This document shows positions 1 to 64,000 of a stretch of DNA of 64,000 nucleotides, piece after piece. The stretch spans positions 1 through 64,000 of the forward strand of contig JAJEAG010000056.1 of assembly GCA_022824265.1 (NCBI GenBank). Reading direction: 5' to 3'. Position 1 is the first letter of the stretch. Every line of letters starts with the position of its first letter. The notes under the pieces are model-generated. The model worked only from the letters and a program-made list of their open reading frames with translations, made no database searches and was not told where the DNA came from. Both the position numbers and the translations under genes were made by a program. The stretch is from Candidatus Poribacteria bacterium (lineage in GTDB: Bacteria; Poribacteria; WGA-4E; WGA-3G).

Positions 1-3
1 ATT

Positions 4-75
4 TTTCACCTCAAATGGCGTATTTTTTAAGGTGAAATATAGCAGATATAGCGCGAAAAATCACGCTATATCTGC
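4..75. repeat. Two consecutive hairpins at the window edge
   Basis: Two stem-loops follow each other. The first pairs TTTCACCT (4-11) with AGGTGAAA (30-37). The second is a perfect 12-bp stem, GCAGATATAGCG (42-53) with CGCTATATCTGC (64-75), around an A-rich loop. Neither is followed by a clean T-run, so they are more likely an interspersed palindromic repeat or the tail of an upstream gene's 3' region than a standard terminator. What lies to the left is not visible. Confidence 0.6.
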
Positions 76-85
76 ATATTCACAA

Positions 86-139
86 ATATTAACGATTGTA
101 ATAAAAAATGACTAAAATACCTAAAACTAAATAACCCTG
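86..139. repeat. Diverged right end of a TIR element (family A)
   Basis: This stretch resembles the right ends of the elements at 6148-6309 and 58915-59174. It shares the ATTAACG...TTGT core, the ATAAAA(A)ATG block and the terminal CCTAAAACTAAATARCCCTG. A left end would lie outside the window. It is probably an old copy or a solo end. Confidence 0.55.
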
Positions 140-156
140 TAACATACCTTTTTCAC

Positions 157-186
157 TTGACATACAGCATACGATTTACTTAAAAT
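157..186 (+). promoter_or_regulatory. Sigma70-type promoter for tyrA-cmk-plsC
   Basis: TTGACA (157-162), an 18-bp spacer, then TAAAAT (181-186). The predicted transcription start near 193 leaves a leader of about 24 nt carrying an AGAAAGAAG purine tract before the tyrA ATG at 217. Confidence 0.6.
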
Positions 187-216
187 AGAAAGAAGACTGT
201 AAATGGAAATCCTGAA

Positions 217-1155
217 ATGTCTACTGACAACAAACCGCAATTTACCACACTTGATATAGCCGAACTTACACGGATTACGATATGGGGTGTCGGTTTAATT
301 GGTGGTTCACTTGGGTTGGCACTAAAGAAGTTTGGATTCAAAGGTCAAATCGCCGGTTTGGGACGAAACATTGGTAGACTTGAAAATGCACTACAACAAA
401 ATGCAGCTGATTTCGTCACAACAGATATAGAAGAAGGTATTTACAACTGTGATATAGTCGTTCTGTGTGTACCCGTTGACTTAGTACCAGAATTTGTAAA
501 TAGAATTATTGATGTCGTAGGAACACAAGAAAAAGGCATCGTTGTGACAGATGTAGGAAGCACAAAGTCTGAATTGGTCCATACAGTTCAGCAACATATT
601 CAATCAGCGAAGACACATAGTGTGTCGTTTGTCGGTGGACATCCGATGGCAGGTTCACACGAAACGGGTGTCGGTGCGGCACGTGCAAATCTTTTTGAAA
701 AGGCTAAGTGTCTTATAACACCTACAAATGACACTGATAATGATGCTCTACAGTTGGTAAAGAACCTTTGGGATTTTGTCGGTGCTATTCCATATCAATG
801 CACACCAGAAGTTCATGATTTACTCATCGGGACTGCGAGTCATTTACCACATCTAATAGCAAGTCTACTCGCAAATACAGTGGCAGAAATGGAAATTCCA
901 GAGGGAAAGGCATTAGAATTTACTGCTACCGGTTTTCGAGATTCTACAAGAATTGCTGCTGGGTCTCCTGAATTATGGACAGGTATTTTCATGCAGAACA
1001 GAGATGTCATGTTATCTCTAATTGACTCTTTCATTGGAAATATGAATGAAATCAAGACTTTGCTACAGAACAGTGATATTACAGAAATAGAACGTATACT
1101 CGTTGACGCGCAAGATATTGTATTGAAACATAGAAACTCATTAGGAGAGAAATGA
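217..1155 (+). CDS. tyrA: Prephenate/arogenate dehydrogenase
   Basis: Oxidative decarboxylation step of tyrosine biosynthesis, NAD(P)-dependent and cytosolic. The 312-aa product has the Rossmann motif GVGLIGGSLG at about residues 24-33, typical of TyrA, followed by the GGHPMAGSHETG substrate loop around residues 140-151 that marks prephenate dehydrogenases. There is no chorismate mutase or ACT domain, so this is the short monofunctional form. The start at 217 sits 24 nt after a predicted promoter start. The stop overlaps the cmk start by 4 nt (ATGA), so the two genes are probably translationally coupled. Prephenate versus arogenate preference cannot be read from the sequence. Confidence 0.93.
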   Translation: MSTDNKPQFTTLDIAELTRITIWGVGLIGGSLGLALKKFGFKGQIAGLGRNIGRLENALQQNAADFVTTDIEEGIYNCDIVVLCVPVDLVPEFVNRIIDVVGTQEKGIVVTDVGSTKSELVHTVQQHIQSAKTHSVSFVGGHPMAGSHETGVGAARANLFEKAKCLITPTNDTDNDALQLVKNLWDFVGAIPYQCTPEVHDLLIGTASHLPHLIASLLANTVAEMEIPEGKALEFTATGFRDSTRIAAGSPELWTGIFMQNRDVMLSLIDSFIGNMNEIKTLLQNSDITEIERILVDAQDIVLKHRNSLGEK

Positions 1156-1826
1156 CAAAAATTGCACCTCGTGTAACGATTGCAATGGATGGTCCAGCAG
1201 GTTCAGGGAAAAGCACTGTAGCACGACTTGTTGCGGAAAAACTCGGTTTGCTTTACCTCGATTCAGGGGCAATGTATAGAGCTGTAACGCTCCTTGCAAT
1301 ACAGAATAGTGTTGAGGAAGACATATCGACACTTATTGAACTTGTAAAAGAGTGTAATATAGACTTTAGAGATAATGGTCAGAGAATAATTCTTAATACT
1401 GAAGATGTATCTGTTCAAATTCGGAGTCCAGAGGTAAATAAATTGGTTGCGGATATCGCGAAAGTTCCTGAGATCAGACATGAAATTGTCAGACATCAAC
1501 AGAGAATCGGTGAAAATGGCAGTATCATTGCTGAGGGACGAGATTTAACAACCATAGTATTTCCCAATGCAGATTATAAATTTTACTTAGATGCCTCAGT
1601 CAAAGAGCGGGCAAAACGTAGGTTTGCTGATCTTCAAGCACAAAATGTTGATACCACGATAGATGCCGTTGAAGCAGAAATAAGTGCGCGCGATGAGAAG
1701 GATATCTCACGGAAACATAGTCCATTACGTGCAGCTGATGATGCTATACGAGTGGACACAACAGGTAAAACGATTGATGAAGTTGTAGACTTTATAGTAA
1801 AGCAAATAAAAACAAAAAACAAATGA
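1152..1826 (+). CDS. cmk: Cytidylate kinase
   Basis: Phosphorylates CMP and dCMP to the diphosphates. The 224-aa protein has the P-loop GPAGSGKST near residue 14, the YLDSGAMYRAVT substrate motif near residue 35, and the AEGRDLTTIVFPNADYKFYL segment near residue 125, all characteristic of bacterial Cmk. The C-terminal lid region (RDEKDISRKHSPL) is present. It is coupled to tyrA by a 4-nt overlap and followed 51 nt later by plsC, an order (cmk then plsC) that recurs in many bacteria. Confidence 0.95.
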   Translation: MTKIAPRVTIAMDGPAGSGKSTVARLVAEKLGLLYLDSGAMYRAVTLLAIQNSVEEDISTLIELVKECNIDFRDNGQRIILNTEDVSVQIRSPEVNKLVADIAKVPEIRHEIVRHQQRIGENGSIIAEGRDLTTIVFPNADYKFYLDASVKERAKRRFADLQAQNVDTTIDAVEAEISARDEKDISRKHSPLRAADDAIRVDTTGKTIDEVVDFIVKQIKTKNK

Positions 1827-1877
1827 GGAATCCATACTAAACGGAGGAGTAGCGAACATACGCAATTTAATATTCAC

Positions 1878-2531
1878 ATGTGGTATACCAACAACCAGTT
1901 CTGGTCCTCAAATCGAACATATCGATGGGGACATAGGATGACAAATCTGTTTTGTAAAGTGATAGGAGATCTTGAGGGATTTGGAGTGAACCATATTCCA
2001 CGTCAAGGGGGAGTATTGATTGTTGCTAATCATATCAGTTTATTGGACCCAGTAATTATCGGGTCAGCAGCGAGCCGTGAAATAAATTATATGGCACGTA
2101 GCGATGTATTCGGTGTTCCGGGTTTGGGTAGACTTATAACTGCCTTTAATGCATATCCGGTAAATAGGTGGAGTCCAGACTTAGGTGCAATACGAAAAAC
2201 TGTTTCACTCTTGAAAGAAGGAAATGCTGTTCTTATGTTTCCAGAAGGCACACGAAGTTATGATGGGAACTTAGGAAAAGCAAGTGACGGTGCTTGTTTT
2301 ATTGCACATAGGGCAAATGTACCTACTATCCCTGTTTTCCACAATGGTGCAGAAAAGTTATTACCTCGTGGTAGTATGCGTCTTCGACGGGCAAAACTGA
2401 CTGTCCGATTTGGTGAACCGATAGATTTTTCGGGTATAGAAGAAACTAATGTTAAACGTGAAATGTATCAACAGATGGGAGTTAGAATGATAGATTCAAT
2501 CACACAACTACGTGATTCTCCCTTTGATTAG
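1878..2531 (+). CDS. plsC: 1-acyl-sn-glycerol-3-phosphate acyltransferase
   Basis: Acylates lysophosphatidic acid to phosphatidic acid at the inner membrane. The catalytic HX4D box appears as NHISLLDP near residue 52, with the FPEGTRS substrate motif near residue 122 and a later VPTIPVF block, the standard order for PlsC-type enzymes. The start is uncertain. ATG 1878 gives 217 aa but lacks a close Shine-Dalgarno (the GGAGGAG at 1843 is too far). ATG 1938 (MTNLFCKV) is an alternative that would remove 20 poorly conserved residues. It is third in the tyrA operon and convergent with ychF. Confidence 0.85.
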   Translation: MWYTNNQFWSSNRTYRWGHRMTNLFCKVIGDLEGFGVNHIPRQGGVLIVANHISLLDPVIIGSAASREINYMARSDVFGVPGLGRLITAFNAYPVNRWSPDLGAIRKTVSLLKEGNAVLMFPEGTRSYDGNLGKASDGACFIAHRANVPTIPVFHNGAEKLLPRGSMRLRRAKLTVRFGEPIDFSGIEETNVKREMYQQMGVRMIDSITQLRDSPFD

Positions 2532-2588
2532 ATTAAGTGTGCCACCTCTATGTAACTTGTAGGTGATCGTCCGAACTGTATGATCAAA

Positions 2589-3704
2589 TCAATTTGTAGG
2601 ATTTGCTAATATATTTAAAACATCACCTTCCTGAACCTGATAAGTTTTTCCCTCCGTCCTCAACAATCCTTTACTTCTTGCTTGTGTGTAGCTTCCACAC
2701 TCAGTTAAATCTTTCCAGTTAATACACTCTGAACGTATAAATCCCTGTTCAAAATCTGTATGAATCAAACCCGCTGCTTCAACAGCAGTTTGTCCTTTAC
2801 GGAGTGTCCAAGCTCTTGCTTCTTTTTCTCCACCAGTAAAAAACGTAATTAACCCCATGAGTTGATAAGATGTCTGTATAAACCTGTCTAAAGCAGATTG
2901 ATTCAACCCCATTTCGACCATAAAGATTTGTGCGTCATCAGGGTCAAGTTGTGCAATTTCCATTTCCAATTGGGCTGCAAGAATAATTACCGCTGTCTGT
3001 TCCTGAGTTTCAAAGTCAGAAAATCGTTTATATATGTTATCAATATCTTGTAGTTGGTCTTCACTGATGTTAATGATGAGCAAAAGTGGTTTTTGTGATA
3101 AGAACCCGTACCCCCGTATGAGTTTTTCGTCGGCATCTGAAATTTCCAGTGAACGGAGCGGCTTTCCATCCTCAAGAGTTTGTTTATATGTTTCCAATAC
3201 TCTAAATTCATTCTGATATTCAGGAGTTTTCTGGTTTTGCAGTAGTTTTTCTAATCTGTTGAGACGTCCTTCAATTATTTGTAAATCTGCGAATGTGAAC
3301 TCCAAATTTACAGATTCTATATCTCTTTCACCATCAACATTTCCATCAACATGTGGCACAGTTTCGTCTTCAAATAATCTAACCACGTGCGCAAGCGCAT
3401 CAACAGTACGGAGTTCTGCAAGAACTCCCGCATTTAATTCAAGATTGTCAGGACGATCAACATTAGGATTCCTTGCCGATTGCGTAGTACCGCCAGCATC
3501 TATGTAATCAATAGTTGCAGGTACCATCTTATTACACTGAAATACCTTTGTCAATGGTTCCAGACGATCATCTGGAACAGAAACAGTGCTAAGATTATAC
3601 TGTTTGTTACTGGTATAATCACCAACAACTGCGTTTGATTGTGCTAATGCATTGAAAACTGACGTTTTTCCTACGTGCGGTCTTCCTACTATACCAATTC
3701 TCAT
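2589..3704 (-). CDS. ychF: YchF/OLA1-type Obg-like ATPase
   Basis: P-loop NTPase of the YchF/OLA1 family, ribosome-associated and ATP-preferring. The 371-aa protein has the Walker A segment GRPHVGKTSVF at the N-terminus, a D-x-x-G switch (DAGG near residue 70), the family-specific N-x-x-E base-recognition motif (NISE near residue 213) in place of NKxD, and a C-terminal TGS-like region with FIRSECINWKDL. It is unusual in that the switch region reads DYIDAGGTTQSA where canonical YchF has DIAGLVxGAS, and the P-loop is GRPHVGKT rather than GLPNVGKS. It may be a divergent paralogue. It stands alone, convergent with plsC. Confidence 0.8.
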   Translation of the reverse strand: MRIGIVGRPHVGKTSVFNALAQSNAVVGDYTSNKQYNLSTVSVPDDRLEPLTKVFQCNKMVPATIDYIDAGGTTQSARNPNVDRPDNLELNAGVLAELRTVDALAHVVRLFEDETVPHVDGNVDGERDIESVNLEFTFADLQIIEGRLNRLEKLLQNQKTPEYQNEFRVLETYKQTLEDGKPLRSLEISDADEKLIRGYGFLSQKPLLLIINISEDQLQDIDNIYKRFSDFETQEQTAVIILAAQLEMEIAQLDPDDAQIFMVEMGLNQSALDRFIQTSYQLMGLITFFTGGEKEARAWTLRKGQTAVEAAGLIHTDFEQGFIRSECINWKDLTECGSYTQARSKGLLRTEGKTYQVQEGDVLNILANPTN

Positions 3705-3761
3705 GTTAGTTTCGTTTTCTTATTTATGGGTTGTGTAAATTAGCATATAACACGATATAGA

Positions 3762-3790
3762 TTGACATCATTCATTGAAAATGCTAATAT
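3762..3790 (+). promoter_or_regulatory. Sigma70-type promoter
   Basis: TTGACA (3762-3767), a 17-bp spacer, TAATAT (3785-3790), about 50 nt before the ATG at 3839. Close to consensus. It would drive the membrane protein and the following methyltransferase. Confidence 0.6.
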
Positions 3791-3838
3791 ATCTCAGTAG
3801 TGATAATTGCGAAAAATATAATATGAGGTATATCCTAA

Positions 3839-4219
3839 ATGTCTTCAGAAAAACCTAATTGGAAACGGCATCTTACCAAAGCATTGGTAATTCTATTAAT
3901 ATTCATGGTTTGTTTAGCGATCTTGCAGTGGTTTATTATCCAAGCACTTTTCGGGTTTGGTACAAAAATGGTAATGGAAGCTATGGTTAGACAAGCACCA
4001 GAAGGTGTAAACCGTGATGATATAATCATGACTTTTGAAAGAGTTAAAGGTAGAGCGCAACAACTACCGTTCAGTTTTATCGCTGGGAAAATCAACCTAC
4101 GGAAAGTCAAAAATGCAGGTGATTTTGCTATCGCAGCGAATACAGATGAAAGTTGGACCGCAGAGGAAATAAATGCGCTTTTAAGTCTATTAAATGCTTC
4201 TGTCGGTTACAAACAGTAA
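3839..4219 (+). CDS. Small single-pass membrane protein, function unknown
   Basis: A 126-aa protein with a basic N-terminus (KPNWKRHLTK), one strong hydrophobic helix at about residues 15-38, and a soluble C-terminal part ending in a segment resembling a helical hairpin (WTAEEINALLSLLN). I do not recognise the family. It lies 18 nt upstream of a methyltransferase and shares its predicted promoter, so the two are likely co-transcribed. Topology is predicted N-in with the soluble part outside. Confidence 0.6.
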   Translation: MSSEKPNWKRHLTKALVILLIFMVCLAILQWFIIQALFGFGTKMVMEAMVRQAPEGVNRDDIIMTFERVKGRAQQLPFSFIAGKINLRKVKNAGDFAIAANTDESWTAEEINALLSLLNASVGYKQ

Positions 4220-4237
4220 ATTGAGAATTTGATCTAA

Positions 4238-4990
4238 ATGTTACAAACACCGCCATACGAAAAATTTGCTTATGCTTATGACCAGATGATGAGGAACGTC
4301 AACTATATTAGATGGGGCGATTATATTGAGTTATTATTCAAGAAATATAGTTGTGAACCTCAAACAATCCTTGATGTTGCCTGTGGCACGGGTGCTTTAA
4401 CGCTCTTATTAGCCTCAAGAGGATATCAGATGTCCGGTTTAGATAGAGCAAACGGTATGCTGCAGGTTGCACGTGAAAAGACAGCAGAACAACAATTGCA
4501 GATAGATTTTCATCAAGGAGATATGCTAAATTTCCAGTTAGATCGTCAGTTTGATACTGTTCTATGTACCTACGATAGTATCAACTATGCATCTGATGAA
4601 GATGAACTTATGAGTACATTTAAGTCAGTATCACATCATCTTGCACCAGACGGTCTATTTATTTTTGATGTTACCACTGAACGTAATATCGTAGAACATT
4701 TTCACAATAAGACTTTTTCAGAAAACCACCAAGATTATTCCTACATTTGGAAGAATAACTACCTCACACATTCAAAGTTGTGCAGAACCTTCTTGACCTT
4801 TTTTATTCGGGAAGGTGATTTGTTCAGACGTTATGAAGAAGTACATCACCAACGGATTTATGAGGTGTCTACGGTACACGAACTACTGAAGGCAACAGGT
4901 TATAAAATGCTTAGTGCTTATGACATGTATACAATTAATCGGTGGAACCGTTTTTCAGACCGTATTAATTTCACCGCACAACTTGCGTAG
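4238..4990 (+). CDS. Class I SAM-dependent methyltransferase
   Basis: A 250-aa cytosolic methyltransferase. Motif I (DVACGTGALT) lies at about residues 46-55 and the acidic ribose-binding position (SGLD) about 20 residues later. Motif II/III is represented by HQGDMLNF and FDTVLCTYDSINY. The substrate is not evident; the fold is of the small-molecule, UbiE/BioC-like type. It follows the membrane protein by 18 nt and is convergent with the leuB-type gene. Confidence 0.8.
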   Translation: MLQTPPYEKFAYAYDQMMRNVNYIRWGDYIELLFKKYSCEPQTILDVACGTGALTLLLASRGYQMSGLDRANGMLQVAREKTAEQQLQIDFHQGDMLNFQLDRQFDTVLCTYDSINYASDEDELMSTFKSVSHHLAPDGLFIFDVTTERNIVEHFHNKTFSENHQDYSYIWKNNYLTHSKLCRTFLTFFIREGDLFRRYEEVHHQRIYEVSTVHELLKATGYKMLSAYDMYTINRWNRFSDRINFTAQLA

Positions 4991-5005
4991 AACCTTAGGC
5001 TTAGT

Positions 5006-6058
5006 CTATAAACCTTCTGCTATGAGGTCTCCGACTTCTTCTGTCGTATAACCCATACGTCCTGCCCCGAGGTCTTTTATTTTGCCACTACCGAGTAAAT
5101 TACTAATCGAACTTTCAACTTTATCAGCAGATTCAGCGTATCCAAGATGGTCTAACATCATTCCCGCTGCACCAATAGCTGCAATCGGGTTAATCTGATT
5201 TTTTCCAGTATAACGTGGCGCAGAACCGTGTATTGGTTCAAACATTGCAACACTCTCTGGGTTCAAATTACCTGAAGCGGCGACTCCCATTCCACCTTGA
5301 ATCATTGCTCCAAGGTCTGTAATTATGTCACCGAACATATTACAGGTCACAATTACATCAAACCATTCAGGATTTTTTACCATCCACATAGTTGTCGCAT
5401 CAACAAACGCATATTCCTTTTTGATATCAGTATAATCTTCACCGACTTCATCAAAAACCCGTCTCCACAAGTCGTGGGCGTATGTAAGGACATTCGCTTT
5501 ATCACATAAAGTCAAGGTGTTTTCTTTATTGCGTTTCCGTGTGAGTTCAAAGGCATAGCGGATACATCGTTCAACACCTTTATAGGTGTTTATCATTTCC
5601 TGAATAACTACTTCATCGCGTGTCCCGCGTTTTAAAAATCCTCCAATACCAGAGTATAAACCCTCAGTATTTTCACGAACGATAATAAAATCAATGTCTT
5701 CTGGTCCTTTATCCTTCAACGGTGTTGGCACACCAGGATAGAGTTTGACTGGTCGTAGGTTAATATAGAGATCGAGTTCAAAACGAACCTTTAGTAAAAT
5801 ACCTTGTTCCAAAATACCGGGTTTTACATCTGGGTGTCCAATTGCCCCGAGATAAATAGCATCAAGTCCACGCAATTCTTCAAGTACTGAATCAGGTAAC
5901 ACTTCTCCAGTTGCCAGATATCTGTCTCCACCGACATCGTATTCAACTGTTTCATACTTTATCCCTTCTTGTGCAGCAGCTGCCCCGAAGACCTTCATTG
6001 CCTCACGCGTTACTTCGGGGCCAATTCCATCGCCAGGGATAAGACCGATTTTATACAT
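5006..6058 (-). CDS. leuB: Isopropylmalate/isocitrate dehydrogenase family, probably leuB
   Basis: NAD-dependent decarboxylating beta-hydroxyacid dehydrogenase. The N-terminal [10 protein letters not shown] motif, the [12 protein letters not shown] substrate helix and the C-terminal [14 protein letters not shown] cofactor region are clear. The start at 6058 (MYKIGLIPG) is chosen over an in-frame upstream ATG at 6130 because GGAGGAAAT lies just before it. The phosphorylation-loop segment reads [11 protein letters not shown], which occurs in archaeal-type LeuB but also in isocitrate, homoisocitrate and tartrate dehydrogenases, so substrate assignment is moderate. No other leu genes are nearby. 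A TIR element lies about 90 bp upstream. Confidence 0.78.
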
Positions 6059-6147
6059 ATATTTCCTCCATAAGATTGAGTCTATTTTCTTGACGCCTTC
6101 TATTGTAACACATCTGATATGATATTGCAAATTTGGTGTGTGTTTAG

Positions 6148-6309
6148 CAGGGTTATTTAGTTTTATAAATTTCTTGTTGACGAGTTGGACTAATAGTTAG
6201 GATTTTATCCTTGCATACTACCCTGTTGAGTTTCCAAGTAACACCTTACGACACTACATTAACGTTTGTGATAAAATGCATCAGAAAAACCTAAAACTAA
6301 ATAGCCCTG
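6148..6309. mobile_element. MITE-like TIR element, family A (162 bp)
   Basis: The ends are imperfect inverted repeats, CAGGGTTATTTAGTTTTA at the left and TAAAACTAAATAGCCCTG at the right. The same ends and most of the interior recur at 58915-59174, and a diverged right end occurs at 86-139. There is no coding capacity and no obvious target-site duplication. This is consistent with a non-autonomous element mobilised by a transposase not in the window. Confidence 0.75.
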
Positions 6310-6323
6310 ATACTGCATAATCG

Positions 6324-6396
6324 GAGTTGCTTTTTCTGATGGATTCTGATATAATAATTAGATAAGTAAGAACATCAGAAAAGCAACTCGTTTTTT
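6324..6396 (+). terminator. Long inverted repeat with T-run
   Basis: GAGTTGCTTTTTCTGATG (6324-6341) pairs with CATCAGAAAAGCAACTC (6373-6389), 17 pairs with one extra T in the left arm, and is followed by TTTTTT (6391-6396). It can act as an intrinsic terminator. The loop contains a promoter-like TATAAT. Confidence 0.55.
6328..6355 (+). promoter_or_regulatory. Promoter-like sequence within the hairpin
   Basis: TTGCTT (6328-6333), a 16-bp spacer, TATAAT (6350-6355). A transcript from about 6362 would run into the terminator at 6406-6432, giving an RNA of roughly 70 nt. It overlaps the left arm and loop of the inverted repeat. Confidence 0.35.
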
Positions 6397-6405
6397 GTGT
6401 TCAAT

Positions 6406-6432
6406 TAGGGGGTAATAACCCCCTATTTTTTT
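6406..6432 (+). terminator. Rho-independent terminator
   Basis: A perfect stem TAGGGGG (6406-6412) / CCCCCTA (6419-6425) with loop TAATAA, followed directly by seven T residues. It is a textbook intrinsic terminator, yet no annotated plus-strand gene ends just before it. Confidence 0.8.
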
Positions 6433-6778
6433 ATCTTTTTATCTATATTATGTTATATAAACTCTATCTACACAAAAGTTTATTACACTCTTTTAAACAT
6501 TTTTATTCAAGTCCAAAACAACTAATTCCGTTAATTTTTACAATATTTTTCTTACAATTTATTTTGTTAGTCTATTGTATCTATGTCCTGGTTGCGGAAG
6601 AAAAGATTGATGACGTAATCGCTGCAATTAATAAGTGAAGAAATACTTGAAAGATCGATTACACATCATATTTGACAGAACACCGTAAATAGTATCTGAT
6701 GTGCGTCAACGCGAAGTCGTCTAAAACGATAAGAACGGTTATTCAAGAAATCCTTAGTCAAATACAAAGAGGTTATTT

Positions 6779-8797
6779 ATGGAAAACCAAAAATCCTCAA
6801 TTGCTGCGCCAATAGGATCATTCAAAGGAGATGTAACAACTTGGTCACTCCCTGAAGGTGCGATTGCGCGCTTGGGGCGGGGAAGTGAACCTAAAATGGC
6901 ATTCTCACCTGATGGGCAGTACCTTGTCGTTGGTACCTGCATAGGACTCTGGTTATATGACCTGAATAAACTATCCCCAATCGCACTTTGGGAAGTGGAT
7001 CAAGGATTTGTAGAATCTGTCACCTTTTCTACAAACGGAAAATGGATAGCTGCCAGTTTCGCAGGTCGAATACTCAAGATTTTGGATGTCCAGAATGGTA
7101 TATGCTTGACACAGGTTAAATTAGAGACTTACGTAGATAGTGTGACTTTTTCCTATGATAACCGGTATATCGCAGTTGCTTATTGTGGCTATAGTAGTTC
7201 TCCTGTCGTTGAAGTCTGGCATGCGGCAACCGGAAAACCGTATGCAAAATTCACTGTGGACGCTGAAAGAGCAAGTATGTACCGACCTATTAGTTTCTCG
7301 CATGATACTCGGATGATTGCGTCTACTTGTATGTCCGCTACCACTGAGGGGGCAGATTCAATAATAGTGTGGAATATGGAATGCAGGGAACAAATTGCGT
7401 GTCTCACAAGACACACTCGTTGTGTAATTATTCTTTGCTTTTCACCGTGTGGACAGTATCTTGCATCTGGTGGAGAAGATGGCACCGTGTACGTATGGGA
7501 TGTTAACACTTGGCAACAAGCAAAAGAATATACGGATTATGGTGAAGTATACGGTATTACGCCATCGTATTCACCAGATGGTATTATCCGTGCGGTGATA
7601 GATACTCATGATGAAACAGGTCCTGCTACTATTTCTGTCCTTGACCTTGAAAGCGGAGAACAACTTTACACGGATCAGGTATGGGGTAATACTATAGATT
7701 TTTCCTACACTGGTGATTGGGGCAACAATGTAGTTTTTTCAAACGGTTCCCAACTTGCTTACGAATGCCGACATGAAATGATCAATGTATGGACTGCTGA
7801 CAATCCTGTCAAGCGTCAATTTGTGCATTCGCCTATCTCGTTTCCAACATCAATGTTCTTCTCGCACGATGGAAAAACATTGGCAGTGCAACATCATCAT
7901 GAAGGTGTTATGTTATGGGATATTGAAAGTAAACGTTCGCGTCCAGCGGTTAAAGTGGAATCTGTAGGGAAAAATCAGTTTTTATATAAAACCAATATTG
8001 GTAAACTCCATGTCGTAAGTATCATAAATGACACTGTTAGACTATGGGAAGCAGATGGAAATGGAATACCACTTATTGAAGGAACTGGACACAAATACTG
8101 GAGTGCAGTTCCCGCATTAGCACCAACAGGAAACCTTTTTGCGTATACTGGCGAGGATGGCACCGTACAGGTGTGGGATGTGCAGAGTGGAAAGAAACTT
8201 CATGTATTCACTCATCCTCTTGAACCAAGTGATAACGACGATGATGAAGATGATGGTGATTGTATTTATGAGTTGGAATTCAGTCAGGATGGAAAATTAC
8301 TTGTAAGTGAATCAAAATCTCGAACTTTTAAACTGTGGGATATGGAACTGGGTCAAGAGATAGAATTGTTACCAAGTGGTAGAATTACCGGATTCCGATT
8401 TTGCAGTTGTGGACAGCACATTGTTTGCTTTGGAGATGAAGAAATTCCAAATTGGGATATTATCAACAGAGAATTCTGTAAGGATGATACATGTATGTAT
8501 GAATCGAAAAAGTATGCAATTGAATCAAGATTGTCCAAACCTCAGGAATGTGATTATTTGGATAAACCTGTGTATTCTTCATGTGGGAACTACATTGCGA
8601 GTATAGCATCTTGGAACAAGGATTTAAAGAGGTATCCAATCGGTCTGTGGGAAGTTGAGAGTGGGAAACATCTTGTTACTTTTAGTGGACATGTTTCTGA
8701 TGTGAATGAAATTGCAATCTCTCCAGACAATAAACTATTAGCCAGTGCGAGTCATGATGGTACTATCCTGCTTTGGGATCTTACATTGTATCTTTGA
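6779..8797 (+). CDS. Double-propeller WD40 protein
   Basis: A 672-aa protein made almost wholly of WD40 repeats. I count 14 WD-type blade ends, which fits two seven-bladed beta-propellers. It has no signal peptide or membrane segment, so it is predicted cytosolic. It opens with the LPEGAIARLGRG motif near residue 24 that also heads most paralogues in this cluster. An acidic D/E-rich insertion lies between blades 10 and 11 (nucleotides about 8222-8260). It is a close full-length paralogue of the gene at 11907. No enzymatic domain is seen; the likely role is as a protein-binding scaffold or sensor. An AGAGG 6 nt upstream of the ATG supports the start. Confidence 0.85.
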   Translation: MENQKSSIAAPIGSFKGDVTTWSLPEGAIARLGRGSEPKMAFSPDGQYLVVGTCIGLWLYDLNKLSPIALWEVDQGFVESVTFSTNGKWIAASFAGRILKILDVQNGICLTQVKLETYVDSVTFSYDNRYIAVAYCGYSSSPVVEVWHAATGKPYAKFTVDAERASMYRPISFSHDTRMIASTCMSATTEGADSIIVWNMECREQIACLTRHTRCVIILCFSPCGQYLASGGEDGTVYVWDVNTWQQAKEYTDYGEVYGITPSYSPDGIIRAVIDTHDETGPATISVLDLESGEQLYTDQVWGNTIDFSYTGDWGNNVVFSNGSQLAYECRHEMINVWTADNPVKRQFVHSPISFPTSMFFSHDGKTLAVQHHHEGVMLWDIESKRSRPAVKVESVGKNQFLYKTNIGKLHVVSIINDTVRLWEADGNGIPLIEGTGHKYWSAVPALAPTGNLFAYTGEDGTVQVWDVQSGKKLHVFTHPLEPSDNDDDEDDGDCIYELEFSQDGKLLVSESKSRTFKLWDMELGQEIELLPSGRITGFRFCSCGQHIVCFGDEEIPNWDIINREFCKDDTCMYESKKYAIESRLSKPQECDYLDKPVYSSCGNYIASIASWNKDLKRYPIGLWEVESGKHLVTFSGHVSDVNEIAISPDNKLLASASHDGTILLWDLTLYL

Positions 8798-8830
8798 TTG
8801 TTGAAAACAAAAAAGACATAATTTTTTACC

Positions 8831-9097
8831 ATAGTTTGGACAGTTTTGAAATTGCTCATATAGTATGTTGTGGAAGCGTCTAACCATCAAACAAGTGATA
8901 ATTATACACATTTCGCCCCTCTGGGGCTCTGTGTTTGGTGAGTTACACGTTACTATACACATTCCGCCCCTCTGGGGCTGCTCTCTATTACTTCCGATAT
9001 ATGTTTTTCCGTGAGTTACAATTGCATGTAAATCTGGAGAGAAATAGAAAAACAACTGAAAACTCTATAAGCAAGGAGCATAAATTGTCCAAACTAT
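8831..9097. mobile_element. TIR element (about 267 bp) with internal direct repeats
   Basis: The terminal inverted repeats are ATAGTTTGGACAGTTT (8831-8846) and AAATTGTCCAAACTAT (9082-9097), 15 of 16 matching. Inside, a 25-bp unit occurs twice (8904-8928 and 8955-8979), each containing the hairpin GCCCC-TCT-GGGGC. There is no ORF of note. It fills most of the gap between the first WD40 gene and the sigma-WD40 gene. It differs from the family A elements. Confidence 0.65.
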
Positions 9098-9182
9098 AGT
9101 ATGAATTAGCAAAGTTATACTTTTTTAAACCTTTTACATAAAAACCCTCCTCTATAGAATAAACCGACTTAGGAATCTATCT

Positions 9183-11888
9183 ATGTACAAGAATTTTCTC
9201 GCGTTAAATGACCTGTCTGATGAAGAATTGATTCAGCTTGTACAGAATAGGAACGAAGCAGCTTTTGCAGAGATCATGTCTCGTTGGACATCTCGGATTT
9301 GGGGTGTTATTGTTGCCAACTCAAGGCAACTTCGAGACGCTGAAGAAATTCACACCGACATCTGGATAGCGGTCTGGCAAAACATCAGAGAACTCAGAAA
9401 TGTTGATAGTTTTGGTGCATGGTTACATCGCATTGCATATAACGAATGCAAGCGTTATTATATTTCGGCGCGAAAATCGCGTCATGAAATACCGCATCAA
9501 CACTCAGCGATCGTTGAACAGATTGACCAATATGCTGCTGCGCGATATAGAGAAGCACACTTGATTGCTGATGTGAAAGAAGCTTTACATCACCTCCCAC
9601 AGAAGATACGTTCTGTAGCGGAATTGTTTTATTTAGAATCGTGGAGTATCAAAGAAATTGCTGTGGAACTCAATCTCGCGATTGGTACAGTTAAAACGAA
9701 GTTAAGAGAGATACGAAAACGTCTGCGTGAGGAATTTGATGTAGAAGCTATCAGAGGAGAAGTAATGTCTTCAAAAGATGTTGAAACACACATTCCAATT
9801 CAGATTGAGACATACGAAGCAAAGCCAAGCATGACACCAGCACTGCTGAATGTTGTTGCGGATGACCCTACAGGGAATACTTGGGCAATACCAGAAGGGG
9901 CAATTGTTAGGTTGGGAAAAGGGGGGAACAGGGGAGGTAGCAAACTTTCCCCAAATGGAACACATTTTGCTGTAGCCACTTCAACAGGGTTATGGTGGTA
10001 TGATGTTTCCTCGATGTTGCCTGTTTCGTTATGGGAACCGGGTAAGGGATACATCAGTTCCATCAATTTCTCTCCTGATGGTCAATGGGTCATAATATCT
10101 ACAATATCTGCTGGGAACGGAACCATCAAGATTATGGATATTCAAAGCGGAGAGTGCATCATGCAGATAGAGGATCATGATGTGTGTAAAGATCTTGCAT
10201 GTTCATCAAATGGAAAGTGGGTCGCGACAGCATCTAAAAAAGGCGTTGTAAAGGTGTTGGATATCCAAACTGGTGAGTGCATTGCTCAGATGGATCGTGG
10301 AGAACACATAAGGCAATCAAACGATATTTCCCAACTCCAATTTTCCCCAGATGGTAAATTACTTGCCGCGCATGCTGGAAACCCCAAACTGTACTCAAAC
10401 GACGATGAACTCTTGAATCCTGATACAGAAGGAGATCAAATTTATGTCTGGTGTCCTATATCTGGCAAGGTGATACTCAAGTTTGCAGGACAAGATTTTA
10501 CCTTTTCCTCAGACAGTCGTTTGTTAGCGGTTACATGTCCTGACGAAACCTTGAACAATGACGAAAGCGTTGACCGTTGGATTTCAGTATGGGATGTAAC
10601 ATCATGGGAACTCCTCACACAATTTACAGGACATGACGATTGGATAGATACCATCGCTTTTTCACCGTGTGGACAATTCGTTGCCTCAAGTGACGGGATA
10701 CTACGGGTATGGGATATTGCAACAGGTTCAGAAAAGAATGTTTATCCTGACTTTCCAGACTATCAATATATATTCTACTCAGCGAAAGGGGAACTGTTTG
10801 TAGTAATAGTTCGTTCACCTACTTTGTCTATTGAAGTATGGAATGTAGAACATCGTGAAAAGATATATGAGATATCTGATATTGAAGGTATGGGATATGG
10901 TTTAGCCTTCGCCTATATAAAACGATTGGCTAATACAGCATCCTACAAACAGACAGATGGAAAAATACCGAAGTTCTCAACAGTGCGAGAACCTATTTTT
11001 CCCGAGTGGTTTGATCTGGATATAAATTGGTTAGATGACCAGACACTTGTAAGTAATGGTAGCACAGGAATAGTGTTATGGAGTGTAGACAAGAAATGTT
11101 ACCTTGATACAGTGTCCATAGATGGAGAGATAGATGCTATTACAGTTCTACCTTCTGGTAAAATGCTGGTTTCTTATTTTCCTGATTATATGAAAATGTG
11201 TGTTGCAAGCGTACCTTTTCAGCTAATTGCTGAGTTAGCTTTTCCTGATGAACTATCGGAATTGAATCGTTTTCGTGTATTTTCACCGACTGGTGAGTAT
11301 TTTGCGACAGGAAGTAGTGAAGGTACAGTCTATGTGTGGAATCTCAAGCAACCTGAGCACCCGATACGTCTCAAGGGACATACAGATTACGTTTACAGAT
11401 GTGAGTTTTCGTGGGATGGGAAACGCCTCGTGAGTGGAGCAAGTGACGAGACTGCGCGTGTGTGGGATGTGGAATTAGGTAAAGAAATTGCCAGATTGCC
11501 TGTGGACGAGTCTGACACAGCGTGGGGATTTGTGTTCTCACCCAGTGGTAACCTTATCGCGGGTTCTTTGGATAATGAGATCCGTCTCTGGTGTGCTAAG
11601 CAGTTCACAAAGGTCCGTTCAATACCGCAACCGAAGAAAAACAGGCAGACACATCCACTTGCATTTTCACCTTGTGGACAGTATCTTGCAGCAGCGACTT
11701 GGTGGCAGGAAGGATCGGAAGATATGGCAATTCGGATATGGGATGTTAATTCAGGTGAACAGGTCCATGCCTTCCAAGGACATAATTCACTTGTGCAATC
11801 GCTTGCATTTTCGCCAAATGGCTCAATGTTAGCAATTGGTTGTTGCAATAGCACAATCCTTGTGTGGGATCTAAAACAGTACCTGTAG
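9183..11888 (+). CDS. ECF sigma factor fused to double WD40 propeller
   Basis: A 901-aa fusion. Residues about 14-95 form a sigma70 region 2 (ending near FGAWLHRIAYNECKRYY) and residues about 130-183 form region 4 with the helix-turn-helix IKEIAVELNLAIGTVKTKL. After a linker comes IPEGAIVRLGKG (236-247) and about 14 WD40 blades. There is no transmembrane segment, so the whole protein is predicted cytosolic. The sigma part is a clear paralogue of that at 19039, and the propeller resembles those at 6779 and 11907. An internal ATG with its own ribosome binding site lies at the junction (residue 195). Likely a sigma factor controlled by its own propeller. It is followed 18 nt later by a WD40 gene, forming an operon. 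Confidence 0.85.
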   Translation: MYKNFLALNDLSDEELIQLVQNRNEAAFAEIMSRWTSRIWGVIVANSRQLRDAEEIHTDIWIAVWQNIRELRNVDSFGAWLHRIAYNECKRYYISARKSRHEIPHQHSAIVEQIDQYAAARYREAHLIADVKEALHHLPQKIRSVAELFYLESWSIKEIAVELNLAIGTVKTKLREIRKRLREEFDVEAIRGEVMSSKDVETHIPIQIETYEAKPSMTPALLNVVADDPTGNTWAIPEGAIVRLGKGGNRGGSKLSPNGTHFAVATSTGLWWYDVSSMLPVSLWEPGKGYISSINFSPDGQWVIISTISAGNGTIKIMDIQSGECIMQIEDHDVCKDLACSSNGKWVATASKKGVVKVLDIQTGECIAQMDRGEHIRQSNDISQLQFSPDGKLLAAHAGNPKLYSNDDELLNPDTEGDQIYVWCPISGKVILKFAGQDFTFSSDSRLLAVTCPDETLNNDESVDRWISVWDVTSWELLTQFTGHDDWIDTIAFSPCGQFVASSDGILRVWDIATGSEKNVYPDFPDYQYIFYSAKGELFVVIVRSPTLSIEVWNVEHREKIYEISDIEGMGYGLAFAYIKRLANTASYKQTDGKIPKFSTVREPIFPEWFDLDINWLDDQTLVSNGSTGIVLWSVDKKCYLDTVSIDGEIDAITVLPSGKMLVSYFPDYMKMCVASVPFQLIAELAFPDELSELNRFRVFSPTGEYFATGSSEGTVYVWNLKQPEHPIRLKGHTDYVYRCEFSWDGKRLVSGASDETARVWDVELGKEIARLPVDESDTAWGFVFSPSGNLIAGSLDNEIRLWCAKQFTKVRSIPQPKKNRQTHPLAFSPCGQYLAAATWWQEGSEDMAIRIWDVNSGEQVHAFQGHNSLVQSLAFSPNGSMLAIGCCNSTILVWDLKQYL
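9753..9767 (+). promoter_or_regulatory. Internal ribosome binding site and ATG at sigma/WD40 junction
   Basis: AGAGGAGAAG followed by ATG at 9765, in frame with the fusion gene, with AGGAG 5 nt before the ATG. Initiation here would give a sigma-free WD40 protein of about 707 aa. The equivalent site at 19611-19623 has the same 5-nt spacing. Confidence 0.5.
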
Positions 11889-11906
11889 AACTAAGGAGAT
11901 AATTTG

Positions 11907-13961
11907 ATGGATGACAGAAAATCAGTAATTCCTGCACACGTAGGTGCTGAAGGAGAAGATGTGACAACTTGGGGACTTCCTGAAGGTGCGATTGCACGTT
12001 TGGGGCGCGGGTGTAATCCTGACTTCGCTTTCTCACCAGATGGGCAATACCTTGTAATGGGAAACACATTAGGTCTTTGGGTGTATGATCTGGAAACCCT
12101 ATCCCCTATTGTGCTATGGGAGTCGGAACGTGGTATGATATTTCACATTGCAATTTCACCTAATGGAAAGTGGATTGCTGCCTGCAATTCTGACGAGATT
12201 ATAAAGGTATTGGATATCCAAAATGGCGCGTGTTTAGCACAAGTAAAATTAGAAAATTATATTACAAATTTGACTTTTTCACATGATAGTCAATATCTTG
12301 CAGCAGCATACGCAAGGACTTCTACCGTGGAAATCTGGCATGCTGAAACCTGCAAACCTGTTGCAAAATATACCTCGGACTCAGAAGAAGCAAGTTTCTT
12401 TAGACCTGTTAGTTTCTCACCTGATACGCGACTGATTGCATCTACATATATCCACGACTCCACTGACGGTGAAGCGTCGATAATCGTGTGGGATGTGCAA
12501 AGTCATGAGCAAATTGCATGTCTCTCAGCTCACACAAATTGGATCTCAACAATTTGCTTTTCACCGTGTGGAAAATTTCTTGCTTCCGCTGACGAAGATG
12601 GTCCCGTATATGTATGGGGTGTGGAGAATTGGCGACAAGTGCATTGTTATAAAGATTATGGTGGTGTGTATCGTATTATTCCTTCTTGGACACCAGATGG
12701 AAATTTACGCGCAGCGATTATAAATTTTGACAAGACCGATCCCGTCACAATCTCTGTCCGTGACCTTGAAACCGGGGAACAACTATATAACGATCAAGTT
12801 TGGGGCAATACTGTCCAATTCTCAGATGCAGATGATTGGGGTAATACTGTCATATTTTCAAACGGTTCGCAACTTGCTTACGAATGCAGACATGATTTCA
12901 TCAATGTATGGACACCTGAATATCCATATAGGCGACAGTTTACACATTCGCCTATTTCTTTTCCTTCCTCTACACATTCACGTGATGCGTTTCCTACATT
13001 TGCAGTGTTTTCGGATGATGGCAAAACTTTGGCAGTAAAACATCATCATGAAGGTGTTGTGTTATGGGATATTGCAAGTAAGCGGTCACGTCCGGCAGTA
13101 AAAGTAGAATCAGCAGGTAAAAATCAGTTTTTATATAAAACCGTTAACGGAAAATTCTATGTCGCAAGTATCAGAGATGACACAGTTACACTTTGGGAGG
13201 CTGATAGTGACAGGATGCCGCTTATTGAAGGAACGGGACGGAAATATTGGGGTGCATCTCCAGCATTATCACCGACTGGTAAGTTATTTGCTTATGCAGA
13301 TGAAGATGGTAACCTCAAAGTGTGGGATGTGCAAAGTGGGAATCAAATCTATGAACTTAAACATCCACTTGAGTCAAATGATGAAGGTGATGAAGATGAT
13401 GAAGATACGATTTGTGATTTGCAATTCAATATAGATGGAAAGATACTCGCAAGTAAATCAAATTCTACTTCTCCGGCAGTCATTTTGTGGGACATGGAAT
13501 TTGGTGAAATGAAAGAGACTTCTCCAAGTAATACTGCCACAGGCATCCTCGGAATGCTCGTTTTGAGAAAATTGAAACCCAGATCTCGTGAGGTCGTCCA
13601 TATTTCTCATGATAGAAAGTATTTATCTTCTTTAGGAAATAACACATATTTGTATGATGTGAAAGAGAATGATTATCTTACTCGGTTGTCCTTACCGAAA
13701 GGGTTAGAAGATATGTTTTGGGTTGCTGAATTTTCTATGTGTGGGAAATATTTTGCAGCTGGAACATGGTGGCAAGAAGGTATGGAGAAAATGGTAATCT
13801 GTTTATGGGAGGTAGAAACCGGCAAACAGATTGCTACATTTAGAGGACATCCAACAGATGTTCATGCTCTTGCCTTTTCGCCAGACAACAAACTCTTAGC
13901 AAGTACAAGTTATGATGGTTCTATCCTTTTATGGGATCTTACACCTTATATAGATGATTAA
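11907..13961 (+). CDS. Double-propeller WD40 protein
   Basis: A 684-aa WD40 protein with about 14 blade ends and no export signal. LPEGAIARLGRG appears near residue 29. It aligns along its full length with the gene at 6779, including the acidic insertion between blades 10 and 11 (nucleotides about 13376-13408), so the two are duplicates flanking the sigma-WD40 gene. The start is set at ATG 11907, 8 nt after AAGGAG, rather than the TTG at 11904. Lying 18 nt downstream of the sigma-WD40 gene, it is probably co-transcribed with it, and it could act as a free partner or competitor of the fused propeller. Confidence 0.85.
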   Translation: MDDRKSVIPAHVGAEGEDVTTWGLPEGAIARLGRGCNPDFAFSPDGQYLVMGNTLGLWVYDLETLSPIVLWESERGMIFHIAISPNGKWIAACNSDEIIKVLDIQNGACLAQVKLENYITNLTFSHDSQYLAAAYARTSTVEIWHAETCKPVAKYTSDSEEASFFRPVSFSPDTRLIASTYIHDSTDGEASIIVWDVQSHEQIACLSAHTNWISTICFSPCGKFLASADEDGPVYVWGVENWRQVHCYKDYGGVYRIIPSWTPDGNLRAAIINFDKTDPVTISVRDLETGEQLYNDQVWGNTVQFSDADDWGNTVIFSNGSQLAYECRHDFINVWTPEYPYRRQFTHSPISFPSSTHSRDAFPTFAVFSDDGKTLAVKHHHEGVVLWDIASKRSRPAVKVESAGKNQFLYKTVNGKFYVASIRDDTVTLWEADSDRMPLIEGTGRKYWGASPALSPTGKLFAYADEDGNLKVWDVQSGNQIYELKHPLESNDEGDEDDEDTICDLQFNIDGKILASKSNSTSPAVILWDMEFGEMKETSPSNTATGILGMLVLRKLKPRSREVVHISHDRKYLSSLGNNTYLYDVKENDYLTRLSLPKGLEDMFWVAEFSMCGKYFAAGTWWQEGMEKMVICLWEVETGKQIATFRGHPTDVHALAFSPDNKLLASTSYDGSILLWDLTPYIDD

Positions 13962-14047
13962 TTCTTATGATAAAGATCTGTTGAGCAGTATATCTGGAAC
14001 AAAATGGTATTTCAGTTTACTCACATTTGTTTCAATTATGACAATTA

Positions 14048-14075
14048 TGCAACCTGACAACATAAAATTCGCGTC
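14048..14075 (+). promoter_or_regulatory. Candidate ECF-type promoter
   Basis: TGCAACC (14048-14054), a 17-bp spacer, CGTC (14072-14075), preceded by TGACAATTA. The layout resembles ECF promoters with an AAC -35 and a CGTC -10. The same arrangement with identical spacing is found at 26384-26411 and 27472-27499. It lies about 38 nt before the start of a sigma-WD40 gene, which suggests autoregulation. Confidence 0.5.
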
Positions 14076-14112
14076 TTAATTACTGTATGCTCATGTTATG
14101 ATGAGGTAACTA

Positions 14113-16839
14113 ATGAAGAAAAGCGATGCTGAATTGATTGATGAAATCCTATCGGGTGATGAGGATGCATTTAGTGCCTTAGTCCAAAAATACCAAAAAA
14201 GCGTTCATGCACTTGTTTGGAGAAAAATAGGTGATTTCCATATCGCAGAAGAAATTACACAAGATACATTCCTACATGTATACAAAAAATTACCAACCCT
14301 TAAAAATCCGAGACAATTCGCTGGATGGTTGTATGTGATAGTTAATCGGCAATGCATTGCATGGCTCCGCAAAAATAACAAACAGGCTGTGCAATCCCTT
14401 GAAACCACAAGTCAAGAGACTTTAGAAGAAACTGCTTATGCATGTTTTGTTTCAGAAAAGCGTGAAGAAATAGAGGTTGAAAGGCGACGTGAAGTTGTTG
14501 ACAGACTTCTGAGAAAGCTACCAGAGAGCGAACGTACTGTTGTAATACTCCATTACCTTGGGGAGATGTCTTGTGATGCAATTGGTAAATTTTTAGGTGT
14601 ATCCCCGAACACTGTGAAAAGTAGACTCAGCCGTGCTCGAAACCGTCTAAGAGAGAATGAATCACTTATCAGAGACACTCTCGGAAGTGTTAAATTATCC
14701 CCTAATTTATCTGATAATATTATGAGTGAAATTGGTAATGTCAGTCATACATCTCCATCCGGAACTAAACCGTTATTGCCGTTAGCATCATTAGGATCAT
14801 CTGTATTATTGGTTATACTTCTCATTGGCGCGAGTAATAAATACCTGACTCATTTTCAGTTGCCTTATAGTTTTGATGCGCAATTAGAAACTACGATTGA
14901 AATAGTCGAATCACCTGTCATACTAAATATCACACCAAAACTTGATGTGCAAAATCGGTTTGGAAATGATGCTGTGCGCGGGAAAAGCAGCAATGACGGT
15001 CTACAAGAAGGAAAAACATCTATGCAAAACAATCTTGCACAAGATTCTATATATTGGAAATTACCTGAAGGTGCTAAAGCACGTCTGGGTAAAGGTTATG
15101 TATATAGGATAAAGTATTCACCAGATGGCAATTTATTAGCGGTATCAGGAACTATAGGTATTTGGATATATGATGCACATACAGGTGAAGAACACAATCT
15201 CCTCTTGGGACACGGTTTAGGTGGTGTGCCAGCAATTGCCTTTAGTCCTAATAATCAACTTCTTGCAAGCGGTGGTAGAGACAAAACAATTCGACTATGG
15301 GATCCTAACACCGGACAACATAAAGCAACATTCATTGGACATCAAGATGCTGTTTATTCGGTGGCGTTTAGTCCCAATGGAAAGACTCTCGTAAGCTGTG
15401 GTGAGGATGAAACAATCCGTATGTGGGATGTAGCAACAGGTGAACTACGTTTTACATTTGCGGGACATGCTGGAGGTGTATCTGAAGTTGTATATTCTCC
15501 AGATGGTGATCTACTTGCCAGTTACGGATGGGATGAGATGATTCACATGTGGGATGCCCATACTGGAAGATACTTACGTTCACTTGATGGACAAACAAGA
15601 AATATTAATACCATAGTATTTTCTCCAAACAGTGAGATGTTAGCAAGTGGATGCGCGGAAGGAGCAATCAAGTTGTGGGATACAAACACTGGACAAACAC
15701 GCACAACACTACAAACTGCATCAGATTATAGGGGAGTAAGTTCAGTTTCATTCTCTCCAGACGGTAGGACATTTGTTAGCACGAATTATGAAGACGGTGT
15801 CATACAGTTTTGGGATGTAGCAACATGTGAACGAATCAAAACAATTGAAAGTCCGCCTGATACAACCGAGAAAACTGTGTTCTCTCCGGATGGGAAAACG
15901 TTAGTAAATGCTGGTGGAGATGGTACAATCCAGTTTTGGAATGTTGATACCTTGGAATCAATACGAACTCTTACAGGATACGCAAATATGTTTACTGATA
16001 TGGCATACTCACATGATGGAAATACACTCGCTATAGTAAGTTCTATGGAAAGGCTTCAATTATGGGATACACGCACTGGGAAATTGATGAAAACATATAC
16101 TTCACCTTATGGTAGTCTATTCTGTATTGCATTTTCACCAGATGGAGTAACCCTTGCGTGTGGAGGGAATATGGAAAATGCTGTCTGGTTTATCAATACT
16201 GAAACTTTGGAACATGGACACAATTTCGCAGGACCTAAAGGAAACGTTGAATCGGTAGCATTCAGTCCGGATGGACAGTTGCTTGCCTGTGGTGATTCCG
16301 ATGGAAACATCTATTTGTGGAATGCGGCTACTGGCGAAACTACAAAAATTCTTGAATGGCACGACGATTATGTACGAACTTTGGTGTTCTCAACCGATGG
16401 AAAGATGCTTGTGAGTACAAGTGATGCGGAAATTCGATTTTGGGACGTTACCACAGGAAAGACATTAAAAAAAGTCTCTGGTTACGATGTTTCATTGTCA
16501 CCTGATTGGCAAACGTTTGTAACTTTCGGCAGTGACCGCATGGTAAAATATTGGAACATGGATCAGGATGACCCTCTCAAGACTTTTTCACCAGAAGAAA
16601 AGTCAATTTTCCCAAGGTATTCACCAGATGGTCGAACATATACTACCATTGATTATGGAGGTGAAACCATATCATTTTGGAATGCGGAGACATCTGAAAT
16701 TCTTAAAACTTACTCTATCGGACATACAAAGAGTATCTGGTCAGAAGGTATAATGTTTAAGTCTTATTCACCAGATGGTCGAACATTTGCAACAGCAGGA
16801 TGGGACAGTACAATCCTTCTATGGGATGTCCCAAAATAA
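14113..16839 (+). CDS. Membrane-anchored ECF sigma-WD40 fusion
   Basis: A 908-aa protein. Region 2 of an ECF sigma factor spans about residues 5-90 and region 4 about 125-180, with the helix-turn-helix CDAIGKFLGVSPNTVKSRLSR. A proline/serine-rich linker leads to one strong transmembrane helix at about residues 220-241. A further linker of about 75 residues precedes LPEGAKARLGKG (317-328) and about 14 WD40 blades. Predicted topology puts the sigma domain in the cytosol and the propellers in the periplasm. The sigma part belongs to a different ECF subgroup from those at 9183 and 19039. A candidate ECF promoter lies just upstream. No anti-sigma gene is nearby, so the propeller is a plausible built-in regulator. 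Confidence 0.85.
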   Translation: MKKSDAELIDEILSGDEDAFSALVQKYQKSVHALVWRKIGDFHIAEEITQDTFLHVYKKLPTLKNPRQFAGWLYVIVNRQCIAWLRKNNKQAVQSLETTSQETLEETAYACFVSEKREEIEVERRREVVDRLLRKLPESERTVVILHYLGEMSCDAIGKFLGVSPNTVKSRLSRARNRLRENESLIRDTLGSVKLSPNLSDNIMSEIGNVSHTSPSGTKPLLPLASLGSSVLLVILLIGASNKYLTHFQLPYSFDAQLETTIEIVESPVILNITPKLDVQNRFGNDAVRGKSSNDGLQEGKTSMQNNLAQDSIYWKLPEGAKARLGKGYVYRIKYSPDGNLLAVSGTIGIWIYDAHTGEEHNLLLGHGLGGVPAIAFSPNNQLLASGGRDKTIRLWDPNTGQHKATFIGHQDAVYSVAFSPNGKTLVSCGEDETIRMWDVATGELRFTFAGHAGGVSEVVYSPDGDLLASYGWDEMIHMWDAHTGRYLRSLDGQTRNINTIVFSPNSEMLASGCAEGAIKLWDTNTGQTRTTLQTASDYRGVSSVSFSPDGRTFVSTNYEDGVIQFWDVATCERIKTIESPPDTTEKTVFSPDGKTLVNAGGDGTIQFWNVDTLESIRTLTGYANMFTDMAYSHDGNTLAIVSSMERLQLWDTRTGKLMKTYTSPYGSLFCIAFSPDGVTLACGGNMENAVWFINTETLEHGHNFAGPKGNVESVAFSPDGQLLACGDSDGNIYLWNAATGETTKILEWHDDYVRTLVFSTDGKMLVSTSDAEIRFWDVTTGKTLKKVSGYDVSLSPDWQTFVTFGSDRMVKYWNMDQDDPLKTFSPEEKSIFPRYSPDGRTYTTIDYGGETISFWNAETSEILKTYSIGHTKSIWSEGIMFKSYSPDGRTFATAGWDSTILLWDVPK
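15008..15024 (+). promoter_or_regulatory. Internal AAGGA and ATG before the propeller
   Basis: AAGGA (15008-15012) lies 9 nt before an in-frame ATG at 15022 (residue 304), just ahead of the LPEGAKARLGKG motif and after the membrane helix. Initiation here would give a cytosolic propeller of about 605 aa. It is weaker than the sites in the other two fusions. Confidence 0.35.
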
Positions 16840-16904
16840 GTAGTAATTTCCAGAATAATATCTAATTTATAACCCACACAATAATCAAAGGAGTTCATAC
16901 TTGA

Positions 16905-18836
16905 ATGAAAATACTCAGCATCTTGCCTTATATATTACCATTAATATCTACCTCCTTTCTTCTCACATTCTTATCAGGTGTTGCTTTTTCCCAAAACTAT
17001 ATCCACTTAAGTCTACCTGAAGGAGCTAAGGCACGTCTTGGTAAAGGAAGAATACATCAGCTTAAGTATTTTCACGATGGTAAACGTTTGGCTGTTGCTA
17101 CTGCAATCGGAGTATGGATTTATGATGTTCAGACAGGTGAAGCACTTGATCTGCTCACTGGACATACGGCACAGGTTAAGTCAATTGTCTTCAGTCCAGA
17201 CGGAGAAACTTTAGCCATAGGGAGTGAGGACAATACTATCCAATTGTGGGATACCAAAACACATAAACTTAATGCAAAATGTATTGGTCATGAAAAGGAT
17301 GTCAATTTATTAGTGTTTAGTCCTGACAGTAAGATGCTTGTAAGTACCAGCAAGGATTGGAAGATGCGGCTCTGGGACGTACAAACAGGGAAATCACTTA
17401 AAACTATCACAGGTTGTGGTGCCGAAGATATGTATGCAATAACCTATACCCTCGACGGTGCTATGTTCCTCACTTTCAGGTATGATGACAGGTTTGAAGG
17501 ATATATTGAATTCTGGGATGGGAAAACTGGTGAGTTTGTAGAATCTGTTCTTATTGAAACAAAATTTGAGGCAGCATCGTTTTCTTCCTACTGCAAAATT
17601 CTGGCTATCATAGGTAATTACTCGTCTCCGCTTCAGTTTTGGGATGTAGAGAGTGGAAAACTTCTGCAAAGTGCTGAGAAGTGTGATGAAAGTTATGAGT
17701 CTTTAGAGTTTTCACCTGATGGACGTAATGTGATTACTATTGGAAAATGGGACTCCGTAAGTATTTGGGATGTAAGCACAGCAGAACGTCTGAACAGCAT
17801 GTCGTTTGGAAAACCGAATAATTCGGGCACTTATTCACCGGACGGGAAGACAATAGCAAGTGGAAGTGATGATGGTAGCATCCGATTTTGGGATGCTGCA
17901 ACTGGAGAACTTAAGAATACTATCACTGGTCACACGGATTCGCGCATCTTTTCCGCTGCTTTTTCTCCTGACGGTAGTACTCTTGCTACTGGTGGAGAGT
18001 CCAAAATCCAATGGTGGAATCCACAGACCGGTAAACGCTTGAAAACTATTACAGAACCGCGTTCCAGTGTTCATACTATAAAATACTCTCCTACTGCGAA
18101 GATTTTTGCTACTGGAGGCACATCCAAGAAAGCACGTTTGTGGGATGCGAAAACCGGCAGGTTCCTTGGCAGATTCTCAGTACACAAAGATCAGAGTCCT
18201 TACGGGAATAAGGAAAAGGTTTCTTCTGTCGCCTTTTCACCCGATGGTAACAAACTTGCGACCGGAGGTAGTGACAATCAAGTTTGTTTATGGGAAATTC
18301 TAACTGATGAACAATATTTGATTGGTGAACGTTTAGCAACCTTTACCGAACATACAGAGAGTGTTACTTCTGTAGAATTTTCTCCCGATGGGAAAGTCCT
18401 TGCAAGTGGAAGCAAAGATAAGACAATACAGATGTGGGATGTAAAATCTCGTAAGCATTTGAAAACCCTAACTGGACATGAAGAACCTATCACTGCTGTT
18501 GTTTATTCTCCCGATGGCAGTATTCTTGCCAGTGGAAGTGAAGATGGCACAATCCGCTTATGGGACGTAAATTCGGACAACTTTTTGTCCTCAAAAATAG
18601 AGGATGCAGGACATATAACTTCGCTCGTTTATTCTCCTGATGGTAGAATACTTGCATGTAGTACTGATGACGACAATGTAGTTCACCTATGGGATACCAA
18701 GACAGGACAGCTCCTTCAGACATTTACGGGACATACACAAAGTGTCAATGATGTTGTGTTTTCACCTGATGGTAAGACACTCGCAAGTGTAAGTGATGAC
18801 GGGACTGTCCTTTTGTGGGATCTCACAAAATTGTAA
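16905..18836 (+). CDS. Secreted double-propeller WD40 protein
   Basis: A 643-aa protein with an N-terminal signal peptide (hydrophobic core about residues 8-27, probable cleavage after VAFS or nearby), then LPEGAKARLGKG at about residues 37-48 and 14 WD40 blade ends, consistent with two propellers. It is predicted periplasmic. It lies 65 nt after the membrane-anchored sigma-WD40 gene, whose propeller faces the same compartment and carries the identical motif. The pair could therefore interact outside the membrane. AGGAG about 11 nt upstream supports the ATG. Confidence 0.82.
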   Translation: MKILSILPYILPLISTSFLLTFLSGVAFSQNYIHLSLPEGAKARLGKGRIHQLKYFHDGKRLAVATAIGVWIYDVQTGEALDLLTGHTAQVKSIVFSPDGETLAIGSEDNTIQLWDTKTHKLNAKCIGHEKDVNLLVFSPDSKMLVSTSKDWKMRLWDVQTGKSLKTITGCGAEDMYAITYTLDGAMFLTFRYDDRFEGYIEFWDGKTGEFVESVLIETKFEAASFSSYCKILAIIGNYSSPLQFWDVESGKLLQSAEKCDESYESLEFSPDGRNVITIGKWDSVSIWDVSTAERLNSMSFGKPNNSGTYSPDGKTIASGSDDGSIRFWDAATGELKNTITGHTDSRIFSAAFSPDGSTLATGGESKIQWWNPQTGKRLKTITEPRSSVHTIKYSPTAKIFATGGTSKKARLWDAKTGRFLGRFSVHKDQSPYGNKEKVSSVAFSPDGNKLATGGSDNQVCLWEILTDEQYLIGERLATFTEHTESVTSVEFSPDGKVLASGSKDKTIQMWDVKSRKHLKTLTGHEEPITAVVYSPDGSILASGSEDGTIRLWDVNSDNFLSSKIEDAGHITSLVYSPDGRILACSTDDDNVVHLWDTKTGQLLQTFTGHTQSVNDVVFSPDGKTLASVSDDGTVLLWDLTKL

Positions 18837-19038
18837 GAGTTCCAGAATCCATTTCTTTTTTATTCCAATTTCATATTCCTAATTGAGTTGTGTTATTTCT
18901 TATTGCACCTGATTCCCTGTCTTCAAATACGCACTCAAAGACAGAATTTTGACCTAAAAAATAAAAAATACTCATTTTTTAAACCGTTTCCTATTTTATT
19001 TCCCTCTTTATATTGGAAACCTAATTTGAAATTGGTCT

Positions 19039-21573
19039 ATGGACACCGATTTGATGACTCTCAGTGATCTTCAAGATGATGCATTGATACGACTTGTACA
19101 AAACCGTGATGAGGCAGCTTTTGCTGAACTCATGTCGCGTCATACACCGCGTATCTGGGGTATAATTGTTTCAAAATCCAGACAACATCGTGATGCAGAA
19201 GAGATCCTCATGAATGTGTGGATAGCAGTCTGGGAGAATATTGAAGGTCTAAGGAAAATTGATAGTTTTGATACTTGGTTACGTCGAATTACATTAACCG
19301 CTTGTAGAAGATATTACAGTTCACACCGTCGTTCTCGTGATGTCATTCTTCAGAGTCATGAGGAATTATTTGAATATATTGACAGAGCTGCTCCTTCGCG
19401 TTATCGTGAAACACAATTACGTCAAGATGCCAGAGAGGCGGTCGATCATCTACCACAAAGGGTGCGTTCCATTGCACGATTATATTATCTTGAATCAAGG
19501 AATGTCAACGATATCGCGGATCAATTAAACATAGCAATAGGAACAGTCAAGACAAGATTAACTGAAATACGTACGATCCTACGTAAAGAATTTAGTGTTG
19601 AACTACAGCAGGGAGATGTTATGCATGTAGAGTCTGATAAAAGGCAAAGTCATGACAAGTATAAGGAGAACTATCTTCCTAAAGGAGCACTTGCACGATT
19701 TGGAAAAGGTTACATTTTTGATTTTTCTTATTCACCCGATGGTACACGATTTGCTGTGGGATGTACAATCGGTATCTGGTTATATGATACTCAAACCGGT
19801 GAAGAAATAAATTTTTTAAAAGGTCATAGCTATTATGTGAGTGGTGTGGATTATAGTCCTGATGGTAGCACACTTGCGAGTTATAGTGATTGGAATGACT
19901 ACACAATACGTCTGTGGGATCCAGATACTGGGGAATTGAAGGCATTGCTCACCGGACATGCAGCGGATATATCTTCTCTTGTTTTCAGTCCAGATGGCAA
20001 AACTATTGCGAGTGGAAGTAAAGACAAAACTATTCGTTTATGGAATGGTGTCACTGGTGAACTAAAAGCAACTTTGGAAGGTCATACTGATAAGATCAAT
20101 ACATTAGCGTTCAATCCAGATGGAAAGACACTTGCAAGCGGTGGAAGTGATGAAGTCATACGAATTTGGGATGTTTCAACAAGCGAACTTCTCTTAGTCT
20201 TTGCTGCGCACGCGAATTCTATTGATTTTCTTATGTATTCACCTAATGGGGAGATACTTATTAGTCAGGGACGCGATAACAATGTATGTTTATGGGATGC
20301 ACGGACCGGTGAGTTTATACGTTTATTCAAAATGAATGCAAAAGGAGTAGATTCAATTGATTTTTCAAGAGATTGGAAAACTCTTGCATGTGTTGACTCA
20401 GATAGAACACTCCATTTTTGGAATCCGCATACAGGTGAACAACTGAATACAATCAATTGGAAGAGAAAAATTAAGAATATCCTGTTTTCTTCAGATGGTA
20501 GTATCTGTGCCTGTAATGACGACGAAGATGGAACAATGCTTCTAATTGATGCCAAAAAGGGACAGTTATTATGTGACCTCAAAATACCTGGATTAAGAAA
20601 AGCTGTTAATGATTTTAAGTATTCACCCGATGGACGTTCACTTGCCGTTTCTAACGGATTTGAGATATATTTCTGGGATGTGAAACAAGGTGAACTTGAT
20701 AAGACAATTACGGGTTATTCTGAGGTTGTAAATTCTGTAGCATTTTCTCCAAATGGTGGTACAATAGTGAGTTTAGACAGTTACGTCCGGATTTGGGATA
20801 TAAACACACAGAAACTCATAAAGACAATTGATCCAAAAAGTTATGTTAGATCAATTGCATATTCCCCTGATGGTGAGACTCTTGCTTGCGGAACTCGTGA
20901 GAACACAATTCTGCGATGGGATGTTGACACATGGGAACAAAAGACAACCTTTGAAGCACACACGAAAGGATTATCATGCATAAACTACAGTTCTAATGGT
21001 AAAACCCTCGCAAGTGGAAGTTGGGACAAGACAATCCGATTGTGGAATTCAAATACTGGAGAACTCTTAAACACACTTATTGGACATACAGATGGGGTTC
21101 ATGATGTTGCCTTTTCACCGAATGGTGGTACTCTCGCAAGTGGAGGTTCCGAAGGAACAATTCGGTTTTGGGATGTTGCGACTGGCAAACTAATTAGAAC
21201 AATTGACACACAGTCTGAGAATTGTATAGATTCTGTGGCGTATTCACCTGACGGAAAGACAATTGCATGTACTAGTGATAACGGTGCTGATGGAATCCGT
21301 TTTTGGGATGTTAGCACCGGTGATCTCATAAAAACCGTAGCCGTGAAAGCAGCAGCATTTTCCGTAGAGTTTTCTCCGGATGGCAGCACATTTGCAAGTG
21401 GTGGTATAGGAGAACTCTCTGTTTGGGATGCTAAAACCTATAGCATTGTAAAAACTTTTACAGGACATATTGAACCTGTTTATTCAGTAGTCTATTCACC
21501 CGATGGTAAGACACTCGCAAGCGGTTGTAGAGATAGTACTGTGATTATATGGGATTTGGATTTAACGGAGTAA
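19039..21573 (+). CDS. ECF sigma factor fused to double WD40 propeller
   Basis: An 844-aa fusion. The first 190 residues are an ECF sigma factor very similar to that at 9183: region 2 about 14-95, region 4 about 130-183 with DIADQLNIAIGTVKTRL. A short linker leads to LPKGALARFGKG (213-224) and 14-15 WD40 blades. There is no membrane helix, so it should be cytosolic. An internal GGGAG-N5-ATG (ATG at 19621) marks the sigma/WD40 junction, as at 9765. There is no obvious ribosome binding site at the first ATG; ATG 19054 is an alternative start. It is followed 33 nt later by another WD40 gene. Confidence 0.85.
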   Translation: MDTDLMTLSDLQDDALIRLVQNRDEAAFAELMSRHTPRIWGIIVSKSRQHRDAEEILMNVWIAVWENIEGLRKIDSFDTWLRRITLTACRRYYSSHRRSRDVILQSHEELFEYIDRAAPSRYRETQLRQDAREAVDHLPQRVRSIARLYYLESRNVNDIADQLNIAIGTVKTRLTEIRTILRKEFSVELQQGDVMHVESDKRQSHDKYKENYLPKGALARFGKGYIFDFSYSPDGTRFAVGCTIGIWLYDTQTGEEINFLKGHSYYVSGVDYSPDGSTLASYSDWNDYTIRLWDPDTGELKALLTGHAADISSLVFSPDGKTIASGSKDKTIRLWNGVTGELKATLEGHTDKINTLAFNPDGKTLASGGSDEVIRIWDVSTSELLLVFAAHANSIDFLMYSPNGEILISQGRDNNVCLWDARTGEFIRLFKMNAKGVDSIDFSRDWKTLACVDSDRTLHFWNPHTGEQLNTINWKRKIKNILFSSDGSICACNDDEDGTMLLIDAKKGQLLCDLKIPGLRKAVNDFKYSPDGRSLAVSNGFEIYFWDVKQGELDKTITGYSEVVNSVAFSPNGGTIVSLDSYVRIWDINTQKLIKTIDPKSYVRSIAYSPDGETLACGTRENTILRWDVDTWEQKTTFEAHTKGLSCINYSSNGKTLASGSWDKTIRLWNSNTGELLNTLIGHTDGVHDVAFSPNGGTLASGGSEGTIRFWDVATGKLIRTIDTQSENCIDSVAYSPDGKTIACTSDNGADGIRFWDVSTGDLIKTVAVKAAAFSVEFSPDGSTFASGGIGELSVWDAKTYSIVKTFTGHIEPVYSVVYSPDGKTLASGCRDSTVIIWDLDLTE
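19611..19623 (+). promoter_or_regulatory. Internal ribosome binding site and ATG at sigma/WD40 junction
   Basis: GGGAG (19611-19615), 5 nt, then an in-frame ATG at 19621. The flanking codons read GDV-M, matching GEV-M in the paralogue at 9765. Initiation would give a free propeller of about 650 aa. Confidence 0.5.
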
Positions 21574-21606
21574 ACTGTATATCACAAAAATATATCTATA
21601 AGGAAG

Positions 21607-23505
21607 ATGATGCATATACCGCAACCCGATAAACAATGGATACTACCCCCTAATGCTAAAGCACGTATCGGTAAAGGGGGAATCAATGTAATAGAGTATT
21701 TTCCTGACGGTACTCGTCTTGCAGTTGCGAGTACGATAGGTATTTGGATTTACGATGTGCATACATGTGAACTGCTTGAACTGATTACGGGACATACTGG
21801 ACCAGTCAATTCAATTGTCTTTTCCCCAGATGGTAATTTGTTTGCTACGGCAAGTGATGATAACACTGCACGCCTGTGGGATACCGTCACCTGTGAACAC
21901 AAAGTCAGTTACATTGGACATACAGATGTTATCAATTCTGTTGACATTAGTCCTGATGGTAAGAGAATAGTTACAGCAAGTGATGACAGGACGATTGGTC
22001 TGTGGGATATACATACGGGAGAACTGATTGCCAAACTTGAGGGGCATACGGAAAAGGTACTATCAGCCGTTTTTTCTCCAGACGGTACTGTGATTGCCAG
22101 TAGTGAAGAATTTGGAAAAGAGGGTGGAATTCGAATTTGGGATGCACACACAGGTGAATTTCTGAAATCTTATTCAGAAGATACCGACTGGGTGGAATAT
22201 GTCGTATATAGTCCTGACGGTAAGTCACTCATCAGTCGAGATACATGTAGAGAGATAAACTTCTGGGATGCTGAAACAGGTAAAAAACTGAAACCGCTTG
22301 AAACAGATGATTGGATGAGTTTCTTCAGTCCAATAGCTATTTCTCCAAACAGAAATTCATTAGCAATAGGTGTAAGGGATGGTGATGTTTGCCTTTGGGA
22401 CATCAACACCAGAAGATTCTTGAAAGAATTTGAACTTGGTGAAAGCGTAGATTTATACCCCTCTTCTGTTTCGTTTTCACCTGATGGGGAGACGATTGCT
22501 TCCGCACATGAGGATGGCACAATACGGTTTTGGGATGAAAACTCAGGTAAGATTACAAAAGATATTACGGGTCACACACCCCATGAGTCTTCTACGCAGA
22601 AATCAGAAGGATCAAGCAGTGATTCTAAACGTACAATTTCTGTTGCATTTTCTCCAGATGGAAAAACCTTTGTAAATTCGTACGATACGGAAATACATAT
22701 AAGAAATTCAGAATGTGGTGAAATTCAAACAATTATTACAGGAGCAAGCGAAAATGTGCGTATAGTGACGTTTTCACAGGACAGTAAAATGCTCGCAAGT
22801 GGTGGAAATTCGCCAAAAACACAATTGTGGGATACACATCACGGAAGATTCCTTGGATCCTATCCTGGACATAAGGAATGTGTATCTACCTTAGATTTTT
22901 CGCCTGATGGTTGCGTACTTGCGAGTGGAGGTGAGGACAATTCTATCTGTTTATGGAAAGTCAGAAAAGGTGAACTTTACATTATTGGTGAACTTCTGGT
23001 AACACTGTCTGAACATACAGATGTTGTATCTTCTGTAACGTTTTCACCAAATGGTAATAGCCTTGTCAGTGGGAGTCATGACAGCACAGTCCGATTGTGG
23101 GATGTCCAAACTGGAAATCTTATGAAGACCTTAAATGGGCATGCGGCACCTGTAAATGACGTAGTATATTCGCCTGATGGGAGTATCTTTGCCAGTGGAA
23201 GTAGTGATGGAAAGATACGGTTGTGGGACGGTCAAACTGGTGAACAACTGAAAATCCTAAATGAGCAATCTCATAACATCATATCCGTTGCGTTTTCTCC
23301 AAGCGGTAGTATTATTATTGGTGGGACCACTGGTCCAATATACTTTTGGGACGTGCAGACAGGAAAACTACTGGGAACCTATAACGGACACACGGATGTT
23401 GTAGATAGTCTCGCATTTTCTCCAGATGGTAAAACACTTGCCAGTGGTAGTTATGATGGGACAGTCCTCTTGTGGGAAATTTCTTCCTTAATGCTAAACC
23501 CTTAG
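21607..23505 (+). CDS. Double-propeller WD40 protein
   Basis: A 632-aa WD40 protein with 14 blade ends and no signal peptide, predicted cytosolic. The head motif is degenerate here (LPPNAKARIGKG near residue 18). Blade 8 is degenerate, with IHIRN in place of the WD dipeptide. ATG 21607 and ATG 21610 are adjacent; the second has better spacing from AAGGAAG. It lies 33 nt after the sigma-WD40 gene at 19039, repeating the sigma-fusion-then-free-propeller order seen at 9183/11907 and 14113/16905. Confidence 0.82.
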   Translation: MMHIPQPDKQWILPPNAKARIGKGGINVIEYFPDGTRLAVASTIGIWIYDVHTCELLELITGHTGPVNSIVFSPDGNLFATASDDNTARLWDTVTCEHKVSYIGHTDVINSVDISPDGKRIVTASDDRTIGLWDIHTGELIAKLEGHTEKVLSAVFSPDGTVIASSEEFGKEGGIRIWDAHTGEFLKSYSEDTDWVEYVVYSPDGKSLISRDTCREINFWDAETGKKLKPLETDDWMSFFSPIAISPNRNSLAIGVRDGDVCLWDINTRRFLKEFELGESVDLYPSSVSFSPDGETIASAHEDGTIRFWDENSGKITKDITGHTPHESSTQKSEGSSSDSKRTISVAFSPDGKTFVNSYDTEIHIRNSECGEIQTIITGASENVRIVTFSQDSKMLASGGNSPKTQLWDTHHGRFLGSYPGHKECVSTLDFSPDGCVLASGGEDNSICLWKVRKGELYIIGELLVTLSEHTDVVSSVTFSPNGNSLVSGSHDSTVRLWDVQTGNLMKTLNGHAAPVNDVVYSPDGSIFASGSSDGKIRLWDGQTGEQLKILNEQSHNIISVAFSPSGSIIIGGTTGPIYFWDVQTGKLLGTYNGHTDVVDSLAFSPDGKTLASGSYDGTVLLWEISSLMLNP

Positions 23506-23644
23506 ATCTATTATCAGTTTTTATGAATTTACCTTAAAGTGCATCCATGCGTGTGTATATAATGGCAGACAATGTAATCAATAGTGTCATAGGTGATTTC
23601 TTGAAAATTAACACTCTAATACCTCATTCAGGAGGAAACAACGG

Positions 23645-24346
23645 ATGAATACTAAATCCCTTATTTACATATTACTTATATTATTGGTTGTGCTTGGTTG
23701 TAATATACCAATAATAAAGTTCACCCCTAAAGAATTACCTGGTGTAAAAGTTACTACTCCTCCTGTCATAGATGGCAAATTAGATGATGATGCATGGAAA
23801 AAAGCCCCACGTGGTATTGATTTCACAGACAGAAACGCAAACCATGAATTAGCAAAAGACCAATCTATGATTATGTTGGTATATACTGATTTGGCTATTT
23901 ATGTTGCATGGTATCTATACGATGAAAATCCAGATCAATTAGTGGCATTTGAAACAAAGGATCAGATGCGTCCACATCAGGATGACTGGGTTTCTTTTAC
24001 TATTGATCCTTTTCATACGCATCAATTCCAGGATAGGATTTTTTTTATGACAAATCCGAATGGAGTTAAGTTTGTAAGTCATCCTCCACCAGATGTTCCT
24101 TTGGAAGATGTCCCGCTTATGTGGGATGTTGCTACAGCCATTGTTGAAGATGGATGGATCGTTGAAATGGTAATACCCTGGAACATGTTAGACTATCCAC
24201 AAATAGACGAACCGATTGACATTGGAATCAATTTTGATCGAGGACATCCAAGAACAGGTGAGAATTCATGGTGGTCTACAGTGCCATCTGCCGAAGATGA
24301 CAGACCCGATGGACATTGGTTGGATGTCTTACCCCCAAAAAAATAA
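23645..24346 (+). CDS. Lipoprotein with CBM9-like domain
   Basis: A 233-aa protein. The signal peptide ends in the lipobox VLGC, with the lipidated Cys at residue 19. The mature part begins with PPVIDGKLDDDAWKKAP, the usual opening of CBM9/DOMON-like carbohydrate-binding domains, and continues with YVAWYLYDENPDQL and a VEMVIPWNMLDY core typical of that fold. Function is probably sugar or glycan binding at the outer membrane or periplasm. It has a strong AGGAGG and sits inside the WD40 array, the only non-WD40 gene there, so it could supply the ligand-sensing side of the system. That role is inference. Confidence 0.75.
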   Translation: MNTKSLIYILLILLVVLGCNIPIIKFTPKELPGVKVTTPPVIDGKLDDDAWKKAPRGIDFTDRNANHELAKDQSMIMLVYTDLAIYVAWYLYDENPDQLVAFETKDQMRPHQDDWVSFTIDPFHTHQFQDRIFFMTNPNGVKFVSHPPPDVPLEDVPLMWDVATAIVEDGWIVEMVIPWNMLDYPQIDEPIDIGINFDRGHPRTGENSWWSTVPSAEDDRPDGHWLDVLPPKK

Positions 24347-24425
24347 GTCCCGAATGTAATTTCACAAAGTATTGTTTGATACCAAGTCATGCAATAATAT
24401 AAATGGAGGTATAGAAACCAGATAC

Positions 24426-26231
24426 ATGCAGCAGCTACAGTCCTGTACTCAATGGGGACTTCCACAAGGTGCTATTGCCCGACTTGGTAAGGGTGGAGTC
24501 GGAAGAATCCGGTATTCACCAGATGGCACGCAACTGGCAGTTACTGGACCGTTGGGTATTTGGTTATACGATACATATACCTGCAGCGAAGTCGCACTAT
24601 TAAGTACTGGACAAGTTCACGGTACTACATCAATTCCACAATCGTGGGGTGGGATAACCCTTGTTAACCACAACTGGGACGATACGGTTTCACTTTGGGA
24701 TACCCACTCTGGACACCGTCTGATTAAGCCAGAAAGACATACAGATATCTATGATGTAGCTTTGTCACTCGATGGAACAATTCTCGTAACTGGTAGTTCA
24801 GATAAAACAATCCGTTTTTATGACAGTCAAAAAGGTAGTTTGCTATCTGTTGCTGTTGGTCACACTGAGTCAATCACTGGATTAGCATTTTCACATGATG
24901 GCAAGATTCTCGCAAGTGGAAGTGGCGACAATACGATCCGCTTATGGGATGGTAGAGATGGTAAACATCTTTCTACGCTTAGGGGACATGAAGATGAGAT
25001 TTGGTCATTAGCATTCTCACCGAATGGAATAATCCTTGCAACGCGAAGTACAGATCAAACTCTCTGTCTATGGGATGTGACTACCGGTAAAAAAGTAGAA
25101 ACATTAGCCACTGGATTGGATAAGTTTGGGTATATAGTGTTTTCAGTAGATGGTACACTTATCGCCAGCGGTTGTAGTGATAAGACTGTACGTATATGGA
25201 ATGCTGATACATTCACTGAGTACTTAACCCTTACAGGACATAGAGCATCAGTTTGGACTACAGCGTTTTCTCCTGATGGTAGAACGATTGCAAGTTACAG
25301 TAGCGATACTTCAATTCGGTTCTGGGATTTAAAAAATGGTACCGAAAAAGGAATCATCACTGGTCATGCGGGATGGTTAAATTCAATCGCATTCTCACCA
25401 GATGGTAGTCTGTTGGCTTGTGGTAGCACTGATAACACACCGCATTTGTGGGATATGCCTACCTATACGGTGTCCACACCCTTTGATAATATTCCTGATT
25501 CCATATATGAAATCAGATTTTCTCCTGATGGATCTACCCTTGCGGGTGCATGTATTGATGAAAGTATATACTTGTGGGATATGAATACCAAATCGTCACG
25601 AGCAGTCTTACAAGGACATACAGATACGATTCGCTCCTTGGCGTTTGCGCCTAATAGTATTAATCTTGTTAGTGCCAGTGATGATAACACTATCCGAATA
25701 TGGGATATTGACACAACAAGTGAATTAACAGTAATTCAGTCAGATACACATTATGTTAGTATGATTGCCATTTCCCCCGACGGTGGAACACTTGCCAGTA
25801 CCACAAATGGGAGTATTCACATATGGAATGCTAATACAGGTCATCTTATAACTGTTCTCAGAGGGCATGAGGGTAATGTTCGCACACTCGCATTTTCACC
25901 GGATAACAGATTATTAGCCAGTGGAGGTAATGATGAAACCATCATGATATGGGATATAAAATACTATCAGCATCTGTTAACTCTTACAGTATCCAGCAGT
26001 GTTTATTCCGTAGCATTTTCACCGAATGGACATATACTTGCCAGTACAGGAATGGATGGCAATATACGAGTATGGGATCCAATTAGCGGCAATCAGCGCG
26101 CAATCTTGAATGGTCATTTTGAGGATGCGCACTTTTTATCGTTCAGTCCAGATGGGAAACTGCTTGCGAGTTGTGGTGATGGAATCATATTCTTATGGGA
26201 CTTTAATTCCATTGGTAAGATTTATAGTTGA
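24426..26231 (+). CDS. Double-propeller WD40 protein
   Basis: A 601-aa WD40 protein with exactly 14 countable blade ends, and LPQGAIARLGKG starting about 10 residues into the protein. It has no signal peptide. The start is placed at ATG 24426 because the longer reading frame begins only at a TTG (24372) without a ribosome binding site. GGAGG lies 16 nt before ATG 24426, a longer spacing than usual, so the start is not certain. It follows the CBM9-like lipoprotein by about 80 nt. Confidence 0.8.
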   Translation: MQQLQSCTQWGLPQGAIARLGKGGVGRIRYSPDGTQLAVTGPLGIWLYDTYTCSEVALLSTGQVHGTTSIPQSWGGITLVNHNWDDTVSLWDTHSGHRLIKPERHTDIYDVALSLDGTILVTGSSDKTIRFYDSQKGSLLSVAVGHTESITGLAFSHDGKILASGSGDNTIRLWDGRDGKHLSTLRGHEDEIWSLAFSPNGIILATRSTDQTLCLWDVTTGKKVETLATGLDKFGYIVFSVDGTLIASGCSDKTVRIWNADTFTEYLTLTGHRASVWTTAFSPDGRTIASYSSDTSIRFWDLKNGTEKGIITGHAGWLNSIAFSPDGSLLACGSTDNTPHLWDMPTYTVSTPFDNIPDSIYEIRFSPDGSTLAGACIDESIYLWDMNTKSSRAVLQGHTDTIRSLAFAPNSINLVSASDDNTIRIWDIDTTSELTVIQSDTHYVSMIAISPDGGTLASTTNGSIHIWNANTGHLITVLRGHEGNVRTLAFSPDNRLLASGGNDETIMIWDIKYYQHLLTLTVSSSVYSVAFSPNGHILASTGMDGNIRVWDPISGNQRAILNGHFEDAHFLSFSPDGKLLASCGDGIIFLWDFNSIGKIYS

Positions 26232-26383
26232 TTCCAACAAATTACGTGATTAATATTCTAATAAATCAATAGGAAGTAAGACATTAGCTGGACAGATCAT
26301 ATATGACATTGTGATTATCAAGGTATAATAAGAAAATAAATTTTCTGTATTATTCTACAATGGTCTCTTAATTGTGATAATCA

Positions 26384-26411
26384 TGCAACCAAATCACCAA
26401 AACAACGCGTC
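26384..26411 (+). promoter_or_regulatory. Candidate ECF-type promoter
   Basis: TGCAACC (26384-26390), a 17-bp spacer, CGTC (26408-26411), with TGATAATCA before it. Same layout and spacing as at 14048. It lies about 75 nt upstream of the single-propeller WD40 gene. Confidence 0.5.
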
Positions 26412-26485
26412 ACCTATATAGGAAGATCAAATATACCTTCAATCAAATTATACTCAACACAACACAATAAAAGGAGAAAACATTT

Positions 26486-27418
26486 ATGGAGATGATGAGT
26501 GCGGATCACGCACTTTATTTAACATTTGAAGGATATCAGGAAGGAGTCAATAGTGTAGTATTTAGTCAATATGGTAATACACTCGCAGCAGATATGGACA
26601 ACACCATCAGATTATGGGATATTTCAACAGGACAGGAAAAGAAGATATTCTGGGTGGATATCGGAGAGCATTCCACAAGTGGTGTTAAAAGTGTAGCAAT
26701 TAGTCCAAACGGATGTATGATCGCTGGGGGTATTAACGAAATAGAGACAATCTGTTTATGGGATATGGAAACAACTGAACAAATCAATTTAATACGTGAA
26801 AGAAAAAGCAAAGCTATGCATTGGGTCAATGCTGTTGCATTCAGTATTGATGGTAAGATGCTTGCAAGTGGAAGTGAAGACGGTAATCTTTACTTGTGGA
26901 ATGTAATAACAGGTGAAAAAATAAAAGCACTTACAGAAGATACAGAGAATATCTTTAGTATTGCATTTTCACCTGATGGCAAAACGATAGCGAGTGGAAA
27001 TGCTGATAATACTATACAATTATGGGATCTCGCATCTGGCGAAAACACCGCGACTTTGGAAGGACATACTGATTGGGTTTTCTCTGTAGTTATTAGTCCA
27101 GATGGCAAAACACTCGCAAGCGGTAGTAAAGACAAAACAATACGACTTTGGGATACTACCACAAATAAAGAAAAGAAACCACTTATCGGACATCAGAACA
27201 TTGTATGGAGTGTTGCATTTAGTCCAGATGGGAAAATACTTGCAAGTGGAAGTGAAGACAACACAATACGTCTGTGGGATATTGCTACAGGTGAACATAT
27301 TGAAACGATAACAGGACACACTAGTCCTGTTAAATGCGTAGCATTTAGCCCAGATGGAACAAAAATAGCAAGTAGCACTGACAATGGTGCTGTGTTTATT
27401 TGGGAAATCTATCTTTGA
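26486..27418 (+). CDS. Single-propeller WD40 protein
   Basis: A 310-aa protein of seven WD40 repeats, matching one seven-bladed propeller with no extra domains. It lacks the LPEGA head motif and any signal peptide, so it is predicted cytosolic. The repeats are closer to consensus than in the double-propeller proteins (GHTDWVFSVVISPDGKTLASGSKDKTIRLWD type). AGGAG precedes the ATG and a candidate ECF promoter lies upstream. It is the last intact gene of the array. Confidence 0.85.
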   Translation: MEMMSADHALYLTFEGYQEGVNSVVFSQYGNTLAADMDNTIRLWDISTGQEKKIFWVDIGEHSTSGVKSVAISPNGCMIAGGINEIETICLWDMETTEQINLIRERKSKAMHWVNAVAFSIDGKMLASGSEDGNLYLWNVITGEKIKALTEDTENIFSIAFSPDGKTIASGNADNTIQLWDLASGENTATLEGHTDWVFSVVISPDGKTLASGSKDKTIRLWDTTTNKEKKPLIGHQNIVWSVAFSPDGKILASGSEDNTIRLWDIATGEHIETITGHTSPVKCVAFSPDGTKIASSTDNGAVFIWEIYL

Positions 27419-27471
27419 TGTTTGGTTATTGGATTTTCCTGAAACATAGGATATTAGATTATTGACAATTA

Positions 27472-27499
27472 TGCAACTAATGCATAATCATATTGCGTC
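27472..27499 (+). promoter_or_regulatory. Candidate ECF-type promoter copy
   Basis: TGCAACT (27472-27478), a 17-bp spacer, CGTC (27496-27499), preceded by TGACAATTA as at 14039. It overlaps the WD40 remnant at 27480, so it may be a relic carried by duplication, or it may drive the GspC-like and free ECF sigma genes downstream. Confidence 0.4.
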
Positions 27500-27584
27500 A
27501 TGGTTACCAGAAGATGCCAATGGAAAAACCCTTAGCTACAGAAATGATGATGGCACTGTACTTATCTGGAATTTAAATCTCTAA
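27480..27584 (+). pseudogene. WD40 remnant, last blade only
   Basis: A 34-codon frame whose translation is a decayed final WD40 blade: ASWLPEDANGKTLSY then RNDDGTVLIWNLNL and stop. The ending matches the closing blade of the neighbouring WD40 proteins (DGTVLLWDL-type). The rest of the gene is absent. It most likely results from deletion or unequal recombination after duplication within the array. The rest of 27419-27742 is AT-rich and holds nothing else I can support. Confidence 0.6.
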
Positions 27585-27742
27585 CTCTTACCAACTTCAT
27601 TAACTTCATAGGGTATATGGTATTGAATTGGCAATGAGATATGTCAAGAAATACCATAAACCCTTGAATTGAATTTCTACATATCGTATTACATATTTCT
27701 TATTAGATTTGCTTATGAAAATTACAAAGGATACTAATCTCA

Positions 27743-28222
27743 ATGCATATCAGAAGTATACTCATTACAAGTTTCCTGCTTTTACTAATATTAACATTCG
27801 GAGCATTTCTATACCAAAAGAACAACACACAACCAAATTCCTCTACAAATACATCCATTCAGATTACTCCCTTAAATCAACAGAATATCAAATCAATCCA
27901 AAAGAAAAGCAAACACATTGACAGCAAGAACTCTGATGAGTTCTACAAACCGATTATAGAAAATAATATCTTTAGACGACTTGGATGGAAACCTCCCAAA
28001 AAACCGGAGGAATTTATCCTTTACGGAACAGCAAGTACAGAGGATGAAAGGAAATCCAAAGCGTATATATATGAAACACAATCAAAGCGACTACATACAG
28101 TTAAGGTTGGTGATACGATTGGAAAAGCTAAAATAACTGAAATAGGTGAAAAGCAGGTTAAAATGGATAAAGATGGTAAAGAAATAAAACTACAATGTGG
28201 AAAAATGCGTCTTCTCCGTTAA
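27743..28222 (+). CDS. GspC/PilP-like inner-membrane protein
   Basis: A 159-aa protein with one N-terminal transmembrane helix (about residues 5-23), a polar S/N/Q-rich linker, and a C-terminal domain with NIFRRLGWKPP, FILYGTAS, YIYETQSKRLHTVKVGDTIGKAKI and a closing basic-acidic strand. This order matches the homology region of type II secretion GspC and the related PilP pilus proteins. No other secretion genes are adjacent. It is followed 48 nt later by a free ECF sigma factor. Confidence 0.65.
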   Translation: MHIRSILITSFLLLLILTFGAFLYQKNNTQPNSSTNTSIQITPLNQQNIKSIQKKSKHIDSKNSDEFYKPIIENNIFRRLGWKPPKKPEEFILYGTASTEDERKSKAYIYETQSKRLHTVKVGDTIGKAKITEIGEKQVKMDKDGKEIKLQCGKMRLLR

Positions 28223-28270
28223 ATCTCTGGTTGGTATAGATTTTCAACTACAATTATATGTGAGGGTAAA

Positions 28271-28900
28271 ATGGATAATTCATTTGTAACGAATTCCGAA
28301 CTAAGTCTATATGATGAAAAGAAACTTATTAATCGGACACAGAAGGGAGAGTCAGAAGCATTTAACCCCATTGTCATGAAATATAGACAGAGAATCTATA
28401 ATATGATTTACCAACGAGTGAGTGACCGTGAAACAGCTGAGGATATTTGCCAAGAAGTATTCTTGAAAGCTTGGAAGGCACTACCGAAATTTAAAGGACA
28501 ATCCGCTTTATATAGTTGGATATATAAAATTGCAATCAATTGTATTATTGATTACTATCGTAAACGAAACAGACACAATGTAATGAATCTGGAAGAATTT
28601 CCAGAATATACAGATGACATTCCTCATACTAAGGGCAATCGTACTCCTCAATCACAAATCCTGGAAAATAAGGAATTCGAAGATATCATCAGTGAAGCAG
28701 TGAGTAGGCTCCCATTTGGTCAAAGACGTGTTTTTCATTTACGTTATGATGAGGAACTTCCCATAAAAGATATTGCCTCACGTCTGAATAGGTCTGAGGG
28801 AACGATAAAAACCCATTTATTTCACGCCCATCGTAAATTACGTGATATGCTGTTGCCCTACCTTCATAATGAACATATCGGTTGGCTCATCAATGCCTAA
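28271..28900 (+). CDS. Stand-alone ECF sigma factor
   Basis: A 209-aa RpoE-like sigma factor. Region 2 (about residues 28-95) contains ETAEDICQEVFLKAWKALPKF and SALYSWIYKIAINCIIDYYRK. Region 4 (about 145-195) contains the helix-turn-helix IKDIASRLNRSEGTIKTHLFHAHRKL. It lacks any C-terminal extension, unlike the fused sigma factors upstream, and no anti-sigma gene follows. GAGG 5 nt before the ATG supports the start. It could recognise the TGCAACY-N17-CGTC sites in the WD40 array, but so could the fused sigma domains. Confidence 0.88.
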   Translation: MDNSFVTNSELSLYDEKKLINRTQKGESEAFNPIVMKYRQRIYNMIYQRVSDRETAEDICQEVFLKAWKALPKFKGQSALYSWIYKIAINCIIDYYRKRNRHNVMNLEEFPEYTDDIPHTKGNRTPQSQILENKEFEDIISEAVSRLPFGQRRVFHLRYDEELPIKDIASRLNRSEGTIKTHLFHAHRKLRDMLLPYLHNEHIGWLINA

Positions 28901-29057
28901 ATCATAATACTTGATATCACAATAATTGAATATGTGGTTTACCGATAGCGACAATTCAGATAAATTTGTAGGTATTACATCTAATTTAATAAGATCAAAC
29001 ACGACAATACCTACCCACAGAAAACATTAGTTTTTTATCCGTCCTTCCATATTAGAT

Positions 29058-29086
29058 TTGCCACAAATTATTATCTATGATAAGAT
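29058..29086 (+). promoter_or_regulatory. Sigma70-type promoter
   Basis: TTGCCA (29058-29063), a 17-bp spacer, TAAGAT (29081-29086), about 50 nt before the ATG at 29136. Confidence 0.45.
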
Positions 29087-29135
29087 TAAATAAAAATAAG
29101 TAATACTATATTGCATACTTTTGGAGAAACAAAGT

Positions 29136-30083
29136 ATGACGCAACAATTGCATTCGAAACAGGTGCTATTTGAGGATACTGTTGATTCTATTGAGGTGTG
29201 TTATCAGAATGGATGGACAGATGGCTTACCAGTTGTGCCGCCGACTCCTGAACGTGTCGAAAGAATGCTGAGTGGAACCAATAGATCTCCGCAGGAGTTG
29301 ATTACATCGGTACCGCCTAAATGGGGAAAGGCAACTGTAGAAAAAATCGCAATTAATACTGTGATGGCTGGTTGTCTGCCGGAATATCTACCTGTAATTC
29401 TGACTGCAGTTGAGGCGATGTCAGCAGAAGAGTTTAACCTTCACGGTGTTCAAGTAACCACATCGCACGTTTCTCCAATGATAGTGGTAAATGGACCTAT
29501 CAGGAAAGATTTGGATATAAATGATGGTTTCAATGTATTTGGACAAGGATGGCGTGCTAATGCAACTATTGGAAGAGCCATTAGACTAATATGTACAAAC
29601 ATTGGTGGTGCACTTCCAGGTGAATTAGATAGAGCAGCATTCGGACATATAGGAAAATATACTTGTTGCATTGCTGAGAATGAGGAAGATTCACCTTGGG
29701 ATCCATTACACGTTGAACGTGGGTTTCAGGTGGAAGAAAGTACTGTGACCATTTTCGCAGGGGCTGGTCCGCAAAGCATCAATGATCACAGCAGTAATAC
29801 CGCAGAAGGAATCCTAAATACAATTTGTCAAAATATATCATCAACTGGAAATAGTAGAGGAGAGACACTCTTAGTAATTGGAATTGAACATGCCATAACA
29901 ATTTCAGGAGATGGTTTTACAAAATCGGACGTACGAAACTATATTGCAACAACTACAAAGACTTATTCTGAAGAGGACTTACTTCTTATGGTAGCTGGAG
30001 GACCCGCAGGCAGGTGGAGTATACTTGTGCAAGGTTGGGGTTCTCCATCATCACGTGCTGTTACTAAAAGGTTGAAACAATAG
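29136..30083 (+). CDS. Conserved protein with DGLPVVPPT motif, function unknown
   Basis: A 315-aa soluble protein. The N-terminal part has the striking NGWTDGLPVVPPTPERV motif, and later segments (HVSPMIVVNGP, RANATIGRAIRLI, GGPAGRW) look like structured core. I recognise the pattern as one recurring in environmental bacterial proteins without a firm function. There is no signal peptide or membrane segment. The start is set at ATG 29136, with GGAG 9 nt upstream, rather than the TTG at 29121 inside that ribosome binding site. Confidence 0.7.
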   Translation: MTQQLHSKQVLFEDTVDSIEVCYQNGWTDGLPVVPPTPERVERMLSGTNRSPQELITSVPPKWGKATVEKIAINTVMAGCLPEYLPVILTAVEAMSAEEFNLHGVQVTTSHVSPMIVVNGPIRKDLDINDGFNVFGQGWRANATIGRAIRLICTNIGGALPGELDRAAFGHIGKYTCCIAENEEDSPWDPLHVERGFQVEESTVTIFAGAGPQSINDHSSNTAEGILNTICQNISSTGNSRGETLLVIGIEHAITISGDGFTKSDVRNYIATTTKTYSEEDLLLMVAGGPAGRWSILVQGWGSPSSRAVTKRLKQ

Positions 30084-30148
30084 GACAAGAATATTATCAA
30101 TATGAGAATAAATATTCATTTTGATATGTAACACAGGAGAAAGATACT

Positions 30149-31555
30149 ATGAGTGTTCAGTCTATTCAACTTACCGATGAACAGATGCGGGATTTCATCA
30201 TCAACGGTTATATAAAGGTAAAGACCGATTTCACACCGAGTTTTCATGAACATATATATCAACAAGTCGATGCTATGTTTGAGCAAACAGGTAACTGGGG
30301 CAATAATGTGCTTCCGCTGATCCCAGAAATCCAACAAGTGTTTGACCATCCTATTGTGCATGGGGCAATGCAAGGTGTGCTTGGGGCAAACTATATGATG
30401 CACCCTCACAGATACTGCCATTACAATCCTCAAGGTAGTGGTGGACAAGGCTTTCATAAGGATACTTATGAAGGAGATGAACAGATACGTCGGCATAAGT
30501 GTCGTTGGACGATGGGATTTTATTATCCCCAAGATGTGACCAAAGATATGGGTCCAACAGCAGTGTTACCGGGTTCCCAATATTATGAGACACATGAAAG
30601 TGCACATGCACAACCAGAAATCAATCTATGTGGTGAAGCTGGTACTGTAACTATTGTTCACTACGACCTTTGGCATCGTGCGACTCCAAATGAGAGTGAG
30701 AATAAACGGTATATGTTAAAGTTTCTATTCTCTCGTCTTGATGAACCGACTGTTCCTGATTGGCAGAGTGATTCATCCGACTGGAATTCCGTTGCAAATG
30801 GCTCAGAATTGGAACATCCGGAATTATGGGAAACACAGTGGGATTGGTATTACGGTAAACAAGCTGGAATTGCTAACGGTGTTTCAACTGCTGAGGTGGA
30901 TAGTTTACTCAAAACGTTGCAGAATGAAGATGAGAAGCTTCGGTTAAATGCCTCATACCGTTTGGGAAGGGTCGGTGAAGCAGCTATCCCAACATTGAAT
31001 AAAGTATTGCAAGACTCATCCGAATCTATTCGTAACTATGTTGGCAACGCATTAAGTCTCATCGGTCAACCTGCTGTCCCTACACTGATTGATGGATTAC
31101 AGAATACAGATGCATCTATTCGTACAACCTCAGCATACGCTTTGGCAGATATAGGGAAACCTGCACAGGAAGCAATGCCAGCATTATCACATGCGGTTAA
31201 AGACGAATCACCATTGGTTCGCCGACATGCTATTGAAGGGTTAGGAATCATTGGACAACAGAATTTAGAGGAAACTGATTTAAGCGAAACGGTAAATGTA
31301 TTGATTGACTCCATGAGCGATGAGCACTACTGGGTTCGCTATAACGCAACGCGTACATTAGCAAAATTTGGTGCTATCTCTGAACCTGCAATTCCAATCT
31401 TGACTGAACAATTAGATGATGAGAACAGATATGTCCGATTCAATGCAGCATTAGCATTAAAGGAGATTGATACACCAGAATCCAGAGATGTGTTATTCAA
31501 CCATCTATTTTCAACAAGATGGTGTGCGTTAACAACGCGAGAGACTCCGTTTTAA
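30149..31555 (+). CDS. Phytanoyl-CoA dioxygenase domain fused to HEAT repeats
   Basis: A 468-aa protein. Residues about 5-200 form a PhyH-type Fe(II)/2-oxoglutarate dioxygenase: His103 and Asp105 in GFHKDTY, distal His176 in LWHRATPN, and Arg187 in NKRYMLKF as the likely 2-oxoglutarate ligand. Residues about 245-460 are tandem HEAT/PBS-type helical repeats with recurring AIPTL, AVPTLIDGL and RYNATRTLAKFG patterns. The enzyme probably hydroxylates an unidentified substrate, with the repeats acting in binding. PhyH proteins are notably abundant in Poribacteria. A clear AGGAG precedes the ATG. Confidence 0.85.
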   Translation: MSVQSIQLTDEQMRDFIINGYIKVKTDFTPSFHEHIYQQVDAMFEQTGNWGNNVLPLIPEIQQVFDHPIVHGAMQGVLGANYMMHPHRYCHYNPQGSGGQGFHKDTYEGDEQIRRHKCRWTMGFYYPQDVTKDMGPTAVLPGSQYYETHESAHAQPEINLCGEAGTVTIVHYDLWHRATPNESENKRYMLKFLFSRLDEPTVPDWQSDSSDWNSVANGSELEHPELWETQWDWYYGKQAGIANGVSTAEVDSLLKTLQNEDEKLRLNASYRLGRVGEAAIPTLNKVLQDSSESIRNYVGNALSLIGQPAVPTLIDGLQNTDASIRTTSAYALADIGKPAQEAMPALSHAVKDESPLVRRHAIEGLGIIGQQNLEETDLSETVNVLIDSMSDEHYWVRYNATRTLAKFGAISEPAIPILTEQLDDENRYVRFNAALALKEIDTPESRDVLFNHLFSTRWCALTTRETPF

Positions 31556-31880
31556 CTGTCATTAGGTATCAGTACTTTCACACAGTGATTTTCCTCTAAC
31601 ATTAATTGATTATCTAATTGCGTTGTTTGCTACAGAATGTGTGTTGGGTGTTGCTTATCCAACCAATCAACTGCAGTTATCATAAATACCCAAAATTGTG
31701 CAAATGAATCCACAGATGCACATTTTTGGGCATTACATAGATAGTTATGGCATATAAATATCCTTTTTCAGCATTGTCCACCTAATACAATATGGCATGA
31801 AAATTGCTCGTAATAACTAAATAAAAAAATGATTTGAAGTCATTTTAACAATCTCACGGAAATAATAGGTGGGCATAATT
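31556..31880. other. Intergenic region with imperfect inverted repeat
   Basis: There is no gene. An imperfect 16-bp inverted repeat, TACCCAAAATTGTGCA (31687-31702) and TGCACATTTTTGGGCA (31717-31732), two mismatches, could form a hairpin but lacks a T-run. The last 20 nt hold the AGGTGGG ribosome binding site of the next gene. Confidence 0.5.
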
Positions 31881-34865
31881 ATGAAAACCACATTAACTAT
31901 CTTCATCCTAATCACCTTTATTACTTTTAGCACATTTGCCCAAGATCCTCCACATATAATTCTGGGAGGACACTCAAGTAATGTGCATGATGTTATTTTT
32001 AGTCCAGCCGGAAACACATTTGCTACAGTAAGTTGGGATGACACTATTCGTTTGTGGGATGCGGAAACCGGACAACCTAAATTGAGTATCTCTGAACGAA
32101 CTGGTTTGATATGGAGTGTTGTTTTTAGTCCTGATGGGAATACCTTAGCATATAGAAACGGAGACGATAATATCATCCTATGGGATGTGATTACCGAGAA
32201 ATATAAATTAACCATTGAAACGAATACTGATCTTTTTGGCGACATATCATTTAGTCCGGATGGAAAGATGCTTACCTGTGGAAACGGAAAGAATACAATT
32301 AGTATATGGAATACAGATACCGGCGAACTCACTGCTGAACTAACTGGACATACAGATTCTGTGTTTTATGTTGTATTTAGTCCAGATGGTAAAACACTTG
32401 CAAGCTGTAGTAAAGACAACACAATACGGATATGGGATTTCACAACCCTTGAGCATAAGCAGACATTAGAAGGTAATTTAGCCAGAAATGGTGATCTCAT
32501 CTATAGTCCTGATGGGAAAGGTCTTGCAAGTAAAGGAGGTAATAACAATATACTCCTATGGGACGTTAATACAGGTGAAATGAAGATAAGTTTTATTGGT
32601 CATTCATCTGATGTGCATAATATCATATTCAGTCCAAACGGTTTAACCCTTGCAAGTAGTAGTTTTGATAAAACAATTTGTTTGTGGGATGTTGGTACTG
32701 GTGAAAACAAAGAAACGTTCTCAGTTCAATCCAATTATATAGGTGGTATTTCATTCAGTCCGGATAGTTTGACTCTTGTCAGTGGAGATGGTGATGGTAA
32801 GATCCAGATGTGGGATGTCAATACAGGGACACAGAAAATGGAGTTAACTGGACATACAGGTGGTATTCGTGGTTTAGCATACAATCCAAATGGCAACACA
32901 ATTGTTAGTGGTAGTGGCGATGCTACTATTCGTGTTTGGGATGTTTCAACTGGAACAAATATCAAAACCATTGAAAAAGCTTTAGATCAGGTTTATAGAG
33001 CGATTTTCAGTCCTGATGGTTCAACAATTGCAAGTTGGGGTACAGGCGATTCCATACATCTTTGGGATGTGAACACACGGGAACGTAAAGCATCACTCAC
33101 TGGACATCATGTTTCCTCCAGTTGGTATTCTATTGATATAGAGGCAGTTTTCAGTCGTGATGGACAAAGTATTGTTAGCTGGGATGCAGAGAATACAAAA
33201 CGATTATGGGATGTAGTAACTGGTGAACTTATAAAAACAATATCTGATGATACCTATCAGTTAGACAACATTACATTCACACCAGACAATAGCATACGCG
33301 TAACTTGGAATAGAGATCATTCTATAACTCTGAGTGATACAGCAACAGGTAAACACATAAAGACACTCATTGGTCATACAGATCATATCAATGCAATAGG
33401 TATTAGTCCGAATGGAAAGATAGCAGCGAGTAGTAGTCAGGATCACATAATTTATCTATGGGATGTCCAAACAGGATTACACACTAAAACACTGATTGGA
33501 CATATTGAGGCAATTGGAAGTCTTACCTTCAACCGAGATAATACAGTATTGGCAAGTGCAAGTTGGGATAACTCAATTCGTCTGTGGGATGTCAATACAG
33601 GTGAAACGCTGCAAGTCCTTACTGGACATACGGATCCTGTATATAGTGTTGCATTTAGTCCTGGGGGTGAAATGATTGCAAGTGGGAGTAGTGATAGTAC
33701 TATGAGATTATGGGATGTACGTAGCGGTGAAACATTACATATCCTTACGGGACATACACTTGGTATACAAAGCATATCATTCAGTCCAGATGGGTCAAAA
33801 CTGGTAAGTGCAGGTGGAGGAGACCACACTATTAGACTTTGGGATATACCTAAGATACTCACACCATTGATTAGCATCTCTCCAAACCAAGTAGAATGTC
33901 CTCCAGTAGGGGAACAGTTCACTGTTGATGTGAACATTTCAGGCGGATATGATATTCGTGGATATAATATCTCGGTTAATTATGATAATGATAAAATCCG
34001 GTATATCTCTCATAGCACTGGTAATTATCTATCCGATGAAGTGTTTGCTGGACCTACAGTGAATACACAAGGACATTTGTCTTATAATATTACATCATTT
34101 CTTAGAACAGGAAGTGGAGATGGTAGTCTTGGGACAATAACCTTTGAGGTGCTTAAAAGAAGGTCATCTACCTTTGTCTTATCTGCTATTCTTTCCGACA
34201 GTAATGGACAGCAAATTAGATCAGCAGTCAAATACGGTAGAATAGTTGAACCCCGATGGGACGTAAATGGTGATGGATATGTAAATATTTTAGATCTGTC
34301 CTATGTGGCAGCTCATTTTGGACAAGTAGGTGGAACCGAAGCAGATGTCAATGGAGATGGTATAGTAGACATTAAAGACCTGATTCTTGTGGCAAGTGGG
34401 ATAGATACAGAAGCAGCAGCACCTTCAACTGTCAATTTTCATTCAAAGTTAATGCCTTCAAGGGCAGATGTCCAACAATGGTTAATCCGTGCGGAGCAGT
34501 TGAACTTGACTGACCCAACATCACAGAAAGGCATTCTTTTTTTAGAACATCTCTTGACCATCTTATCACCGAAGGAGACAGCACTCCTACCGAACTATCC
34601 AAACCCGTTTAACCCAGAAACATGGATACCGTATCAGTTAGCAAAACCTGCAGATGTCACCCTCAAAATCTATGCAGTTGATGGCACAGTTGTACGCGTC
34701 CTTTATCTCGGACATAAAACTGCTGGTATTTATCAAGACAAAGTACAGGCAGCCCATTGGGATGGAAAAAACAATGTAGGAGAATCTGTCGCAAGCGGAG
34801 TCTATTTCTATACCTTGACCGCTGGGCAATATACTTCAACACGAAAAATGCTCATCAGGAAGTAA
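31881..34865 (+). CDS. Secreted WD40-cohesin-dockerin protein with FlgD-like tail
   Basis: A 994-aa protein. It has a signal peptide (about residues 1-19, ending TFAQ), then about 15 WD40 blades to residue 655. A beta-sandwich segment follows that opens ISISPNQVECPPVGEQFTVD and resembles a cohesin domain (YNISVNYDNDKI, LGTITFEVL). Two dockerin-type calcium loops come next (DVNGDGYVNILDL and DVNGDGIVDIKDL). A C-terminal FlgD-like sorting domain begins LPNYPNPFNPETW and ends in basic residues RKMLIRK. The start is ATG 31881, with AGGTGGG upstream, not the GTG at 31869. Predicted exported to the cell surface. It lacks the LPEGA head motif. Confidence 0.85.
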   Translation: MKTTLTIFILITFITFSTFAQDPPHIILGGHSSNVHDVIFSPAGNTFATVSWDDTIRLWDAETGQPKLSISERTGLIWSVVFSPDGNTLAYRNGDDNIILWDVITEKYKLTIETNTDLFGDISFSPDGKMLTCGNGKNTISIWNTDTGELTAELTGHTDSVFYVVFSPDGKTLASCSKDNTIRIWDFTTLEHKQTLEGNLARNGDLIYSPDGKGLASKGGNNNILLWDVNTGEMKISFIGHSSDVHNIIFSPNGLTLASSSFDKTICLWDVGTGENKETFSVQSNYIGGISFSPDSLTLVSGDGDGKIQMWDVNTGTQKMELTGHTGGIRGLAYNPNGNTIVSGSGDATIRVWDVSTGTNIKTIEKALDQVYRAIFSPDGSTIASWGTGDSIHLWDVNTRERKASLTGHHVSSSWYSIDIEAVFSRDGQSIVSWDAENTKRLWDVVTGELIKTISDDTYQLDNITFTPDNSIRVTWNRDHSITLSDTATGKHIKTLIGHTDHINAIGISPNGKIAASSSQDHIIYLWDVQTGLHTKTLIGHIEAIGSLTFNRDNTVLASASWDNSIRLWDVNTGETLQVLTGHTDPVYSVAFSPGGEMIASGSSDSTMRLWDVRSGETLHILTGHTLGIQSISFSPDGSKLVSAGGGDHTIRLWDIPKILTPLISISPNQVECPPVGEQFTVDVNISGGYDIRGYNISVNYDNDKIRYISHSTGNYLSDEVFAGPTVNTQGHLSYNITSFLRTGSGDGSLGTITFEVLKRRSSTFVLSAILSDSNGQQIRSAVKYGRIVEPRWDVNGDGYVNILDLSYVAAHFGQVGGTEADVNGDGIVDIKDLILVASGIDTEAAAPSTVNFHSKLMPSRADVQQWLIRAEQLNLTDPTSQKGILFLEHLLTILSPKETALLPNYPNPFNPETWIPYQLAKPADVTLKIYAVDGTVVRVLYLGHKTAGIYQDKVQAAHWDGKNNVGESVASGVYFYTLTAGQYTSTRKMLIRK

Positions 34866-34892
34866 AACACAAAACAGTAGGAGAAATATATA

Positions 34893-35480
34893 ATGGACAT
34901 CTTGCATAGCATTCAATCTTCGCTATTGGATGCGCAAGACACACTGAATCAGTTTATCAAGAATGTAGATAACATCAAAGTTATCGCAGAAACTGCAGCG
35001 GCAATAAAAGATGTTTTTGAACAACAAGGAAAAGTATTCACCTGTGGCAATGGAGGAAGTTTATGCGATGCAGTCCACTTTGCCGAAGAATGCACAGGTA
35101 AATTCCGAGACAATCGAAAACCCCTTCCAGTCATCGCACTCAGTGATGCAGGACATATCACATGCACTGCAAACGACTTCGGTTTTGCTGAAATATTTGC
35201 GCGTCCATTACAGGCACTTGGACACCCAGAAGATCTTTTGATGGCAATCTCAACGAGTGGAAATTCTGAGAATGTTGTTCGGGCAGCAGAAGCTGCAAAA
35301 TCAAAGCAGATGCAAGTATTCGGTCTACTTGGTAAGGATGGTGGTAAGCTTATACACTACTGCGATAGTTATTTAATTGCACCAGGTGATACTGCTGATC
35401 GGATACAAGAAATCCATATTAAGGTCTTACATATTCTGATTGAACAAGTCGAACGGTTAATGTTTCCCGATAATTATTGA
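34893..35480 (+). CDS. gmhA: Phosphoheptose isomerase (SIS domain)
   Basis: Converts sedoheptulose 7-phosphate to glycero-manno-heptose 7-phosphate for LPS core or heptosylated surface sugars. The 195-aa length is typical of GmhA. The SIS-domain motifs are present: CGNGGSLCDAVHFAEECTG near residue 50, ISTSGNSENVV near residue 117, and the C-terminal HIKVLHILIEQVE helix. A substituted position in GNGGS(L)CDA, where many members have SA, is minor. GGAG precedes the ATG; 28 nt separate it from the WD40-cohesin gene. Confidence 0.85.
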   Translation: MDILHSIQSSLLDAQDTLNQFIKNVDNIKVIAETAAAIKDVFEQQGKVFTCGNGGSLCDAVHFAEECTGKFRDNRKPLPVIALSDAGHITCTANDFGFAEIFARPLQALGHPEDLLMAISTSGNSENVVRAAEAAKSKQMQVFGLLGKDGGKLIHYCDSYLIAPGDTADRIQEIHIKVLHILIEQVERLMFPDNY

Positions 35481-35565
35481 CAAAATAAAACCATTTTGAT
35501 AATATATCACAACGGAGGAGTTGAAATCATATAATCACCACGAAACAGTCCAGGAGGATATTCTT

Positions 35566-35844
35566 TTGGCAGCATCAGATAAAAATCGTTCGTATTGGCG
35601 AAAAAACCTGCAATATCTGGCTATCCTTCTTGGAATCTGGTTTGTCACATCATATCTCTTCTCTATTGTTTTTGTTGAACAACTTGACAAAATACAGATC
35701 GGTGGATTACGTCTTGGTTTCTTCTTTGCACAACAAGGATCTATTTGGATTTTTGTTATGTTAATTTTTATCTATGCGTGGTTGATGAATCGTTTGGATA
35801 AAGAATATCAACAAAAACATGACGATGTGGAGGATTCTGAGTAA
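35566..35844 (+). CDS. Small subunit of sodium:solute symporter (DUF4212)
   Basis: A 92-aa protein with two transmembrane helices (about residues 14-36 and 48-70), matching the small companion subunit that precedes VC_2705-type sodium symporters. The initiation codon is probably TTG at 35566, 8 nt after AGGAGG. The longer frame from TTG 35521 abuts its own ribosome binding site with no spacer. It sits 2 nt before the large subunit, so the pair should be co-translated. Confidence 0.8.
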   Translation: MAASDKNRSYWRKNLQYLAILLGIWFVTSYLFSIVFVEQLDKIQIGGLRLGFFFAQQGSIWIFVMLIFIYAWLMNRLDKEYQQKHDDVEDSE

Positions 35845-35846
35845 GT

Positions 35847-37538
35847 ATGAATGTTCAAACTTGGACCTTCATAATGGTAGGTTTTTCCTTCGCATTGTAT
35901 ATCGGTGTAGCAATATGGTCTAAGGCACGTTCAACAGGTGACTTTTATGTTGCTGGCAGCAATGTTCATCCGATAGTTAATGGAATGGCAACTGCAGCCG
36001 ATTGGATGAGTGCTGCATCATTCATCGCGATGGCAGGAATGATCGCTTTTCGCGGAAGAGATGGTTCAGTATACCTCCTTGGGTGGACAGGAGGGTATGT
36101 CCTACTTGCCCTGTTACTTGCACCTTACCTACGCAAATTCGGTAAATACACCGTCCCTGATTTCATTGGAGACAGGTATTATTCGCAATTGGCAAGAATT
36201 GTCGCAGTCGTATGTGCAGTATTTGTCTCTTTTACTTACGTTGCTGGACAGATGCGAGGTGTTGGGATTGTTTTTTCCAGATTTCTCAATGTCAATGTTA
36301 CAGTCGGTGTCCTAATCGGTATGGGGATAGTGTTCTTTTATGCTGTACTCGGTGGCATGAAAGGCATTACTTATACCCAAGTTGCACAATACTGCGTCCT
36401 CATTTTTGCATATCTTGTTCCTGCGATTTTCATCTCAATTCTAATTACTGGTAATCCTATTCCACATTTGGGCATAGGTACAGCAGACGAATCTGGTGTC
36501 TACCTTTTAGATAAACTCAACGGATTAAACGAAGCACTTGGGTTTAATAAATATACTGACGGTAGCAAATCGACCATTGATGTCTTTTTCATTACTGCTG
36601 CCTTAATGTTAGGTACAGCAGGACTCCCTCACGTAATTATTCGGTTTTATACCGTCCGCAAAGTATCTGAAGCAAGAGCCTCTGCAGGATGGGCTCTGCT
36701 ATTCATCGCTATTCTATATACAACTGCTCCAGCTGTAGCTATTTTCGCACGGACAAATTTACTTCAAACAGTAACTTATCAGCAGGATGGAGAATTAGTT
36801 GATCTCAAATATGAAGATGTACCGGAATGGTTTACAAACTGGGAAAAAACCGAACTAATAAAGTTCGATGACCTAAACAACGATGGTGCAATTCAGTTCC
36901 GTGGACCAAAATCGGATGTTGAAAATGAATTAACTATTGACAGAGACATTATGGTGTTAGCGAACCCTGAAATTGCAAGACTACCGAATTGGGTAACTGG
37001 TTTAGTCGCAGCAGGCGGTTTGGCAGCTGCTTTGTCTACTGCCGCGGGACTTCTATTGGTCATATCAACTGCAATTGCTCATGATTTGCTTAAGGGGTGC
37101 TTTGTTAGAGATTTGTCTGAGAAAAATGAATTACTTGCTGCACGGATCGCAGCAGGTTTTGCTGTCTGTGTTGCAGGATACTTTGGTATCAACCCACCCG
37201 GATTTGTAGCGGAAGTTGTCGCATTCGCATTTGGACTTGCTGCGAGTTCATTCTTCCCCGCTATCGTTATGGGAATTTTCACTAAGCGGATGAATAAATT
37301 AGGTGCAGTAGCAGGAATGATAGTTGGTATATCTTTTACAGCAGGATATATTATCTTTTTCAGATTTATCAACCCAAATCTTGACACGCCAGAGCACTGG
37401 CTGTGGGGAATTTCCCCAGAGGGAATCGGAACTGTCGGAATGATAATTAACTTTATAGTTGCAGGGGTCGTATCTGCTTTCACAACTCCACCACCAGAAG
37501 ACGTGCAAGCATTAGTAGAGGAAATCAGAGTTCCATAA
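35847..37538 (+). CDS. Sodium:solute symporter, large subunit
   Basis: A 563-aa SSS-family permease with about 13 hydrophobic helices. The N-terminal YVAGSNVHPIVNGMATAADWMSAASF segment and GGMKGITYTQVAQY are diagnostic of the acetate/organic acid branch. It pairs with the DUF4212 subunit directly upstream. A soluble insertion at about residues 308-370 interrupts the membrane part and contains DDLNNDGAIQF, which looks like a calcium-binding EF/dockerin-type loop. Substrate is unknown; a carboxylate is likely from the family. Confidence 0.87.
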   Translation: MNVQTWTFIMVGFSFALYIGVAIWSKARSTGDFYVAGSNVHPIVNGMATAADWMSAASFIAMAGMIAFRGRDGSVYLLGWTGGYVLLALLLAPYLRKFGKYTVPDFIGDRYYSQLARIVAVVCAVFVSFTYVAGQMRGVGIVFSRFLNVNVTVGVLIGMGIVFFYAVLGGMKGITYTQVAQYCVLIFAYLVPAIFISILITGNPIPHLGIGTADESGVYLLDKLNGLNEALGFNKYTDGSKSTIDVFFITAALMLGTAGLPHVIIRFYTVRKVSEARASAGWALLFIAILYTTAPAVAIFARTNLLQTVTYQQDGELVDLKYEDVPEWFTNWEKTELIKFDDLNNDGAIQFRGPKSDVENELTIDRDIMVLANPEIARLPNWVTGLVAAGGLAAALSTAAGLLLVISTAIAHDLLKGCFVRDLSEKNELLAARIAAGFAVCVAGYFGINPPGFVAEVVAFAFGLAASSFFPAIVMGIFTKRMNKLGAVAGMIVGISFTAGYIIFFRFINPNLDTPEHWLWGISPEGIGTVGMIINFIVAGVVSAFTTPPPEDVQALVEEIRVP

Positions 37539-37554
37539 AAATAGAGGTGTTTTA

Positions 37555-39249
37555 ATGAAAATAAATAAAAATTATAAAAAACAAACTGCCCTGTCTCTAT
37601 ATTGGAAGTACATACTTCAAATATATATGACAACGTTATTAATTGTTAGTTGCACATCGTCAGTGTATGCAGCAAAGGCAACAGACTTTTTCCCAAAAGA
37701 AAGCATACTATACATGCAATTAAATGAGCTAAATGATGTATATTACGAAATTAATTTGTCAGATAATTGGAAGAATTCTGTTGAATTACTAATGAGTGAT
37801 TCTGATACCGAGGAATTGGAACAAGGAATGCAATTGATTCAGAACATTATCGGGACGGATCTTCACGGAGTGATTGAAACAGTAGGATACCAGATAGGTC
37901 TTGCAATGTGGCAGCGAGATTTTGACAATCCACACGGTGGATTGGTTGTACATTCTGGTGGGAATCTTGCAGAATTACAACGATTAACCAAAATACTAAC
38001 AGGATTTATGGGAATGTCTGTAGGTCAACTAAGTATTGATGCGGGGGAATATAGGAAAATAAAATACGATACTCTTCAGATGCCTGATGTTCTTTTCACC
38101 TACGGATATGTTGGAGATTTTCTCGTCGTTGGTATTGGGGAAAACAGCTTTGAAAAAATGATTGATACTTACAGAAAAAAAACCGAATCAATCAAGAATA
38201 ATCAGTCCTTTGTTGAAACTTCAAAAAAAATAGGTTCTGACCAAATCAGCTTGTATTTTGACACGCGAAGGGTTCTTCCATTTATAGAAGATATGGATGC
38301 AGAAGCACGAGTTCAACTTCAACCTTTATCAAAGATAGGGGTCGGTTTGAATCTATTGGAAAAAGGTCCCATTCTTCAGTTATATACAAATTTTGATCCG
38401 AATATACCTGAGAGTTACATTAGTCGCTTCCTTAAAGAAGGACAAGAATTGACTACATTAAAGGGGATGTCTGGAGATGAAGATTTATTTATTGCTGCTG
38501 CTCCGGGTATATTGGAAACCTTATGGGATATTGCACATGACGCAATTCACAATAGCGAGTCTGATGACGCTTATGCACTTATTACCTACCTTGAAGGTAT
38601 TTTGAATCTGAATTTTGAGGATGATTTTATTGCAGGTCTGACAGGTGAAATCGCTTTGACTGTGGATGACATAACAAAGTTTAATCCTGAGGCTATAGAA
38701 AGTCTGGATATTGATTTTGTGAACTCGTTACAGGTCGATGCAAACCACGTGCACACGCAAGGTGGTATAGTATTCAATTCTGCGAACCCATCCAAATGGG
38801 ATAAGGTTGAGAACAGTGTGTCTAACCTACAGAATACCTCCGTTTCTACGATAGAATATAAAGACACAGATGTGTCTGTGTTCGCGTCAAATATCTACTA
38901 TGCTGAAAAGAATGGATTCTCACTATTAAGTTTTTCAGAAGACCAGATGTATGCGATGGTTGATGGTTTTGACAACAAAAAGAAAATACCATATTTAAAA
39001 CAAGTACCTAAAACGCCATTGGCATTCTTTAAAATCAATATACAGAAATGGATGGAATTGGTTGATGTTGCAGAACCTATTGATAATGAGGAAGACAAAG
39101 ATGACATAGATCTACTTCTCGCATGGATTACAGTTGAAGAGAATGATGCTATGTTTGAAGTCACATTCTCAGGTAATAAACCACCGATTGAGTTGTTTTT
39201 AAAACTGCTACCATATATTGCCAGGGGTACAGCTGAATCGTTAGATTAG
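37555..39249 (+). CDS. Exported protein of the DUF3352 type
   Basis: A 564-aa protein with an N-terminal hydrophobic segment (about residues 17-37). It could be cleaved after VYA, or lipidated at the Cys in LLIVSC, which fits a lipobox. The mature part opens FFPKESILYMQLNE, the usual start of DUF3352 domains, and continues in repeated beta-rich units. Function unknown, probably periplasmic. It follows the symporter by 16 nt with AGAGG, so it may belong to the same transcript. Confidence 0.7.
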   Translation: MKINKNYKKQTALSLYWKYILQIYMTTLLIVSCTSSVYAAKATDFFPKESILYMQLNELNDVYYEINLSDNWKNSVELLMSDSDTEELEQGMQLIQNIIGTDLHGVIETVGYQIGLAMWQRDFDNPHGGLVVHSGGNLAELQRLTKILTGFMGMSVGQLSIDAGEYRKIKYDTLQMPDVLFTYGYVGDFLVVGIGENSFEKMIDTYRKKTESIKNNQSFVETSKKIGSDQISLYFDTRRVLPFIEDMDAEARVQLQPLSKIGVGLNLLEKGPILQLYTNFDPNIPESYISRFLKEGQELTTLKGMSGDEDLFIAAAPGILETLWDIAHDAIHNSESDDAYALITYLEGILNLNFEDDFIAGLTGEIALTVDDITKFNPEAIESLDIDFVNSLQVDANHVHTQGGIVFNSANPSKWDKVENSVSNLQNTSVSTIEYKDTDVSVFASNIYYAEKNGFSLLSFSEDQMYAMVDGFDNKKKIPYLKQVPKTPLAFFKINIQKWMELVDVAEPIDNEEDKDDIDLLLAWITVEENDAMFEVTFSGNKPPIELFLKLLPYIARGTAESLD

Positions 39250-39262
39250 GAGCAAGAAAGCA

Positions 39263-39553
39263 ATGTTTACCCTTATTAAAACTTACTATAAAAAAGCAAA
39301 ATGGCTGAAGTGGATATCACTATTAGGTCTACCAATTATTGGAATAATATTAATTGCCGAAGGGTATATGCTTTTGCAAAATAATACAGGACATTTGTCA
39401 GGGACGTTATATATTATATCTGGATTTCTATGGTTCTTTGGCGGTGTCATTGAATGGATATCAAGTGTTCTAAATCAAATTAGTAGATTCGTTTGTACCG
39501 TAATTGAAACAATTATGGTTTTATCTGGTACAGTACTAATATTTATAGCTTAG
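39263..39553 (+). CDS. Small membrane protein, function unknown
   Basis: A 96-aa protein with three predicted transmembrane helices (about residues 15-34, 44-66 and 75-95) and a basic N-terminus (KTYYKKAKWLKW). I recognise no family. It lies 13 nt after the DUF3352-type gene with GGAG upstream, so it is probably the last gene of that operon. Confidence 0.6.
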   Translation: MFTLIKTYYKKAKWLKWISLLGLPIIGIILIAEGYMLLQNNTGHLSGTLYIISGFLWFFGGVIEWISSVLNQISRFVCTVIETIMVLSGTVLIFIA

Positions 39554-39684
39554 TCAGGAATGCACCAAAAATAAAGAAAGGAGACTGCAATTTTCCTCAA
39601 ATTTGTGTTATATCTTAGATAACTCAAATGCTTCTTGCATAAATATTATGTTTCTGCATCATAGGAGATTTGTGGTGATTTAAT

Positions 39685-40497
39685 ATGATTGATGTATGTT
39701 TTTTTGCTGATGAAGTTTCCAGAGATGACTTTGAGGAAGCTATCAAACTTGGTGTTGAAGCAGGTGCGAATACTGTTGAAGTACGCGGTGGTGTATGGGG
39801 TAAACACGTTACTGAAATTGACAATGACGATGTAAAACGCGCACAAGACGTGCTAAGTTCATACAATGTTAGGGTAGCAAGCATCGGTTCACCCTTTGGT
39901 AAATGTCCTATAGACGTTCAACAGGAGTATGAACGACACCTTCAACATTTTGATCGCATGGTTGAACTTGCACATGCGTTTGATACTCAAATCATACGTG
40001 GATTTGCATTTTGGAATCCAAATCGACGGCTTAAAGAGTCTACCCGACCCGATATTAATGACTACTTAGAACAGATTGCAGAAAAACTTGCTCCTATAGT
40101 GCCAATAGCAGAGGATGCAAACGTAGTTCTTGCATTTGAAAATGAAGATGCAACACTTGCAGGCAGTTGTGAAGAGACGCGTGCAGTCATTGATGCTCTT
40201 GGTAATAGTCCTGCTCTTGCCTCATGTTGGGATGTAAATAACGGGATAAATTGTGGAGAAATACCGTTGCCAGACGGATATTCATATATCAAAGGACTCG
40301 TACGCCATGTGCATGTAAAACCAAATCGCGAGAAAAACCTCGACCCAATTAGAGACACAGATTTACGATATGAACAACTGTTAAGAACGTTGTTAGAAGA
40401 CGGATTTACAGGTGCTGCAAGTATAGAACATTGGGGGAATCCTGAACAGATGTTAGATGGAATCCGTCAACTTCGTGCAGTTGTTGATGCAATGTAA
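39685..40497 (+). CDS. Sugar phosphate isomerase/epimerase (xylose isomerase-like TIM barrel)
   Basis: A 270-aa cytosolic TIM barrel of the AP-endonuclease-2/xylose isomerase-like superfamily. Metal-ligand-type segments are visible: VEVRGGVWG near residue 31, LAFENEDATLAGSC near residue 149 (Glu ligand), CWDVNNG near residue 178 and RHVHVKPNR near residue 209, and SIEHWGNPE near the C-terminus. The likely reaction is isomerisation or epimerisation of a sugar or its derivative. It opens a run of carbohydrate genes. Confidence 0.8.
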   Translation: MIDVCFFADEVSRDDFEEAIKLGVEAGANTVEVRGGVWGKHVTEIDNDDVKRAQDVLSSYNVRVASIGSPFGKCPIDVQQEYERHLQHFDRMVELAHAFDTQIIRGFAFWNPNRRLKESTRPDINDYLEQIAEKLAPIVPIAEDANVVLAFENEDATLAGSCEETRAVIDALGNSPALASCWDVNNGINCGEIPLPDGYSYIKGLVRHVHVKPNREKNLDPIRDTDLRYEQLLRTLLEDGFTGAASIEHWGNPEQMLDGIRQLRAVVDAM

Positions 40498-40526
40498 TAC
40501 AGTTCTAAAGTAAGGAGATTATTGAT

Positions 40527-41516
40527 ATGCATTTAAAACCTGACGCAGCACATCTGAATTGGCAAGGTGTTGTGTCTATTGAGAAAACAGATGATTCCAT
40601 TATGCCGTGGAGAACACCGCATGAGATGCACGTGCTGTTCCCCGAACCCTTGTTAGAAAGGTCTGCTATGCCAGCAGGTGTCCGCATCAGTTTCCGTAGT
40701 GACACGACGCGAATTGCGGGGAGTATTGTTGAACAACGCGAATCTGGGATGCTTGATCTCTGTTGTGATGGGGAGTTCATTGCATCTTATGATTTGAAAG
40801 GCAACAACAGTTTTGTCTTTGAGAATTTATCTAATAAGGATAAAGTTATTGAATTATGGCTTCCACAATTCGGTAGATTTCAACTTCGTCATATAGAAAT
40901 TGATGATGGTGCAACATTAGAACCACATATTGACAAACGTCCTAAATGGATAACTTATGGAAGTTCTATCACACAGTGTCGTTCCGCTGCATCACCGACT
41001 CAGACTTGGCCCGGGATTGTAGCACGTAATCAGAACTTTAACCTCACTTGTCTCGGTTATGGTGGACAGTGTCACCTTGATTCTATGATAGCACGGATGA
41101 TACGCGACCTTCCTGCAAACTACATTTCAATGTGTCTTGGCATAAACATACAGGGAGCAAACAGTTTAGGTCCACGTGCTTTTCGTCCTGCGATTATCGG
41201 TGCAGTGCAGATTATCCGTGAGAAACATCCCGATATACCTATAGTTTTGATGTCTCCAATTTATTGTCCAAACAGAGAAGAGAACCCAAACGCAGTCGGT
41301 TTCAATTTACAGAAAATGCGTGAAGAGGTACAAGGAGCAGCGGAAGCACTCAAAACATCTGGTGACGACAATATCCATTATGTTAGTGGTTTAGATGTAT
41401 TTGGTCCTGACTATGTAGACCTGCTTCCTGATAACTTACATCCTGATGCTGAGGGTTATAGAGTTATGGGTAACAATTTTGCGGAAGTCGTTGCTAACAA
41501 GTTTTTCGCAGCGTAA
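40527..41516 (+). CDS. SGNH/GDSL-type esterase
   Basis: A 329-aa protein. An N-terminal beta-sandwich (about residues 1-130) precedes an SGNH hydrolase domain: catalytic Ser in TYGSSIT (block I), Gly in CLGYGGQCHLDS (block II), Asn in CLGINIQGAN (block III), and Asp-x-x-His in LPDNLHPDAEG (block V). It probably removes acyl groups from a carbohydrate. There is no signal peptide, so it appears cytosolic. AAGGAG 9 nt upstream supports the ATG. It lies between the sugar isomerase and a Gfo/Idh dehydrogenase, consistent with one catabolic route. Confidence 0.82.
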   Translation: MHLKPDAAHLNWQGVVSIEKTDDSIMPWRTPHEMHVLFPEPLLERSAMPAGVRISFRSDTTRIAGSIVEQRESGMLDLCCDGEFIASYDLKGNNSFVFENLSNKDKVIELWLPQFGRFQLRHIEIDDGATLEPHIDKRPKWITYGSSITQCRSAASPTQTWPGIVARNQNFNLTCLGYGGQCHLDSMIARMIRDLPANYISMCLGINIQGANSLGPRAFRPAIIGAVQIIREKHPDIPIVLMSPIYCPNREENPNAVGFNLQKMREEVQGAAEALKTSGDDNIHYVSGLDVFGPDYVDLLPDNLHPDAEGYRVMGNNFAEVVANKFFAA

Positions 41517-41547
41517 ATATTATAATTGAGGATATGGGAGAGAATAT

Positions 41548-42627
41548 ATGAAAACGTACCGTGCAGCAGTAATCGGTTGTAGTCGTATGGGAGCATTCAT
41601 TGACAACGAAGTGCCAGATTACGAGGCAATAAAGTTACCCTATTCTCATGCAGCAGGCTTTTTTGCAGAGGAGCGTATCGACCTCATCGCCTGTGCTGAT
41701 TTACGTCCAGAAGTAATGGAACAATTTGGTAACCAATATGATGTTCCAAAAGAGAATCAATATACCGACTATCGTGAAATGATTGAAAATGAACAACCGG
41801 ATATCGTCAGTGTTGCCACCCAACCGGAACACCGTGCAGAAATAGTAATCTACGCTGCAGAACACGGTGTAAAAGCCATTTACGCAGAAAAGGCAATGGC
41901 AGCTTCTATGGATGAAGCAGCAGCAATGGTGTCAGTTGTGGAGGAAAATAACGTTGCTTTTAATCTCGGAACAAACCGTCGATGGCACACAGGTTTTGAT
42001 AAGATGAAAGAGGTGATTGATAGCGGTGAAATTGGCAGACTACGAACACTGATCATCTATTCTAACGGCACACTATTTAATACTGCAAGCCATAACCTTG
42101 ATCTAATCTTACGTCTGAACAGCGATGTGCCTGCAAGTTGGGTTACAGGTTACCTTCCACAAGGTAATTCAGTTTTTAACGGAGATGTGTTGAATGCTGA
42201 TCCATCTGGAGCAGGAACTATCTACTTTGAAAACGGTGTAACTGCACATGCCCTTTTAACGCCCCGCAGCAGTGAATGGGAAGCAATTTGTGATGGGGGA
42301 ACCGTCACATGTTGGAATAACGGATGGCAATGGCACCTTCGTAAGAATCAAGATGTACCAGGATGGAGAACATGTAGAGTTCCCGATACTTTTCCTGAGT
42401 TTGAACGGACAAGTAGCACAGCAAATCTTATAAAAGACCTAATCCACTCATTGGATACTGGACAACCAACGCGCGGTGGTGTCCGATGTGCTTATGCAAG
42501 TACAGAACTTATTTTTGGCATCATTGAATCACATCTACAAAATAGCAAGAGAATTGAACTTCCTCTAACAGACTCAAAAATCCGTTTACAAAGAAACCCG
42601 ACAGCAAGACAACCACGTTTCAACTAA
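41548..42627 (+). CDS. Gfo/Idh/MocA family oxidoreductase
   Basis: A 359-aa NAD(P)-dependent dehydrogenase. The Rossmann start reads AAVIGCSRMGAF, and the EKP-type catalytic segment appears as AEKAMAASMDEA near residue 112, with Ala where Pro is usual. The C-terminal alpha/beta domain includes THNLDLILRL-like residues (ASHNLDLILR) near residue 186, where the catalytic His lies. It probably oxidises a sugar or cyclitol derivative. It follows the SGNH esterase by 31 nt. Confidence 0.83.
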   Translation: MKTYRAAVIGCSRMGAFIDNEVPDYEAIKLPYSHAAGFFAEERIDLIACADLRPEVMEQFGNQYDVPKENQYTDYREMIENEQPDIVSVATQPEHRAEIVIYAAEHGVKAIYAEKAMAASMDEAAAMVSVVEENNVAFNLGTNRRWHTGFDKMKEVIDSGEIGRLRTLIIYSNGTLFNTASHNLDLILRLNSDVPASWVTGYLPQGNSVFNGDVLNADPSGAGTIYFENGVTAHALLTPRSSEWEAICDGGTVTCWNNGWQWHLRKNQDVPGWRTCRVPDTFPEFERTSSTANLIKDLIHSLDTGQPTRGGVRCAYASTELIFGIIESHLQNSKRIELPLTDSKIRLQRNPTARQPRFN

Positions 42628-42720
42628 TCACAGTTAGAATCAAACGCACTTATCGTCCATAAACCTTTGTTGAGACTTTAAACCGTATTGCTTAGCTAAT
42701 ATCAATAGGAGGAATTCACG

Positions 42721-43437
42721 ATGAGATTTACAGTTTTCTGTTTAGCTGTTTTGAGCGTTCTATTGATTACACCAACAGTTTACGCAGTTCATGACGAAGA
42801 AAAAGGACCAGAAAAATTTGGACGTTACGAATTCAAGGAGCAAGACATCAAAGCGGCAACGGATGCTTGTGAGGCTGGTGGTAAGCCTGGTCCTGAATAC
42901 GTGCCAACGGTACGAGATGAACAACCAAACTTGGCATTGTTGAAAGATACTAAACCTGAAGCATCTTCATTATTAGCAGGTTGGTGTCCTCAACGGCATT
43001 GCACCGAATACTTAAATGATGGATTCTACAACAACTGTAGAAGTTGGATTATAAATACAATTCCCGGTTGGGCACAAATTGACATCGGTGCAGTGGCAAA
43101 TGTTAACAAAATCTATTTCGGTAGTGACCATTCACAAGGTTTCCTTGACCGAACAACGGCAGATTTTGACATCCTTGTCGCAACAACCAAAGCCGATGCA
43201 GACTCTAATGCAGATACATGGAAAAAAGTATATACACACAAAGGGGCACCAATCAGCGAAACTACTGAAATAACATTTGACGATGTAGAAGTGCGATGGT
43301 TGCGTATCCATATTCGTTCCAATAACGGCGCACGAATAGATGAAATAGAGATATATGGCGGTTCTGATCCAATGGCAGTTGAACTAACAGATAAACTAAC
43401 AACAATCTGGGGACAAGTAAAAACTAACAAATACTAA
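42721..43437 (+). CDS. Secreted discoidin (F5/8 type C)-like protein
   Basis: A 238-aa protein with a signal peptide ending VYA. Residues about 70-215 look like an F5/8 type C/discoidin domain: NLALLKDTKPEASS start, LNDGFYNNCRSWI, GWAQIDIGAVANVNKIYF, and VRWLRIHIRSNNGARIDEIEIYG at the end. It probably binds carbohydrate outside the cell. The C-terminal tail KLTTIWGQVKTNKY resembles the tails of the next two secreted proteins. It has a strong AGGAGG. The gene is 20 nt ahead of the next secreted protein. Confidence 0.78.
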   Translation: MRFTVFCLAVLSVLLITPTVYAVHDEEKGPEKFGRYEFKEQDIKAATDACEAGGKPGPEYVPTVRDEQPNLALLKDTKPEASSLLAGWCPQRHCTEYLNDGFYNNCRSWIINTIPGWAQIDIGAVANVNKIYFGSDHSQGFLDRTTADFDILVATTKADADSNADTWKKVYTHKGAPISETTEITFDDVEVRWLRIHIRSNNGARIDEIEIYGGSDPMAVELTDKLTTIWGQVKTNKY

Positions 43438-43456
43438 CATTCTATAAGGAGATAAA

Positions 43457-44167
43457 ATGCGTTTTGTAATCTGTTTAATACTGATGCTGTGTGTCTGTAC
43501 AGTTTCTGCTGACATACTGTTTCAAGATGACTTTGAGAGTGGTAAAGTTGATAACAAGAAATGGATGCCGCAAGGTACCTGGGTGATTGAGGACAATGGT
43601 GACGGTCACGATGTTCTCGGTGAAAAAGTGCTTGCTGTCCAAAGTAGTGAGATAGGTCTTAGTGTTGACGCGTTTCCTGAAGAATTTGATTATTACGCTG
43701 ATTTTAAAACAGTGTCAGCAGGTTTGACAGGTTTTGTTTTCCACGCACAAGATGCTAATAATGTATATATGCACCAAGTTTCAACGGCTGGTTCTGGACA
43801 TACACCACAACACATTCGCTGGCATAGAAAGGTAGGGGGAGGCTATACTGTTGATGCCAAACCCTTTGACGATAAGGTGAATCGTGACCAAAATGTATGG
43901 TATCGTGTTAAGTTTGAAGTGCGTGAGGACTATAAGTTTAAAGTCTATCTTGGTGATGTTGGTGTAGAAGACGATGAACTTACACTTGTCAGTGAATGGA
44001 CAGATGCTCAAAAATCATTTGAGAAGGGTAAAATAGGTATACGGATGAGTGGAGGTGAGCGCGCCCAATATGACAACATTGTTGTATCTTCTGCAGGATT
44101 CGACATTTTTTCTGTTGAACCAAATCGGAAGTTAACCCTAACTTGGGGAAACCTTAAACGTAAATAA
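43457..44167 (+). CDS. Secreted concanavalin-like (DUF1080/LamG-type) protein
   Basis: A 236-aa protein with a signal peptide (about residues 1-18, ending VSA). The mature part, LFQDDFESGKVDNKKW, FVFHAQDANNVYMHQVS and GKIGIRMSGGERAQYDNIVV, follows the pattern of a beta-jelly-roll lectin-like domain seen in DUF1080 and LamG proteins. No catalytic residues are evident, so glycan binding is likely. It ends KLTLTWGNLKRK. It is a close tandem paralogue of the gene at 44377, of the same length. Confidence 0.75.
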   Translation: MRFVICLILMLCVCTVSADILFQDDFESGKVDNKKWMPQGTWVIEDNGDGHDVLGEKVLAVQSSEIGLSVDAFPEEFDYYADFKTVSAGLTGFVFHAQDANNVYMHQVSTAGSGHTPQHIRWHRKVGGGYTVDAKPFDDKVNRDQNVWYRVKFEVREDYKFKVYLGDVGVEDDELTLVSEWTDAQKSFEKGKIGIRMSGGERAQYDNIVVSSAGFDIFSVEPNRKLTLTWGNLKRK

Positions 44168-44376
44168 TCAAATAGAATGATGGTTGTGTTCTAAGCGTGG
44201 AACGTGAAAATTGCTTATTCTACCATCACTTTTAGTTTCCTTATGTGCGATAATTGTGATATAATTTTCTAATATATTACGGTTATTAAAATGTATATAA
44301 AATCAAACTTTCGGGAATAATATTGCTTACTACAGCACTATCAGTATTTCCGATTTACACAAGGAGATGAAGTATT

Positions 44377-45087
44377 ATGCGATATTTAATCTGTTTAGCA
44401 ATGATTCTGTGTGTTTCCACAGTTTCTGCTGAAATATTGTTTTATGATGATTTTGAAAATGGTGAGATTGATGAATCTATGTGGGCACCACAAGGTACTT
44501 GGGTGATTCAAGATAATTCTGATGGTCACGATGTATTAGGTGATAGTGTTCTATTCGTTCCAGGGGGTGAGGTTGGACTTAGCGTTGACGAATTCCCAGA
44601 AGAATACGACTATTACGCGGATTTCAAAGCCACGCAGAATGGTTTAACTGGGTTCGTCTTCCACGCTCAGGACGCAAATAACATATACATGCATCAAGTT
44701 TCTACAGATGGTTCAGCACATACACCACAACATATCCGTTGGCATAGAAGGGTTAATGGTGGATGGGCTGCTGAACCTGGGGCATTTGAAGATGGCGTTG
44801 ATCGTAAAGCGAATGTGTGGTACAGAGCGAAATTTGAGGTGCGGTCAGGTTCTAATTTCAAGGCTTACATAGGACCCGTAGGCGGTGATTCTGACGAATT
44901 ATCTTTTGTAAGTGAATGGACAGATTCACAGGGAGCCTTTTCAAGTGGGAAAATCGGTTTCCGTATGAGTGGTGCAGAACATGCACAGTACGATAATATT
45001 GCTGTCGTAACACCAGGAGGAACCCCGACACCTGTTGAACCGAAAGATAAGATGGCAGTGACTTGGGGCAACTTAAAACGTCATTGA
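44377..45087 (+). CDS. Secreted concanavalin-like protein, tandem paralogue
   Basis: A 236-aa protein aligning end to end with the gene at 43457 (DFENGEIDESMW, GFVFHAQDANNIYMHQVS, GKIGFRMSGAEHAQYDNIAV). It has a signal peptide ending VSA and a tail reading KMAVTWGNLKRH. Its own ribosome binding site AAGGAG and a 209-nt upstream gap suggest independent transcription. An IS200/IS605-like remnant begins directly after its stop. Confidence 0.75.
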   Translation: MRYLICLAMILCVSTVSAEILFYDDFENGEIDESMWAPQGTWVIQDNSDGHDVLGDSVLFVPGGEVGLSVDEFPEEYDYYADFKATQNGLTGFVFHAQDANNIYMHQVSTDGSAHTPQHIRWHRRVNGGWAAEPGAFEDGVDRKANVWYRAKFEVRSGSNFKAYIGPVGGDSDELSFVSEWTDSQGAFSSGKIGFRMSGAEHAQYDNIAVVTPGGTPTPVEPKDKMAVTWGNLKRH

Positions 45088-45515
45088 CATACTCACCGCA
45101 CTAAAGTGCTGGTGATTCTTTTGACTGAATCACCTTGAGTGATCGTGGGATCAACGACCTTTGCTTTCGAAGAAAGTCTGACAAAGCCTACTCCAACAGT
45201 TGATGCCCCAACTGCACCTCCAAAGGAGGTCTTAAGAACAATTAGTACGCGTGATTTAGATGGGATGAGTTATTATGCTTCTTTCCCTGAACGTGCAATA
45301 GATGTTACAAAGAACTTTAGCAGTCTTGAATCGCAAGGCTTTTACGTGATTGTTTCACTGCTTAGCTGTCTACCACAGCATCAATTACAACCGATGCCGA
45401 TTGCTAAAGAGCAGTATATCAAAATGATGTTCTTGAGTCAAGTTTTTTTGGGACAACAAGAAACTTAGCGGTGTCTACATCCCCGAGCTAAAGCAACGGG
45501 GTCTTGACACCGAAG
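45088..45515 (+). mobile_element. Hairpin-ended IS200/IS605-like remnant
   Basis: The left side carries GGTGATTC (45111-45118) / GAATCACC (45127-45134), next to CACCGCACTAAAGTGCTGGTG. The right side carries a two-tier hairpin: GGTGTC (45470-45475) with GACACC (45506-45511) enclosing CCCCG (45481-45485) with CGGGG (45497-45501). Hairpin ends without terminal inverted repeats are the hallmark of IS200/IS605 elements. The inner frame (GTG 45139 to 45468, 109 codons) does not resemble TnpA or TnpB, so the element is either gutted or a passenger-type derivative. Confidence 0.5.
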
Positions 45516-45561
45516 ATTGATAATGCAGAATCAACGCTCTGCTCAGGAAGGAAATGATGAT

Positions 45562-46557
45562 ATGTCATTATCTATCGGCATCATCGGTGCAGGTAGGATG
45601 GGTAGGCATCACCATAGTGCGGTAACTAACTATGGCGCGCGTATAGTTGCTGTCCACGATGTTCGAATAGAAGCTGCACAAGAACTTGCATCACTTGCTG
45701 GCACGGAAATAGCCACTGATGTGTTGAGTAATTTTTTTGATGTAAAATTGGATGGGGTGGTTATAACAACGCCACCCCCTGTTCGTTTAATGCCAATCAA
45801 GATGGCATGTGAACGTGGCATCCCAATAATGGTAGAAAAACCACCTGCCCTGAATATTTCTGATGGACGTAAATGTCTTGAATATATTGTAAATGCTGAT
45901 GTTATCGCAGCTGTCGGTTTTCAACTCAGATATCACCATCTGTATGAGAGACTAAAAGAATTAATCGCTAATCAAACTATCCATCTGGTTAGAACAGTCT
46001 GTACTATCAATTACTATCTCACATTTCAAATGCCAACATGGTTCTTACAGTCAGAGATTAGTGGCGGTCCATTAGCAGAACAGGCTGTGCATGTGTTGGA
46101 CTGTGCTCGATATGTAATGGGAAACCCGAAACCCTTGCAAGCACATGCTTTGACTGTAAAAAATATGGCACTTGACCGTACAGAATTTGACGCTGAAAAT
46201 GCTATACAGATGACTTACGAATTAGACAATGGCGTGTTCGGTACGCATATGAATCATTGCGGTACAGAGGAATTCTGTTTTGATGTTGAGGTGGTCGGAC
46301 CGCATTTACGTCTGCAGGCAAATATGGCGGATAATGCAATTCGTGGTAATCTTAATGGTGAAAAGATAGATGAACCCGTTATATCACAAAACAGTATAGG
46401 TTTAGACAAGACTGGAGCGTGGTTGCGTGCAATTGAAACTGGGGATAGAACACTCATTCGTTCCCATTTTGCTGACGCACTTGAAACACTTAAACTAATA
46501 GATGCGGCTATAAAAAGTCGCAATACTGGTAAATTTATTAGGGTGGAGGAATTATGA
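45562..46557 (+). CDS. Gfo/Idh/MocA family oxidoreductase
   Basis: A 331-aa dehydrogenase. The nucleotide-binding start is IGIIGAGRMGRHHH and the EKP motif reads VEKPPALNISDG near residue 95, followed by the C-terminal GGPLAEQAVHVLD segment containing the catalytic His. The start is ATG 45562, preceded by AGGAAGGAAA; the longer TTG frame (45517) runs into the mobile-element remnant. It is coupled by a 4-nt ATGA overlap to the probable selenoprotein that follows. Confidence 0.83.
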   Translation: MSLSIGIIGAGRMGRHHHSAVTNYGARIVAVHDVRIEAAQELASLAGTEIATDVLSNFFDVKLDGVVITTPPPVRLMPIKMACERGIPIMVEKPPALNISDGRKCLEYIVNADVIAAVGFQLRYHHLYERLKELIANQTIHLVRTVCTINYYLTFQMPTWFLQSEISGGPLAEQAVHVLDCARYVMGNPKPLQAHALTVKNMALDRTEFDAENAIQMTYELDNGVFGTHMNHCGTEEFCFDVEVVGPHLRLQANMADNAIRGNLNGEKIDEPVISQNSIGLDKTGAWLRAIETGDRTLIRSHFADALETLKLIDAAIKSRNTGKFIRVEEL

Positions 46558-46901
46558 TGATAAACTGGATCTATTTTAGAAATGGCTGAAACTCCTGTAA
46601 AAAAGTTCAAGAGGTACTTGACACAAACAACATACAAGCAGAAAACAGATCAGATGCACGAAAAGATAAACTTGAAGCAGATGCAGTATGGGAAAAAATG
46701 GGTTCTGCAGAGCAGATTGTTGTCGCTAAAGGTAAGAAGATAGAAACCTTTATACCAAACGACGATACACGTGATGAAGTCCTGAATGTAGTTCTTGGAC
46801 GTAGTGGCAGCCTGCGTGCACCAACTGTGCAAATCGGAAATGTATTCTATGTAGGATACAACGATACCATCTATTCTGAACCACCCTTCGGAAGTGGATA
46901 G
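46554..46901 (+). CDS. Probable ArsC-like selenoprotein (UxxC)
   Basis: A 115-residue thioredoxin-fold protein if the in-frame TGA at 46587-46589 is read as selenocysteine. The N-terminus then reads MMINWIYFRNG-U-NSCKKVQEV, placing Sec12 and Cys15 in a UxxC redox motif, with RSDARKDKL and RAPTVQIGNVFYVGYN further on as in ArsC/Spx-like proteins. Evidence for coding across the TGA: the frame is open on both sides, the ATG overlaps the preceding stop (ATGA), and the redox site falls exactly at the TGA. A bacterial SECIS-type hairpin follows. The alternative is a nonsense-mutated pseudogene or initiation at 46698 giving only the C-terminal 67 residues, which would lack the active site. Confidence 0.75.
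46605..46622 (+). promoter_or_regulatory. Candidate bacterial SECIS hairpin
   Basis: GTTCAAG (46605-46611) pairs with CTTGAC (46617-46622) with one bulged T, leaving the pentaloop AGGTA. The loop G lies about 24 nt after the TGA at 46587, within the usual window for SelB-recognised hairpins, and the loop carries the expected G and U. Confidence 0.55.
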
Positions 46902-46912
46902 AGTAAACAACA

Positions 46913-47677
46913 ATGCGTATTGAAAAGATACTTATTACTGGTGCTGCAGGATATCTTGCCCAGTTTATAATTGATCGGTTGCACACATCATATCAATTAA
47001 CGCTTACCGATATTGTTGAGCCTAAGAAAGATTATGATGGAATACCGTTTATTCAGGCTGACGTTACACATGCGTCTGAGATTGAAGCAGCGTGCGTTGA
47101 TCAAGATGCTGTCGTGCACACCGTTGCATTAGTACGCGAACGGCACGGCAAACCTAACACATTGTTTGCTGACGTGATGGTGAAGGGAACATGGAACGTC
47201 GCTGAAGCATGTGTTAGACAGGGAGTGGAGAAGTTGGTAAACATCTCCAGTATTTCTGCATGTCCACCTGCATCTGGTGTCCAATTACCATATCAAGTGG
47301 ATAAACCCTTTCGGTTTGGCGGAGGTGACCTTAATTATGCCTTGGCGAAGTATCTCGGTGAGCAGATAGGTTTAGCTTACCATCAAGCACACGGTTTGAA
47401 GGTAATTCATATCCGTCCGGGTGTGATTGATGGAGATGGAATGAATCCCGGTCCTTCAGCACCTGAGACTGGTACAGAACCATGGTTCGTTTACGTAGAT
47501 CCGAGGGATGTTGCTCAATGTGTTGCACGTGCCATTGAAACTAAAAATGTTGAATATGGTGCATACAACGCAGTTGCGGGACGATCAGACTCCCGTTATG
47601 ACTGGAAGCAAGCAGAACAGGATTTGGGCTATTCACCAGAACACAACTGGGATGAGGTTCCGGTTAACGAACCGTAG
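46913..47677 (+). CDS. NAD-dependent epimerase/dehydratase (extended SDR)
   Basis: A 254-aa SDR-type protein. The cofactor motif is ITGAAGYLAQFI at the N-terminus, and the catalytic YALAK (Tyr-x-x-x-Lys) lies near residue 141. A Ser-rich strand ISSISACPP precedes it. It is short for a nucleotide-sugar epimerase, fitting a sugar dehydrogenase/epimerase of the extended SDR group. It lies 11 nt after the selenoprotein and 8 nt before the restriction-modification pair, with only a weak ribosome binding site. Confidence 0.82.
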   Translation: MRIEKILITGAAGYLAQFIIDRLHTSYQLTLTDIVEPKKDYDGIPFIQADVTHASEIEAACVDQDAVVHTVALVRERHGKPNTLFADVMVKGTWNVAEACVRQGVEKLVNISSISACPPASGVQLPYQVDKPFRFGGGDLNYALAKYLGEQIGLAYHQAHGLKVIHIRPGVIDGDGMNPGPSAPETGTEPWFVYVDPRDVAQCVARAIETKNVEYGAYNAVAGRSDSRYDWKQAEQDLGYSPEHNWDEVPVNEP

Positions 47678-47685
47678 AGGTGCTT

Positions 47686-49116
47686 ATGACTTTTCAAAAA
47701 GACTCAGTTGATTCGCGGTCCGATAATCTACGTGCCGATATTACAAAGTTTGACACAGAACTCGCTGAAGATTTCAAATCACAAATGTCTATTGCTCCAT
47801 TCTTGTCTCGCAAGATTGTAAGTTTTCAAGGAAACAAGTCGAAGCCAGCATATAATTGGTATAAATACAAAGAAGCATATTCTGCAGGACTTGTTGAATA
47901 TTTTTTGAGTAATTATGAAGGTGGTACTCAAGGGAAGGTACTTGATCCTTTCGCTGGAATAGGAACAACCTTGTTTGCAGCAAGTGAACAAGATATTCAC
48001 GCTGATGGAATAGAATTATTACCTATTGGACAAGAAATTATCCAATCACGAATTATGTTGCAAAAGGGTTTGTCCACAAATGATACAGATAAGCTTGAAT
48101 GGTGGATAAGTTCTCAACCGTGGAAAGGATATCCGGAAAGAACTCCGTTTAGTACGTTTCGGATTACAGAAGGTGCTTACCCATCCGATACAGTAGAGTC
48201 AATAGAACGGTACAGAGGTGCGATGCATCAAGAAAGCGAAAAAATAAAAGCAATTCTTCGTCTTGCTTTGTTGTGTGTGTTAGAATCGATAAGCTATACG
48301 CGTAAAGATGGGCAATATTTGCGATGGGATGCGCGTTCTGGCAAGATACGACCCGGGACAAAGCCTTTTGATAAAGGAGAAATCCTTTCCTTCGATTTTG
48401 CAATAATCGCTAAATTAAAAGAGATTTTATCATATATAACTTCTCATCAAACACCTATAACACTTTTCCCTATACTTCATACAGAAAGCAATATAAGGTT
48501 GTTCCCGGGTTCATGTTTAGAGATTTTACCTACCTTAGAAACGGAATCGTATACTGCTATCATGACTTCACCTCCATACTGCAACCGATACGATTATACA
48601 CGTACGTATGCACTTGAATTGGCAATGTTGGGTTTGAAACATGAAGATGTCTGTAGTTTAAGACAAGAAATGCTTAGCTGTACGGTAGAAAATAGAGAAA
48701 AGGATTTATTGAATATTTGCCCTAACTGGGAACCCTATATAGATGTAGCCAACAATCAGAAATTATTAAATTCAATCAATGCATATCTGGAAAACGAAAA
48801 GTCTCTTGGCAGGTTAAATAACAACAGTATACCCAGAATGGTTCGCGGATATTTTTCTGAAATGGCATGTGTTATTGGGGAATGTTTCCGTGTGCTAAAA
48901 CCGAATGCGCGTCTCTTCATGGTCAACGACAATGTTCGTTACGCAGGTATAGGTATTTCCGTAGACCTAATTTTGTCGGATATAGCAAGAAAGTTAGGTT
49001 TTGAGGTCGAAAAAATCCTCGTGGTACCTGGTAAAAAGGGGAATAGCAGTCAGCAAATGGGAATGTATGGTCGTATACCTCTTCGCAAATGTGTGTATGT
49101 TTGGAGAAGAAGATAA
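47686..49116 (+). CDS. Type II DNA methyltransferase, probably N4-cytosine
   Basis: A 476-aa DNA methyltransferase. The SAM motif DPFAGIGTT lies at about residues 87-95 and the catalytic motif TSPPY at about residues 293-297. SPPY is typical of N4-cytosine enzymes. The order SAM motif, long intervening region, catalytic motif matches the alpha arrangement, with the intervening 200 residues as the likely target-recognition region. ATG 47686 is chosen (AGAGG 5 nt upstream) over GTG 47680. It overlaps the restriction gene by 1 nt. It probably protects CYCGRG sites, judging from its partner. Confidence 0.85.
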   Translation: MTFQKDSVDSRSDNLRADITKFDTELAEDFKSQMSIAPFLSRKIVSFQGNKSKPAYNWYKYKEAYSAGLVEYFLSNYEGGTQGKVLDPFAGIGTTLFAASEQDIHADGIELLPIGQEIIQSRIMLQKGLSTNDTDKLEWWISSQPWKGYPERTPFSTFRITEGAYPSDTVESIERYRGAMHQESEKIKAILRLALLCVLESISYTRKDGQYLRWDARSGKIRPGTKPFDKGEILSFDFAIIAKLKEILSYITSHQTPITLFPILHTESNIRLFPGSCLEILPTLETESYTAIMTSPPYCNRYDYTRTYALELAMLGLKHEDVCSLRQEMLSCTVENREKDLLNICPNWEPYIDVANNQKLLNSINAYLENEKSLGRLNNNSIPRMVRGYFSEMACVIGECFRVLKPNARLFMVNDNVRYAGIGISVDLILSDIARKLGFEVEKILVVPGKKGNSSQQMGMYGRIPLRKCVYVWRRR

Positions 49117-50063
49117 TGTCATATATCCAACACTTATCTTGTAGTACTGACTTGATTACCCCGACTGAGGAAATTCGTTCTGGTTTTGTTACTCTTGCAT
49201 TGGAAAGAAATAGACAAGCTACTCCTTTTGTTGAACAAGCAAGGGCATTGAGAGTTTTTGCAATGCAAGCCAAAACCCCTACTGAATTACTTCAAATTGA
49301 TGAAATTAGACCTGCGTTATTGACAGCTGCAGGATTTTCGGATAAGGCAGTTGGACATACAGATGAAGTTAGCCAATCGACGGCAATAGAACTATTAATA
49401 GAGAATTTTTTAGAACCTGCAGGTACAGAATTTGTCGAGGAATTAGTTTACCGATTTCTGTTAACACGTGGGGATTCGTTAGGAGGGTCCATGCGAAACA
49501 TCGCGGGTAAGTTAGCGGAAAGAAAAGTAACCAGATCAATTATTTCTGCACTAACGTTAACCGAGACAACGTTTCAGTGGCTTAACACTGTTAGTAATAC
49601 ATGGATCGCGGGAAAGAAAAGCGAACCAGATATAGAATTGAATGTCAAAGCACTTAGTTGGGTAAGGAATGGGGCAACACGAACACTGGTTTACAACCGG
49701 ACTATTCCATTAGTAAGGAAGAATATTGATATGTGTCTACTCGACTGTGAACCTGACGAGTTAATACCTGCGACTTTAAGAGTTCCTGAAAAGTATATTG
49801 CTTTTGGCGAACTGAAAGGTGGAATTGACCCGGCAGGTGCTGACGAACATTGGAAAACTGCACAAACGGCATTAACCCGCATCAGAGCAGCCTTTTCAGT
49901 TGAAAACTTGTTGCCATTCCTCTTTTTTATTGGAGCAGTTATCGTTGACAACATGGCACAGGAAATCTGGAGACATCTTGAAGATAAAACACTGATTAAC
50001 GCAGCTAACTTAACAAACGCTGATCAAGTTGCATCATTATCTAATTGGCTTGTTAGTTTATGA
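49116..50063 (+). CDS. AvaI/BsoBI-like type II restriction endonuclease
   Basis: A 315-aa endonuclease. Residues around 231-252 read GELKGGIDPAGADEHWKTA, a segment I associate with the AvaI/BsoBI family. Glu232 and Lys234 give the ExK of a PD-(D/E)xK site, and Asp205 lies 27 residues earlier, close to the Asp-Glu spacing recalled for BsoBI. Recognition of CYCGRG is inferred from the family. GGAGAAG upstream supports ATG 49116. Its 3' end overlaps the convergent Rieske-glutamate synthase gene by 11 bp. Confidence 0.82.
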   Translation: MSYIQHLSCSTDLITPTEEIRSGFVTLALERNRQATPFVEQARALRVFAMQAKTPTELLQIDEIRPALLTAAGFSDKAVGHTDEVSQSTAIELLIENFLEPAGTEFVEELVYRFLLTRGDSLGGSMRNIAGKLAERKVTRSIISALTLTETTFQWLNTVSNTWIAGKKSEPDIELNVKALSWVRNGATRTLVYNRTIPLVRKNIDMCLLDCEPDELIPATLRVPEKYIAFGELKGGIDPAGADEHWKTAQTALTRIRAAFSVENLLPFLFFIGAVIVDNMAQEIWRHLEDKTLINAANLTNADQVASLSNWLVSL

Positions 50064-51684
50064 TTTCAGGATACAATGGTACAACACCAGCATATTTCAC
50101 TCCTGTTAGATATGCAATTTCGCGTTTCCATGTTGTCAGGTCATCAGTGTTGAAGTCGTTCAAATGTGTATGTCCACAGGCACGCGCTAAAACCTGCATC
50201 AATTCAACAGATGCAGACAAGAAACGGTTCAACCGTTGCGCTGCTACTTCAACCTTTAATCGTTTGCGTAAATGTTCCTTTTGCGTTGCAATTCCCACAG
50301 GACAGTTATTCGTATGACATGCTCGCATTCCTATACATCCGATTGCTTGCATTGCAGAATTGGCTATGGCGACTCCATCTGCCCCGAGTGCTAACGCTTT
50401 GGCAAAATCCGCAGCTGTCCTCAAACCTCCTGTGATAATAAGTGTAATGTCTCCGTTTCCTGTATCATCAAGATATTTACGTGCCCGTGCTAATGCTGGC
50501 ATTGTCGGCACTGATATATTGTCTCTGAATAACAACGGTGCAGCACCTGTACCGCCTCCTCGACCGTCCAATATAATATAATCCACACCTATTTGGAGTG
50601 CTGCTTCAATATCCTTTTCGATATGTTGAGCAGATAGTTTAAATCCAATTGGTATGCCATCTGTTTCCTTACGCACCAAGTCAGCGAATTTGGCAAAATC
50701 GTCAAGGGATTCCCAGTCAGGGAACCGAGCAGGTGAAATAGCTGGTTGCCCTACGGGCAATCTTCTGACAGCAGCAATTTCCTCAGTCACCTTGTTACCT
50801 GGAAGGTGTCCACCTGTACCCGTCTTTGCACCTTGTCCTCCTTTAAAATGGAATGCTTGTGCTTGGTCCAATTTATCGTAAGAGAAACCGAATCGTGCAG
50901 AAGCAAGTTCATAAAAGTAGCGACTGTTTTCCTTTGCCTCTGTAAGTAACATACCACCTTCACCAGAGCAGATTCCGGTTCCAGCCATTTCAGCACCCTT
51001 TGCCAACGCTATTTTCGCTTCTGCTGACAACGCGCCAAAACTCATATCGGACACAAAGATAGGTATATCTAATTTGAGGGGTTTTTTCGCATTTGGACCG
51101 ATAACCAATTCAGTACCAACCGGTGTATCGTCAAGATGTGGGGTTTTGTAGAGTTGTGCGACAACAAACTGCAGATCATCCCAATTGGGTAAGTCTTTTC
51201 TCAGCACACCCATTGCTGCTGTTTGCCCGTGTTGTCCAACATTGTTCAATCCATTACTTGCTAATTCCTGAATTTCTGCGACATAAGGTTCATCTTGTGT
51301 GCCGTGAATATCTTGGTAGTTTCCCTGATATTGATCACGGTGGTAGGGTTGAGGATTTTCCTTTTCCCATTGTCGGATTTCATCTTCATCAACATATACT
51401 GTGTCGTCTTCAACCCATGCTTTAAACTTAGCAAGTCGTTCAGAATTTAGGTATTCGCTTATACCCGTATCATAGCGATAATCCCAAAAGTGAACACCGC
51501 AAATCAGGTTCTCACCTTCAATATAACCGTCTGCAAGCAATGCACCACGATGATGACATCTCCCGTATAGGACAGAAATCTGATTATCGTATCGTATTAT
51601 GACTAAATCTACATTTGCAACAAGTCCGTATGCGGGTTCCCTGTCCTTGAGATCGCTGAATTTAGCGATTTTTGTTTTCGTCAT
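50053..51684 (-). CDS. Rieske domain fused to FMN-dependent glutamate synthase-like protein
   Basis: A 543-aa protein. Residues about 1-105 form a Rieske [2Fe-2S] domain with ligands Cys43, His45, Cys62 and His65 (CHH...CGVH). The rest is the FMN-binding domain of glutamate synthase: SDMSFGALSAEAK, GEGGML, HFKGGQGAKTG, LDGRGGGTGAAP, and a C-terminal cysteine cluster CIGMRACHTNNCPVG for the iron-sulfur centre. It lacks the amidotransferase domain, so its electron donor and acceptor are uncertain. AAGGTG precedes the ATG. Confidence 0.87.
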   Translation of the reverse strand: MTKTKIAKFSDLKDREPAYGLVANVDLVIIRYDNQISVLYGRCHHRGALLADGYIEGENLICGVHFWDYRYDTGISEYLNSERLAKFKAWVEDDTVYVDEDEIRQWEKENPQPYHRDQYQGNYQDIHGTQDEPYVAEIQELASNGLNNVGQHGQTAAMGVLRKDLPNWDDLQFVVAQLYKTPHLDDTPVGTELVIGPNAKKPLKLDIPIFVSDMSFGALSAEAKIALAKGAEMAGTGICSGEGGMLLTEAKENSRYFYELASARFGFSYDKLDQAQAFHFKGGQGAKTGTGGHLPGNKVTEEIAAVRRLPVGQPAISPARFPDWESLDDFAKFADLVRKETDGIPIGFKLSAQHIEKDIEAALQIGVDYIILDGRGGGTGAAPLLFRDNISVPTMPALARARKYLDDTGNGDITLIITGGLRTAADFAKALALGADGVAIANSAMQAIGCIGMRACHTNNCPVGIATQKEHLRKRLKVEVAAQRLNRFLSASVELMQVLARACGHTHLNDFNTDDLTTWKREIAYLTGVKYAGVVPLYPEIIN

Positions 51685-51736
51685 GTTTTCACCTTCTGCG
51701 TTTAAGATTGGTTAAACGCAAAAGATTTGTTACAGA

Positions 51737-52117
51737 TTACTCTACCTCTTCTTGACTGATTGGTTCGGTTTGTTCAAGTTGAGAGAGACGTTGTTCTAGT
51801 TTGGACTGCTGTCTACCTAAGCGCAGCACATACAGCATGATAGCAAGCCATATAACCAAGTAAGCTGCGAACAGAAATTTTAGTCGTCTTTTCTGTTTTG
51901 ATTCCAGTTGCTCAACTGCCAATTCTACAGTCTTTGTAACTTCGTCTTCATCTATCTGTGGTTTTGCTTCACCAGCATCTTCAGCAGCATTTTCGACTTG
52001 TGCAATTGCATCCGATACAGCGGCATCAACTTCATTTGATGTTAACGTTACAGGTATTTGTGCTATCAGAAACAATCCAAAGATTCCGATAAAAATAATA
52101 ATTATGATTATACGCAT
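51737..52117 (-). CDS. CcmD-like cytochrome c maturation accessory protein
   Basis: A 126-aa membrane protein. An N-terminal hydrophobic stretch and an acidic middle part precede the C-terminal LFAAYLVIWLAIMLYVLRLGRQ helix, the pattern of CcmD, followed by a short coiled coil (SKLEQRLSQLEQ). CcmD is usually much shorter, so the N-terminal extension is unusual. It lies directly after ccmC, the expected position. Confidence 0.65.
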   Translation of the reverse strand: MRIIIIIIFIGIFGLFLIAQIPVTLTSNEVDAAVSDAIAQVENAAEDAGEAKPQIDEDEVTKTVELAVEQLESKQKRRLKFLFAAYLVIWLAIMLYVLRLGRQQSKLEQRLSQLEQTEPISQEEVE

Positions 52118-52795
52118 TTACAGTTCTCCAAGTTGTCGTTGGCGAATTGTTTCATATTGCAGATTTGATTTTCCCATTCTGTATTGTAAAAGTAGCATTA
52201 GAACATAGAATGAAAGGAAAGCTAAAACTACAAACCAAAAAGTCAGTTTCATGGGTGCTGCCATATCGTATTTTGTATTTGTTCCTGGATGCATATTTGA
52301 TGCTGCTTGCCAGATATTGACTGAATGGTATACAATTGGCACGTTCAAACCAGCGAAGATACCTAATACTGCTGAAAAAGTTCTACGTGTTTCTCCACTC
52401 AATATTGCCCGTAGGATAAAATAACCGACATACATCAACCACATTACCAGTGTAGTTGTCAATCGTGGTTCCCAAGTCCACCATGTATTCCAAGAAACGC
52501 GTGCCCAAATCGGTCCTGATAGTAACACGGCTGTGCAAAAGAGGAGTCCAATCTCGGCGGATGCTACTGCTAAAATGTCATGAATTGCTTTTCTTTTAAT
52601 AAGAAACATGATACATAAGACAAAATTGACACCGAACGCTGCAAACGCTGTGAAAGCAGAGGATACGTGGAAGTAGAAGACCTTTTGTATTTCTAACATG
52701 CTCTGTTCCATCGGTGCATAAGCGAATATAAGATAGATTCCGATGAAAATCATGATTGCTGATACAGCAGTTAGAATATTTATTGATTTTCCCAT
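52118..52795 (-). CDS. ccmC: Heme transporter/handling protein CcmC
   Basis: A 225-aa protein with six hydrophobic helices. The tryptophan-rich heme-handling motif SWNTWWTWEPRLT lies near residue 100, with an MEQS...FYFHVSSAF segment before it. It delivers heme for cytochrome c maturation in the inner membrane. Its start overlaps the end of map by 16 nt, and GGGAG precedes the ATG. The remaining ccm genes are not in the window. Confidence 0.87.
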   Translation of the reverse strand: MGKSINILTAVSAIMIFIGIYLIFAYAPMEQSMLEIQKVFYFHVSSAFTAFAAFGVNFVLCIMFLIKRKAIHDILAVASAEIGLLFCTAVLLSGPIWARVSWNTWWTWEPRLTTTLVMWLMYVGYFILRAILSGETRRTFSAVLGIFAGLNVPIVYHSVNIWQAASNMHPGTNTKYDMAAPMKLTFWFVVLAFLSFYVLMLLLQYRMGKSNLQYETIRQRQLGEL

Positions 52796-53568
52796 ATTGG
52801 ACTCCCTGTAAGTATTTCTGGACCGTCCGATAGAATAGCTACCGTATGCTCAAATAGGGCGGACAAACTCCCATCTGAGGTGGTAACTCTCCATCCATCA
52901 TCCAAAATATCCACACTTGATTGTCCTGCGTTGACCATAGCCTCAATTGCCAGCACCATTCCTGGTCTTAAACGAACCCCTCGTCCGGGTTTTCCATTGG
53001 TTGGTACTTGTGGTTCTTCATGAAGGTGGCGACCAATACCGTGTCCGGAAAAATTCTGAAGGACGGAAAAGCCTGCTTCTTCAGCAACATTTTGTAGTTG
53101 ATATGATACATCTCCCATACGGTTTCCCGGTTTTGCTTCTGAAATAGCGGCATATAACGATTCTTTGGTGACTTCAAGCAACTTTTGTGCATCAGGAGTG
53201 GTTTTTCCTACAGGAAATGTATAGGCGTTGTCACCGTGATATCCATCAATGTTGACAGCAGTATCAACCCCGATAATGTCCCCTTCTTTTAGTACTTCTT
53301 TTACATCTGGAATGCCGTGGATAACGATGTCGTTGACAGAAACACAGATTGTGGCGGGATATGGAGGATGGTCTGGAATTTCATAACCGAGAAATGATGA
53401 GGTAGCATTCAATTCTGCAATTGCTTTACGAGAGACCATTTCTAATTCGTAAGTCGTTACACCTGGTTGAATTGCATTTGCGATTGTATGTAGGACTTTT
53501 GCAGCAGCTTGACCGCTACGTTTCATCTTCTCAATTTCTGTTCTGTTTTTAATTCTGATTTTTTGCAT
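52780..53568 (-). CDS. map: Methionine aminopeptidase, type I
   Basis: Removes the initiator methionine. The 262-aa protein has the five metal ligands in the expected order: Asp pair in DTAVNIDGYHGDNAYTF, His in SGHGIGRHLHEEP, Glu in LAIEAM and Glu in LFEHTVAI. The short N-terminus indicates a type Ia enzyme. No clear ribosome binding site is seen at the ATG. It overlaps ccmC. Confidence 0.93.
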   Translation of the reverse strand: MQKIRIKNRTEIEKMKRSGQAAAKVLHTIANAIQPGVTTYELEMVSRKAIAELNATSSFLGYEIPDHPPYPATICVSVNDIVIHGIPDVKEVLKEGDIIGVDTAVNIDGYHGDNAYTFPVGKTTPDAQKLLEVTKESLYAAISEAKPGNRMGDVSYQLQNVAEEAGFSVLQNFSGHGIGRHLHEEPQVPTNGKPGRGVRLRPGMVLAIEAMVNAGQSSVDILDDGWRVTTSDGSLSALFEHTVAILSDGPEILTGSPIWENQ

Positions 53569-53856
53569 AAAATATATAATCTATATCAAATAATAAAGGC
53601 GAGTACTTAATCTAAAATAGACTAAAGATTCAGAGTTTTCAGAGTCAAAGGATAATTTTCACAATTTTATCATGTGCTACAAACCTGTATCCAATATGGT
53701 TTTATAGGACTATTATGACCTATTTAGTCAATAACGACTCTGAAAATTCGGATGCTTCTACATAAAACAATGACAATGAAATTTAGGATGTGGATTCAGC
53801 CGATTCCGTAAGTTACTTATTCCGAACTCACGTTAGAATACGAACATTGTAACTTA
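53569..53856. other. Intergenic region with spaced inverted repeat
   Basis: There is no gene. GAGTTTTCAGAGTC (53633-53646) and GACTCTGAAAATTC (53736-53749) are inverted with one mismatch, separated by 89 nt. This may be a small interspersed element. The map and miaB 5'/3' regions account for the rest; no clear terminator is seen. Confidence 0.45.
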
Positions 53857-55275
53857 TTATGTAACTATATCTCCAATCAATGTATGTGCAGTAGCAGATT
53901 GGATTTTGACGTTCACTATATCACCAACCTGTGCATTGTCCTTTGGGAAAACTGTGGTTTTGAATGTATCTGTCTTACCGTGATATTGATCAGAGTCTCG
54001 TCTGCTATCTCCTTCAACTAAAACGGGAACAGTAGTTCCAATTTTAGATTGGTTGATTTCACCTGAAATTTTCTCTTGTAGTGAGATGATTTCGTTTAAT
54101 CTTCTTGCCTTTTCTTCCTCAGGCACATCATCGGGCAGCATTTTGTTTGCTAAAGTTCCATCTCGATCAGAATACTTGAACATAAAGGCAGAATCGAATC
54201 TGATTTCTTCCATTAGATTATAGGTCTGCTTAAAATCCTTTTCAGTTTCTTCACAAAAACCGACTATGACATCTGTTGAAATCGCAATTTGTGGGATTCT
54301 ATCACGGATTTTAGAGACAAGATCGCGATATTGTTCTGCCGTGTAGGTGCGGCGCATGCGTTGTAACACCTGAGTAGAACCGGACTGCAAGGGGAGATGG
54401 AGTTGCTTACAAACTTGTGGACAATTTTCCATTGCATCAATCATACTGTCTGTAGCATCTGCGGGATGTGGTGATGTAAATCGGACGCGCTCTACGCCAT
54501 CAACTTCAGCGATTCGCCAAAGGAGTTCCCCAAAATCATTATCTCCATCGTGGTAGGAGTTCACCGTTTGTCCCAGTAGTACAATCTCCTTAAAACCTTC
54601 ATCCACAAGTCTTTGAACATCATCTGTAAGTAGTTTCAATGGTAAACTTCGTTCTCTACCTCGGACAAATGGGACGATACAGAAAGTACACATTTTATCA
54701 CACCCGCGCTGAATTGTTAGCCATGCTCGGATACCCTCTTTACGAATAGGTGCAATATCTGCGTAATCTTCACTTTTATCCAATTGTAAACCAAGAAATG
54801 GATCGCCACTTGCTACAGCATTGAGAGCCATCGGTAGATTACGGTAGGCATCGGGTCCCATCACAAGGTCAACATAAGGTGCTGCTTCCAATAACTTATC
54901 ACGGAGATGTTGTGCCATACAACCGCATACTCCGATTATAAGATTACCTTCCCGACGTTTTCTATGATTTAGATGCTCAAGTCGATTGATGACTTTAGTT
55001 TCGGCATTTTCACGGATAGCACAGGTATTGAGCAAGATAACATCAGCCTCATCAATATTAGCTACAGTGTGATGACCAGCTTGTGTTAAGATGCCTGCCA
55101 TGAGTTCACTATCACTAACATTCATTTGACATCCGTAGGTTTCAATATATACATTTCGTGCGAACTGTGTATTTACCTTGTGTTTGCGGATACTTATGTC
55201 AGAGGGTTGTGCTAACAACTTACCGTCAGGATCTGATTGTGATGTGTAGATTGGAAGAGGAGATTTATTTTTCAT
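53857..55275 (-). CDS. miaB: tRNA-2-methylthio-N6-dimethylallyladenosine synthase
   Basis: Radical-SAM methylthiotransferase acting on A37 of tRNAs. The 472-aa protein has the N-terminal UPF0004 cysteines (Cys49 in ETYGCQMN, then LNTCAIREN and GVCGCMAQ), the radical-SAM triad in RGCDKMCTFCIVP near residue 190, and a C-terminal TRAM domain. It lies 24 nt after the DUF6807-like gene, with no strong ribosome binding site. Confidence 0.92.
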   Translation of the reverse strand: MKNKSPLPIYTSQSDPDGKLLAQPSDISIRKHKVNTQFARNVYIETYGCQMNVSDSELMAGILTQAGHHTVANIDEADVILLNTCAIRENAETKVINRLEHLNHRKRREGNLIIGVCGCMAQHLRDKLLEAAPYVDLVMGPDAYRNLPMALNAVASGDPFLGLQLDKSEDYADIAPIRKEGIRAWLTIQRGCDKMCTFCIVPFVRGRERSLPLKLLTDDVQRLVDEGFKEIVLLGQTVNSYHDGDNDFGELLWRIAEVDGVERVRFTSPHPADATDSMIDAMENCPQVCKQLHLPLQSGSTQVLQRMRRTYTAEQYRDLVSKIRDRIPQIAISTDVIVGFCEETEKDFKQTYNLMEEIRFDSAFMFKYSDRDGTLANKMLPDDVPEEEKARRLNEIISLQEKISGEINQSKIGTTVPVLVEGDSRRDSDQYHGKTDTFKTTVFPKDNAQVGDIVNVKIQSATAHTLIGDIVT

Positions 55276-55299
55276 TGTGTTATAGAATATAAAATTTGT

Positions 55300-56085
55300 T
55301 TATTGAGTATCACCATCACACTTTATATAATCTTGATAGTATTCTGATATGTCAGTAGTAAATAGGTCACCAACATAGATAATCACACGGTATTTTAATG
55401 TTCGAGTCGTCCTTGTATCTAAAGTAAACGGTTGTGATAGTGCACAAAGATATCCGAGGTATGCATCTTCAGCAAGAAAGTGTGTTTCTCCATTATCTGG
55501 ATGTGGAAGAATCGCTAATCCAACAGCAGTGTTGCCTAATATGCCACATAATGTTCCCCACTCCGATTCCTTTTCGTTCACTTCCATTTCACCGATTCTC
55601 CCATTTGAATCTGCAGTTTTCCGATGTTCCATCTCGGCAGCGTTGTATCCTAATCGGACGTTATCAAATATCAAAAAATTAGATGAAATATGCCAATTTA
55701 GGTTTATATCAATTATTTGCAAATTATCTTGTCGTGGTAGAACTGTTGTTTTACAGGTCTTTATTATCTCATGACTGTTTGCTTTGAAATTGGTTACACT
55801 AACGAAATTGACATATTCCTCGGATGTTTCCCATTCAAGGTTTGTGGTTTTCCTTTGTAGTAGGATAGGTTTACCACTCTTATCCTTCACTGACCCAATT
55901 GAGAAACAGAGTCCTGGTAGATGCTTATCTTCAGTGCCGTTTGTCAATACTTGTCCATTCGGAGCATATACAGGGTGAAAGTAGGGATGTGTTACAGACT
56001 CACTATAACAATATGTGAGCGTTAGTTCACTGTTCTCAGTGATGGACAATTCTTTTCCAGGAACTTCTTCAAACCTAAATTCCAT
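55300..56085 (-). CDS. PmoA-like protein (DUF6807 type)
   Basis: A 261-aa soluble protein. The YFHPVYAPNGQVLTNG and HLPGLCFSIGSVK segments match the opening of the DUF6807/PmoA-like family, where the usual HHRGLWF motif is replaced here by HLPGLCF. The remainder is beta-rich. Function is unknown; the family is not the methane monooxygenase subunit. The start lies 6 nt after a TATAAT-type -10, so the mRNA may be leaderless. It precedes miaB on the same strand. Confidence 0.6.
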   Translation of the reverse strand: MEFRFEEVPGKELSITENSELTLTYCYSESVTHPYFHPVYAPNGQVLTNGTEDKHLPGLCFSIGSVKDKSGKPILLQRKTTNLEWETSEEYVNFVSVTNFKANSHEIIKTCKTTVLPRQDNLQIIDINLNWHISSNFLIFDNVRLGYNAAEMEHRKTADSNGRIGEMEVNEKESEWGTLCGILGNTAVGLAILPHPDNGETHFLAEDAYLGYLCALSQPFTLDTRTTRTLKYRVIIYVGDLFTTDISEYYQDYIKCDGDTQ

Positions 56086-56091
56086 GTGCTA

Positions 56092-56121
56092 ATTATACCA
56101 TGCCTACTATTATTATGCAAA
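56092..56121 (-). promoter_or_regulatory. Promoter for possible leaderless mRNA
   Basis: On the minus strand, TTTGCA (56121-56116), an 18-bp spacer, TATAAT (56097-56092), then 6 nt to the ATG at 56085. The transcription start should fall at or next to the A of the ATG. Confidence 0.5.
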
Positions 56122-57127
56122 AGTTATTGGTAGTAAACCAAAGCATTTTAATGTCTGATTTTTAATCTGAATCGCGGAATACACGGGTATGCCTGAACCA
56201 GGATTTACAAGATAAACAGGATTTTCAGGATAAGAGCATTGTATTCCAATCTTCCTTTGCAAAAGGTAGGTGTTCATCCTTTGAAATGGAATCTATAGCC
56301 TCCAACTCCAAATCTTGGAAATCCTGAAAATCATAGTTCAGACGAAATATGTCGGGTTTCGCTAACGCTCCATCCGACCTATGAATCGCATAAAACTGCT
56401 CCTTCTAAAAACGCACTAAAAACGGGTGTTTTTTGCACATTGGTGCGTTTTGGTTTTTGGGTTTATGCCAGTCTGGGACTGGGTTTATAAGGGTTTTTGA
56501 AAATTCTGAGTTTTTCATTTTTTGTGCGTTTTTTATTTCCTTGGTTATGGTCGGTTTTTGGTGGATGTTTTTTGGGTGACGGGTTGCGGTTTTTGTTGTG
56601 CATGTGGGGTGTAGTCGGTTTCTGTTTTTCATAGTGGTAGTAGTATAACAGGTGGTGGATTGGGATGGAAGGGTTTGTGGAGATAGGAATCATAAGTTTC
56701 ATGTATGTTTCATGTATGTTTCAGATTTTAGTTGTCTGAACCAGGATTTACAAATCAACGGTATGAATGCCATTTAGGCATTCCCCGGGATTTCAGGATT
56801 TGCAGGATAAGAGAAGAGTCTGAACCAGGATTTTCAGGATTTTGCAGGATTGGCGTTTGGTGTATTGTATTCCGTTTCATAGGATGACGAGATATTGTGG
56901 CGTTGGTGGGGAATGGCACAAACTGGAAAGTTCGTGCTACGAAGAGCGGGCGGGCAAACCTCGCACATACGAGGTTATGGTTCATGTCGGAGGTCGCTAC
57001 ATTTGCTCCGACCTACGATATGAGTCATTACCTTTGTGAAATATAGGTTGTTTCGTCCATATTTTTTGAGTAACATGGTTAACACAAGAATGCTTTGTTA
57101 ATTTTAAAAATGAAGGTAGAAAGAACA
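56122..57127. repeat. Gene-free mosaic of short interspersed repeats
   Basis: About 1 kb without a supportable gene. It contains at least three copies of a CCAGGATTT-type unit with TTTCAGGAT continuations (near 56200, 56740 and 56823). It also has a GTCGGG...CCGAC hairpin (56351-56378), AACCTCG/CGAGGTT (56957-56976) and GTCGGAG/CTCCGAC (56986-57012). A block at 56751-56788 is nearly the reverse complement of sequence inside the element at 58915. 56400-56690 is strongly GT-rich on the plus strand. These look like accumulated non-autonomous repeats. Confidence 0.6.
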
Positions 57128-57826
57128 ATGAAACCTATAATTGGAATTCCAGTTGTTGATAGAGATGGAAATCATAACTTTAAAAAATACATTAAGGCAA
57201 TTGAAAAACATGGTGGAAAAGCACAATTACTAATTCGTGGTAGAGGAACATCTAAGGAATTTGTTACTGAAATTGATGGATTATTACTTCCTGGTGGTGG
57301 AGATATCCATCCAGACTATTTTAATCAAGATTGGCATCCAAAAATCAAATACGTCAATGAAGATCGTGATGAATTAGAAATATCAATTTTTGAGGAAGCA
57401 TTCAAGGAAGATATACCAGTTTTTGGTATTTGTCGTGGGATACAGGTTATGAGTGTGGCAATGGGTGGTAGTCTCTATCAGGATATAGAAACGGTATATC
57501 CGCAAGAAGCACTCACACATCCGAGTGTGTCTGGTAAAGATTCACGACATAGTATTGAGATTGAACCAGAGAGTATGCTTGGTAAAATAATCGGTAAGGG
57601 AGTAGATGAAGTAAATTCTGCACACCATCAAGCAGTAGACGATATTGGAGAAGGTTTTGTTGTGACTGCCCGTTCAGAGGATGGAATTGTTGAGGCGATA
57701 GAAAATCCATCAAAGCCGTTTATGGTTGGTGTGCAATATCATCCTGAGAGGATGACTCGAAATGAGAAGTTTAGTGAACATAGACAGAAGTTATTTGAAG
57801 CATTTCTTGATGCAGCATCTAATTGA
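57128..57826 (+). CDS. Class I glutamine amidotransferase-like hydrolase (PuuD type)
   Basis: A 232-aa protein of the peptidase C26/gamma-glutamyl-GABA hydrolase group. The nucleophile Cys102 sits in FGICRGIQ, and QYHPE near residue 210 supplies the catalytic His-x-Glu. The LLLPGGGDIHP motif near residue 53 is family-typical. ATG 57128 starts exactly at the conserved MKPIIGIPV. The likely reaction is release of glutamate from a gamma-glutamyl compound. It is convergent with the PorV-like gene. Confidence 0.85.
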   Translation: MKPIIGIPVVDRDGNHNFKKYIKAIEKHGGKAQLLIRGRGTSKEFVTEIDGLLLPGGGDIHPDYFNQDWHPKIKYVNEDRDELEISIFEEAFKEDIPVFGICRGIQVMSVAMGGSLYQDIETVYPQEALTHPSVSGKDSRHSIEIEPESMLGKIIGKGVDEVNSAHHQAVDDIGEGFVVTARSEDGIVEAIENPSKPFMVGVQYHPERMTRNEKFSEHRQKLFEAFLDAASN

Positions 57827-57835
57827 GGGTTGAAG

Positions 57836-58765
57836 TTAGAAACTTGCGATCAAAGAGAAGCGGTGTGTTAAACCCAAATCACCGAATGGGACGAGTGCAT
57901 AATCAATCTGAAACCGTTTAAGTGTCAATCCAAATCCACCTGCTAAACCCGATATAGCACCTAAATCATTTCCACCAAATTTGTATTTGTATCCAGTGCG
58001 GAGTTGTAGGATATTAGCTAGTGTATAACCTATTCCCGCCCCAACAGAATTATCGTTGTCGGTGGGACGAATGAAATCCAGAGTGAGAATAACTGCATCC
58101 TTCCATAGTCTATATGCAGTACCTAATCTGAGGACAAATGGAAGTGGAAATGAGTCCTCTATATATTTTATCCGTGGTCCAACGTGTTGTGCATTAACCC
58201 CAAATGAGAGTGGAATTTCTGAAAAAGAGTATAACCCGCCAAAATCGAAAGCGTAGCCATTTCCGCTTTCGTCAGCAATCTGTTCTTGTAAATATTTCGC
58301 GTTAATGCCGACTGCTAATGTATTACCAAATCCGCGCGCATAAGATAGTATTACAGCAAGGTCGTAAGGTCGAAATATTTCGGTTTCGTTTCCATCTTGA
58401 TCGCGCCCTTGTAGTTCTCCGAAAGATAGAAAATTCGCACTTGCACCGACTGTGTTGTTACCAATCGGAAAGGCAAAACCAATGAATTCGTGATTTATTT
58501 CTGCGAACCATTCGTTGTGCATGAGTGCAAGTTGGGGTTTGTCAAGTTTTACGAGACCGGCAGGATTCCAGTAGGAAGCATATAGGTCGTCTGTTGCTGC
58601 GACTTGCGACTCACCCATTCCCATCGCCTTTGCCCCGACACCAATTTTTAGAAAAGTCATAGCACGTGTGCCAGCGTTTTCGTGGATGTCTGTGTTATCT
58701 GCGACAACTGATATTGAGGGAAGAATGAAAGAGAAAAGAAATATGAATATGTATATTTGATACAT
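57836..58765 (-). CDS. PorV/PorQ-family outer-membrane protein
   Basis: A 309-aa protein with a signal peptide (about residues 1-22). The segment GVGAKAMGMGESQVAATDDLYASYWNPAGL is typical of PorV/PorQ (UPF0164) beta-barrel proteins, and the rest alternates beta-strands ending in an aromatic residue (IASF). Such proteins can act with type IX secretion or in outer-membrane transport. Here it may relate to the FlgD-tailed WD40-cohesin protein, which is inference. Confidence 0.8.
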   Translation of the reverse strand: MYQIYIFIFLFSFILPSISVVADNTDIHENAGTRAMTFLKIGVGAKAMGMGESQVAATDDLYASYWNPAGLVKLDKPQLALMHNEWFAEINHEFIGFAFPIGNNTVGASANFLSFGELQGRDQDGNETEIFRPYDLAVILSYARGFGNTLAVGINAKYLQEQIADESGNGYAFDFGGLYSFSEIPLSFGVNAQHVGPRIKYIEDSFPLPFVLRLGTAYRLWKDAVILTLDFIRPTDNDNSVGAGIGYTLANILQLRTGYKYKFGGNDLGAISGLAGGFGLTLKRFQIDYALVPFGDLGLTHRFSLIASF

Positions 58766-58914
58766 TAGGAAATCCGTATATTTAATGAAAGTAGTTCAGT
58801 AGGTTATATGAACAATATCTATTCGTGTTAGTGTATATCTGGTATCATTTTTTATAATTAGTGGGTAAATTGTATCATATATTTTAGCGGTAGTCAACAT
58901 GCATTTTAGATCGT

Positions 58915-59174
58915 CAGGGTTATTTAGTTTTATAAATTTCTTGTTGACGAGTTGGACTAATAGTTAGGATTTCAGTCTTGCAAAGTAGTAGACACACTCC
59001 GGGGAATGCCAAGTGGCATTCATACTGTTGATTTGGTGTGCCGTAAATATCTCTCAAGTGGATGGCACACGGAGTGTGCCTACTACCATGTTGAGTTTCC
59101 AAGTAATACCTTACTACGTTACATTAACGTTTGTGATAAAATGCATCAGAAAAACCTAAAACTAAATAGCCCTG
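58915..59174. mobile_element. MITE-like TIR element, family A (260 bp) with nested insertion
   Basis: Same ends as at 6148 (CAGGGTTATTTAGTTTTA and TAAAACTAAATAGCCCTG). Compared with that 162-bp copy it is about 100 bp longer, the extra sequence being an inserted palindromic element at 58985-59086. There is no coding capacity and no clear target duplication. Confidence 0.75.
58985..59086. repeat. Nested inverted-repeat element
   Basis: GTAGTAGACACACTCCG (58985-59001) and CGGAGTGTGCCTACTAC (59070-59086) are inverted, 16 of 17 matching. The interior carries GAATGCC/GGCATTC and a segment whose reverse complement recurs at 56751-56788. It is absent from the 6148 copy, which shows it inserted into the older element. 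Confidence 0.6.
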
Positions 59175-59182
59175 TTAAATAT

Positions 59183-59212
59183 TTGACAGAAAAGGCAATA
59201 ATATGGTATCAT
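59183..59212 (+). promoter_or_regulatory. Sigma70-type promoter
   Basis: TTGACA (59183-59188), an 18-bp spacer, TATCAT (59207-59212), starting 9 nt after the TIR element. It would drive the membrane protein downstream. Confidence 0.5.
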
Positions 59213-59309
59213 TTTATGGTAAATATAGTGTAACCACATACCAATTTTGGTATATAGTCTAAATACCCTTAACTCTCCGGTTTACACATCCGACAAACTG
59301 GCTAAGCAC

Positions 59310-60443
59310 ATGGGACAGTTCCAATTCAAGTACACCGATATCCTTAGAGTTTGCAGATACGGATTTAGTGCCAGAAGGATAGGTCTCCATCTTGTAGGTA
59401 TATTACTTGCATACTTAATATATGAGATTCTGGTCTATCTCAGCCTTGCAATATCAGGCGGATCAGAGATAAATACGTATTGGGATACCTACGGCTTCTT
59501 GCCTATACCCCCTTTTTTCGTTACCGATTTAAAACCACTCACTACTGTTGCAATGTGGTTGGGAATAATTATCTTCGCGTCAATCTTTTTCCTTGTCAGT
59601 GCGATGACATCCAAGATTACTATAGAACAATTACGTGGTGATACATATTTTTCTGTTGGAAATGCGGTAAAGTTTATAAAACTTAAATGGCAAACAGTGA
59701 TCGGATCGTTCTTATCCTTACCTTTTCTTATACTTCTTTTATTGATGATTCCAGTTAGCGTTGCGCTTCTTGGCAATATTCCGTATATTGGTAAACCCAT
59801 TCTTATTTTTGCATCGGTATTTTCACCAATTGGATTTTTTATAGGACTTATCATAGCATTTATTTTTGTAGTGTTTATTGCCAGTTTGTTCTTTATGCCA
59901 GCGATTGTTGCAACCACAGGTTCAGATGCCTTTGAAACAATTTATCAACTCTTCGCAATAGTATGGAATCAGCCGTGGCGACTCGTATTTTATGGGTTAC
60001 TGCTATTTCTTCTTAAGATGCTTCTTGTACCAATTTGGGGGATTTTCTGTGTTGCAGGAATCATGATAGTCATAGTTCCGACATTTAGACTACACACCCA
60101 ATTTATACAAGAATCAGTTGCAATTGCAAATAAATGGTTGGGTGGTGGACTACAAAAAACAATAGAATTTATATTTAGAGATGATGCCGTTCTTTTTGGA
60201 TTTGATAACACCTCTCAATTCCCTGTTGCAACTATCTCGACAGTAATCTGTGCCATTTTGCTAACCTTAACGTTAATAAGTTTAGCGGGTGGTGTGATCG
60301 CCTATCTGTTTTCATTAGCATCAGTTGGAACAACGTTAATCTATGTAGTTATACGAATGCGTTTGGATGAAAATAATCTAATAGAAATTATCGGAGTAGA
60401 TGGACAGTTACATACATTACCACAGCATATAGGAGATGAATGA
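59310..60443 (+). CDS. Polytopic membrane protein, function unknown
   Basis: A 377-aa protein with about seven hydrophobic helices and a short C-terminal cytosolic tail. The frame extends upstream to TTG 59247, but ATG 59310 (MGQFQFKY) is the first ATG; neither has a good ribosome binding site. I recognise no family motif. It lies about 80 nt before secA on the same strand. Confidence 0.6.
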   Translation: MGQFQFKYTDILRVCRYGFSARRIGLHLVGILLAYLIYEILVYLSLAISGGSEINTYWDTYGFLPIPPFFVTDLKPLTTVAMWLGIIIFASIFFLVSAMTSKITIEQLRGDTYFSVGNAVKFIKLKWQTVIGSFLSLPFLILLLLMIPVSVALLGNIPYIGKPILIFASVFSPIGFFIGLIIAFIFVVFIASLFFMPAIVATTGSDAFETIYQLFAIVWNQPWRLVFYGLLLFLLKMLLVPIWGIFCVAGIMIVIVPTFRLHTQFIQESVAIANKWLGGGLQKTIEFIFRDDAVLFGFDNTSQFPVATISTVICAILLTLTLISLAGGVIAYLFSLASVGTTLIYVVIRMRLDENNLIEIIGVDGQLHTLPQHIGDE

Positions 60444-60523
60444 TATTGAACACTTACACCACATTAAGGTTGTATGATTATGTGATGTAATTTATCTTCG
60501 TTTAATACCGTTTATAGTGGGCT

Positions 60524-63229
60524 ATGTTTGATAAAGTAATGACTAAAGTTTTTGGTAGTAAAGAAGAGCGCGATGTCAAACGTTTTCGTGATGTCGTTGA
60601 AGCAGTCAATCGACTTGAACCGGAAATCCAAAAATTAAATGATGCGAAACTCCAAGCCAAAACACCCGCCTTTCGTCGACGGTTGGATGCAGGTGAGTCC
60701 CTTGATGATATATTGGTAGAGGCATTTGCAGTTGTTCGAGAAGCAGCGGTTAGAACACTAAAACAACGGCACTATGATGTGCAAATAATCGGCGGTGCAG
60801 CACTACATCAAGGTGCTATTGCTGAAATGAGAACGGGTGAAGGAAAGACGTTAACATCAACACTTGCAGTCTATCTCAATGCTCTTTCAGGGAGAGGAGT
60901 TCACCTTGCGACTGTGAATGACTATCTTGCGCGTCGTGATGCTGAATGGATGGGAAAGATATATAACTTTCTTGGTTTATCAGTTGGGTTAACCCTGAGT
61001 CTGATGCCACATGAACAGAAAAAACTTGCATATAAAGCAGATATAACTTATGGAGTCCATAGTGAGTTCGGTTTTGATTACCTGAACGATAACAGAGCAC
61101 TCACCATAGATTCAAAAGCACAACGTGGACATCCGTATGCTATACTGGATGAAGTAGATAGTATTCTAATTGATGAAGCTCGGACACCGCTCATTATTTC
61201 TGATCCCTCCAATAAACCCGCAGAACTCTATCGTAAAATAAATCATGTTGTTACGCAACTCCGAAATGAGGAACATTACGAAATTGATGAGAAAGGTAAA
61301 TCTCGAGGCAGTGTCGTTCTGACAGATGATGGCATAGAAGAAGTCCAACGTCTTCTCAACATAGAGAACTTGTATGATCATAACAATATTATGCTTGTAC
61401 ATCATCTCAACCAATCTCTAACTGCACATCATCTCTACAAAAGTGATATTGACTATCTGGTTGAAAATGGTGAAGTGTTATTGATTGATGAATTTACAGG
61501 ACGAAAGCAAATCGGACGTAGACTGAGTGAAGGACTTCATCAAGCCATTGAAGCGAAAGAACGGGTAAAAATAGCGCAGGAAAATGAAACTTTTGCCAAA
61601 ATTACTTACCAAAATTATTTCCGTATGTATGAGAAACTTGCTGGTATGACAGGTACTGCTGCAACAGAAGCAAACGAGTTCGGACATATCTATGGGTTAG
61701 ATGTTGTTGTTGTGCCAACCAATGAACCGATGATTCGGCTTGACCATCCAGACCAAATATACAGATCTGAGGAAGCAAAATATAAGGCTGTTTTAGAAGA
61801 TATAGTAGAGCAGCATGAAAAAGGTCGTCCTGTGCTTGTTGGAACAATATCCATTGAAAATTCAGAAAAGTTAAGCAAACTACTTAGATCAAGACTTCGT
61901 AATATCAAACACCAAGTGTTGAATGCTAAAGAACATACGCGTGAAGCAGATATCGTTGCACAAGCGGGAATACCTGGTGCAGTCACCATCGCTACGAATA
62001 TGGCTGGTCGGGGTGTTGACATTCTACTGGGTGGTAATCCTGAAGGTTTAGCAAAAGATATGATTCGGAAGAAGAAACTGGACCCAGCGGAGCATTCTCC
62101 TGACACAGAATCTGATGAGTGGAATTCAGCATTTGCAGAAGCTGAGGCGATTTGTAAAGCGAACCAAGAACAAGTATTGAAAGCTGGTGGACTCCATATT
62201 GTTGGTACGGAACGTCACGATTCTCGTCGTATTGACAACCAATTGCGGGGTCGTTCTGGTAGACAAGGGGATCCAGGTTCTTCAAGATTCTACCTATCGC
62301 TTGAAGACGATTTAATGAAGAAGTTTGGATCGGAACGGCTACAAGGATTCATGAGTCGCGCAGGAATGACTGATGATATGCCGCTTGAACACCCATGGAT
62401 CTCAAAATCAATCGAAAAAGCACAGACGCGCGTTGAACAGATTAACTTTGATATTCGTAAAAACATACTCAAATTTGACGATGTTATGGAAGCACAACGT
62501 AATACGATTTATTCATTAAGAGATTCAATTCTATCTGAAGAAGATCCAAAAGAAACTATTTGGGAAATGATTGAGAACGTAGTTGAGGATCAAATATATG
62601 ATGCAATACCTGAAAAGGGGACACGTGAAAAAGAGGATATAGAGCAGCTTGAGAAATGGCTTACGACTACGTTTCCCTTTGACATTACTATCAGTAAGCC
62701 ATTGAGTGAAATACCCGCGGGTGAACTTAACGAACAACTCATTGGCTGTTTGAAAACCGCCTATAAACAACGTGAAGAGGACATGGGTTCTGAAACTATG
62801 CGGTTATTGGAACGTCTTCTGCTTTTGGATAGAATTGATAGTCATTGGAAAGATCATCTTTATAACATTGACTTTATTGAACAGGAGATGAGATTATCGG
62901 GATATGGTGGAAAAGATCCGATAATAGTGTTCAAGGGTGAAGCACTTGGTGTATTTGAATCTATGTATCAAACCATAGAAAAAGAGGTAAGCGAATTTAT
63001 CTTTAAGTCACGTGTAAATACAGAAGCCCCGCGACGCACACCGAATCGCAGACCGAGTGGGTCACGTCGACCAGCACAACATAGAGCTGCTGCAGCTGCA
63101 AATGATAGTTCTCAAACCTCTGCTGAATTTGCTTCACAACAAGCAATGGGTAATATGCCGAAGGTTGGAAGAAATGCACCTTGTCCTTGTGGTAGTGGAA
63201 AAAAATATAAGAAATGTCATGGTAGGTAA
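60524..63229 (+). CDS. secA: Preprotein translocase ATPase SecA
   Basis: Motor of the Sec export pathway. The 901-aa protein has Walker A in [12 protein letters not shown] near residue 105, the [20 protein letters not shown] segment (DEAD-type) near residue 207, [17 protein letters not shown] near residue 577, and the C-terminal zinc motif [13 protein letters not shown] that binds SecB and lipids. The length is typical. It is a core gene serving the many exported proteins in the window. Confidence 0.96.
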
Positions 63230-63281
63230 AAAGATGATTACTAAATGCTTGTTGTAAGATAATTACTTTTGGAGATATGTG

Positions 63282-63476
63282 ATGAATGCTGATAAACCGT
63301 ATGAATTATCGAAGACATTGCTTGAAATTCTTGCGTGTCCCGCATGTATGGGTAAGATTGAACACGTTGAAGCTGAAGAAAAATTAGTTTGTCTTGGAGA
63401 ATGTAAACGTCGTTATCCTATTCGAGATGGAATTCCGGTAATGTTGATTGACGAAGCGGAAAAACCTTCAACATAA
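63282..63476 (+). CDS. Trm112-like small zinc-ribbon protein
   Basis: A 64-aa protein of the Trm112/YcaR family. It has ILACPACMGKIEH (Cys pair), a second CLGECKRRYPI element and the DGIPVMLIDEA ending that define the family. It may be a methyltransferase partner or act in LPS-related metabolism. ATG 63282 is chosen, with GGAG 7 nt before it. It precedes a glycosyltransferase by 25 nt. Confidence 0.85.
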   Translation: MNADKPYELSKTLLEILACPACMGKIEHVEAEEKLVCLGECKRRYPIRDGIPVMLIDEAEKPST

Positions 63477-63501
63477 AAATGGACAATATTGGTTCACAGA
63501 A

Positions 63502-64000
63502 ATGCGTATCTTATTTTTAAGTCTAAGATGTCCATATCCACCTCATCGGGGAGACCGCATTCGATCATACCATTTTATCAAACAACTCTCCAAACGGCAC
63601 GATATAACATCGGTTTTTTTTGCTGAGTCTGATTCTGATATTGAGGCAGTTGAGTATCTTCAACGTTTCTGTGAACGTGTAGAATGGGTTCGTTTTAGAC
63701 CCTCTTTTGCGTCAATTAACACTGCTATACATTGCTTATCACCTAACCCTTTACAGGTGCATTATTGGTATTCTCCCCAGATGCAGCGGAAAATTAACCA
63801 ACTTCTTGCTGAAGTAGATTATGACCTGATACATGCCCAACTCTTTCGTATGGGACAATATGTAAAAAAAACATGTGGTATTACGAAGGTATTGGATTTG
63901 TGTGATTCGTTAGCACTAAATTTGAGTCGTCGTGCGGAATTAGATTGCACACCAAAACGATATTTGGTAAAATTGGAGGAAAAACGGGTTCGTCGGTATG
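63502..64000 (+). CDS. Glycosyltransferase, N-terminal part (cut by window end)
   Basis: About 166 codons open to the window edge. It begins MRILFLSLRCPYPPHRGDRI, the N-terminal pattern of TIGR03087/GT4-type transferases that build exopolysaccharide. The catalytic C-terminal half is outside the window. It follows the Trm112-like gene, probably in one transcript. The donor sugar cannot be judged. Confidence 0.75.
   Translation, partial: MRILFLSLRCPYPPHRGDRIRSYHFIKQLSKRHDITSVFFAESDSDIEAVEYLQRFCERVEWVRFRPSFASINTAIHCLSPNPLQVHYWYSPQMQRKINQLLAEVDYDLIHAQLFRMGQYVKKTCGITKVLDLCDSLALNLSRRAELDCTPKRYLVKLEEKRVRRY

Follow-up and report, generated by a model that had tools for sequence, protein, structure and literature searches.

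A tandem array of WD40 genes in a poribacterial genome encodes fusions of ECF sigma factors to beta-propellers which, on the balance of what we found, probably act as one-protein sensor-regulators, each with a partner propeller in its own compartment and with self-activation through a promoter specific to its sigma class. The sequence itself shows the fused architecture, the intact sigma regions, upstream motifs that differ by sigma class, purifying selection, compartments that match and propeller lineages that mirror each other; we infer that the fused propeller binds its free partner and that this binding, or a ligand, controls the sigma factor. Poribacteria are abundant, uncultured symbionts of sponges. 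Their wealth of WD40 proteins was noted earlier, with no function assigned and no mention of sigma factors (PMC3909097).

The array occupies positions 6779-27418, on the plus strand, of the window, by which we mean the whole stretch of 64 kb that was analysed. The window was taken from contig C81 of a draft genome of 4.45 Mb. Nine WD40 genes, starting at 6779, 9183, 11904, 14113, 16905, 19039, 21607, 24372 and 26486, all score over the PF00400 cut-off (9/9); the initial annotation had the single strand right but counted eight. An intact N-terminal ECF sigma factor is present in three of the nine (9183-11888, 14113-16839 and 19039-21573) and, as had been claimed, each fusion is followed closely by a free propeller gene, with gaps of 15 nt for 9183 (18 nt if counted from an in-frame ATG at 11907), 65 nt for 14113 and 33 nt for 19039. 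The respective partners are a cytosolic protein (11904-13961), an exported protein with the signal peptide MKILSILPYILPLISTSFLLTFLSGVAFSQ (16905-18836) and a protein without a signal peptide (21607-23505). The remaining free propellers are a cytosolic paralogue of 11904 with 57% identity (6779-8797), a cytosolic member of a conserved orthologous group (24372-26231) and a 310-aa protein that is a predicted target of class-A sigma factors (26486-27418). Free and fused propellers of the array open with a common motif, LPEGAxARLGKG or a variant of it, which on inspection of the array propellers was not found in 26486. A small exported CBM9-like protein, not a WD40 protein, is encoded at 23645-24346. 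Beyond the last propeller, also on the plus strand, lie a gene for a small membrane protein with weak similarity to GspC (27743-28222), likewise a predicted class-A target, and, 48 nt 3' of it, a free-standing ordinary ECF sigma factor gene (28271-28900). No zinc-finger anti-sigma gene occurs within the array, in agreement with the initial annotation; the genome has six zf-HC2 genes, all of them on other contigs and most adjoining free-standing ECF genes.

Both sigma-70 region 2 and region 4 are over their Pfam cut-offs in the N-termini of 9183, 14113 and 19039, which bears out the three proposed fusions; having these regions without region 3, they qualify as ECF sigma factors. TIGR02937 is also over cut-off for 14113 and 9183. 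Two classes can be told apart, here termed A and B, both with SigW as the match of solved structure (3e-33 for class A and 5e-19 for class B). The predicted class-A module superposes on region 2 of sigma-E bound to -10 DNA with a TM-score of 0.91 of the target and an rmsd of 1.3, and region 4 structures superpose on it as well. The sigma part changes more slowly than the propeller, and its dN/dS, where estimable, is 0.07-0.21, or strong purifying selection. Judged by their sequences, the sigma domains are intact in both classes.

Class A is represented in the array by 14113, in which the sigma factor (residues 1-190) is followed by a transmembrane helix (about residues 219-237) and a double WD40 propeller (about residues 316-908); the class-B proteins 9183 (sigma factor in residues 1-190) and 19039 have a WD40 propeller and no transmembrane helix. 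Helices, like signal peptides, were called from hydrophobicity and visual inspection. By Foldseek E-value the 14113 model matches the double propellers 2ymu and 1nr0, in keeping with WD40 repeats that fold as 7-bladed propellers, with low whole-chain TM-scores in a full-length model of moderate quality (mean pLDDT 69) that does not resolve the linker and transmembrane region. The membrane-spanning segment is better conserved than the propeller.

Genome-wide there are 28 ECF fusions, 25 of class A (20 with a helix) and three of class B, so that 20/28 have the architecture sigma factor, transmembrane helix, C-terminal domain. The helix-bearing fusions of this genome end in WD40, BNR/sortilin-like, CarboxypepD_reg, lectin or M16-like domains, and the C-termini of those lacking a helix include DnaN, TPR-like, S9 peptidase, FtsZ-DnaE and cytosolic WD40 domains. 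Homologous C-termini of the transmembrane fusions fall nearly all into a single exported-type cluster, in which 95/101 have the transmembrane segment. For the helix-bearing proteins, this distribution fits an arrangement with the sigma factor inside and the sensor outside. Class-A profile matches were obtained in 85/85 searched genomes of the phylum, with at least 29 in each of most genomes of the family; those in distant genomes may be ordinary ECF sigma factors. Class B is found in 58/85 genomes, essentially of a single family. The best 78 loci of a contig profile scan were from Poribacteria only, and when plasmids were searched for relatives from planctomycetes, all matches were generic ECF ones of less than 60% identity. 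The array belongs to a phylum-wide family of fusions.

How a membrane-anchored sigma factor would reach RNA polymerase is a question for class A in particular, and proteolytic release seems the most likely answer. That these sigma factors act while membrane-bound, in the manner of CadC or ToxR, is the less likely course: no more than about 25-40 residues lie between region 4 and the helix, and a domain search of this linker matched no domain, anti-sigma or other, both of which suit such a mode, yet a sigma factor must bind core polymerase and usually departs from the promoter with it, and IutY, a membrane-fused ECF that has been studied, is freed by proteolysis (PMC8999054).

Among 214 distinct fusions, a free WD40 gene lies directly downstream of 32/75 WD40 fusions as against 5/84 other fusions (Fisher P = 4e-8). 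Adjacency of fusion and free propeller is therefore not due to chance, and the pairs do recur in related genomes, as the initial annotation had proposed that profile searches might reveal; the order 6779/9183/11904/14113 is seen again in one other locus (L057). Pairing is common but not obligatory, and lone WD40 fusions without a partner are found in L054, L055, L056, L058 and L123. A notion that pairing is peculiar to WD40 proteins was rejected, since ECF-CarboxypepD_reg/Lectin and other fusions also adjoin free homologues. For non-WD fusions the excess of free homologous neighbours is weak downstream (4, where shuffles average 1.7) and clear upstream (9, where they average 1.5 and reach at most 5).

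The compartments of the paired proteins agree. Among WD40 fusions followed by a free propeller, seven of eight with a transmembrane helix have a partner with a signal peptide, 22 of 24 without a helix have a partner without one, and within the mirrored lineages agreement is complete (21/21 adjacent pairs). Twice independently, in the 19039/21607 type and in the L153/L165 type, a class-B fusion goes together with a partner that has lost its signal peptide; for 21607, which is cytosolic and derives from the same exported lineage as 16905, the 33-nt intergenic gap is too short to hide a signal peptide. As the pairs are kin by descent, these two joint switches of compartment are few independent events. 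All members of the 9183/11904 lineage are cytosolic, and those class-A sigma factors that occur on it lack the helix.

In a tree that spans 171 propellers, 14113 and 19039 have their fused propellers in one clade (0.991), and the partners of these fusions, 16905 and 21607, fall in another (1.0, n=30); the node joining the two partner groups directly has low support (0.48), and deep nodes are uncertain because repeat proteins align imperfectly. We considered whether the free propeller is a recent copy of the fused one and rejected this, the two being separate old lineages with 35-40% identity. Free partners, with a dN/dS of 0.16-0.25, are under purifying selection, as are the fused propellers. 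Compartment match and mirrored lineages both speak for a joint function of the fused propeller and its free partner.

It might be held instead that tandem duplication and recombination, in a genome rich in WD40 repeats, left the array behind as a by-product, its neighbours joined by descent and not by function. The genome does contain WD40 arrays without sigma factors, for example C56, and arrays are strongly reshuffled between genomes; furthermore, 9183 appears to have exchanged its propeller relative to its counterpart at L130, dS being 1.17 for the propeller, 0.37 for the sigma part and about 0.28 for flanking genes. We nevertheless regard this account as improbable, given that the partners are old lineages and not copies of the fused propellers, that both kinds are maintained by selection, that compartments switch jointly, that pairing is enriched over non-WD fusions and that the promoter-like sites are specific to sigma class.

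Those promoter-like sites have the layout expected for ECF sigma factors. The class-A upstream motif is TGCAAC-N15/16-CGCGTC, class-A fusions having in common AATTATGCAACC-(N)-TCGCGTC with a narrow spacing; the class-B motif is TTTAAACC-N17-CTCT, class-B fusions having in common TTTTTTAAACC-(N)-CCTCT with a fixed spacing. In the 64 kb window a score of 14 or more is reached at five sites only, each of them within the array and on the plus strand. Two are of class B, at 9120-9158 (TTTTTTAAACC-N-CCTCT, 24 nt 5' of the start codon of 9183) and 18974-19012 (26 nt 5' of that of 19039), and three are of class A, at 14043-14078 (TGCAAC-N-CGCGTC, 34 nt 5' of the start codon of 14113), 26379-26414 (5' of 26486 and kept before its orthologues in L148 and L141) and 27467-27502 (5' of 27743/28271). 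In a five-fold held-out test of de-duplicated upstream sets, at a threshold score of 15 or more, a site was present before 71% of the class-A fusions (n=150) and 96% of the class-B fusions (n=46), in a design not wholly blind in that site positions were first found on the full set. Dinucleotide shuffles carried a site in 0.3% (A) and 0% (B) of cases, and upstreams of the other class in 0%; shuffled and other-class sequences served as the controls for motif A, ordinary upstreams having held apparent regulon members. When the next gene upstream on the same strand is more than 150 nt away, a class-A site is present in 82-87% of cases, as compared with 17% of genes closely 3' of another gene, a low value that is expected if such genes sit inside operons. 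Regulon scans, which combined the patterns with selected loci, placed the exact B pattern before the three class-B genes and at one position inside an opposite-strand open reading frame, and gave 11 genome-wide matches to the exact A pattern against one for the reversed-pattern control.

The motifs are best taken as putative promoters used by the adjoining sigma factor, which would amount to positive autoregulation by each class. Paralogues share upstream DNA by descent, so the motifs could instead have been copied along with the sigma gene, or could be sites of another regulator; this is a quite improbable origin for motifs that have a -35/-10 layout of fixed spacing in de-duplicated sets, that go with the sigma class and not with the C-terminal domain, that lie 24-39 nt 5' of the start codon in most examples inspected, that are mostly missing from closely following genes and that also precede unrelated genes. 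Since class-A genes have one motif in common, there may be cross-activation among the roughly 25 class-A sigma factors of a single genome, and a private circuit for each becomes a weaker idea.

The initial annotation saw in the array a sigma-regulating system in which propellers replace anti-sigma factors, and the first part of that reading stands. The second, in that form, is not supported for the free propellers: 16905 is exported and the sigma domain of 14113 is cytosolic, so the partner cannot reach it, which argues for an action of free propellers on fused ones. What the free propeller tracks is its fused counterpart, not the sigma domain, and its mirrored lineage and matched compartment suggest that it is a co-sensor; a direct anti-sigma role is possible in the two cytosolic pairs only. 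That free propellers bind and block the sigma domain is very doubtful, since, for all that zinc-finger anti-sigma genes are missing from the array, that a free propeller sits where an anti-sigma gene usually does, directly 3' of the sigma gene, and that two of three pairs are cytosolic, one partner is exported, another, the cytosolic 21607, goes back to that exported lineage and many fusions, class B included, have no partner.

According to the sensor-regulator model that we favour, the attached propeller or other domain of each fusion would set the activity of its ECF sigma factor, and the fusion would need no separate anti-sigma factor. A single transmembrane helix would anchor the class-A sigma factor, with its propeller outside the cytoplasm, and class B would be soluble. 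The operon that encodes the fusion would also yield the free propeller, which would partner the fused propeller, and not the sigma domain, in their shared compartment. Each sigma class would recognise its own promoter 5' of its own operon, making activation self-amplifying, and fused sensor and free partner would rise together; the class-A promoter would also serve a few other genes (26486 and 27743/28271). We hold more tentatively, at somewhat short of even chances, the broader proposal of a modular receptor system in which an interchangeable sigma module, of two classes each with a self-activating promoter of its own, is set on many sensors, the WD40 version being a receptor of two propellers, one fused and one free, that change compartment together. 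Some of the WD40 proteins of Poribacteria would become sigma-factor sensors with predicted, testable promoters, and a signalling system of an uncultured bacterium is now open to testing. Joint compartment switching offers an unusual natural experiment on which propellers belong together. If class-A sigma factors are released from the membrane, they would constitute a large family of transmembrane sigma receptors, each a single protein and without an anti-sigma factor, with 20 members in this genome.

Group ECF57 has a pair of conserved cysteines linking sigma2 and sigma4; what the array fusions have in common with this group is the C-terminal WD40-like extension. ECF57 and the Gemmataceae ECF-WD40 proteins are described ECF sigma factors of Planctomycetes with long C-terminal WD40 extensions (PMC8999054, PMC11032199, PMC8567305), as the initial annotation had stated; they resemble the present proteins in that extension, in doing without an anti-sigma factor and in lineage-wide expansion, and differ in phylum and in that here there are transmembrane and soluble classes, paired free propellers and class-specific promoters. 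The suggestion that a paired, multi-copy array may be new agrees with the literature searched, in which pairing is undescribed and we found no report of poribacterial fusions, free partners, two promoter classes or joint compartment switching.

Membrane-fused ECFs are known in IutY (ECF243), for which proteolytic release has been shown, and SCO4117 (ECF52) (PMC8999054). Like these, the class-A proteins have an ECF sigma factor fused to a transmembrane helix, with a sensing part outside the cytoplasm, but the outside part here is a propeller or other domain, and between sigma factor and membrane there is only a short linker, in contrast to the zinc-finger anti-sigma domain of ECF52 members and the fused anti-sigma factor of IutY. 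The helix after the sigma factor that marks the membrane-fused groups ECF48/52/53 and ECF243 is present in 14113 and absent from 9183 and 19039. ToxR-ToxS and CadC are membrane-anchored activators whose outside domain is aided by a partner, ToxS being encoded next door. They are alike in working, as membrane-anchored transcription activators with a partner-assisted outside domain, but are winged-helix activators and not sigma factors, without sequence relation to the array proteins. Ser/Thr kinases with periplasmic WD40 repeats occur in Uabimicrobium, of the Planctomycetota (PMC11032199), and these have the same order of cytosolic output domain, single membrane helix and periplasmic WD40 repeats, the output being a kinase instead of a sigma factor.

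In the ECF-propeller fusion at 9183-11888, whose class B sigma lacks a transmembrane helix, the propeller has a dS of 1.17 relative to L130:5264-7960, one of the loci compared, whereas the sigma part has a dS of 0.37 and the flanking genes about 0.28. Because the propeller is so much more diverged than the sigma part or the flanks, these substitution rates give the appearance of a sensor domain exchange. Elsewhere in the window, 31869-34865 encodes a large WD40 protein that is secreted and contains both a dockerin-like stretch and a sorting tail for type IX secretion (over the TIGR04183 cut-off), and at 30149-31555 HEAT repeats are coupled to a PhyH dioxygenase domain.

Fused and free genes are also paired outside the WD40 families: at L033:16105-19721 and L046:9696-14249 an ECF-TM-CarboxypepD_reg fusion, which in L033 includes a lectin domain, is followed by a free secreted protein carrying CarboxypepD_reg and lectin domains. 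At L075:8636-12193 and L111:8672-12193 a free gene lies 5' of a class A fusion, has 62-70% identity to the fused C-terminal domain and is preceded by a class A promoter-like site. Such a site also lies 53 nt upstream of a free WD40 gene (1115 aa; L168:10091-13438, same genome as the window), a possible additional class A target.

At L048:1600-5643, in this genome and accompanied by a class B promoter-like site, a single 1347 aa frame carries both FtsZ and the alpha subunit of DNA polymerase III (DnaE) on a class B ECF sigma; the genome holds one further FtsZ and one further DnaE. L171, L172 and L173 are relatives, and frames of about this length with a class B sigma occur in dozens of poribacterial genomes, the domains having been checked in the L048 copy only. 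At L034:12321-14078, likewise in this genome and with a class A promoter-like site, a class A ECF sigma is fused to a DNA sliding clamp (DnaN); the adjoining gene (15579-18389) fuses a class A sigma to an S9 prolyl oligopeptidase. In T4 late transcription a sigma-like factor operates together with the sliding clamp, and the ECF-DnaN fusion is, by analogy, reminiscent of that system.

Follow-up and report, generated by a model that had tools for sequence, protein, structure and literature searches.

Bacterial genes can encode two products read in the same frame, an internal initiation giving rise to an N-terminally shorter isoform, for instance in the case of CheA-L/CheA-S and of IF2 alpha/beta. 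In beta-carboxysomes, the accessible passages of PMC8580825 describe an internal ribosome-binding site in the gene of CcmM, from which a shorter isoform is produced. Among the sigma factors, ECF57 members carry C-terminal WD40-like extensions that are thought to regulate the sigma, and IutY/ECF243 and ECF52 are membrane-tethered sigmas with a C-terminal membrane-anchored extension (both as presented in the accessible passages of PMC8999054). In this sense, neither internal starts nor C-terminal domains on sigma factors are new.

Here, we analyzed a window, i.e., the whole stretch of 64,000 nt of contig JAJEAG010000056.1 (assembly GCA_022824265.1), from Candidatus Poribacteria, which are sponge-associated bacteria. 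Its genome (coded G000) amounts to 4.45 Mb in 100 contigs, and the two named relatives found are the Candidatus Poribacteria isolates SB0677_bin_25 and APA_bin_83. The window contains three genes, starting at 9183, 14113, and 19039, whose N-terminal parts (194-303 aa) are ECF sigma factors, with Pfam matches to PF04542 and PF08281 and none listed for regions 3 or 1.1, and whose C-terminal parts are WD40 propellers (Pfam). A sequence-only reading had noticed, between the two parts of each gene, an in-frame ATG preceded by a Shine-Dalgarno-like (SD-like) stretch, and its coordinates are correct, as are the 5-nt spacing and the flanking residues of the first two sites. Indeed, ATG 9765 is codon 195 of the ORF 9183-11888 (flank GEV-M), ATG 19621 is codon 195 of the ORF 19039-21573 (flank GDV-M), and ATG 15022, located 9 nt after an AAGGA, is codon 304 of the ORF 14113-16839 (Table 1). 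The same reading had proposed that such genes could make both a fusion and a free propeller or, alternatively, that the ATG marks the place where two ancestral genes were joined. In the case of the genes at 9183 and 19039, both proposals are favored together, with a downstream start that would still be under selection; for the gene at 14113, the dual start is not supported. Our main reading, to which we assign a probability of about 0.8 on the basis of sequence comparisons, is that the 9183 and 19039 genes are members of a family (family A) of autoregulated sigma genes devoid of a stop codon, which would yield both sigma-X and free X, X being the product of the downstream gene.

Table 1. Features of the three sigma-propeller fusions and of their surroundings (window positions).
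Feature	Position	Strand	Basis and remarks
Promoter-like element, family A, TTTAAAC-N19-CTCTATA, upstream of first fusion	9124..9156	+	strict match
ECF sigma part, family A, without stop codon	9183..9764	+	PF04542, PF08281; ORF 9183-11888
Internal SD AGAGGAG, 5-nt gap to ATG	9753..9759	+	sequence; -9.1 kcal/mol; conserved in family A
Internal ATG and predicted free WD40 propeller, 707 codons	9765..11888	+	also C-terminal part of 901-aa fusion
Propeller ORF without sigma, 15 nt after first fusion	11904..13961	+	resembles propeller ORFs at 6779, 16905 (by eye)
Promoter-like element, family B, TGCAACC-N16-GCGTC	14048..14075	+	2 matches in window vs 0.02 expected
ECF sigma part, family B	14113..14700	+	PF04542, PF08281; ORF 14113-16839
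Likely transmembrane segment between sigma and propeller, LLPLASLGSSVLLVILLIG	14773..14829	+	translation read by eye
Claimed third site AAGGA-N9-ATG	15008..15024	+	AAGGA 15008-15012, ATG 15022; -5.7 kcal/mol
Promoter-like element, family A, TTTAAAC-N19-CTCTTTA	18978..19010	+	strict match
ECF sigma part, family A, without stop codon	19039..19620	+	PF04542, PF08281; ORF 19039-21573
Internal SD GGGAG, 5-nt gap to ATG	19611..19615	+	-8.2 kcal/mol; kept with altered letters in L061-L068
Internal ATG and predicted free WD40 propeller, 650 codons	19621..21573	+	also C-terminal part of 844-aa fusion
Propeller ORF without sigma, 33 nt after 19039 fusion	21607..23505	+	likeness to propellers by eye

The sigma part at 19039 shares 57% identity with that at 9183 and 53% with that of a third gene of the genome, carried by contig C38, and is distant from the one at 14113. 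We defined family A in G000 as these three genes, and family B as the sigma family of the gene at 14113, which counts 26 members in G000 including itself (i.e., 25 paralogues). A family A match (E <= 1e-20) was obtained in at least 60 of the 84 genomes of the phylum, nearly all of them within the family to which the window's genome belongs. Our family A sample consists of 152 loci among the matches listed, the matches in G060, G066, G070, and G072, genomes that fall outside the window's family, the one in G005, and two stand-alone sigma genes (L284 and L285) being excluded. The strength of an SD is given as its predicted pairing with the anti-SD, in kcal/mol, and the energy comparisons were performed on 149 of the 152 loci, as three either repeated the junction of another locus or had no Met in range. 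In the window, each of the two family A fusions is closely followed by a propeller ORF without sigma, which is possibly carried on the same transcript as the fusion; the propeller ORFs at 6779 and 16905 were tested with Pfam.

All of the 152 family A loci present an ATG or a GTG with an SD of -5 kcal/mol or better, located 5-36 codons past the end of region 4, and homologues lacking the SD or the ATG, sought as counter-evidence for the genes at 9183 and 19039, were not encountered among them. The junction SD reaches -7 kcal/mol in 141 loci, against 33 of 2263 other 32-codon stretches taken from the same ORFs; about 12 of the 152 sites are weaker, including, at -5.1, that of L061, which is closely related to the 19039 gene. 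The mean SD energy is -8.72 at the 149 distinct junctions versus -1.44 at the 1414 other in-frame ATGs, only 1.3% of which attain -7. The mechanical first starts of the family A sigma ORFs average -2.83 and, as a yardstick, the 31 mechanical ORF starts of the window average -4.89, with 13 of them at -7 or better. When the six codons before the start were resampled among synonymous codons (1000 resamplings), the mean obtained at the junctions was -5.50 (sd 0.19, lowest of 1000 = -6.11), well above the observed value, and the same resampling had no effect at the other ATGs (percentile 0.51). Thinning the sample to 53, 18, 12, and 8 representatives (at 85, 70, 65, and 60% identity) gave observed means of -9.29, -8.62, -8.78, and -9.03 against nulls of -5.45, -5.24, -5.34, and -4.65, respectively, and each time none of 1000 resamplings was as low. 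These comparisons indicate that the junction SD of family A is under selection at the nucleotide level, beyond the residues that it encodes. A chance origin of the two family A sites of the window is ruled out by the control stretches, the other ATGs, and the synonymous nulls. The local RNA structure is weak at the junction (-5.45 vs -8.40 kcal/mol), but we rejected it as separate evidence because this mostly reflects a low GC content (against shuffles, z -0.06 vs -0.26, p 0.03).

Family A genes also share a promoter-like element. Its consensus, TTTTTTAAACC-N18-CTCTTTA (also written TTTAAACC-N18-CTCTTTA), lies with fixed spacing upstream of 139 of the 148 genes for which enough sequence is available, while only 2 matches were found inside family A ORFs (537,822 nt, both strands). 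The window holds exactly two strict matches (0.00 expected), those of Table 1. In seven genomes of the family, we counted 21 strict sites, at least 18 of which precede family A genes; two others are inside ORFs resembling each other's orthologues (L286 and L294), and the remaining one precedes a 372-aa ORF (L283) that is transposon-protein-like by eye. The reversed pattern gave 5 matches in the same seven genomes, and the element is absent from G079, a genome without family A match among the matches listed. As the element is nearly private to family A, the regulon likely corresponds to family A's own genes, and we infer that the family A sigma reads this element, in front of its own gene included. 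On the other hand, only the free partner could matter, the sigma part being an inactive leader, and the weak SD at the mechanical start of the sigma (mean -2.8) suggests that the fusion may indeed be a minor product. We consider such a leader unlikely since sigma regions 2 and 4 are recognizable in all the members scanned, and since one promoter-like element is kept across partners, as expected of an active, promoter-reading sigma.

In every one of the 152 loci, the ORF continues past the sigma part and encodes a partner. The partners were assigned by blastp against references (the references or close relatives being checked with Pfam), on stretches of limited length in which an additional downstream partner could be missed. 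They are FtsZ-like proteins (59 loci), WD40 propellers (51), FtsZ-like followed by DnaE (30), DnaN (8) and, more rarely, a sigma-like protein with an HTH_16 match (2), DnaE (1), or PurC (1). The WD40 partner named by the sequence-only reading is thus right for the three window genes and too narrow for the family. On the sigma tree, the partner changes 14 times, or at least 8 times when FtsZ and FtsZ+DnaE are lumped, and the junction SD persists through those at least 8 changes.

The organization of several of these fusions can be detailed. The C38 gene (L276:904-4998(-), G000:C38) is a 1365-aa ORF made of an ECF sigma, an FtsZ-like GTPase (FtsZ_C), and DNA polymerase III alpha domains (PHP, NTPase, finger). 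L119, a short sigma-FtsZ fusion of the ~400-aa type, has the tubulin/FtsZ GTPase domain only, with no FtsZ_C match in Pfam. At codon 1424 of the 1758-aa sigma-FtsZ-DnaE ORF of L291:915-6188(-) (G047), there is a further strong SD-ATG, close to where the ORF's last DnaE-type Pfam match ends (HHH_6, 1357-1419). In L100 and L117, the family A sigma is in frame with the sigma-like (HTH_16) protein, and the junction SD is of -12.0. Lastly, the sigma-PurC fusion L289:2360-3868(-) is the only SAICAR synthetase found in G039, a genome that is 84% complete, and its internal Met is four residues away from the start of three free PurC genes.

The stand-alone sigma genes give an indication of how the stop-less genes arose. 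L284 ends with EFGVESE and a stop, with AAGGAG directly after its TGA, and this TGA aligns with the read-through position of the fused genes (typically the AGA of the R-G-x-T-M stretch); L285 is similar, with an earlier in-frame TGA. These two sequences, one intact and one broken, fit a scenario in which the sigma gene lost its stop ahead of a downstream gene endowed with its own SD. A two-gene ancestor is therefore likely, and the SD and ATG could be nothing but the fossil of two fused genes, no longer working. We regard this as very unlikely. Indeed, the SD is kept below 60% sigma identity, through the partner changes, and with altered letters, phase, and residues, and it exceeds the synonymous null (0/1000). 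Moreover, the border between FtsZ and DnaE within the three-part fusions bears no comparable site: none at or below -6.5 was listed there in L276, L277, L278, L279, L281, and L291 (the three-part fusions L280 and L282 being outside that scan), which shows that a former gene border alone does not keep such a site.

Part of the signal could come from the protein itself, if the fusion needed a linker ending in R-G-x-T-M that happened to be coded by SD-like codons. The residues are partly conserved, with R in 94 and G in 104 of 141 aligned junctions at positions -4 and -3, respectively, and M invariant among variable neighbors (the rows having been selected for M there). In addition, the amino-acid sequence by itself predicts a moderate SD, the resampled codons still averaging -5.5 kcal/mol. 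However, the SD cores are found in all three codon phases at the family A junctions and so encode different residues. In the FtsZ fusions L159 and L162, M is replaced by V only as a GTG, behind an intact AGGAGG (-12.3 and -10.2). The DnaN fusions have neither the R-G-x-T-M motif nor an SD-preceded ATG at the usual junction, but an SD of -8.2 to -12.3 reappears ~20 codons downstream, before DnaN's own Met, in 8/8 cases; two of four free DnaN loci match the start motif, and both begin at that Met, with SDs of -8.6 and -9.3. A purely protein-level constraint is hence hardly credible. That the stretch would only slow ribosomes for folding, without initiation, agrees with its location, invariably between sigma and partner, but is extremely improbable, since a translational pause needs no correctly spaced start codon and all 152 loci have one, including the two GTG and the shifted DnaN cases.

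Returning to the autoregulated, stop-less sigma gene, we propose the following mechanism. Family A sigma genes would have lost their stop codon and would continue in frame into the gene X that follows, whose ribosome-binding site and start codon would still work at the junction, so that each mRNA would be translated from two starts, the upstream one giving sigma-X and the internal one free X. The use of the internal start and the dual products are inferred from the sequence. Judging by the SDs, the internal start would be the stronger one and free X the more abundant product. The sigma part would most likely recognize the family's shared promoter and, as this promoter lies almost only before family members, sigma-X would drive the gene that encodes it and thereby also the supply of free X. 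Whether X is free, polymerized, or bound may then gate the fused sigma, making the supply of X self-regulating; this feedback role is the least certain step, and we hold it as possible but rather doubtful. Free paralogues of FtsZ, DnaN, and DnaE are also present in the genomes tested, which weakens the case for needing free X from the fusion gene. In a more general form, which we offer as a tentative idea with the odds against it, the stop-less sigma, the private promoter, and the ribosome-binding site with its start would constitute a portable module set before at least six kinds of genes. It would deliver much free X and little sigma-X, sigma-X would join X assemblies, and the fraction of free sigma would set its own transcription, thereby metering the amount or assembly of X.

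The gene at 14113, which had been put together with the two others, has to be separated from them: its sigma is of a different family, it carries a likely membrane anchor, and its internal ATG has a weak SD and is kept in only 15 of the 30 nearest loci of the genus. ATG 15022 lies past the likely membrane segment, unlike the family A sites, and, by eye, a hydrophobic stretch follows the sigma part in most family B members. In the 15 relatives having the ATG, the SD averages -5.64 versus -4.89 for the synonymous null, and 21 of 500 nulls were as low. Six relatives without this ATG have a GTG there, which a single base change also explains. The third site, weak and kept in close relatives only, is thus unsupported as a conserved start and is probably not one. 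By its description, the 14113 gene and its family would resemble IutY/ECF243 and ECF52 in their likely membrane-anchored extension, as far as the accessible passages of PMC8999054 describe them.

Other positions were considered in family B. A conserved Met near codon 203 was rejected as a start (SD -0.39 vs null -0.39, n=16). A Met near codon 184, right after region 4, is present in 16 of the 26 G000 paralogues with an SD of -9.57 versus a null of -3.95; it is found in 6 of the 30 loci of the genus sample, and the AAGGAGG-like codons encode a K-E-E stretch. These data are suggestive of a possible internal start, which would give the membrane part without the sigma. A strong junction site (-9.58 vs null -5.30, n=5), in the same arrangement as in family A, occurs in five family B paralogues from which the usual membrane stretch is missing (L047, L048, L051, L055, whose partner is DnaN, and L056). 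Many family B paralogues are preceded by elements that look, by eye, like TGCAACC-N16-GCGTC, and one is also found at 26384-26411, before the WD40 ORF at 26486, a possible member of the family B regulon.

Among open-licence articles of PubMed Central, searched by title and abstract, we found none on sigma-FtsZ, sigma-DnaE, or sigma-DnaN genes or on internal starts in fused sigmas, and the accessible passages of PMC8195603 contain nothing on these fusions. ECF57 and family A are both ECF sigmas that can carry C-terminal WD40-like repeats, but the accessible passages of PMC8999054 on ECF57 mention neither an internal start, nor an exchange for FtsZ, DnaE, DnaN, or PurC, nor a free extension. An extension of the ECF57 type is found in 51 of the 152 family A members, the other partners accounting for 101, and the likeness rests on this extension, whereas ECF57 is also defined by a group signature and by a pair of conserved cysteines that connect sigma2 to sigma4. 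The PubMed Central search likewise brought up no family in which a single sigma module, with a conserved internal restart, is attached to proteins of division, replication, metabolism, and scaffolding. If true, this arrangement would represent a compact link between the amount of a protein and the transcription of its gene, and gene callers restricted to the longest ORF would annotate the fusion while overlooking the free protein. CheA and IF2 are single genes, whereas in family A the leader would be modular, its partners exchangeable, and its promoter self-directed. Similarly, CcmM, as presented in the accessible passages of PMC8580825, involves no transcription factor, while in family A one N-terminal module is found with the same junction in front of many partners.

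Follow-up and report, generated by a model that had tools for sequence, protein, structure and literature searches.

An ECF sigma factor is usually restrained by an anti-sigma factor encoded as its own protein; in SigW-RsiW, SigV-RsiV and CnrH-CnrY this partner is a membrane protein. Fusions have also been described. IutY of Pseudomonas putida (ECF243), in which the sigma is fused to a membrane anti-sigma, is cut by Prc and RseP and functions in cell-surface signalling for aerobactin (PMC8999054). In the ECF48, ECF52 and ECF53 groups of Actinobacteria (e.g. SCO4117), a zinc-finger anti-sigma, a membrane helix and an extracellular domain are joined to the sigma, and proteolysis has been proposed for them (PMC8999054). 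ECF57 sigma factors of Planctomycetes bear a WD40 extension, described as interacting with proteins, and a pair of cysteines that links sigma2 and sigma4 (PMC8999054; also PMC8567305).

Here, we describe a gene of a Candidatus Poribacteria MAG (4.45 Mb) whose product is filed under none of IutY-type, ECF48/52/53 or ECF57, these being compared by their described features. Poribacteria are uncultured bacteria living in sponges. The stretch of DNA analysed (the window) is 64,000 nucleotides long, and the gene occupies positions 14113-16839 (+) as a single open frame whose translation has 908 aa. The protein works most like IutY, yet without the anti-sigma feature that defines IutY and ECF52. As the best explanation of the locus as a whole, with a probability of roughly 0.55, we propose a membrane-tethered, autoregulated sigma factor that is freed by regulated proteolysis and drives a set of shared promoters, including its own. 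Within this proposal, we infer a ligand, an inhibition at rest, a proteolytic release and a sigma that reads TGCA[A/C]C-N16/17-GCGTC.

Residues 1-182 (14113-14658, +) form an ECF sigma domain by Pfam and NCBIfam. Sigma70_r2 lies at 23-90 and r4_2 at 127-179, both above the Pfam cut-offs; TIGR02937 (sigma70-ECF) scores 100 bits, its cut-off being 42.9; and sigma2 and sigma4 are the only sigma regions, with no sigma1.1 or sigma3, as expected of an ECF factor. The closest solved structures are those of SigW and sigma-E, and the predicted sigma part resembles the anti-sigma-bound structures of SigW, AlgU and CnrH. This last likeness is suggestive, many of the top matches being such complexes, and was rejected as proof that the linker inhibits the sigma.

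The linker itself (residues 183-218; 14659-14766, +) is assigned to the cytosol, with a helix predicted at 199-208 in the AlphaFold2 model; among family members, 34-48 aa separate sigma region 4 from the best hydrophobic window. A zinc-finger or FecR-type anti-sigma inside the linker was considered and dropped: no Pfam family occurs in residues 182-316 at E values up to 1, and the zinc-finger motif HxxxCxxC is found between sigma and membrane in 0 of 111 family members. No anti-sigma gene is seen adjacent to the window gene either, so the term ‘one-component’, used for the protein in the original prediction, fits. That the linker inhibits the sigma is a guess. Its helix is recognisable too in some sister sigmas that have no membrane segment, and because it is kept there it may act on the sigma itself.

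Set beside the known systems, the protein resembles IutY in carrying a cytosolic ECF sigma, a membrane span and a periplasmic sensing part in one polypeptide, but differs from it in having no anti-sigma domain, in an outer part that is a propeller or another module, and in belonging to an expanded family. With ECF48, ECF52 and ECF53 it shares a C-terminal extension with a membrane helix (here by hydropathy and conservation) and an extracellular domain; unlike them, it comes from another phylum and has no zinc-finger (ZAS) anti-sigma before the helix. The ECF fold and envelope sensing are common to it and to SigW-RsiW, SigV-RsiV and CnrH-CnrY, whereas here the sigma itself is anchored.

A single transmembrane segment is assigned to residues 219-240 (KPLLPLASLGSSVLLVILLIGA; 14767-14832, +). 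Its hydrophobic core, LLPLASLGSSVLLVILLIG (221-239), reaches a Kyte-Doolittle 19-residue mean of 2.36, and the same maximum is 0.7-1.3 in six other window proteins without a signal peptide. In 123 of the 124 family members the segment scores at least about 1.6, and the sole exception ends at a contig edge; the segment is both strong and conserved. AlphaFold2 drew no helix at 220-240, where pLDDT is below 50 in both models, and was therefore dropped as proof of either a membrane helix or inhibition by the linker; the evidence for the helix consists of its hydropathy, its conservation and the distribution of cysteine.

That distribution also bears on orientation. Behind the membrane segment, the 29 WD40-type family members contain 0.43% cysteine, close to the 0.44% of WD40 proteins with a signal peptide (n=7), and the propellers without a signal peptide together with the soluble ECF-WD40 proteins contain 1.27-2.68% (n=9), with no overlap (Mann-Whitney p=8e-6, an optimistic value, as the sequences are related). 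Because the outer part is depleted in cysteine like signal-peptide propellers and not like cytosolic ones, the proposed topology is supported. Additionally, K/R residues are more numerous on the inner flank than on the outer one (2.06 versus 1.35). One paralogue (L012), with a BNR propeller but no membrane segment, counts against this arrangement. Lectin, sortilin-like and M16 domains, all of which occur as outer domains in paralogues, are typically exported. A cytosolic sigma, one span and an extracytoplasmic propeller are well supported computationally, in line with the original prediction of this topology, by the conserved segment, the cysteine depletion, the extracellular-type domains of paralogues and the conserved secreted partner described below.

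The same observations weigh on a cytosolic reading, in which the protein would be of the ECF57 kind, its hydrophobic segment buried or peripheral and its propeller binding cytosolic partners. Such a reading could appeal to the AlphaFold2 models without a membrane helix, to two other window ECF-WD40 fusions without a membrane segment and to the WD40 extensions of ECF57 sigmas (PMC8999054). It is, however, hard to reconcile with a hydropathy of 2.36 and its conservation, a cysteine content like that of secreted propellers, paralogues with lectin, sortilin and M16 outer domains, and a conserved secreted partner, and we regard it as very unlikely.

Directly outside the membrane lies a juxtamembrane motif (residues 241-275; 14833-14937, +), recognised by its conservation and with the core FQxPYSf..xsExTiEivDaPi. 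Residues 241-265 carry 3.24 bits, against 2.94 for the membrane segment and 3.41-3.58 for the sigma regions, and all 61 sequences compared have the same residues at Q249 and Y252. This conservation holds whatever outer domain follows, and the motif is also present in the families that we label f2 and f3. It is consistent with a site of proteolysis or with a coupling element, and offers a concrete site at which regulated proteolysis can be tested.

The outer domain (residues 320-908; 15070-16836, +) is identified by AlphaFold2, Foldseek and Pfam WD40 as 14 WD40 blades in two seven-bladed propellers. The number of beta strands in the model is 56, precisely the 14 x 4 of such an arrangement, and most blocks have a pLDDT of 70-96; the 14 blades are thus four-stranded, as in a double propeller, and double WD40 propellers in the PDB match the domain in Foldseek. 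The layout first read from the gene (an ECF sigma factor, a hydrophobic segment and 14 WD40 blades) is therefore upheld in all three parts, by Pfam and NCBIfam, the hydropathy and the strand count, respectively.

After a gap of 65 nt, and with a ribosome site, follows a gene for a WD40 propeller with a signal peptide (16905-18836, +); no promoter of its own was found upstream of it, and it is probably an operon partner of the window gene. The original prediction was right that this next gene encodes a secreted propeller with an identical motif, the 12-mer LPEGAKARLGKG. With a few changes, the motif also occurs in propellers of the window that lack a signal peptide. A pairing code of the two propellers was consequently rejected in favour of a general propeller N-terminus within the window. 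The pairing with a secreted propeller recurs at two other loci (L018 and L029, with overlapping genes in L029), and at a third (L026) one gene lies between the sigma fusion and the secreted propeller. At several other loci the pairing is missing, the next gene there being on the opposite strand.

Searches of 84 genomes of the phylum, including the one that contains the window, place this protein in a large family. All 80 relatives kept from named genomes come from Candidatus Poribacteria MAGs. In its own genome, 19 further proteins are 47-58% identical to it over the first 300 residues and then differ in kind in their outer parts; copy counts made with a model built from just the membrane and juxtamembrane region give 21 intact copies there and one degenerate copy with stop codons. 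By the same model, genomes of genera g1 and g3 have 2-60 copies each (median 25) and those of g2 have 1-2; most genomes of families f2 and f3 have 1-3, and the other Poribacteria families that were tested have no copy. From this distribution, the expansion is recent, within one family of the phylum and from an ancestor with few copies. On plasmid records searched for planctomycete relatives, no match covers 80% of the window protein, and a soluble ECF-WD40 query on plasmid records returned the WD40 type only, among the matches listed.

The chassis of these proteins (sigma, linker, membrane segment and juxtamembrane motif) is constant, and the outer domain is exchangeable. Among 124 proteins of this and other genomes, the outer domain is BNR/YCF48 in 71, WD40 in 29 and of another kind in 20 (M16-like, Kelch, LRR, carboxypeptidase-regulatory [CarboxypepD_reg] and C-type lectin, with Kelch and LRR recognised by eye), and it is cut off in four; the f2 and f3 members that were read have a BNR-like outer domain. 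In a tree of the sigma domain, the window protein stands beside the BNR-type members L006 and L008 and the M16-type L007, with moderate support, and this grouping indicates that outer domains have been exchanged.

The C-terminal WD40 extension of ECF57 is accordingly present in the window protein and in a minority of its family. Like ECF57, the family has members with ECF and WD40 in one protein and forms large paralogous sets; it differs in its membrane segment and outer juxtamembrane motif and in the other outer domains of most members. As possible sigma2-sigma4 cysteines, C81 is found in 58 of 61 sequences and C154 in 22, always together with C81. More ECF57-like in appearance are the two further ECF-WD40 fusions of the window (9183-11888 and 19039-21573), which have no membrane segment. 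They stand far off in the tree (branch 3.1), so the ECF-WD40 fusion arose at least twice. The sigmas of these two are 57% alike, and upstream of each gene lies a similar element, TTTTTTAAACC...CCTC, which may represent another type of ECF promoter; a third relative lies in a 1365-aa frame elsewhere in the genome (G000:C38:5080).

Other forms without a membrane segment do belong to the family. L007 has as its neighbour in the tree a soluble, TPR-like form (L013 1027-2724; support 100/90), and the soluble forms of L015, fused to a beta clamp and to an S9 peptidase, fall inside the family, many forks being weak. Two L015 sister sigmas without a membrane segment also retain the family promoter, with scores of 26.2 and 25.3. 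As membrane-free sisters group within the family and some keep its promoter, the sigma seems not to need the membrane.

This promoter, of ECF type and reading TGCAACC-N-CGCGTC, lies at 14048-14075 (+), 37 nt before the start codon of the window gene. Its PWM score of 33.1 is the highest in the window in a scan whose matrix was trained without the window-gene site, and the maximum in six shuffled windows is 14.1. We therefore predict that the gene is autoregulated. The pattern is expected 0.04 times per window and was found three times. The second copy (26384-26411, +; PWM 27.6) is situated 75 nt before a gene for a 310-aa WD40 protein without a signal peptide (26486-27418, +), which, with this promoter and a ribosome site upstream, is a predicted member of the regulon. 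The third (27472-27499, +; PWM 21.6) precedes the remnant of a WD40 gene ending in ...DGTVLIWNLNL*. The soluble ECF-WD40 genes at 9183 and 19039 are not preceded by the shared promoter.

Across the family, a strict rule (TGCA[A/C]C-N16/17-GCGTC) finds the pattern in 52 of 120 upstream regions, against a mean of 1.6 and a maximum of 4 in shuffles, and the spacing from TGCA to CGCGTC is only ever 17 or 18. At a PWM score of at least 17, a site is present in 80 of 120 family members and in 2.5% of random regions, although up to 45 of the 80 had trained the matrix; one third of the members have no recognisable promoter. In 1.52 Mb scanned there are 96 matches, against one in shuffled sequence, and the genes downstream of them include, besides those for ECF sigmas, genes for signal-peptide proteins and ABC permeases (MacB-like and ABC-2); exported proteins and ABC permeases make up many of the non-ECF targets, which were taken from the neighbourhoods of family loci. 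An ABC-2 permease recurs downstream of the promoter at five loci.

At the level of whole genomes (57 family genomes and 25 outgroup genomes), the pattern outnumbers its reversed control by 327 to 108 in g1 (18 genomes) and by 902 to 401 in g3, and its excess tracks the copy number of the family (rho 0.61, p=4e-7). The 25 outgroup genomes have no excess over the reversed control (244 to 278). These results bear on a further reading, in which the tether acts chiefly as a sink: the proteins would serve as surface propellers, their sigma rarely released, and the family would have expanded through selection on surface domains for contact with host or phage, and not for signalling. Swapped outer domains and copy numbers of up to 60 are what it would lead one to expect, but a promoter that is kept and that tracks copy number is not, and neither is a sigma domain that is the most conserved part of the protein (3.4-3.6 bits); we think it very unlikely. 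We lean slightly towards regarding the family as lineage-specific one-protein receptors, in which the sigma itself is the membrane receptor, there is no anti-sigma, the sensors are exchangeable and tens of inputs converge on one promoter type.

Under the proposed release by proteolysis, the sigma domain would lie in the cytosol about 36 residues from the membrane and the double propeller outside, where it would probably work with the secreted propeller encoded at 16905-18836. At rest, the tether would keep the sigma off RNA polymerase, and the linker helix might serve as a short inhibitor within the protein itself. Once the outer domain changes, the juxtamembrane motif would become exposed to a first protease; a second cut, made inside the membrane by an RseP-like protease, would free the sigma, which would then drive the TGCA[A/C]C-N16/17-GCGTC promoters of its own gene and of some genes for exported proteins. 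An RseP-like protease gene is present in the genome, beside dxr. A linked site-2 protease gene, which the original prediction proposed to look for, is absent for the window gene: M50 genes exist in the genome, on other contigs.

This lack of a linked protease gene can be counted in favour of a sigma that is never cut. An outer change, transmitted by way of the membrane segment and the juxtamembrane motif, would then move the linker helix off the sigma, and the membrane-bound sigma would recruit RNA polymerase, as ToxR/CadC-type regulators do. The juxtamembrane motif and the linker are conserved enough for such mechanical coupling, and the helix kept in membrane-free sister sigmas may act on the sigma itself. 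A permanent tether, however, hinders a sigma both in travelling with the polymerase and in being exchanged, as it must, and IutY, the sole ECF fusion with a membrane anchor to have been examined closely, undergoes cleavage (PMC8999054). We consider an uncut tether possible but doubtful and prefer proteolytic release, with which the soluble sister sigmas are consistent in that they agree with a sigma acting off the membrane.

Our analysis suggests that sponge Poribacteria possess many one-protein systems that sense the outside and that have so far gone unstudied. A major lineage of sponge symbionts appears to dispense with the anti-sigma and to have expanded a fusion of receptor and sigma, up to 60 copies per genome, whose exchanged outer domains (propellers, lectin, Kelch, LRR and peptidase-like) resemble host-contact modules, and the shared promoter provides a predicted regulon in an unculturable group. 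In our literature search these fusions were undescribed for Poribacteria, the main ECF classification paper lying outside that search, so that an earlier mention is possible. WD40 proteins have been reported as abundant in Poribacteria, in a paper in which sigma goes unmentioned (Kamke 2014, PMC3909097).

Several further observations concern variants of the family and of its promoter. At six loci (L043, L047, L048, L059, L075 and L094) the promoter is a variant whose -10 element is TGTGTCTTTAAT or close to it; this variant precedes several ABC permease, secreted-protein and sigma genes and perhaps marks a subclass of sigma specificity. The shared promoter is kept before one copy that has lost its sigma part (L117, G000:C75:30010). 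Another sigma copy (L027:5001-5597) matches the first 184 residues of the window protein at 96% identity and then terminates within unrelated sequence; upstream of it, the likeness to the window is limited to the last 50 nt, and the copy is a rearranged or truncated one. In the same genome as the window, an ECF sigma of the family (L015:1321-3075, G000:C76) is fused to all three DNA polymerase III beta clamp domains and has the shared promoter upstream, a sigma-sliding clamp fusion being unusual. In other soluble sister sigmas, the fusion partner is an S9 peptidase together with its propeller (L015:4579-7386) or a TPR-like helical domain (L013:1027-2721 and 3012-4706).

Within the window, at positions 27743-28900, a gene for a small membrane protein resembling T2SSC comes just before one for a stand-alone ECF sigma factor. 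A WD40 protein with a signal peptide is encoded at 31869-34865, and by eye its C-terminal part resembles cohesin and dockerin together with a type IX-like sorting domain; such sorting domains have been described in this phylum as parts of WD40 proteins (Kamke 2014, PMC3909097).
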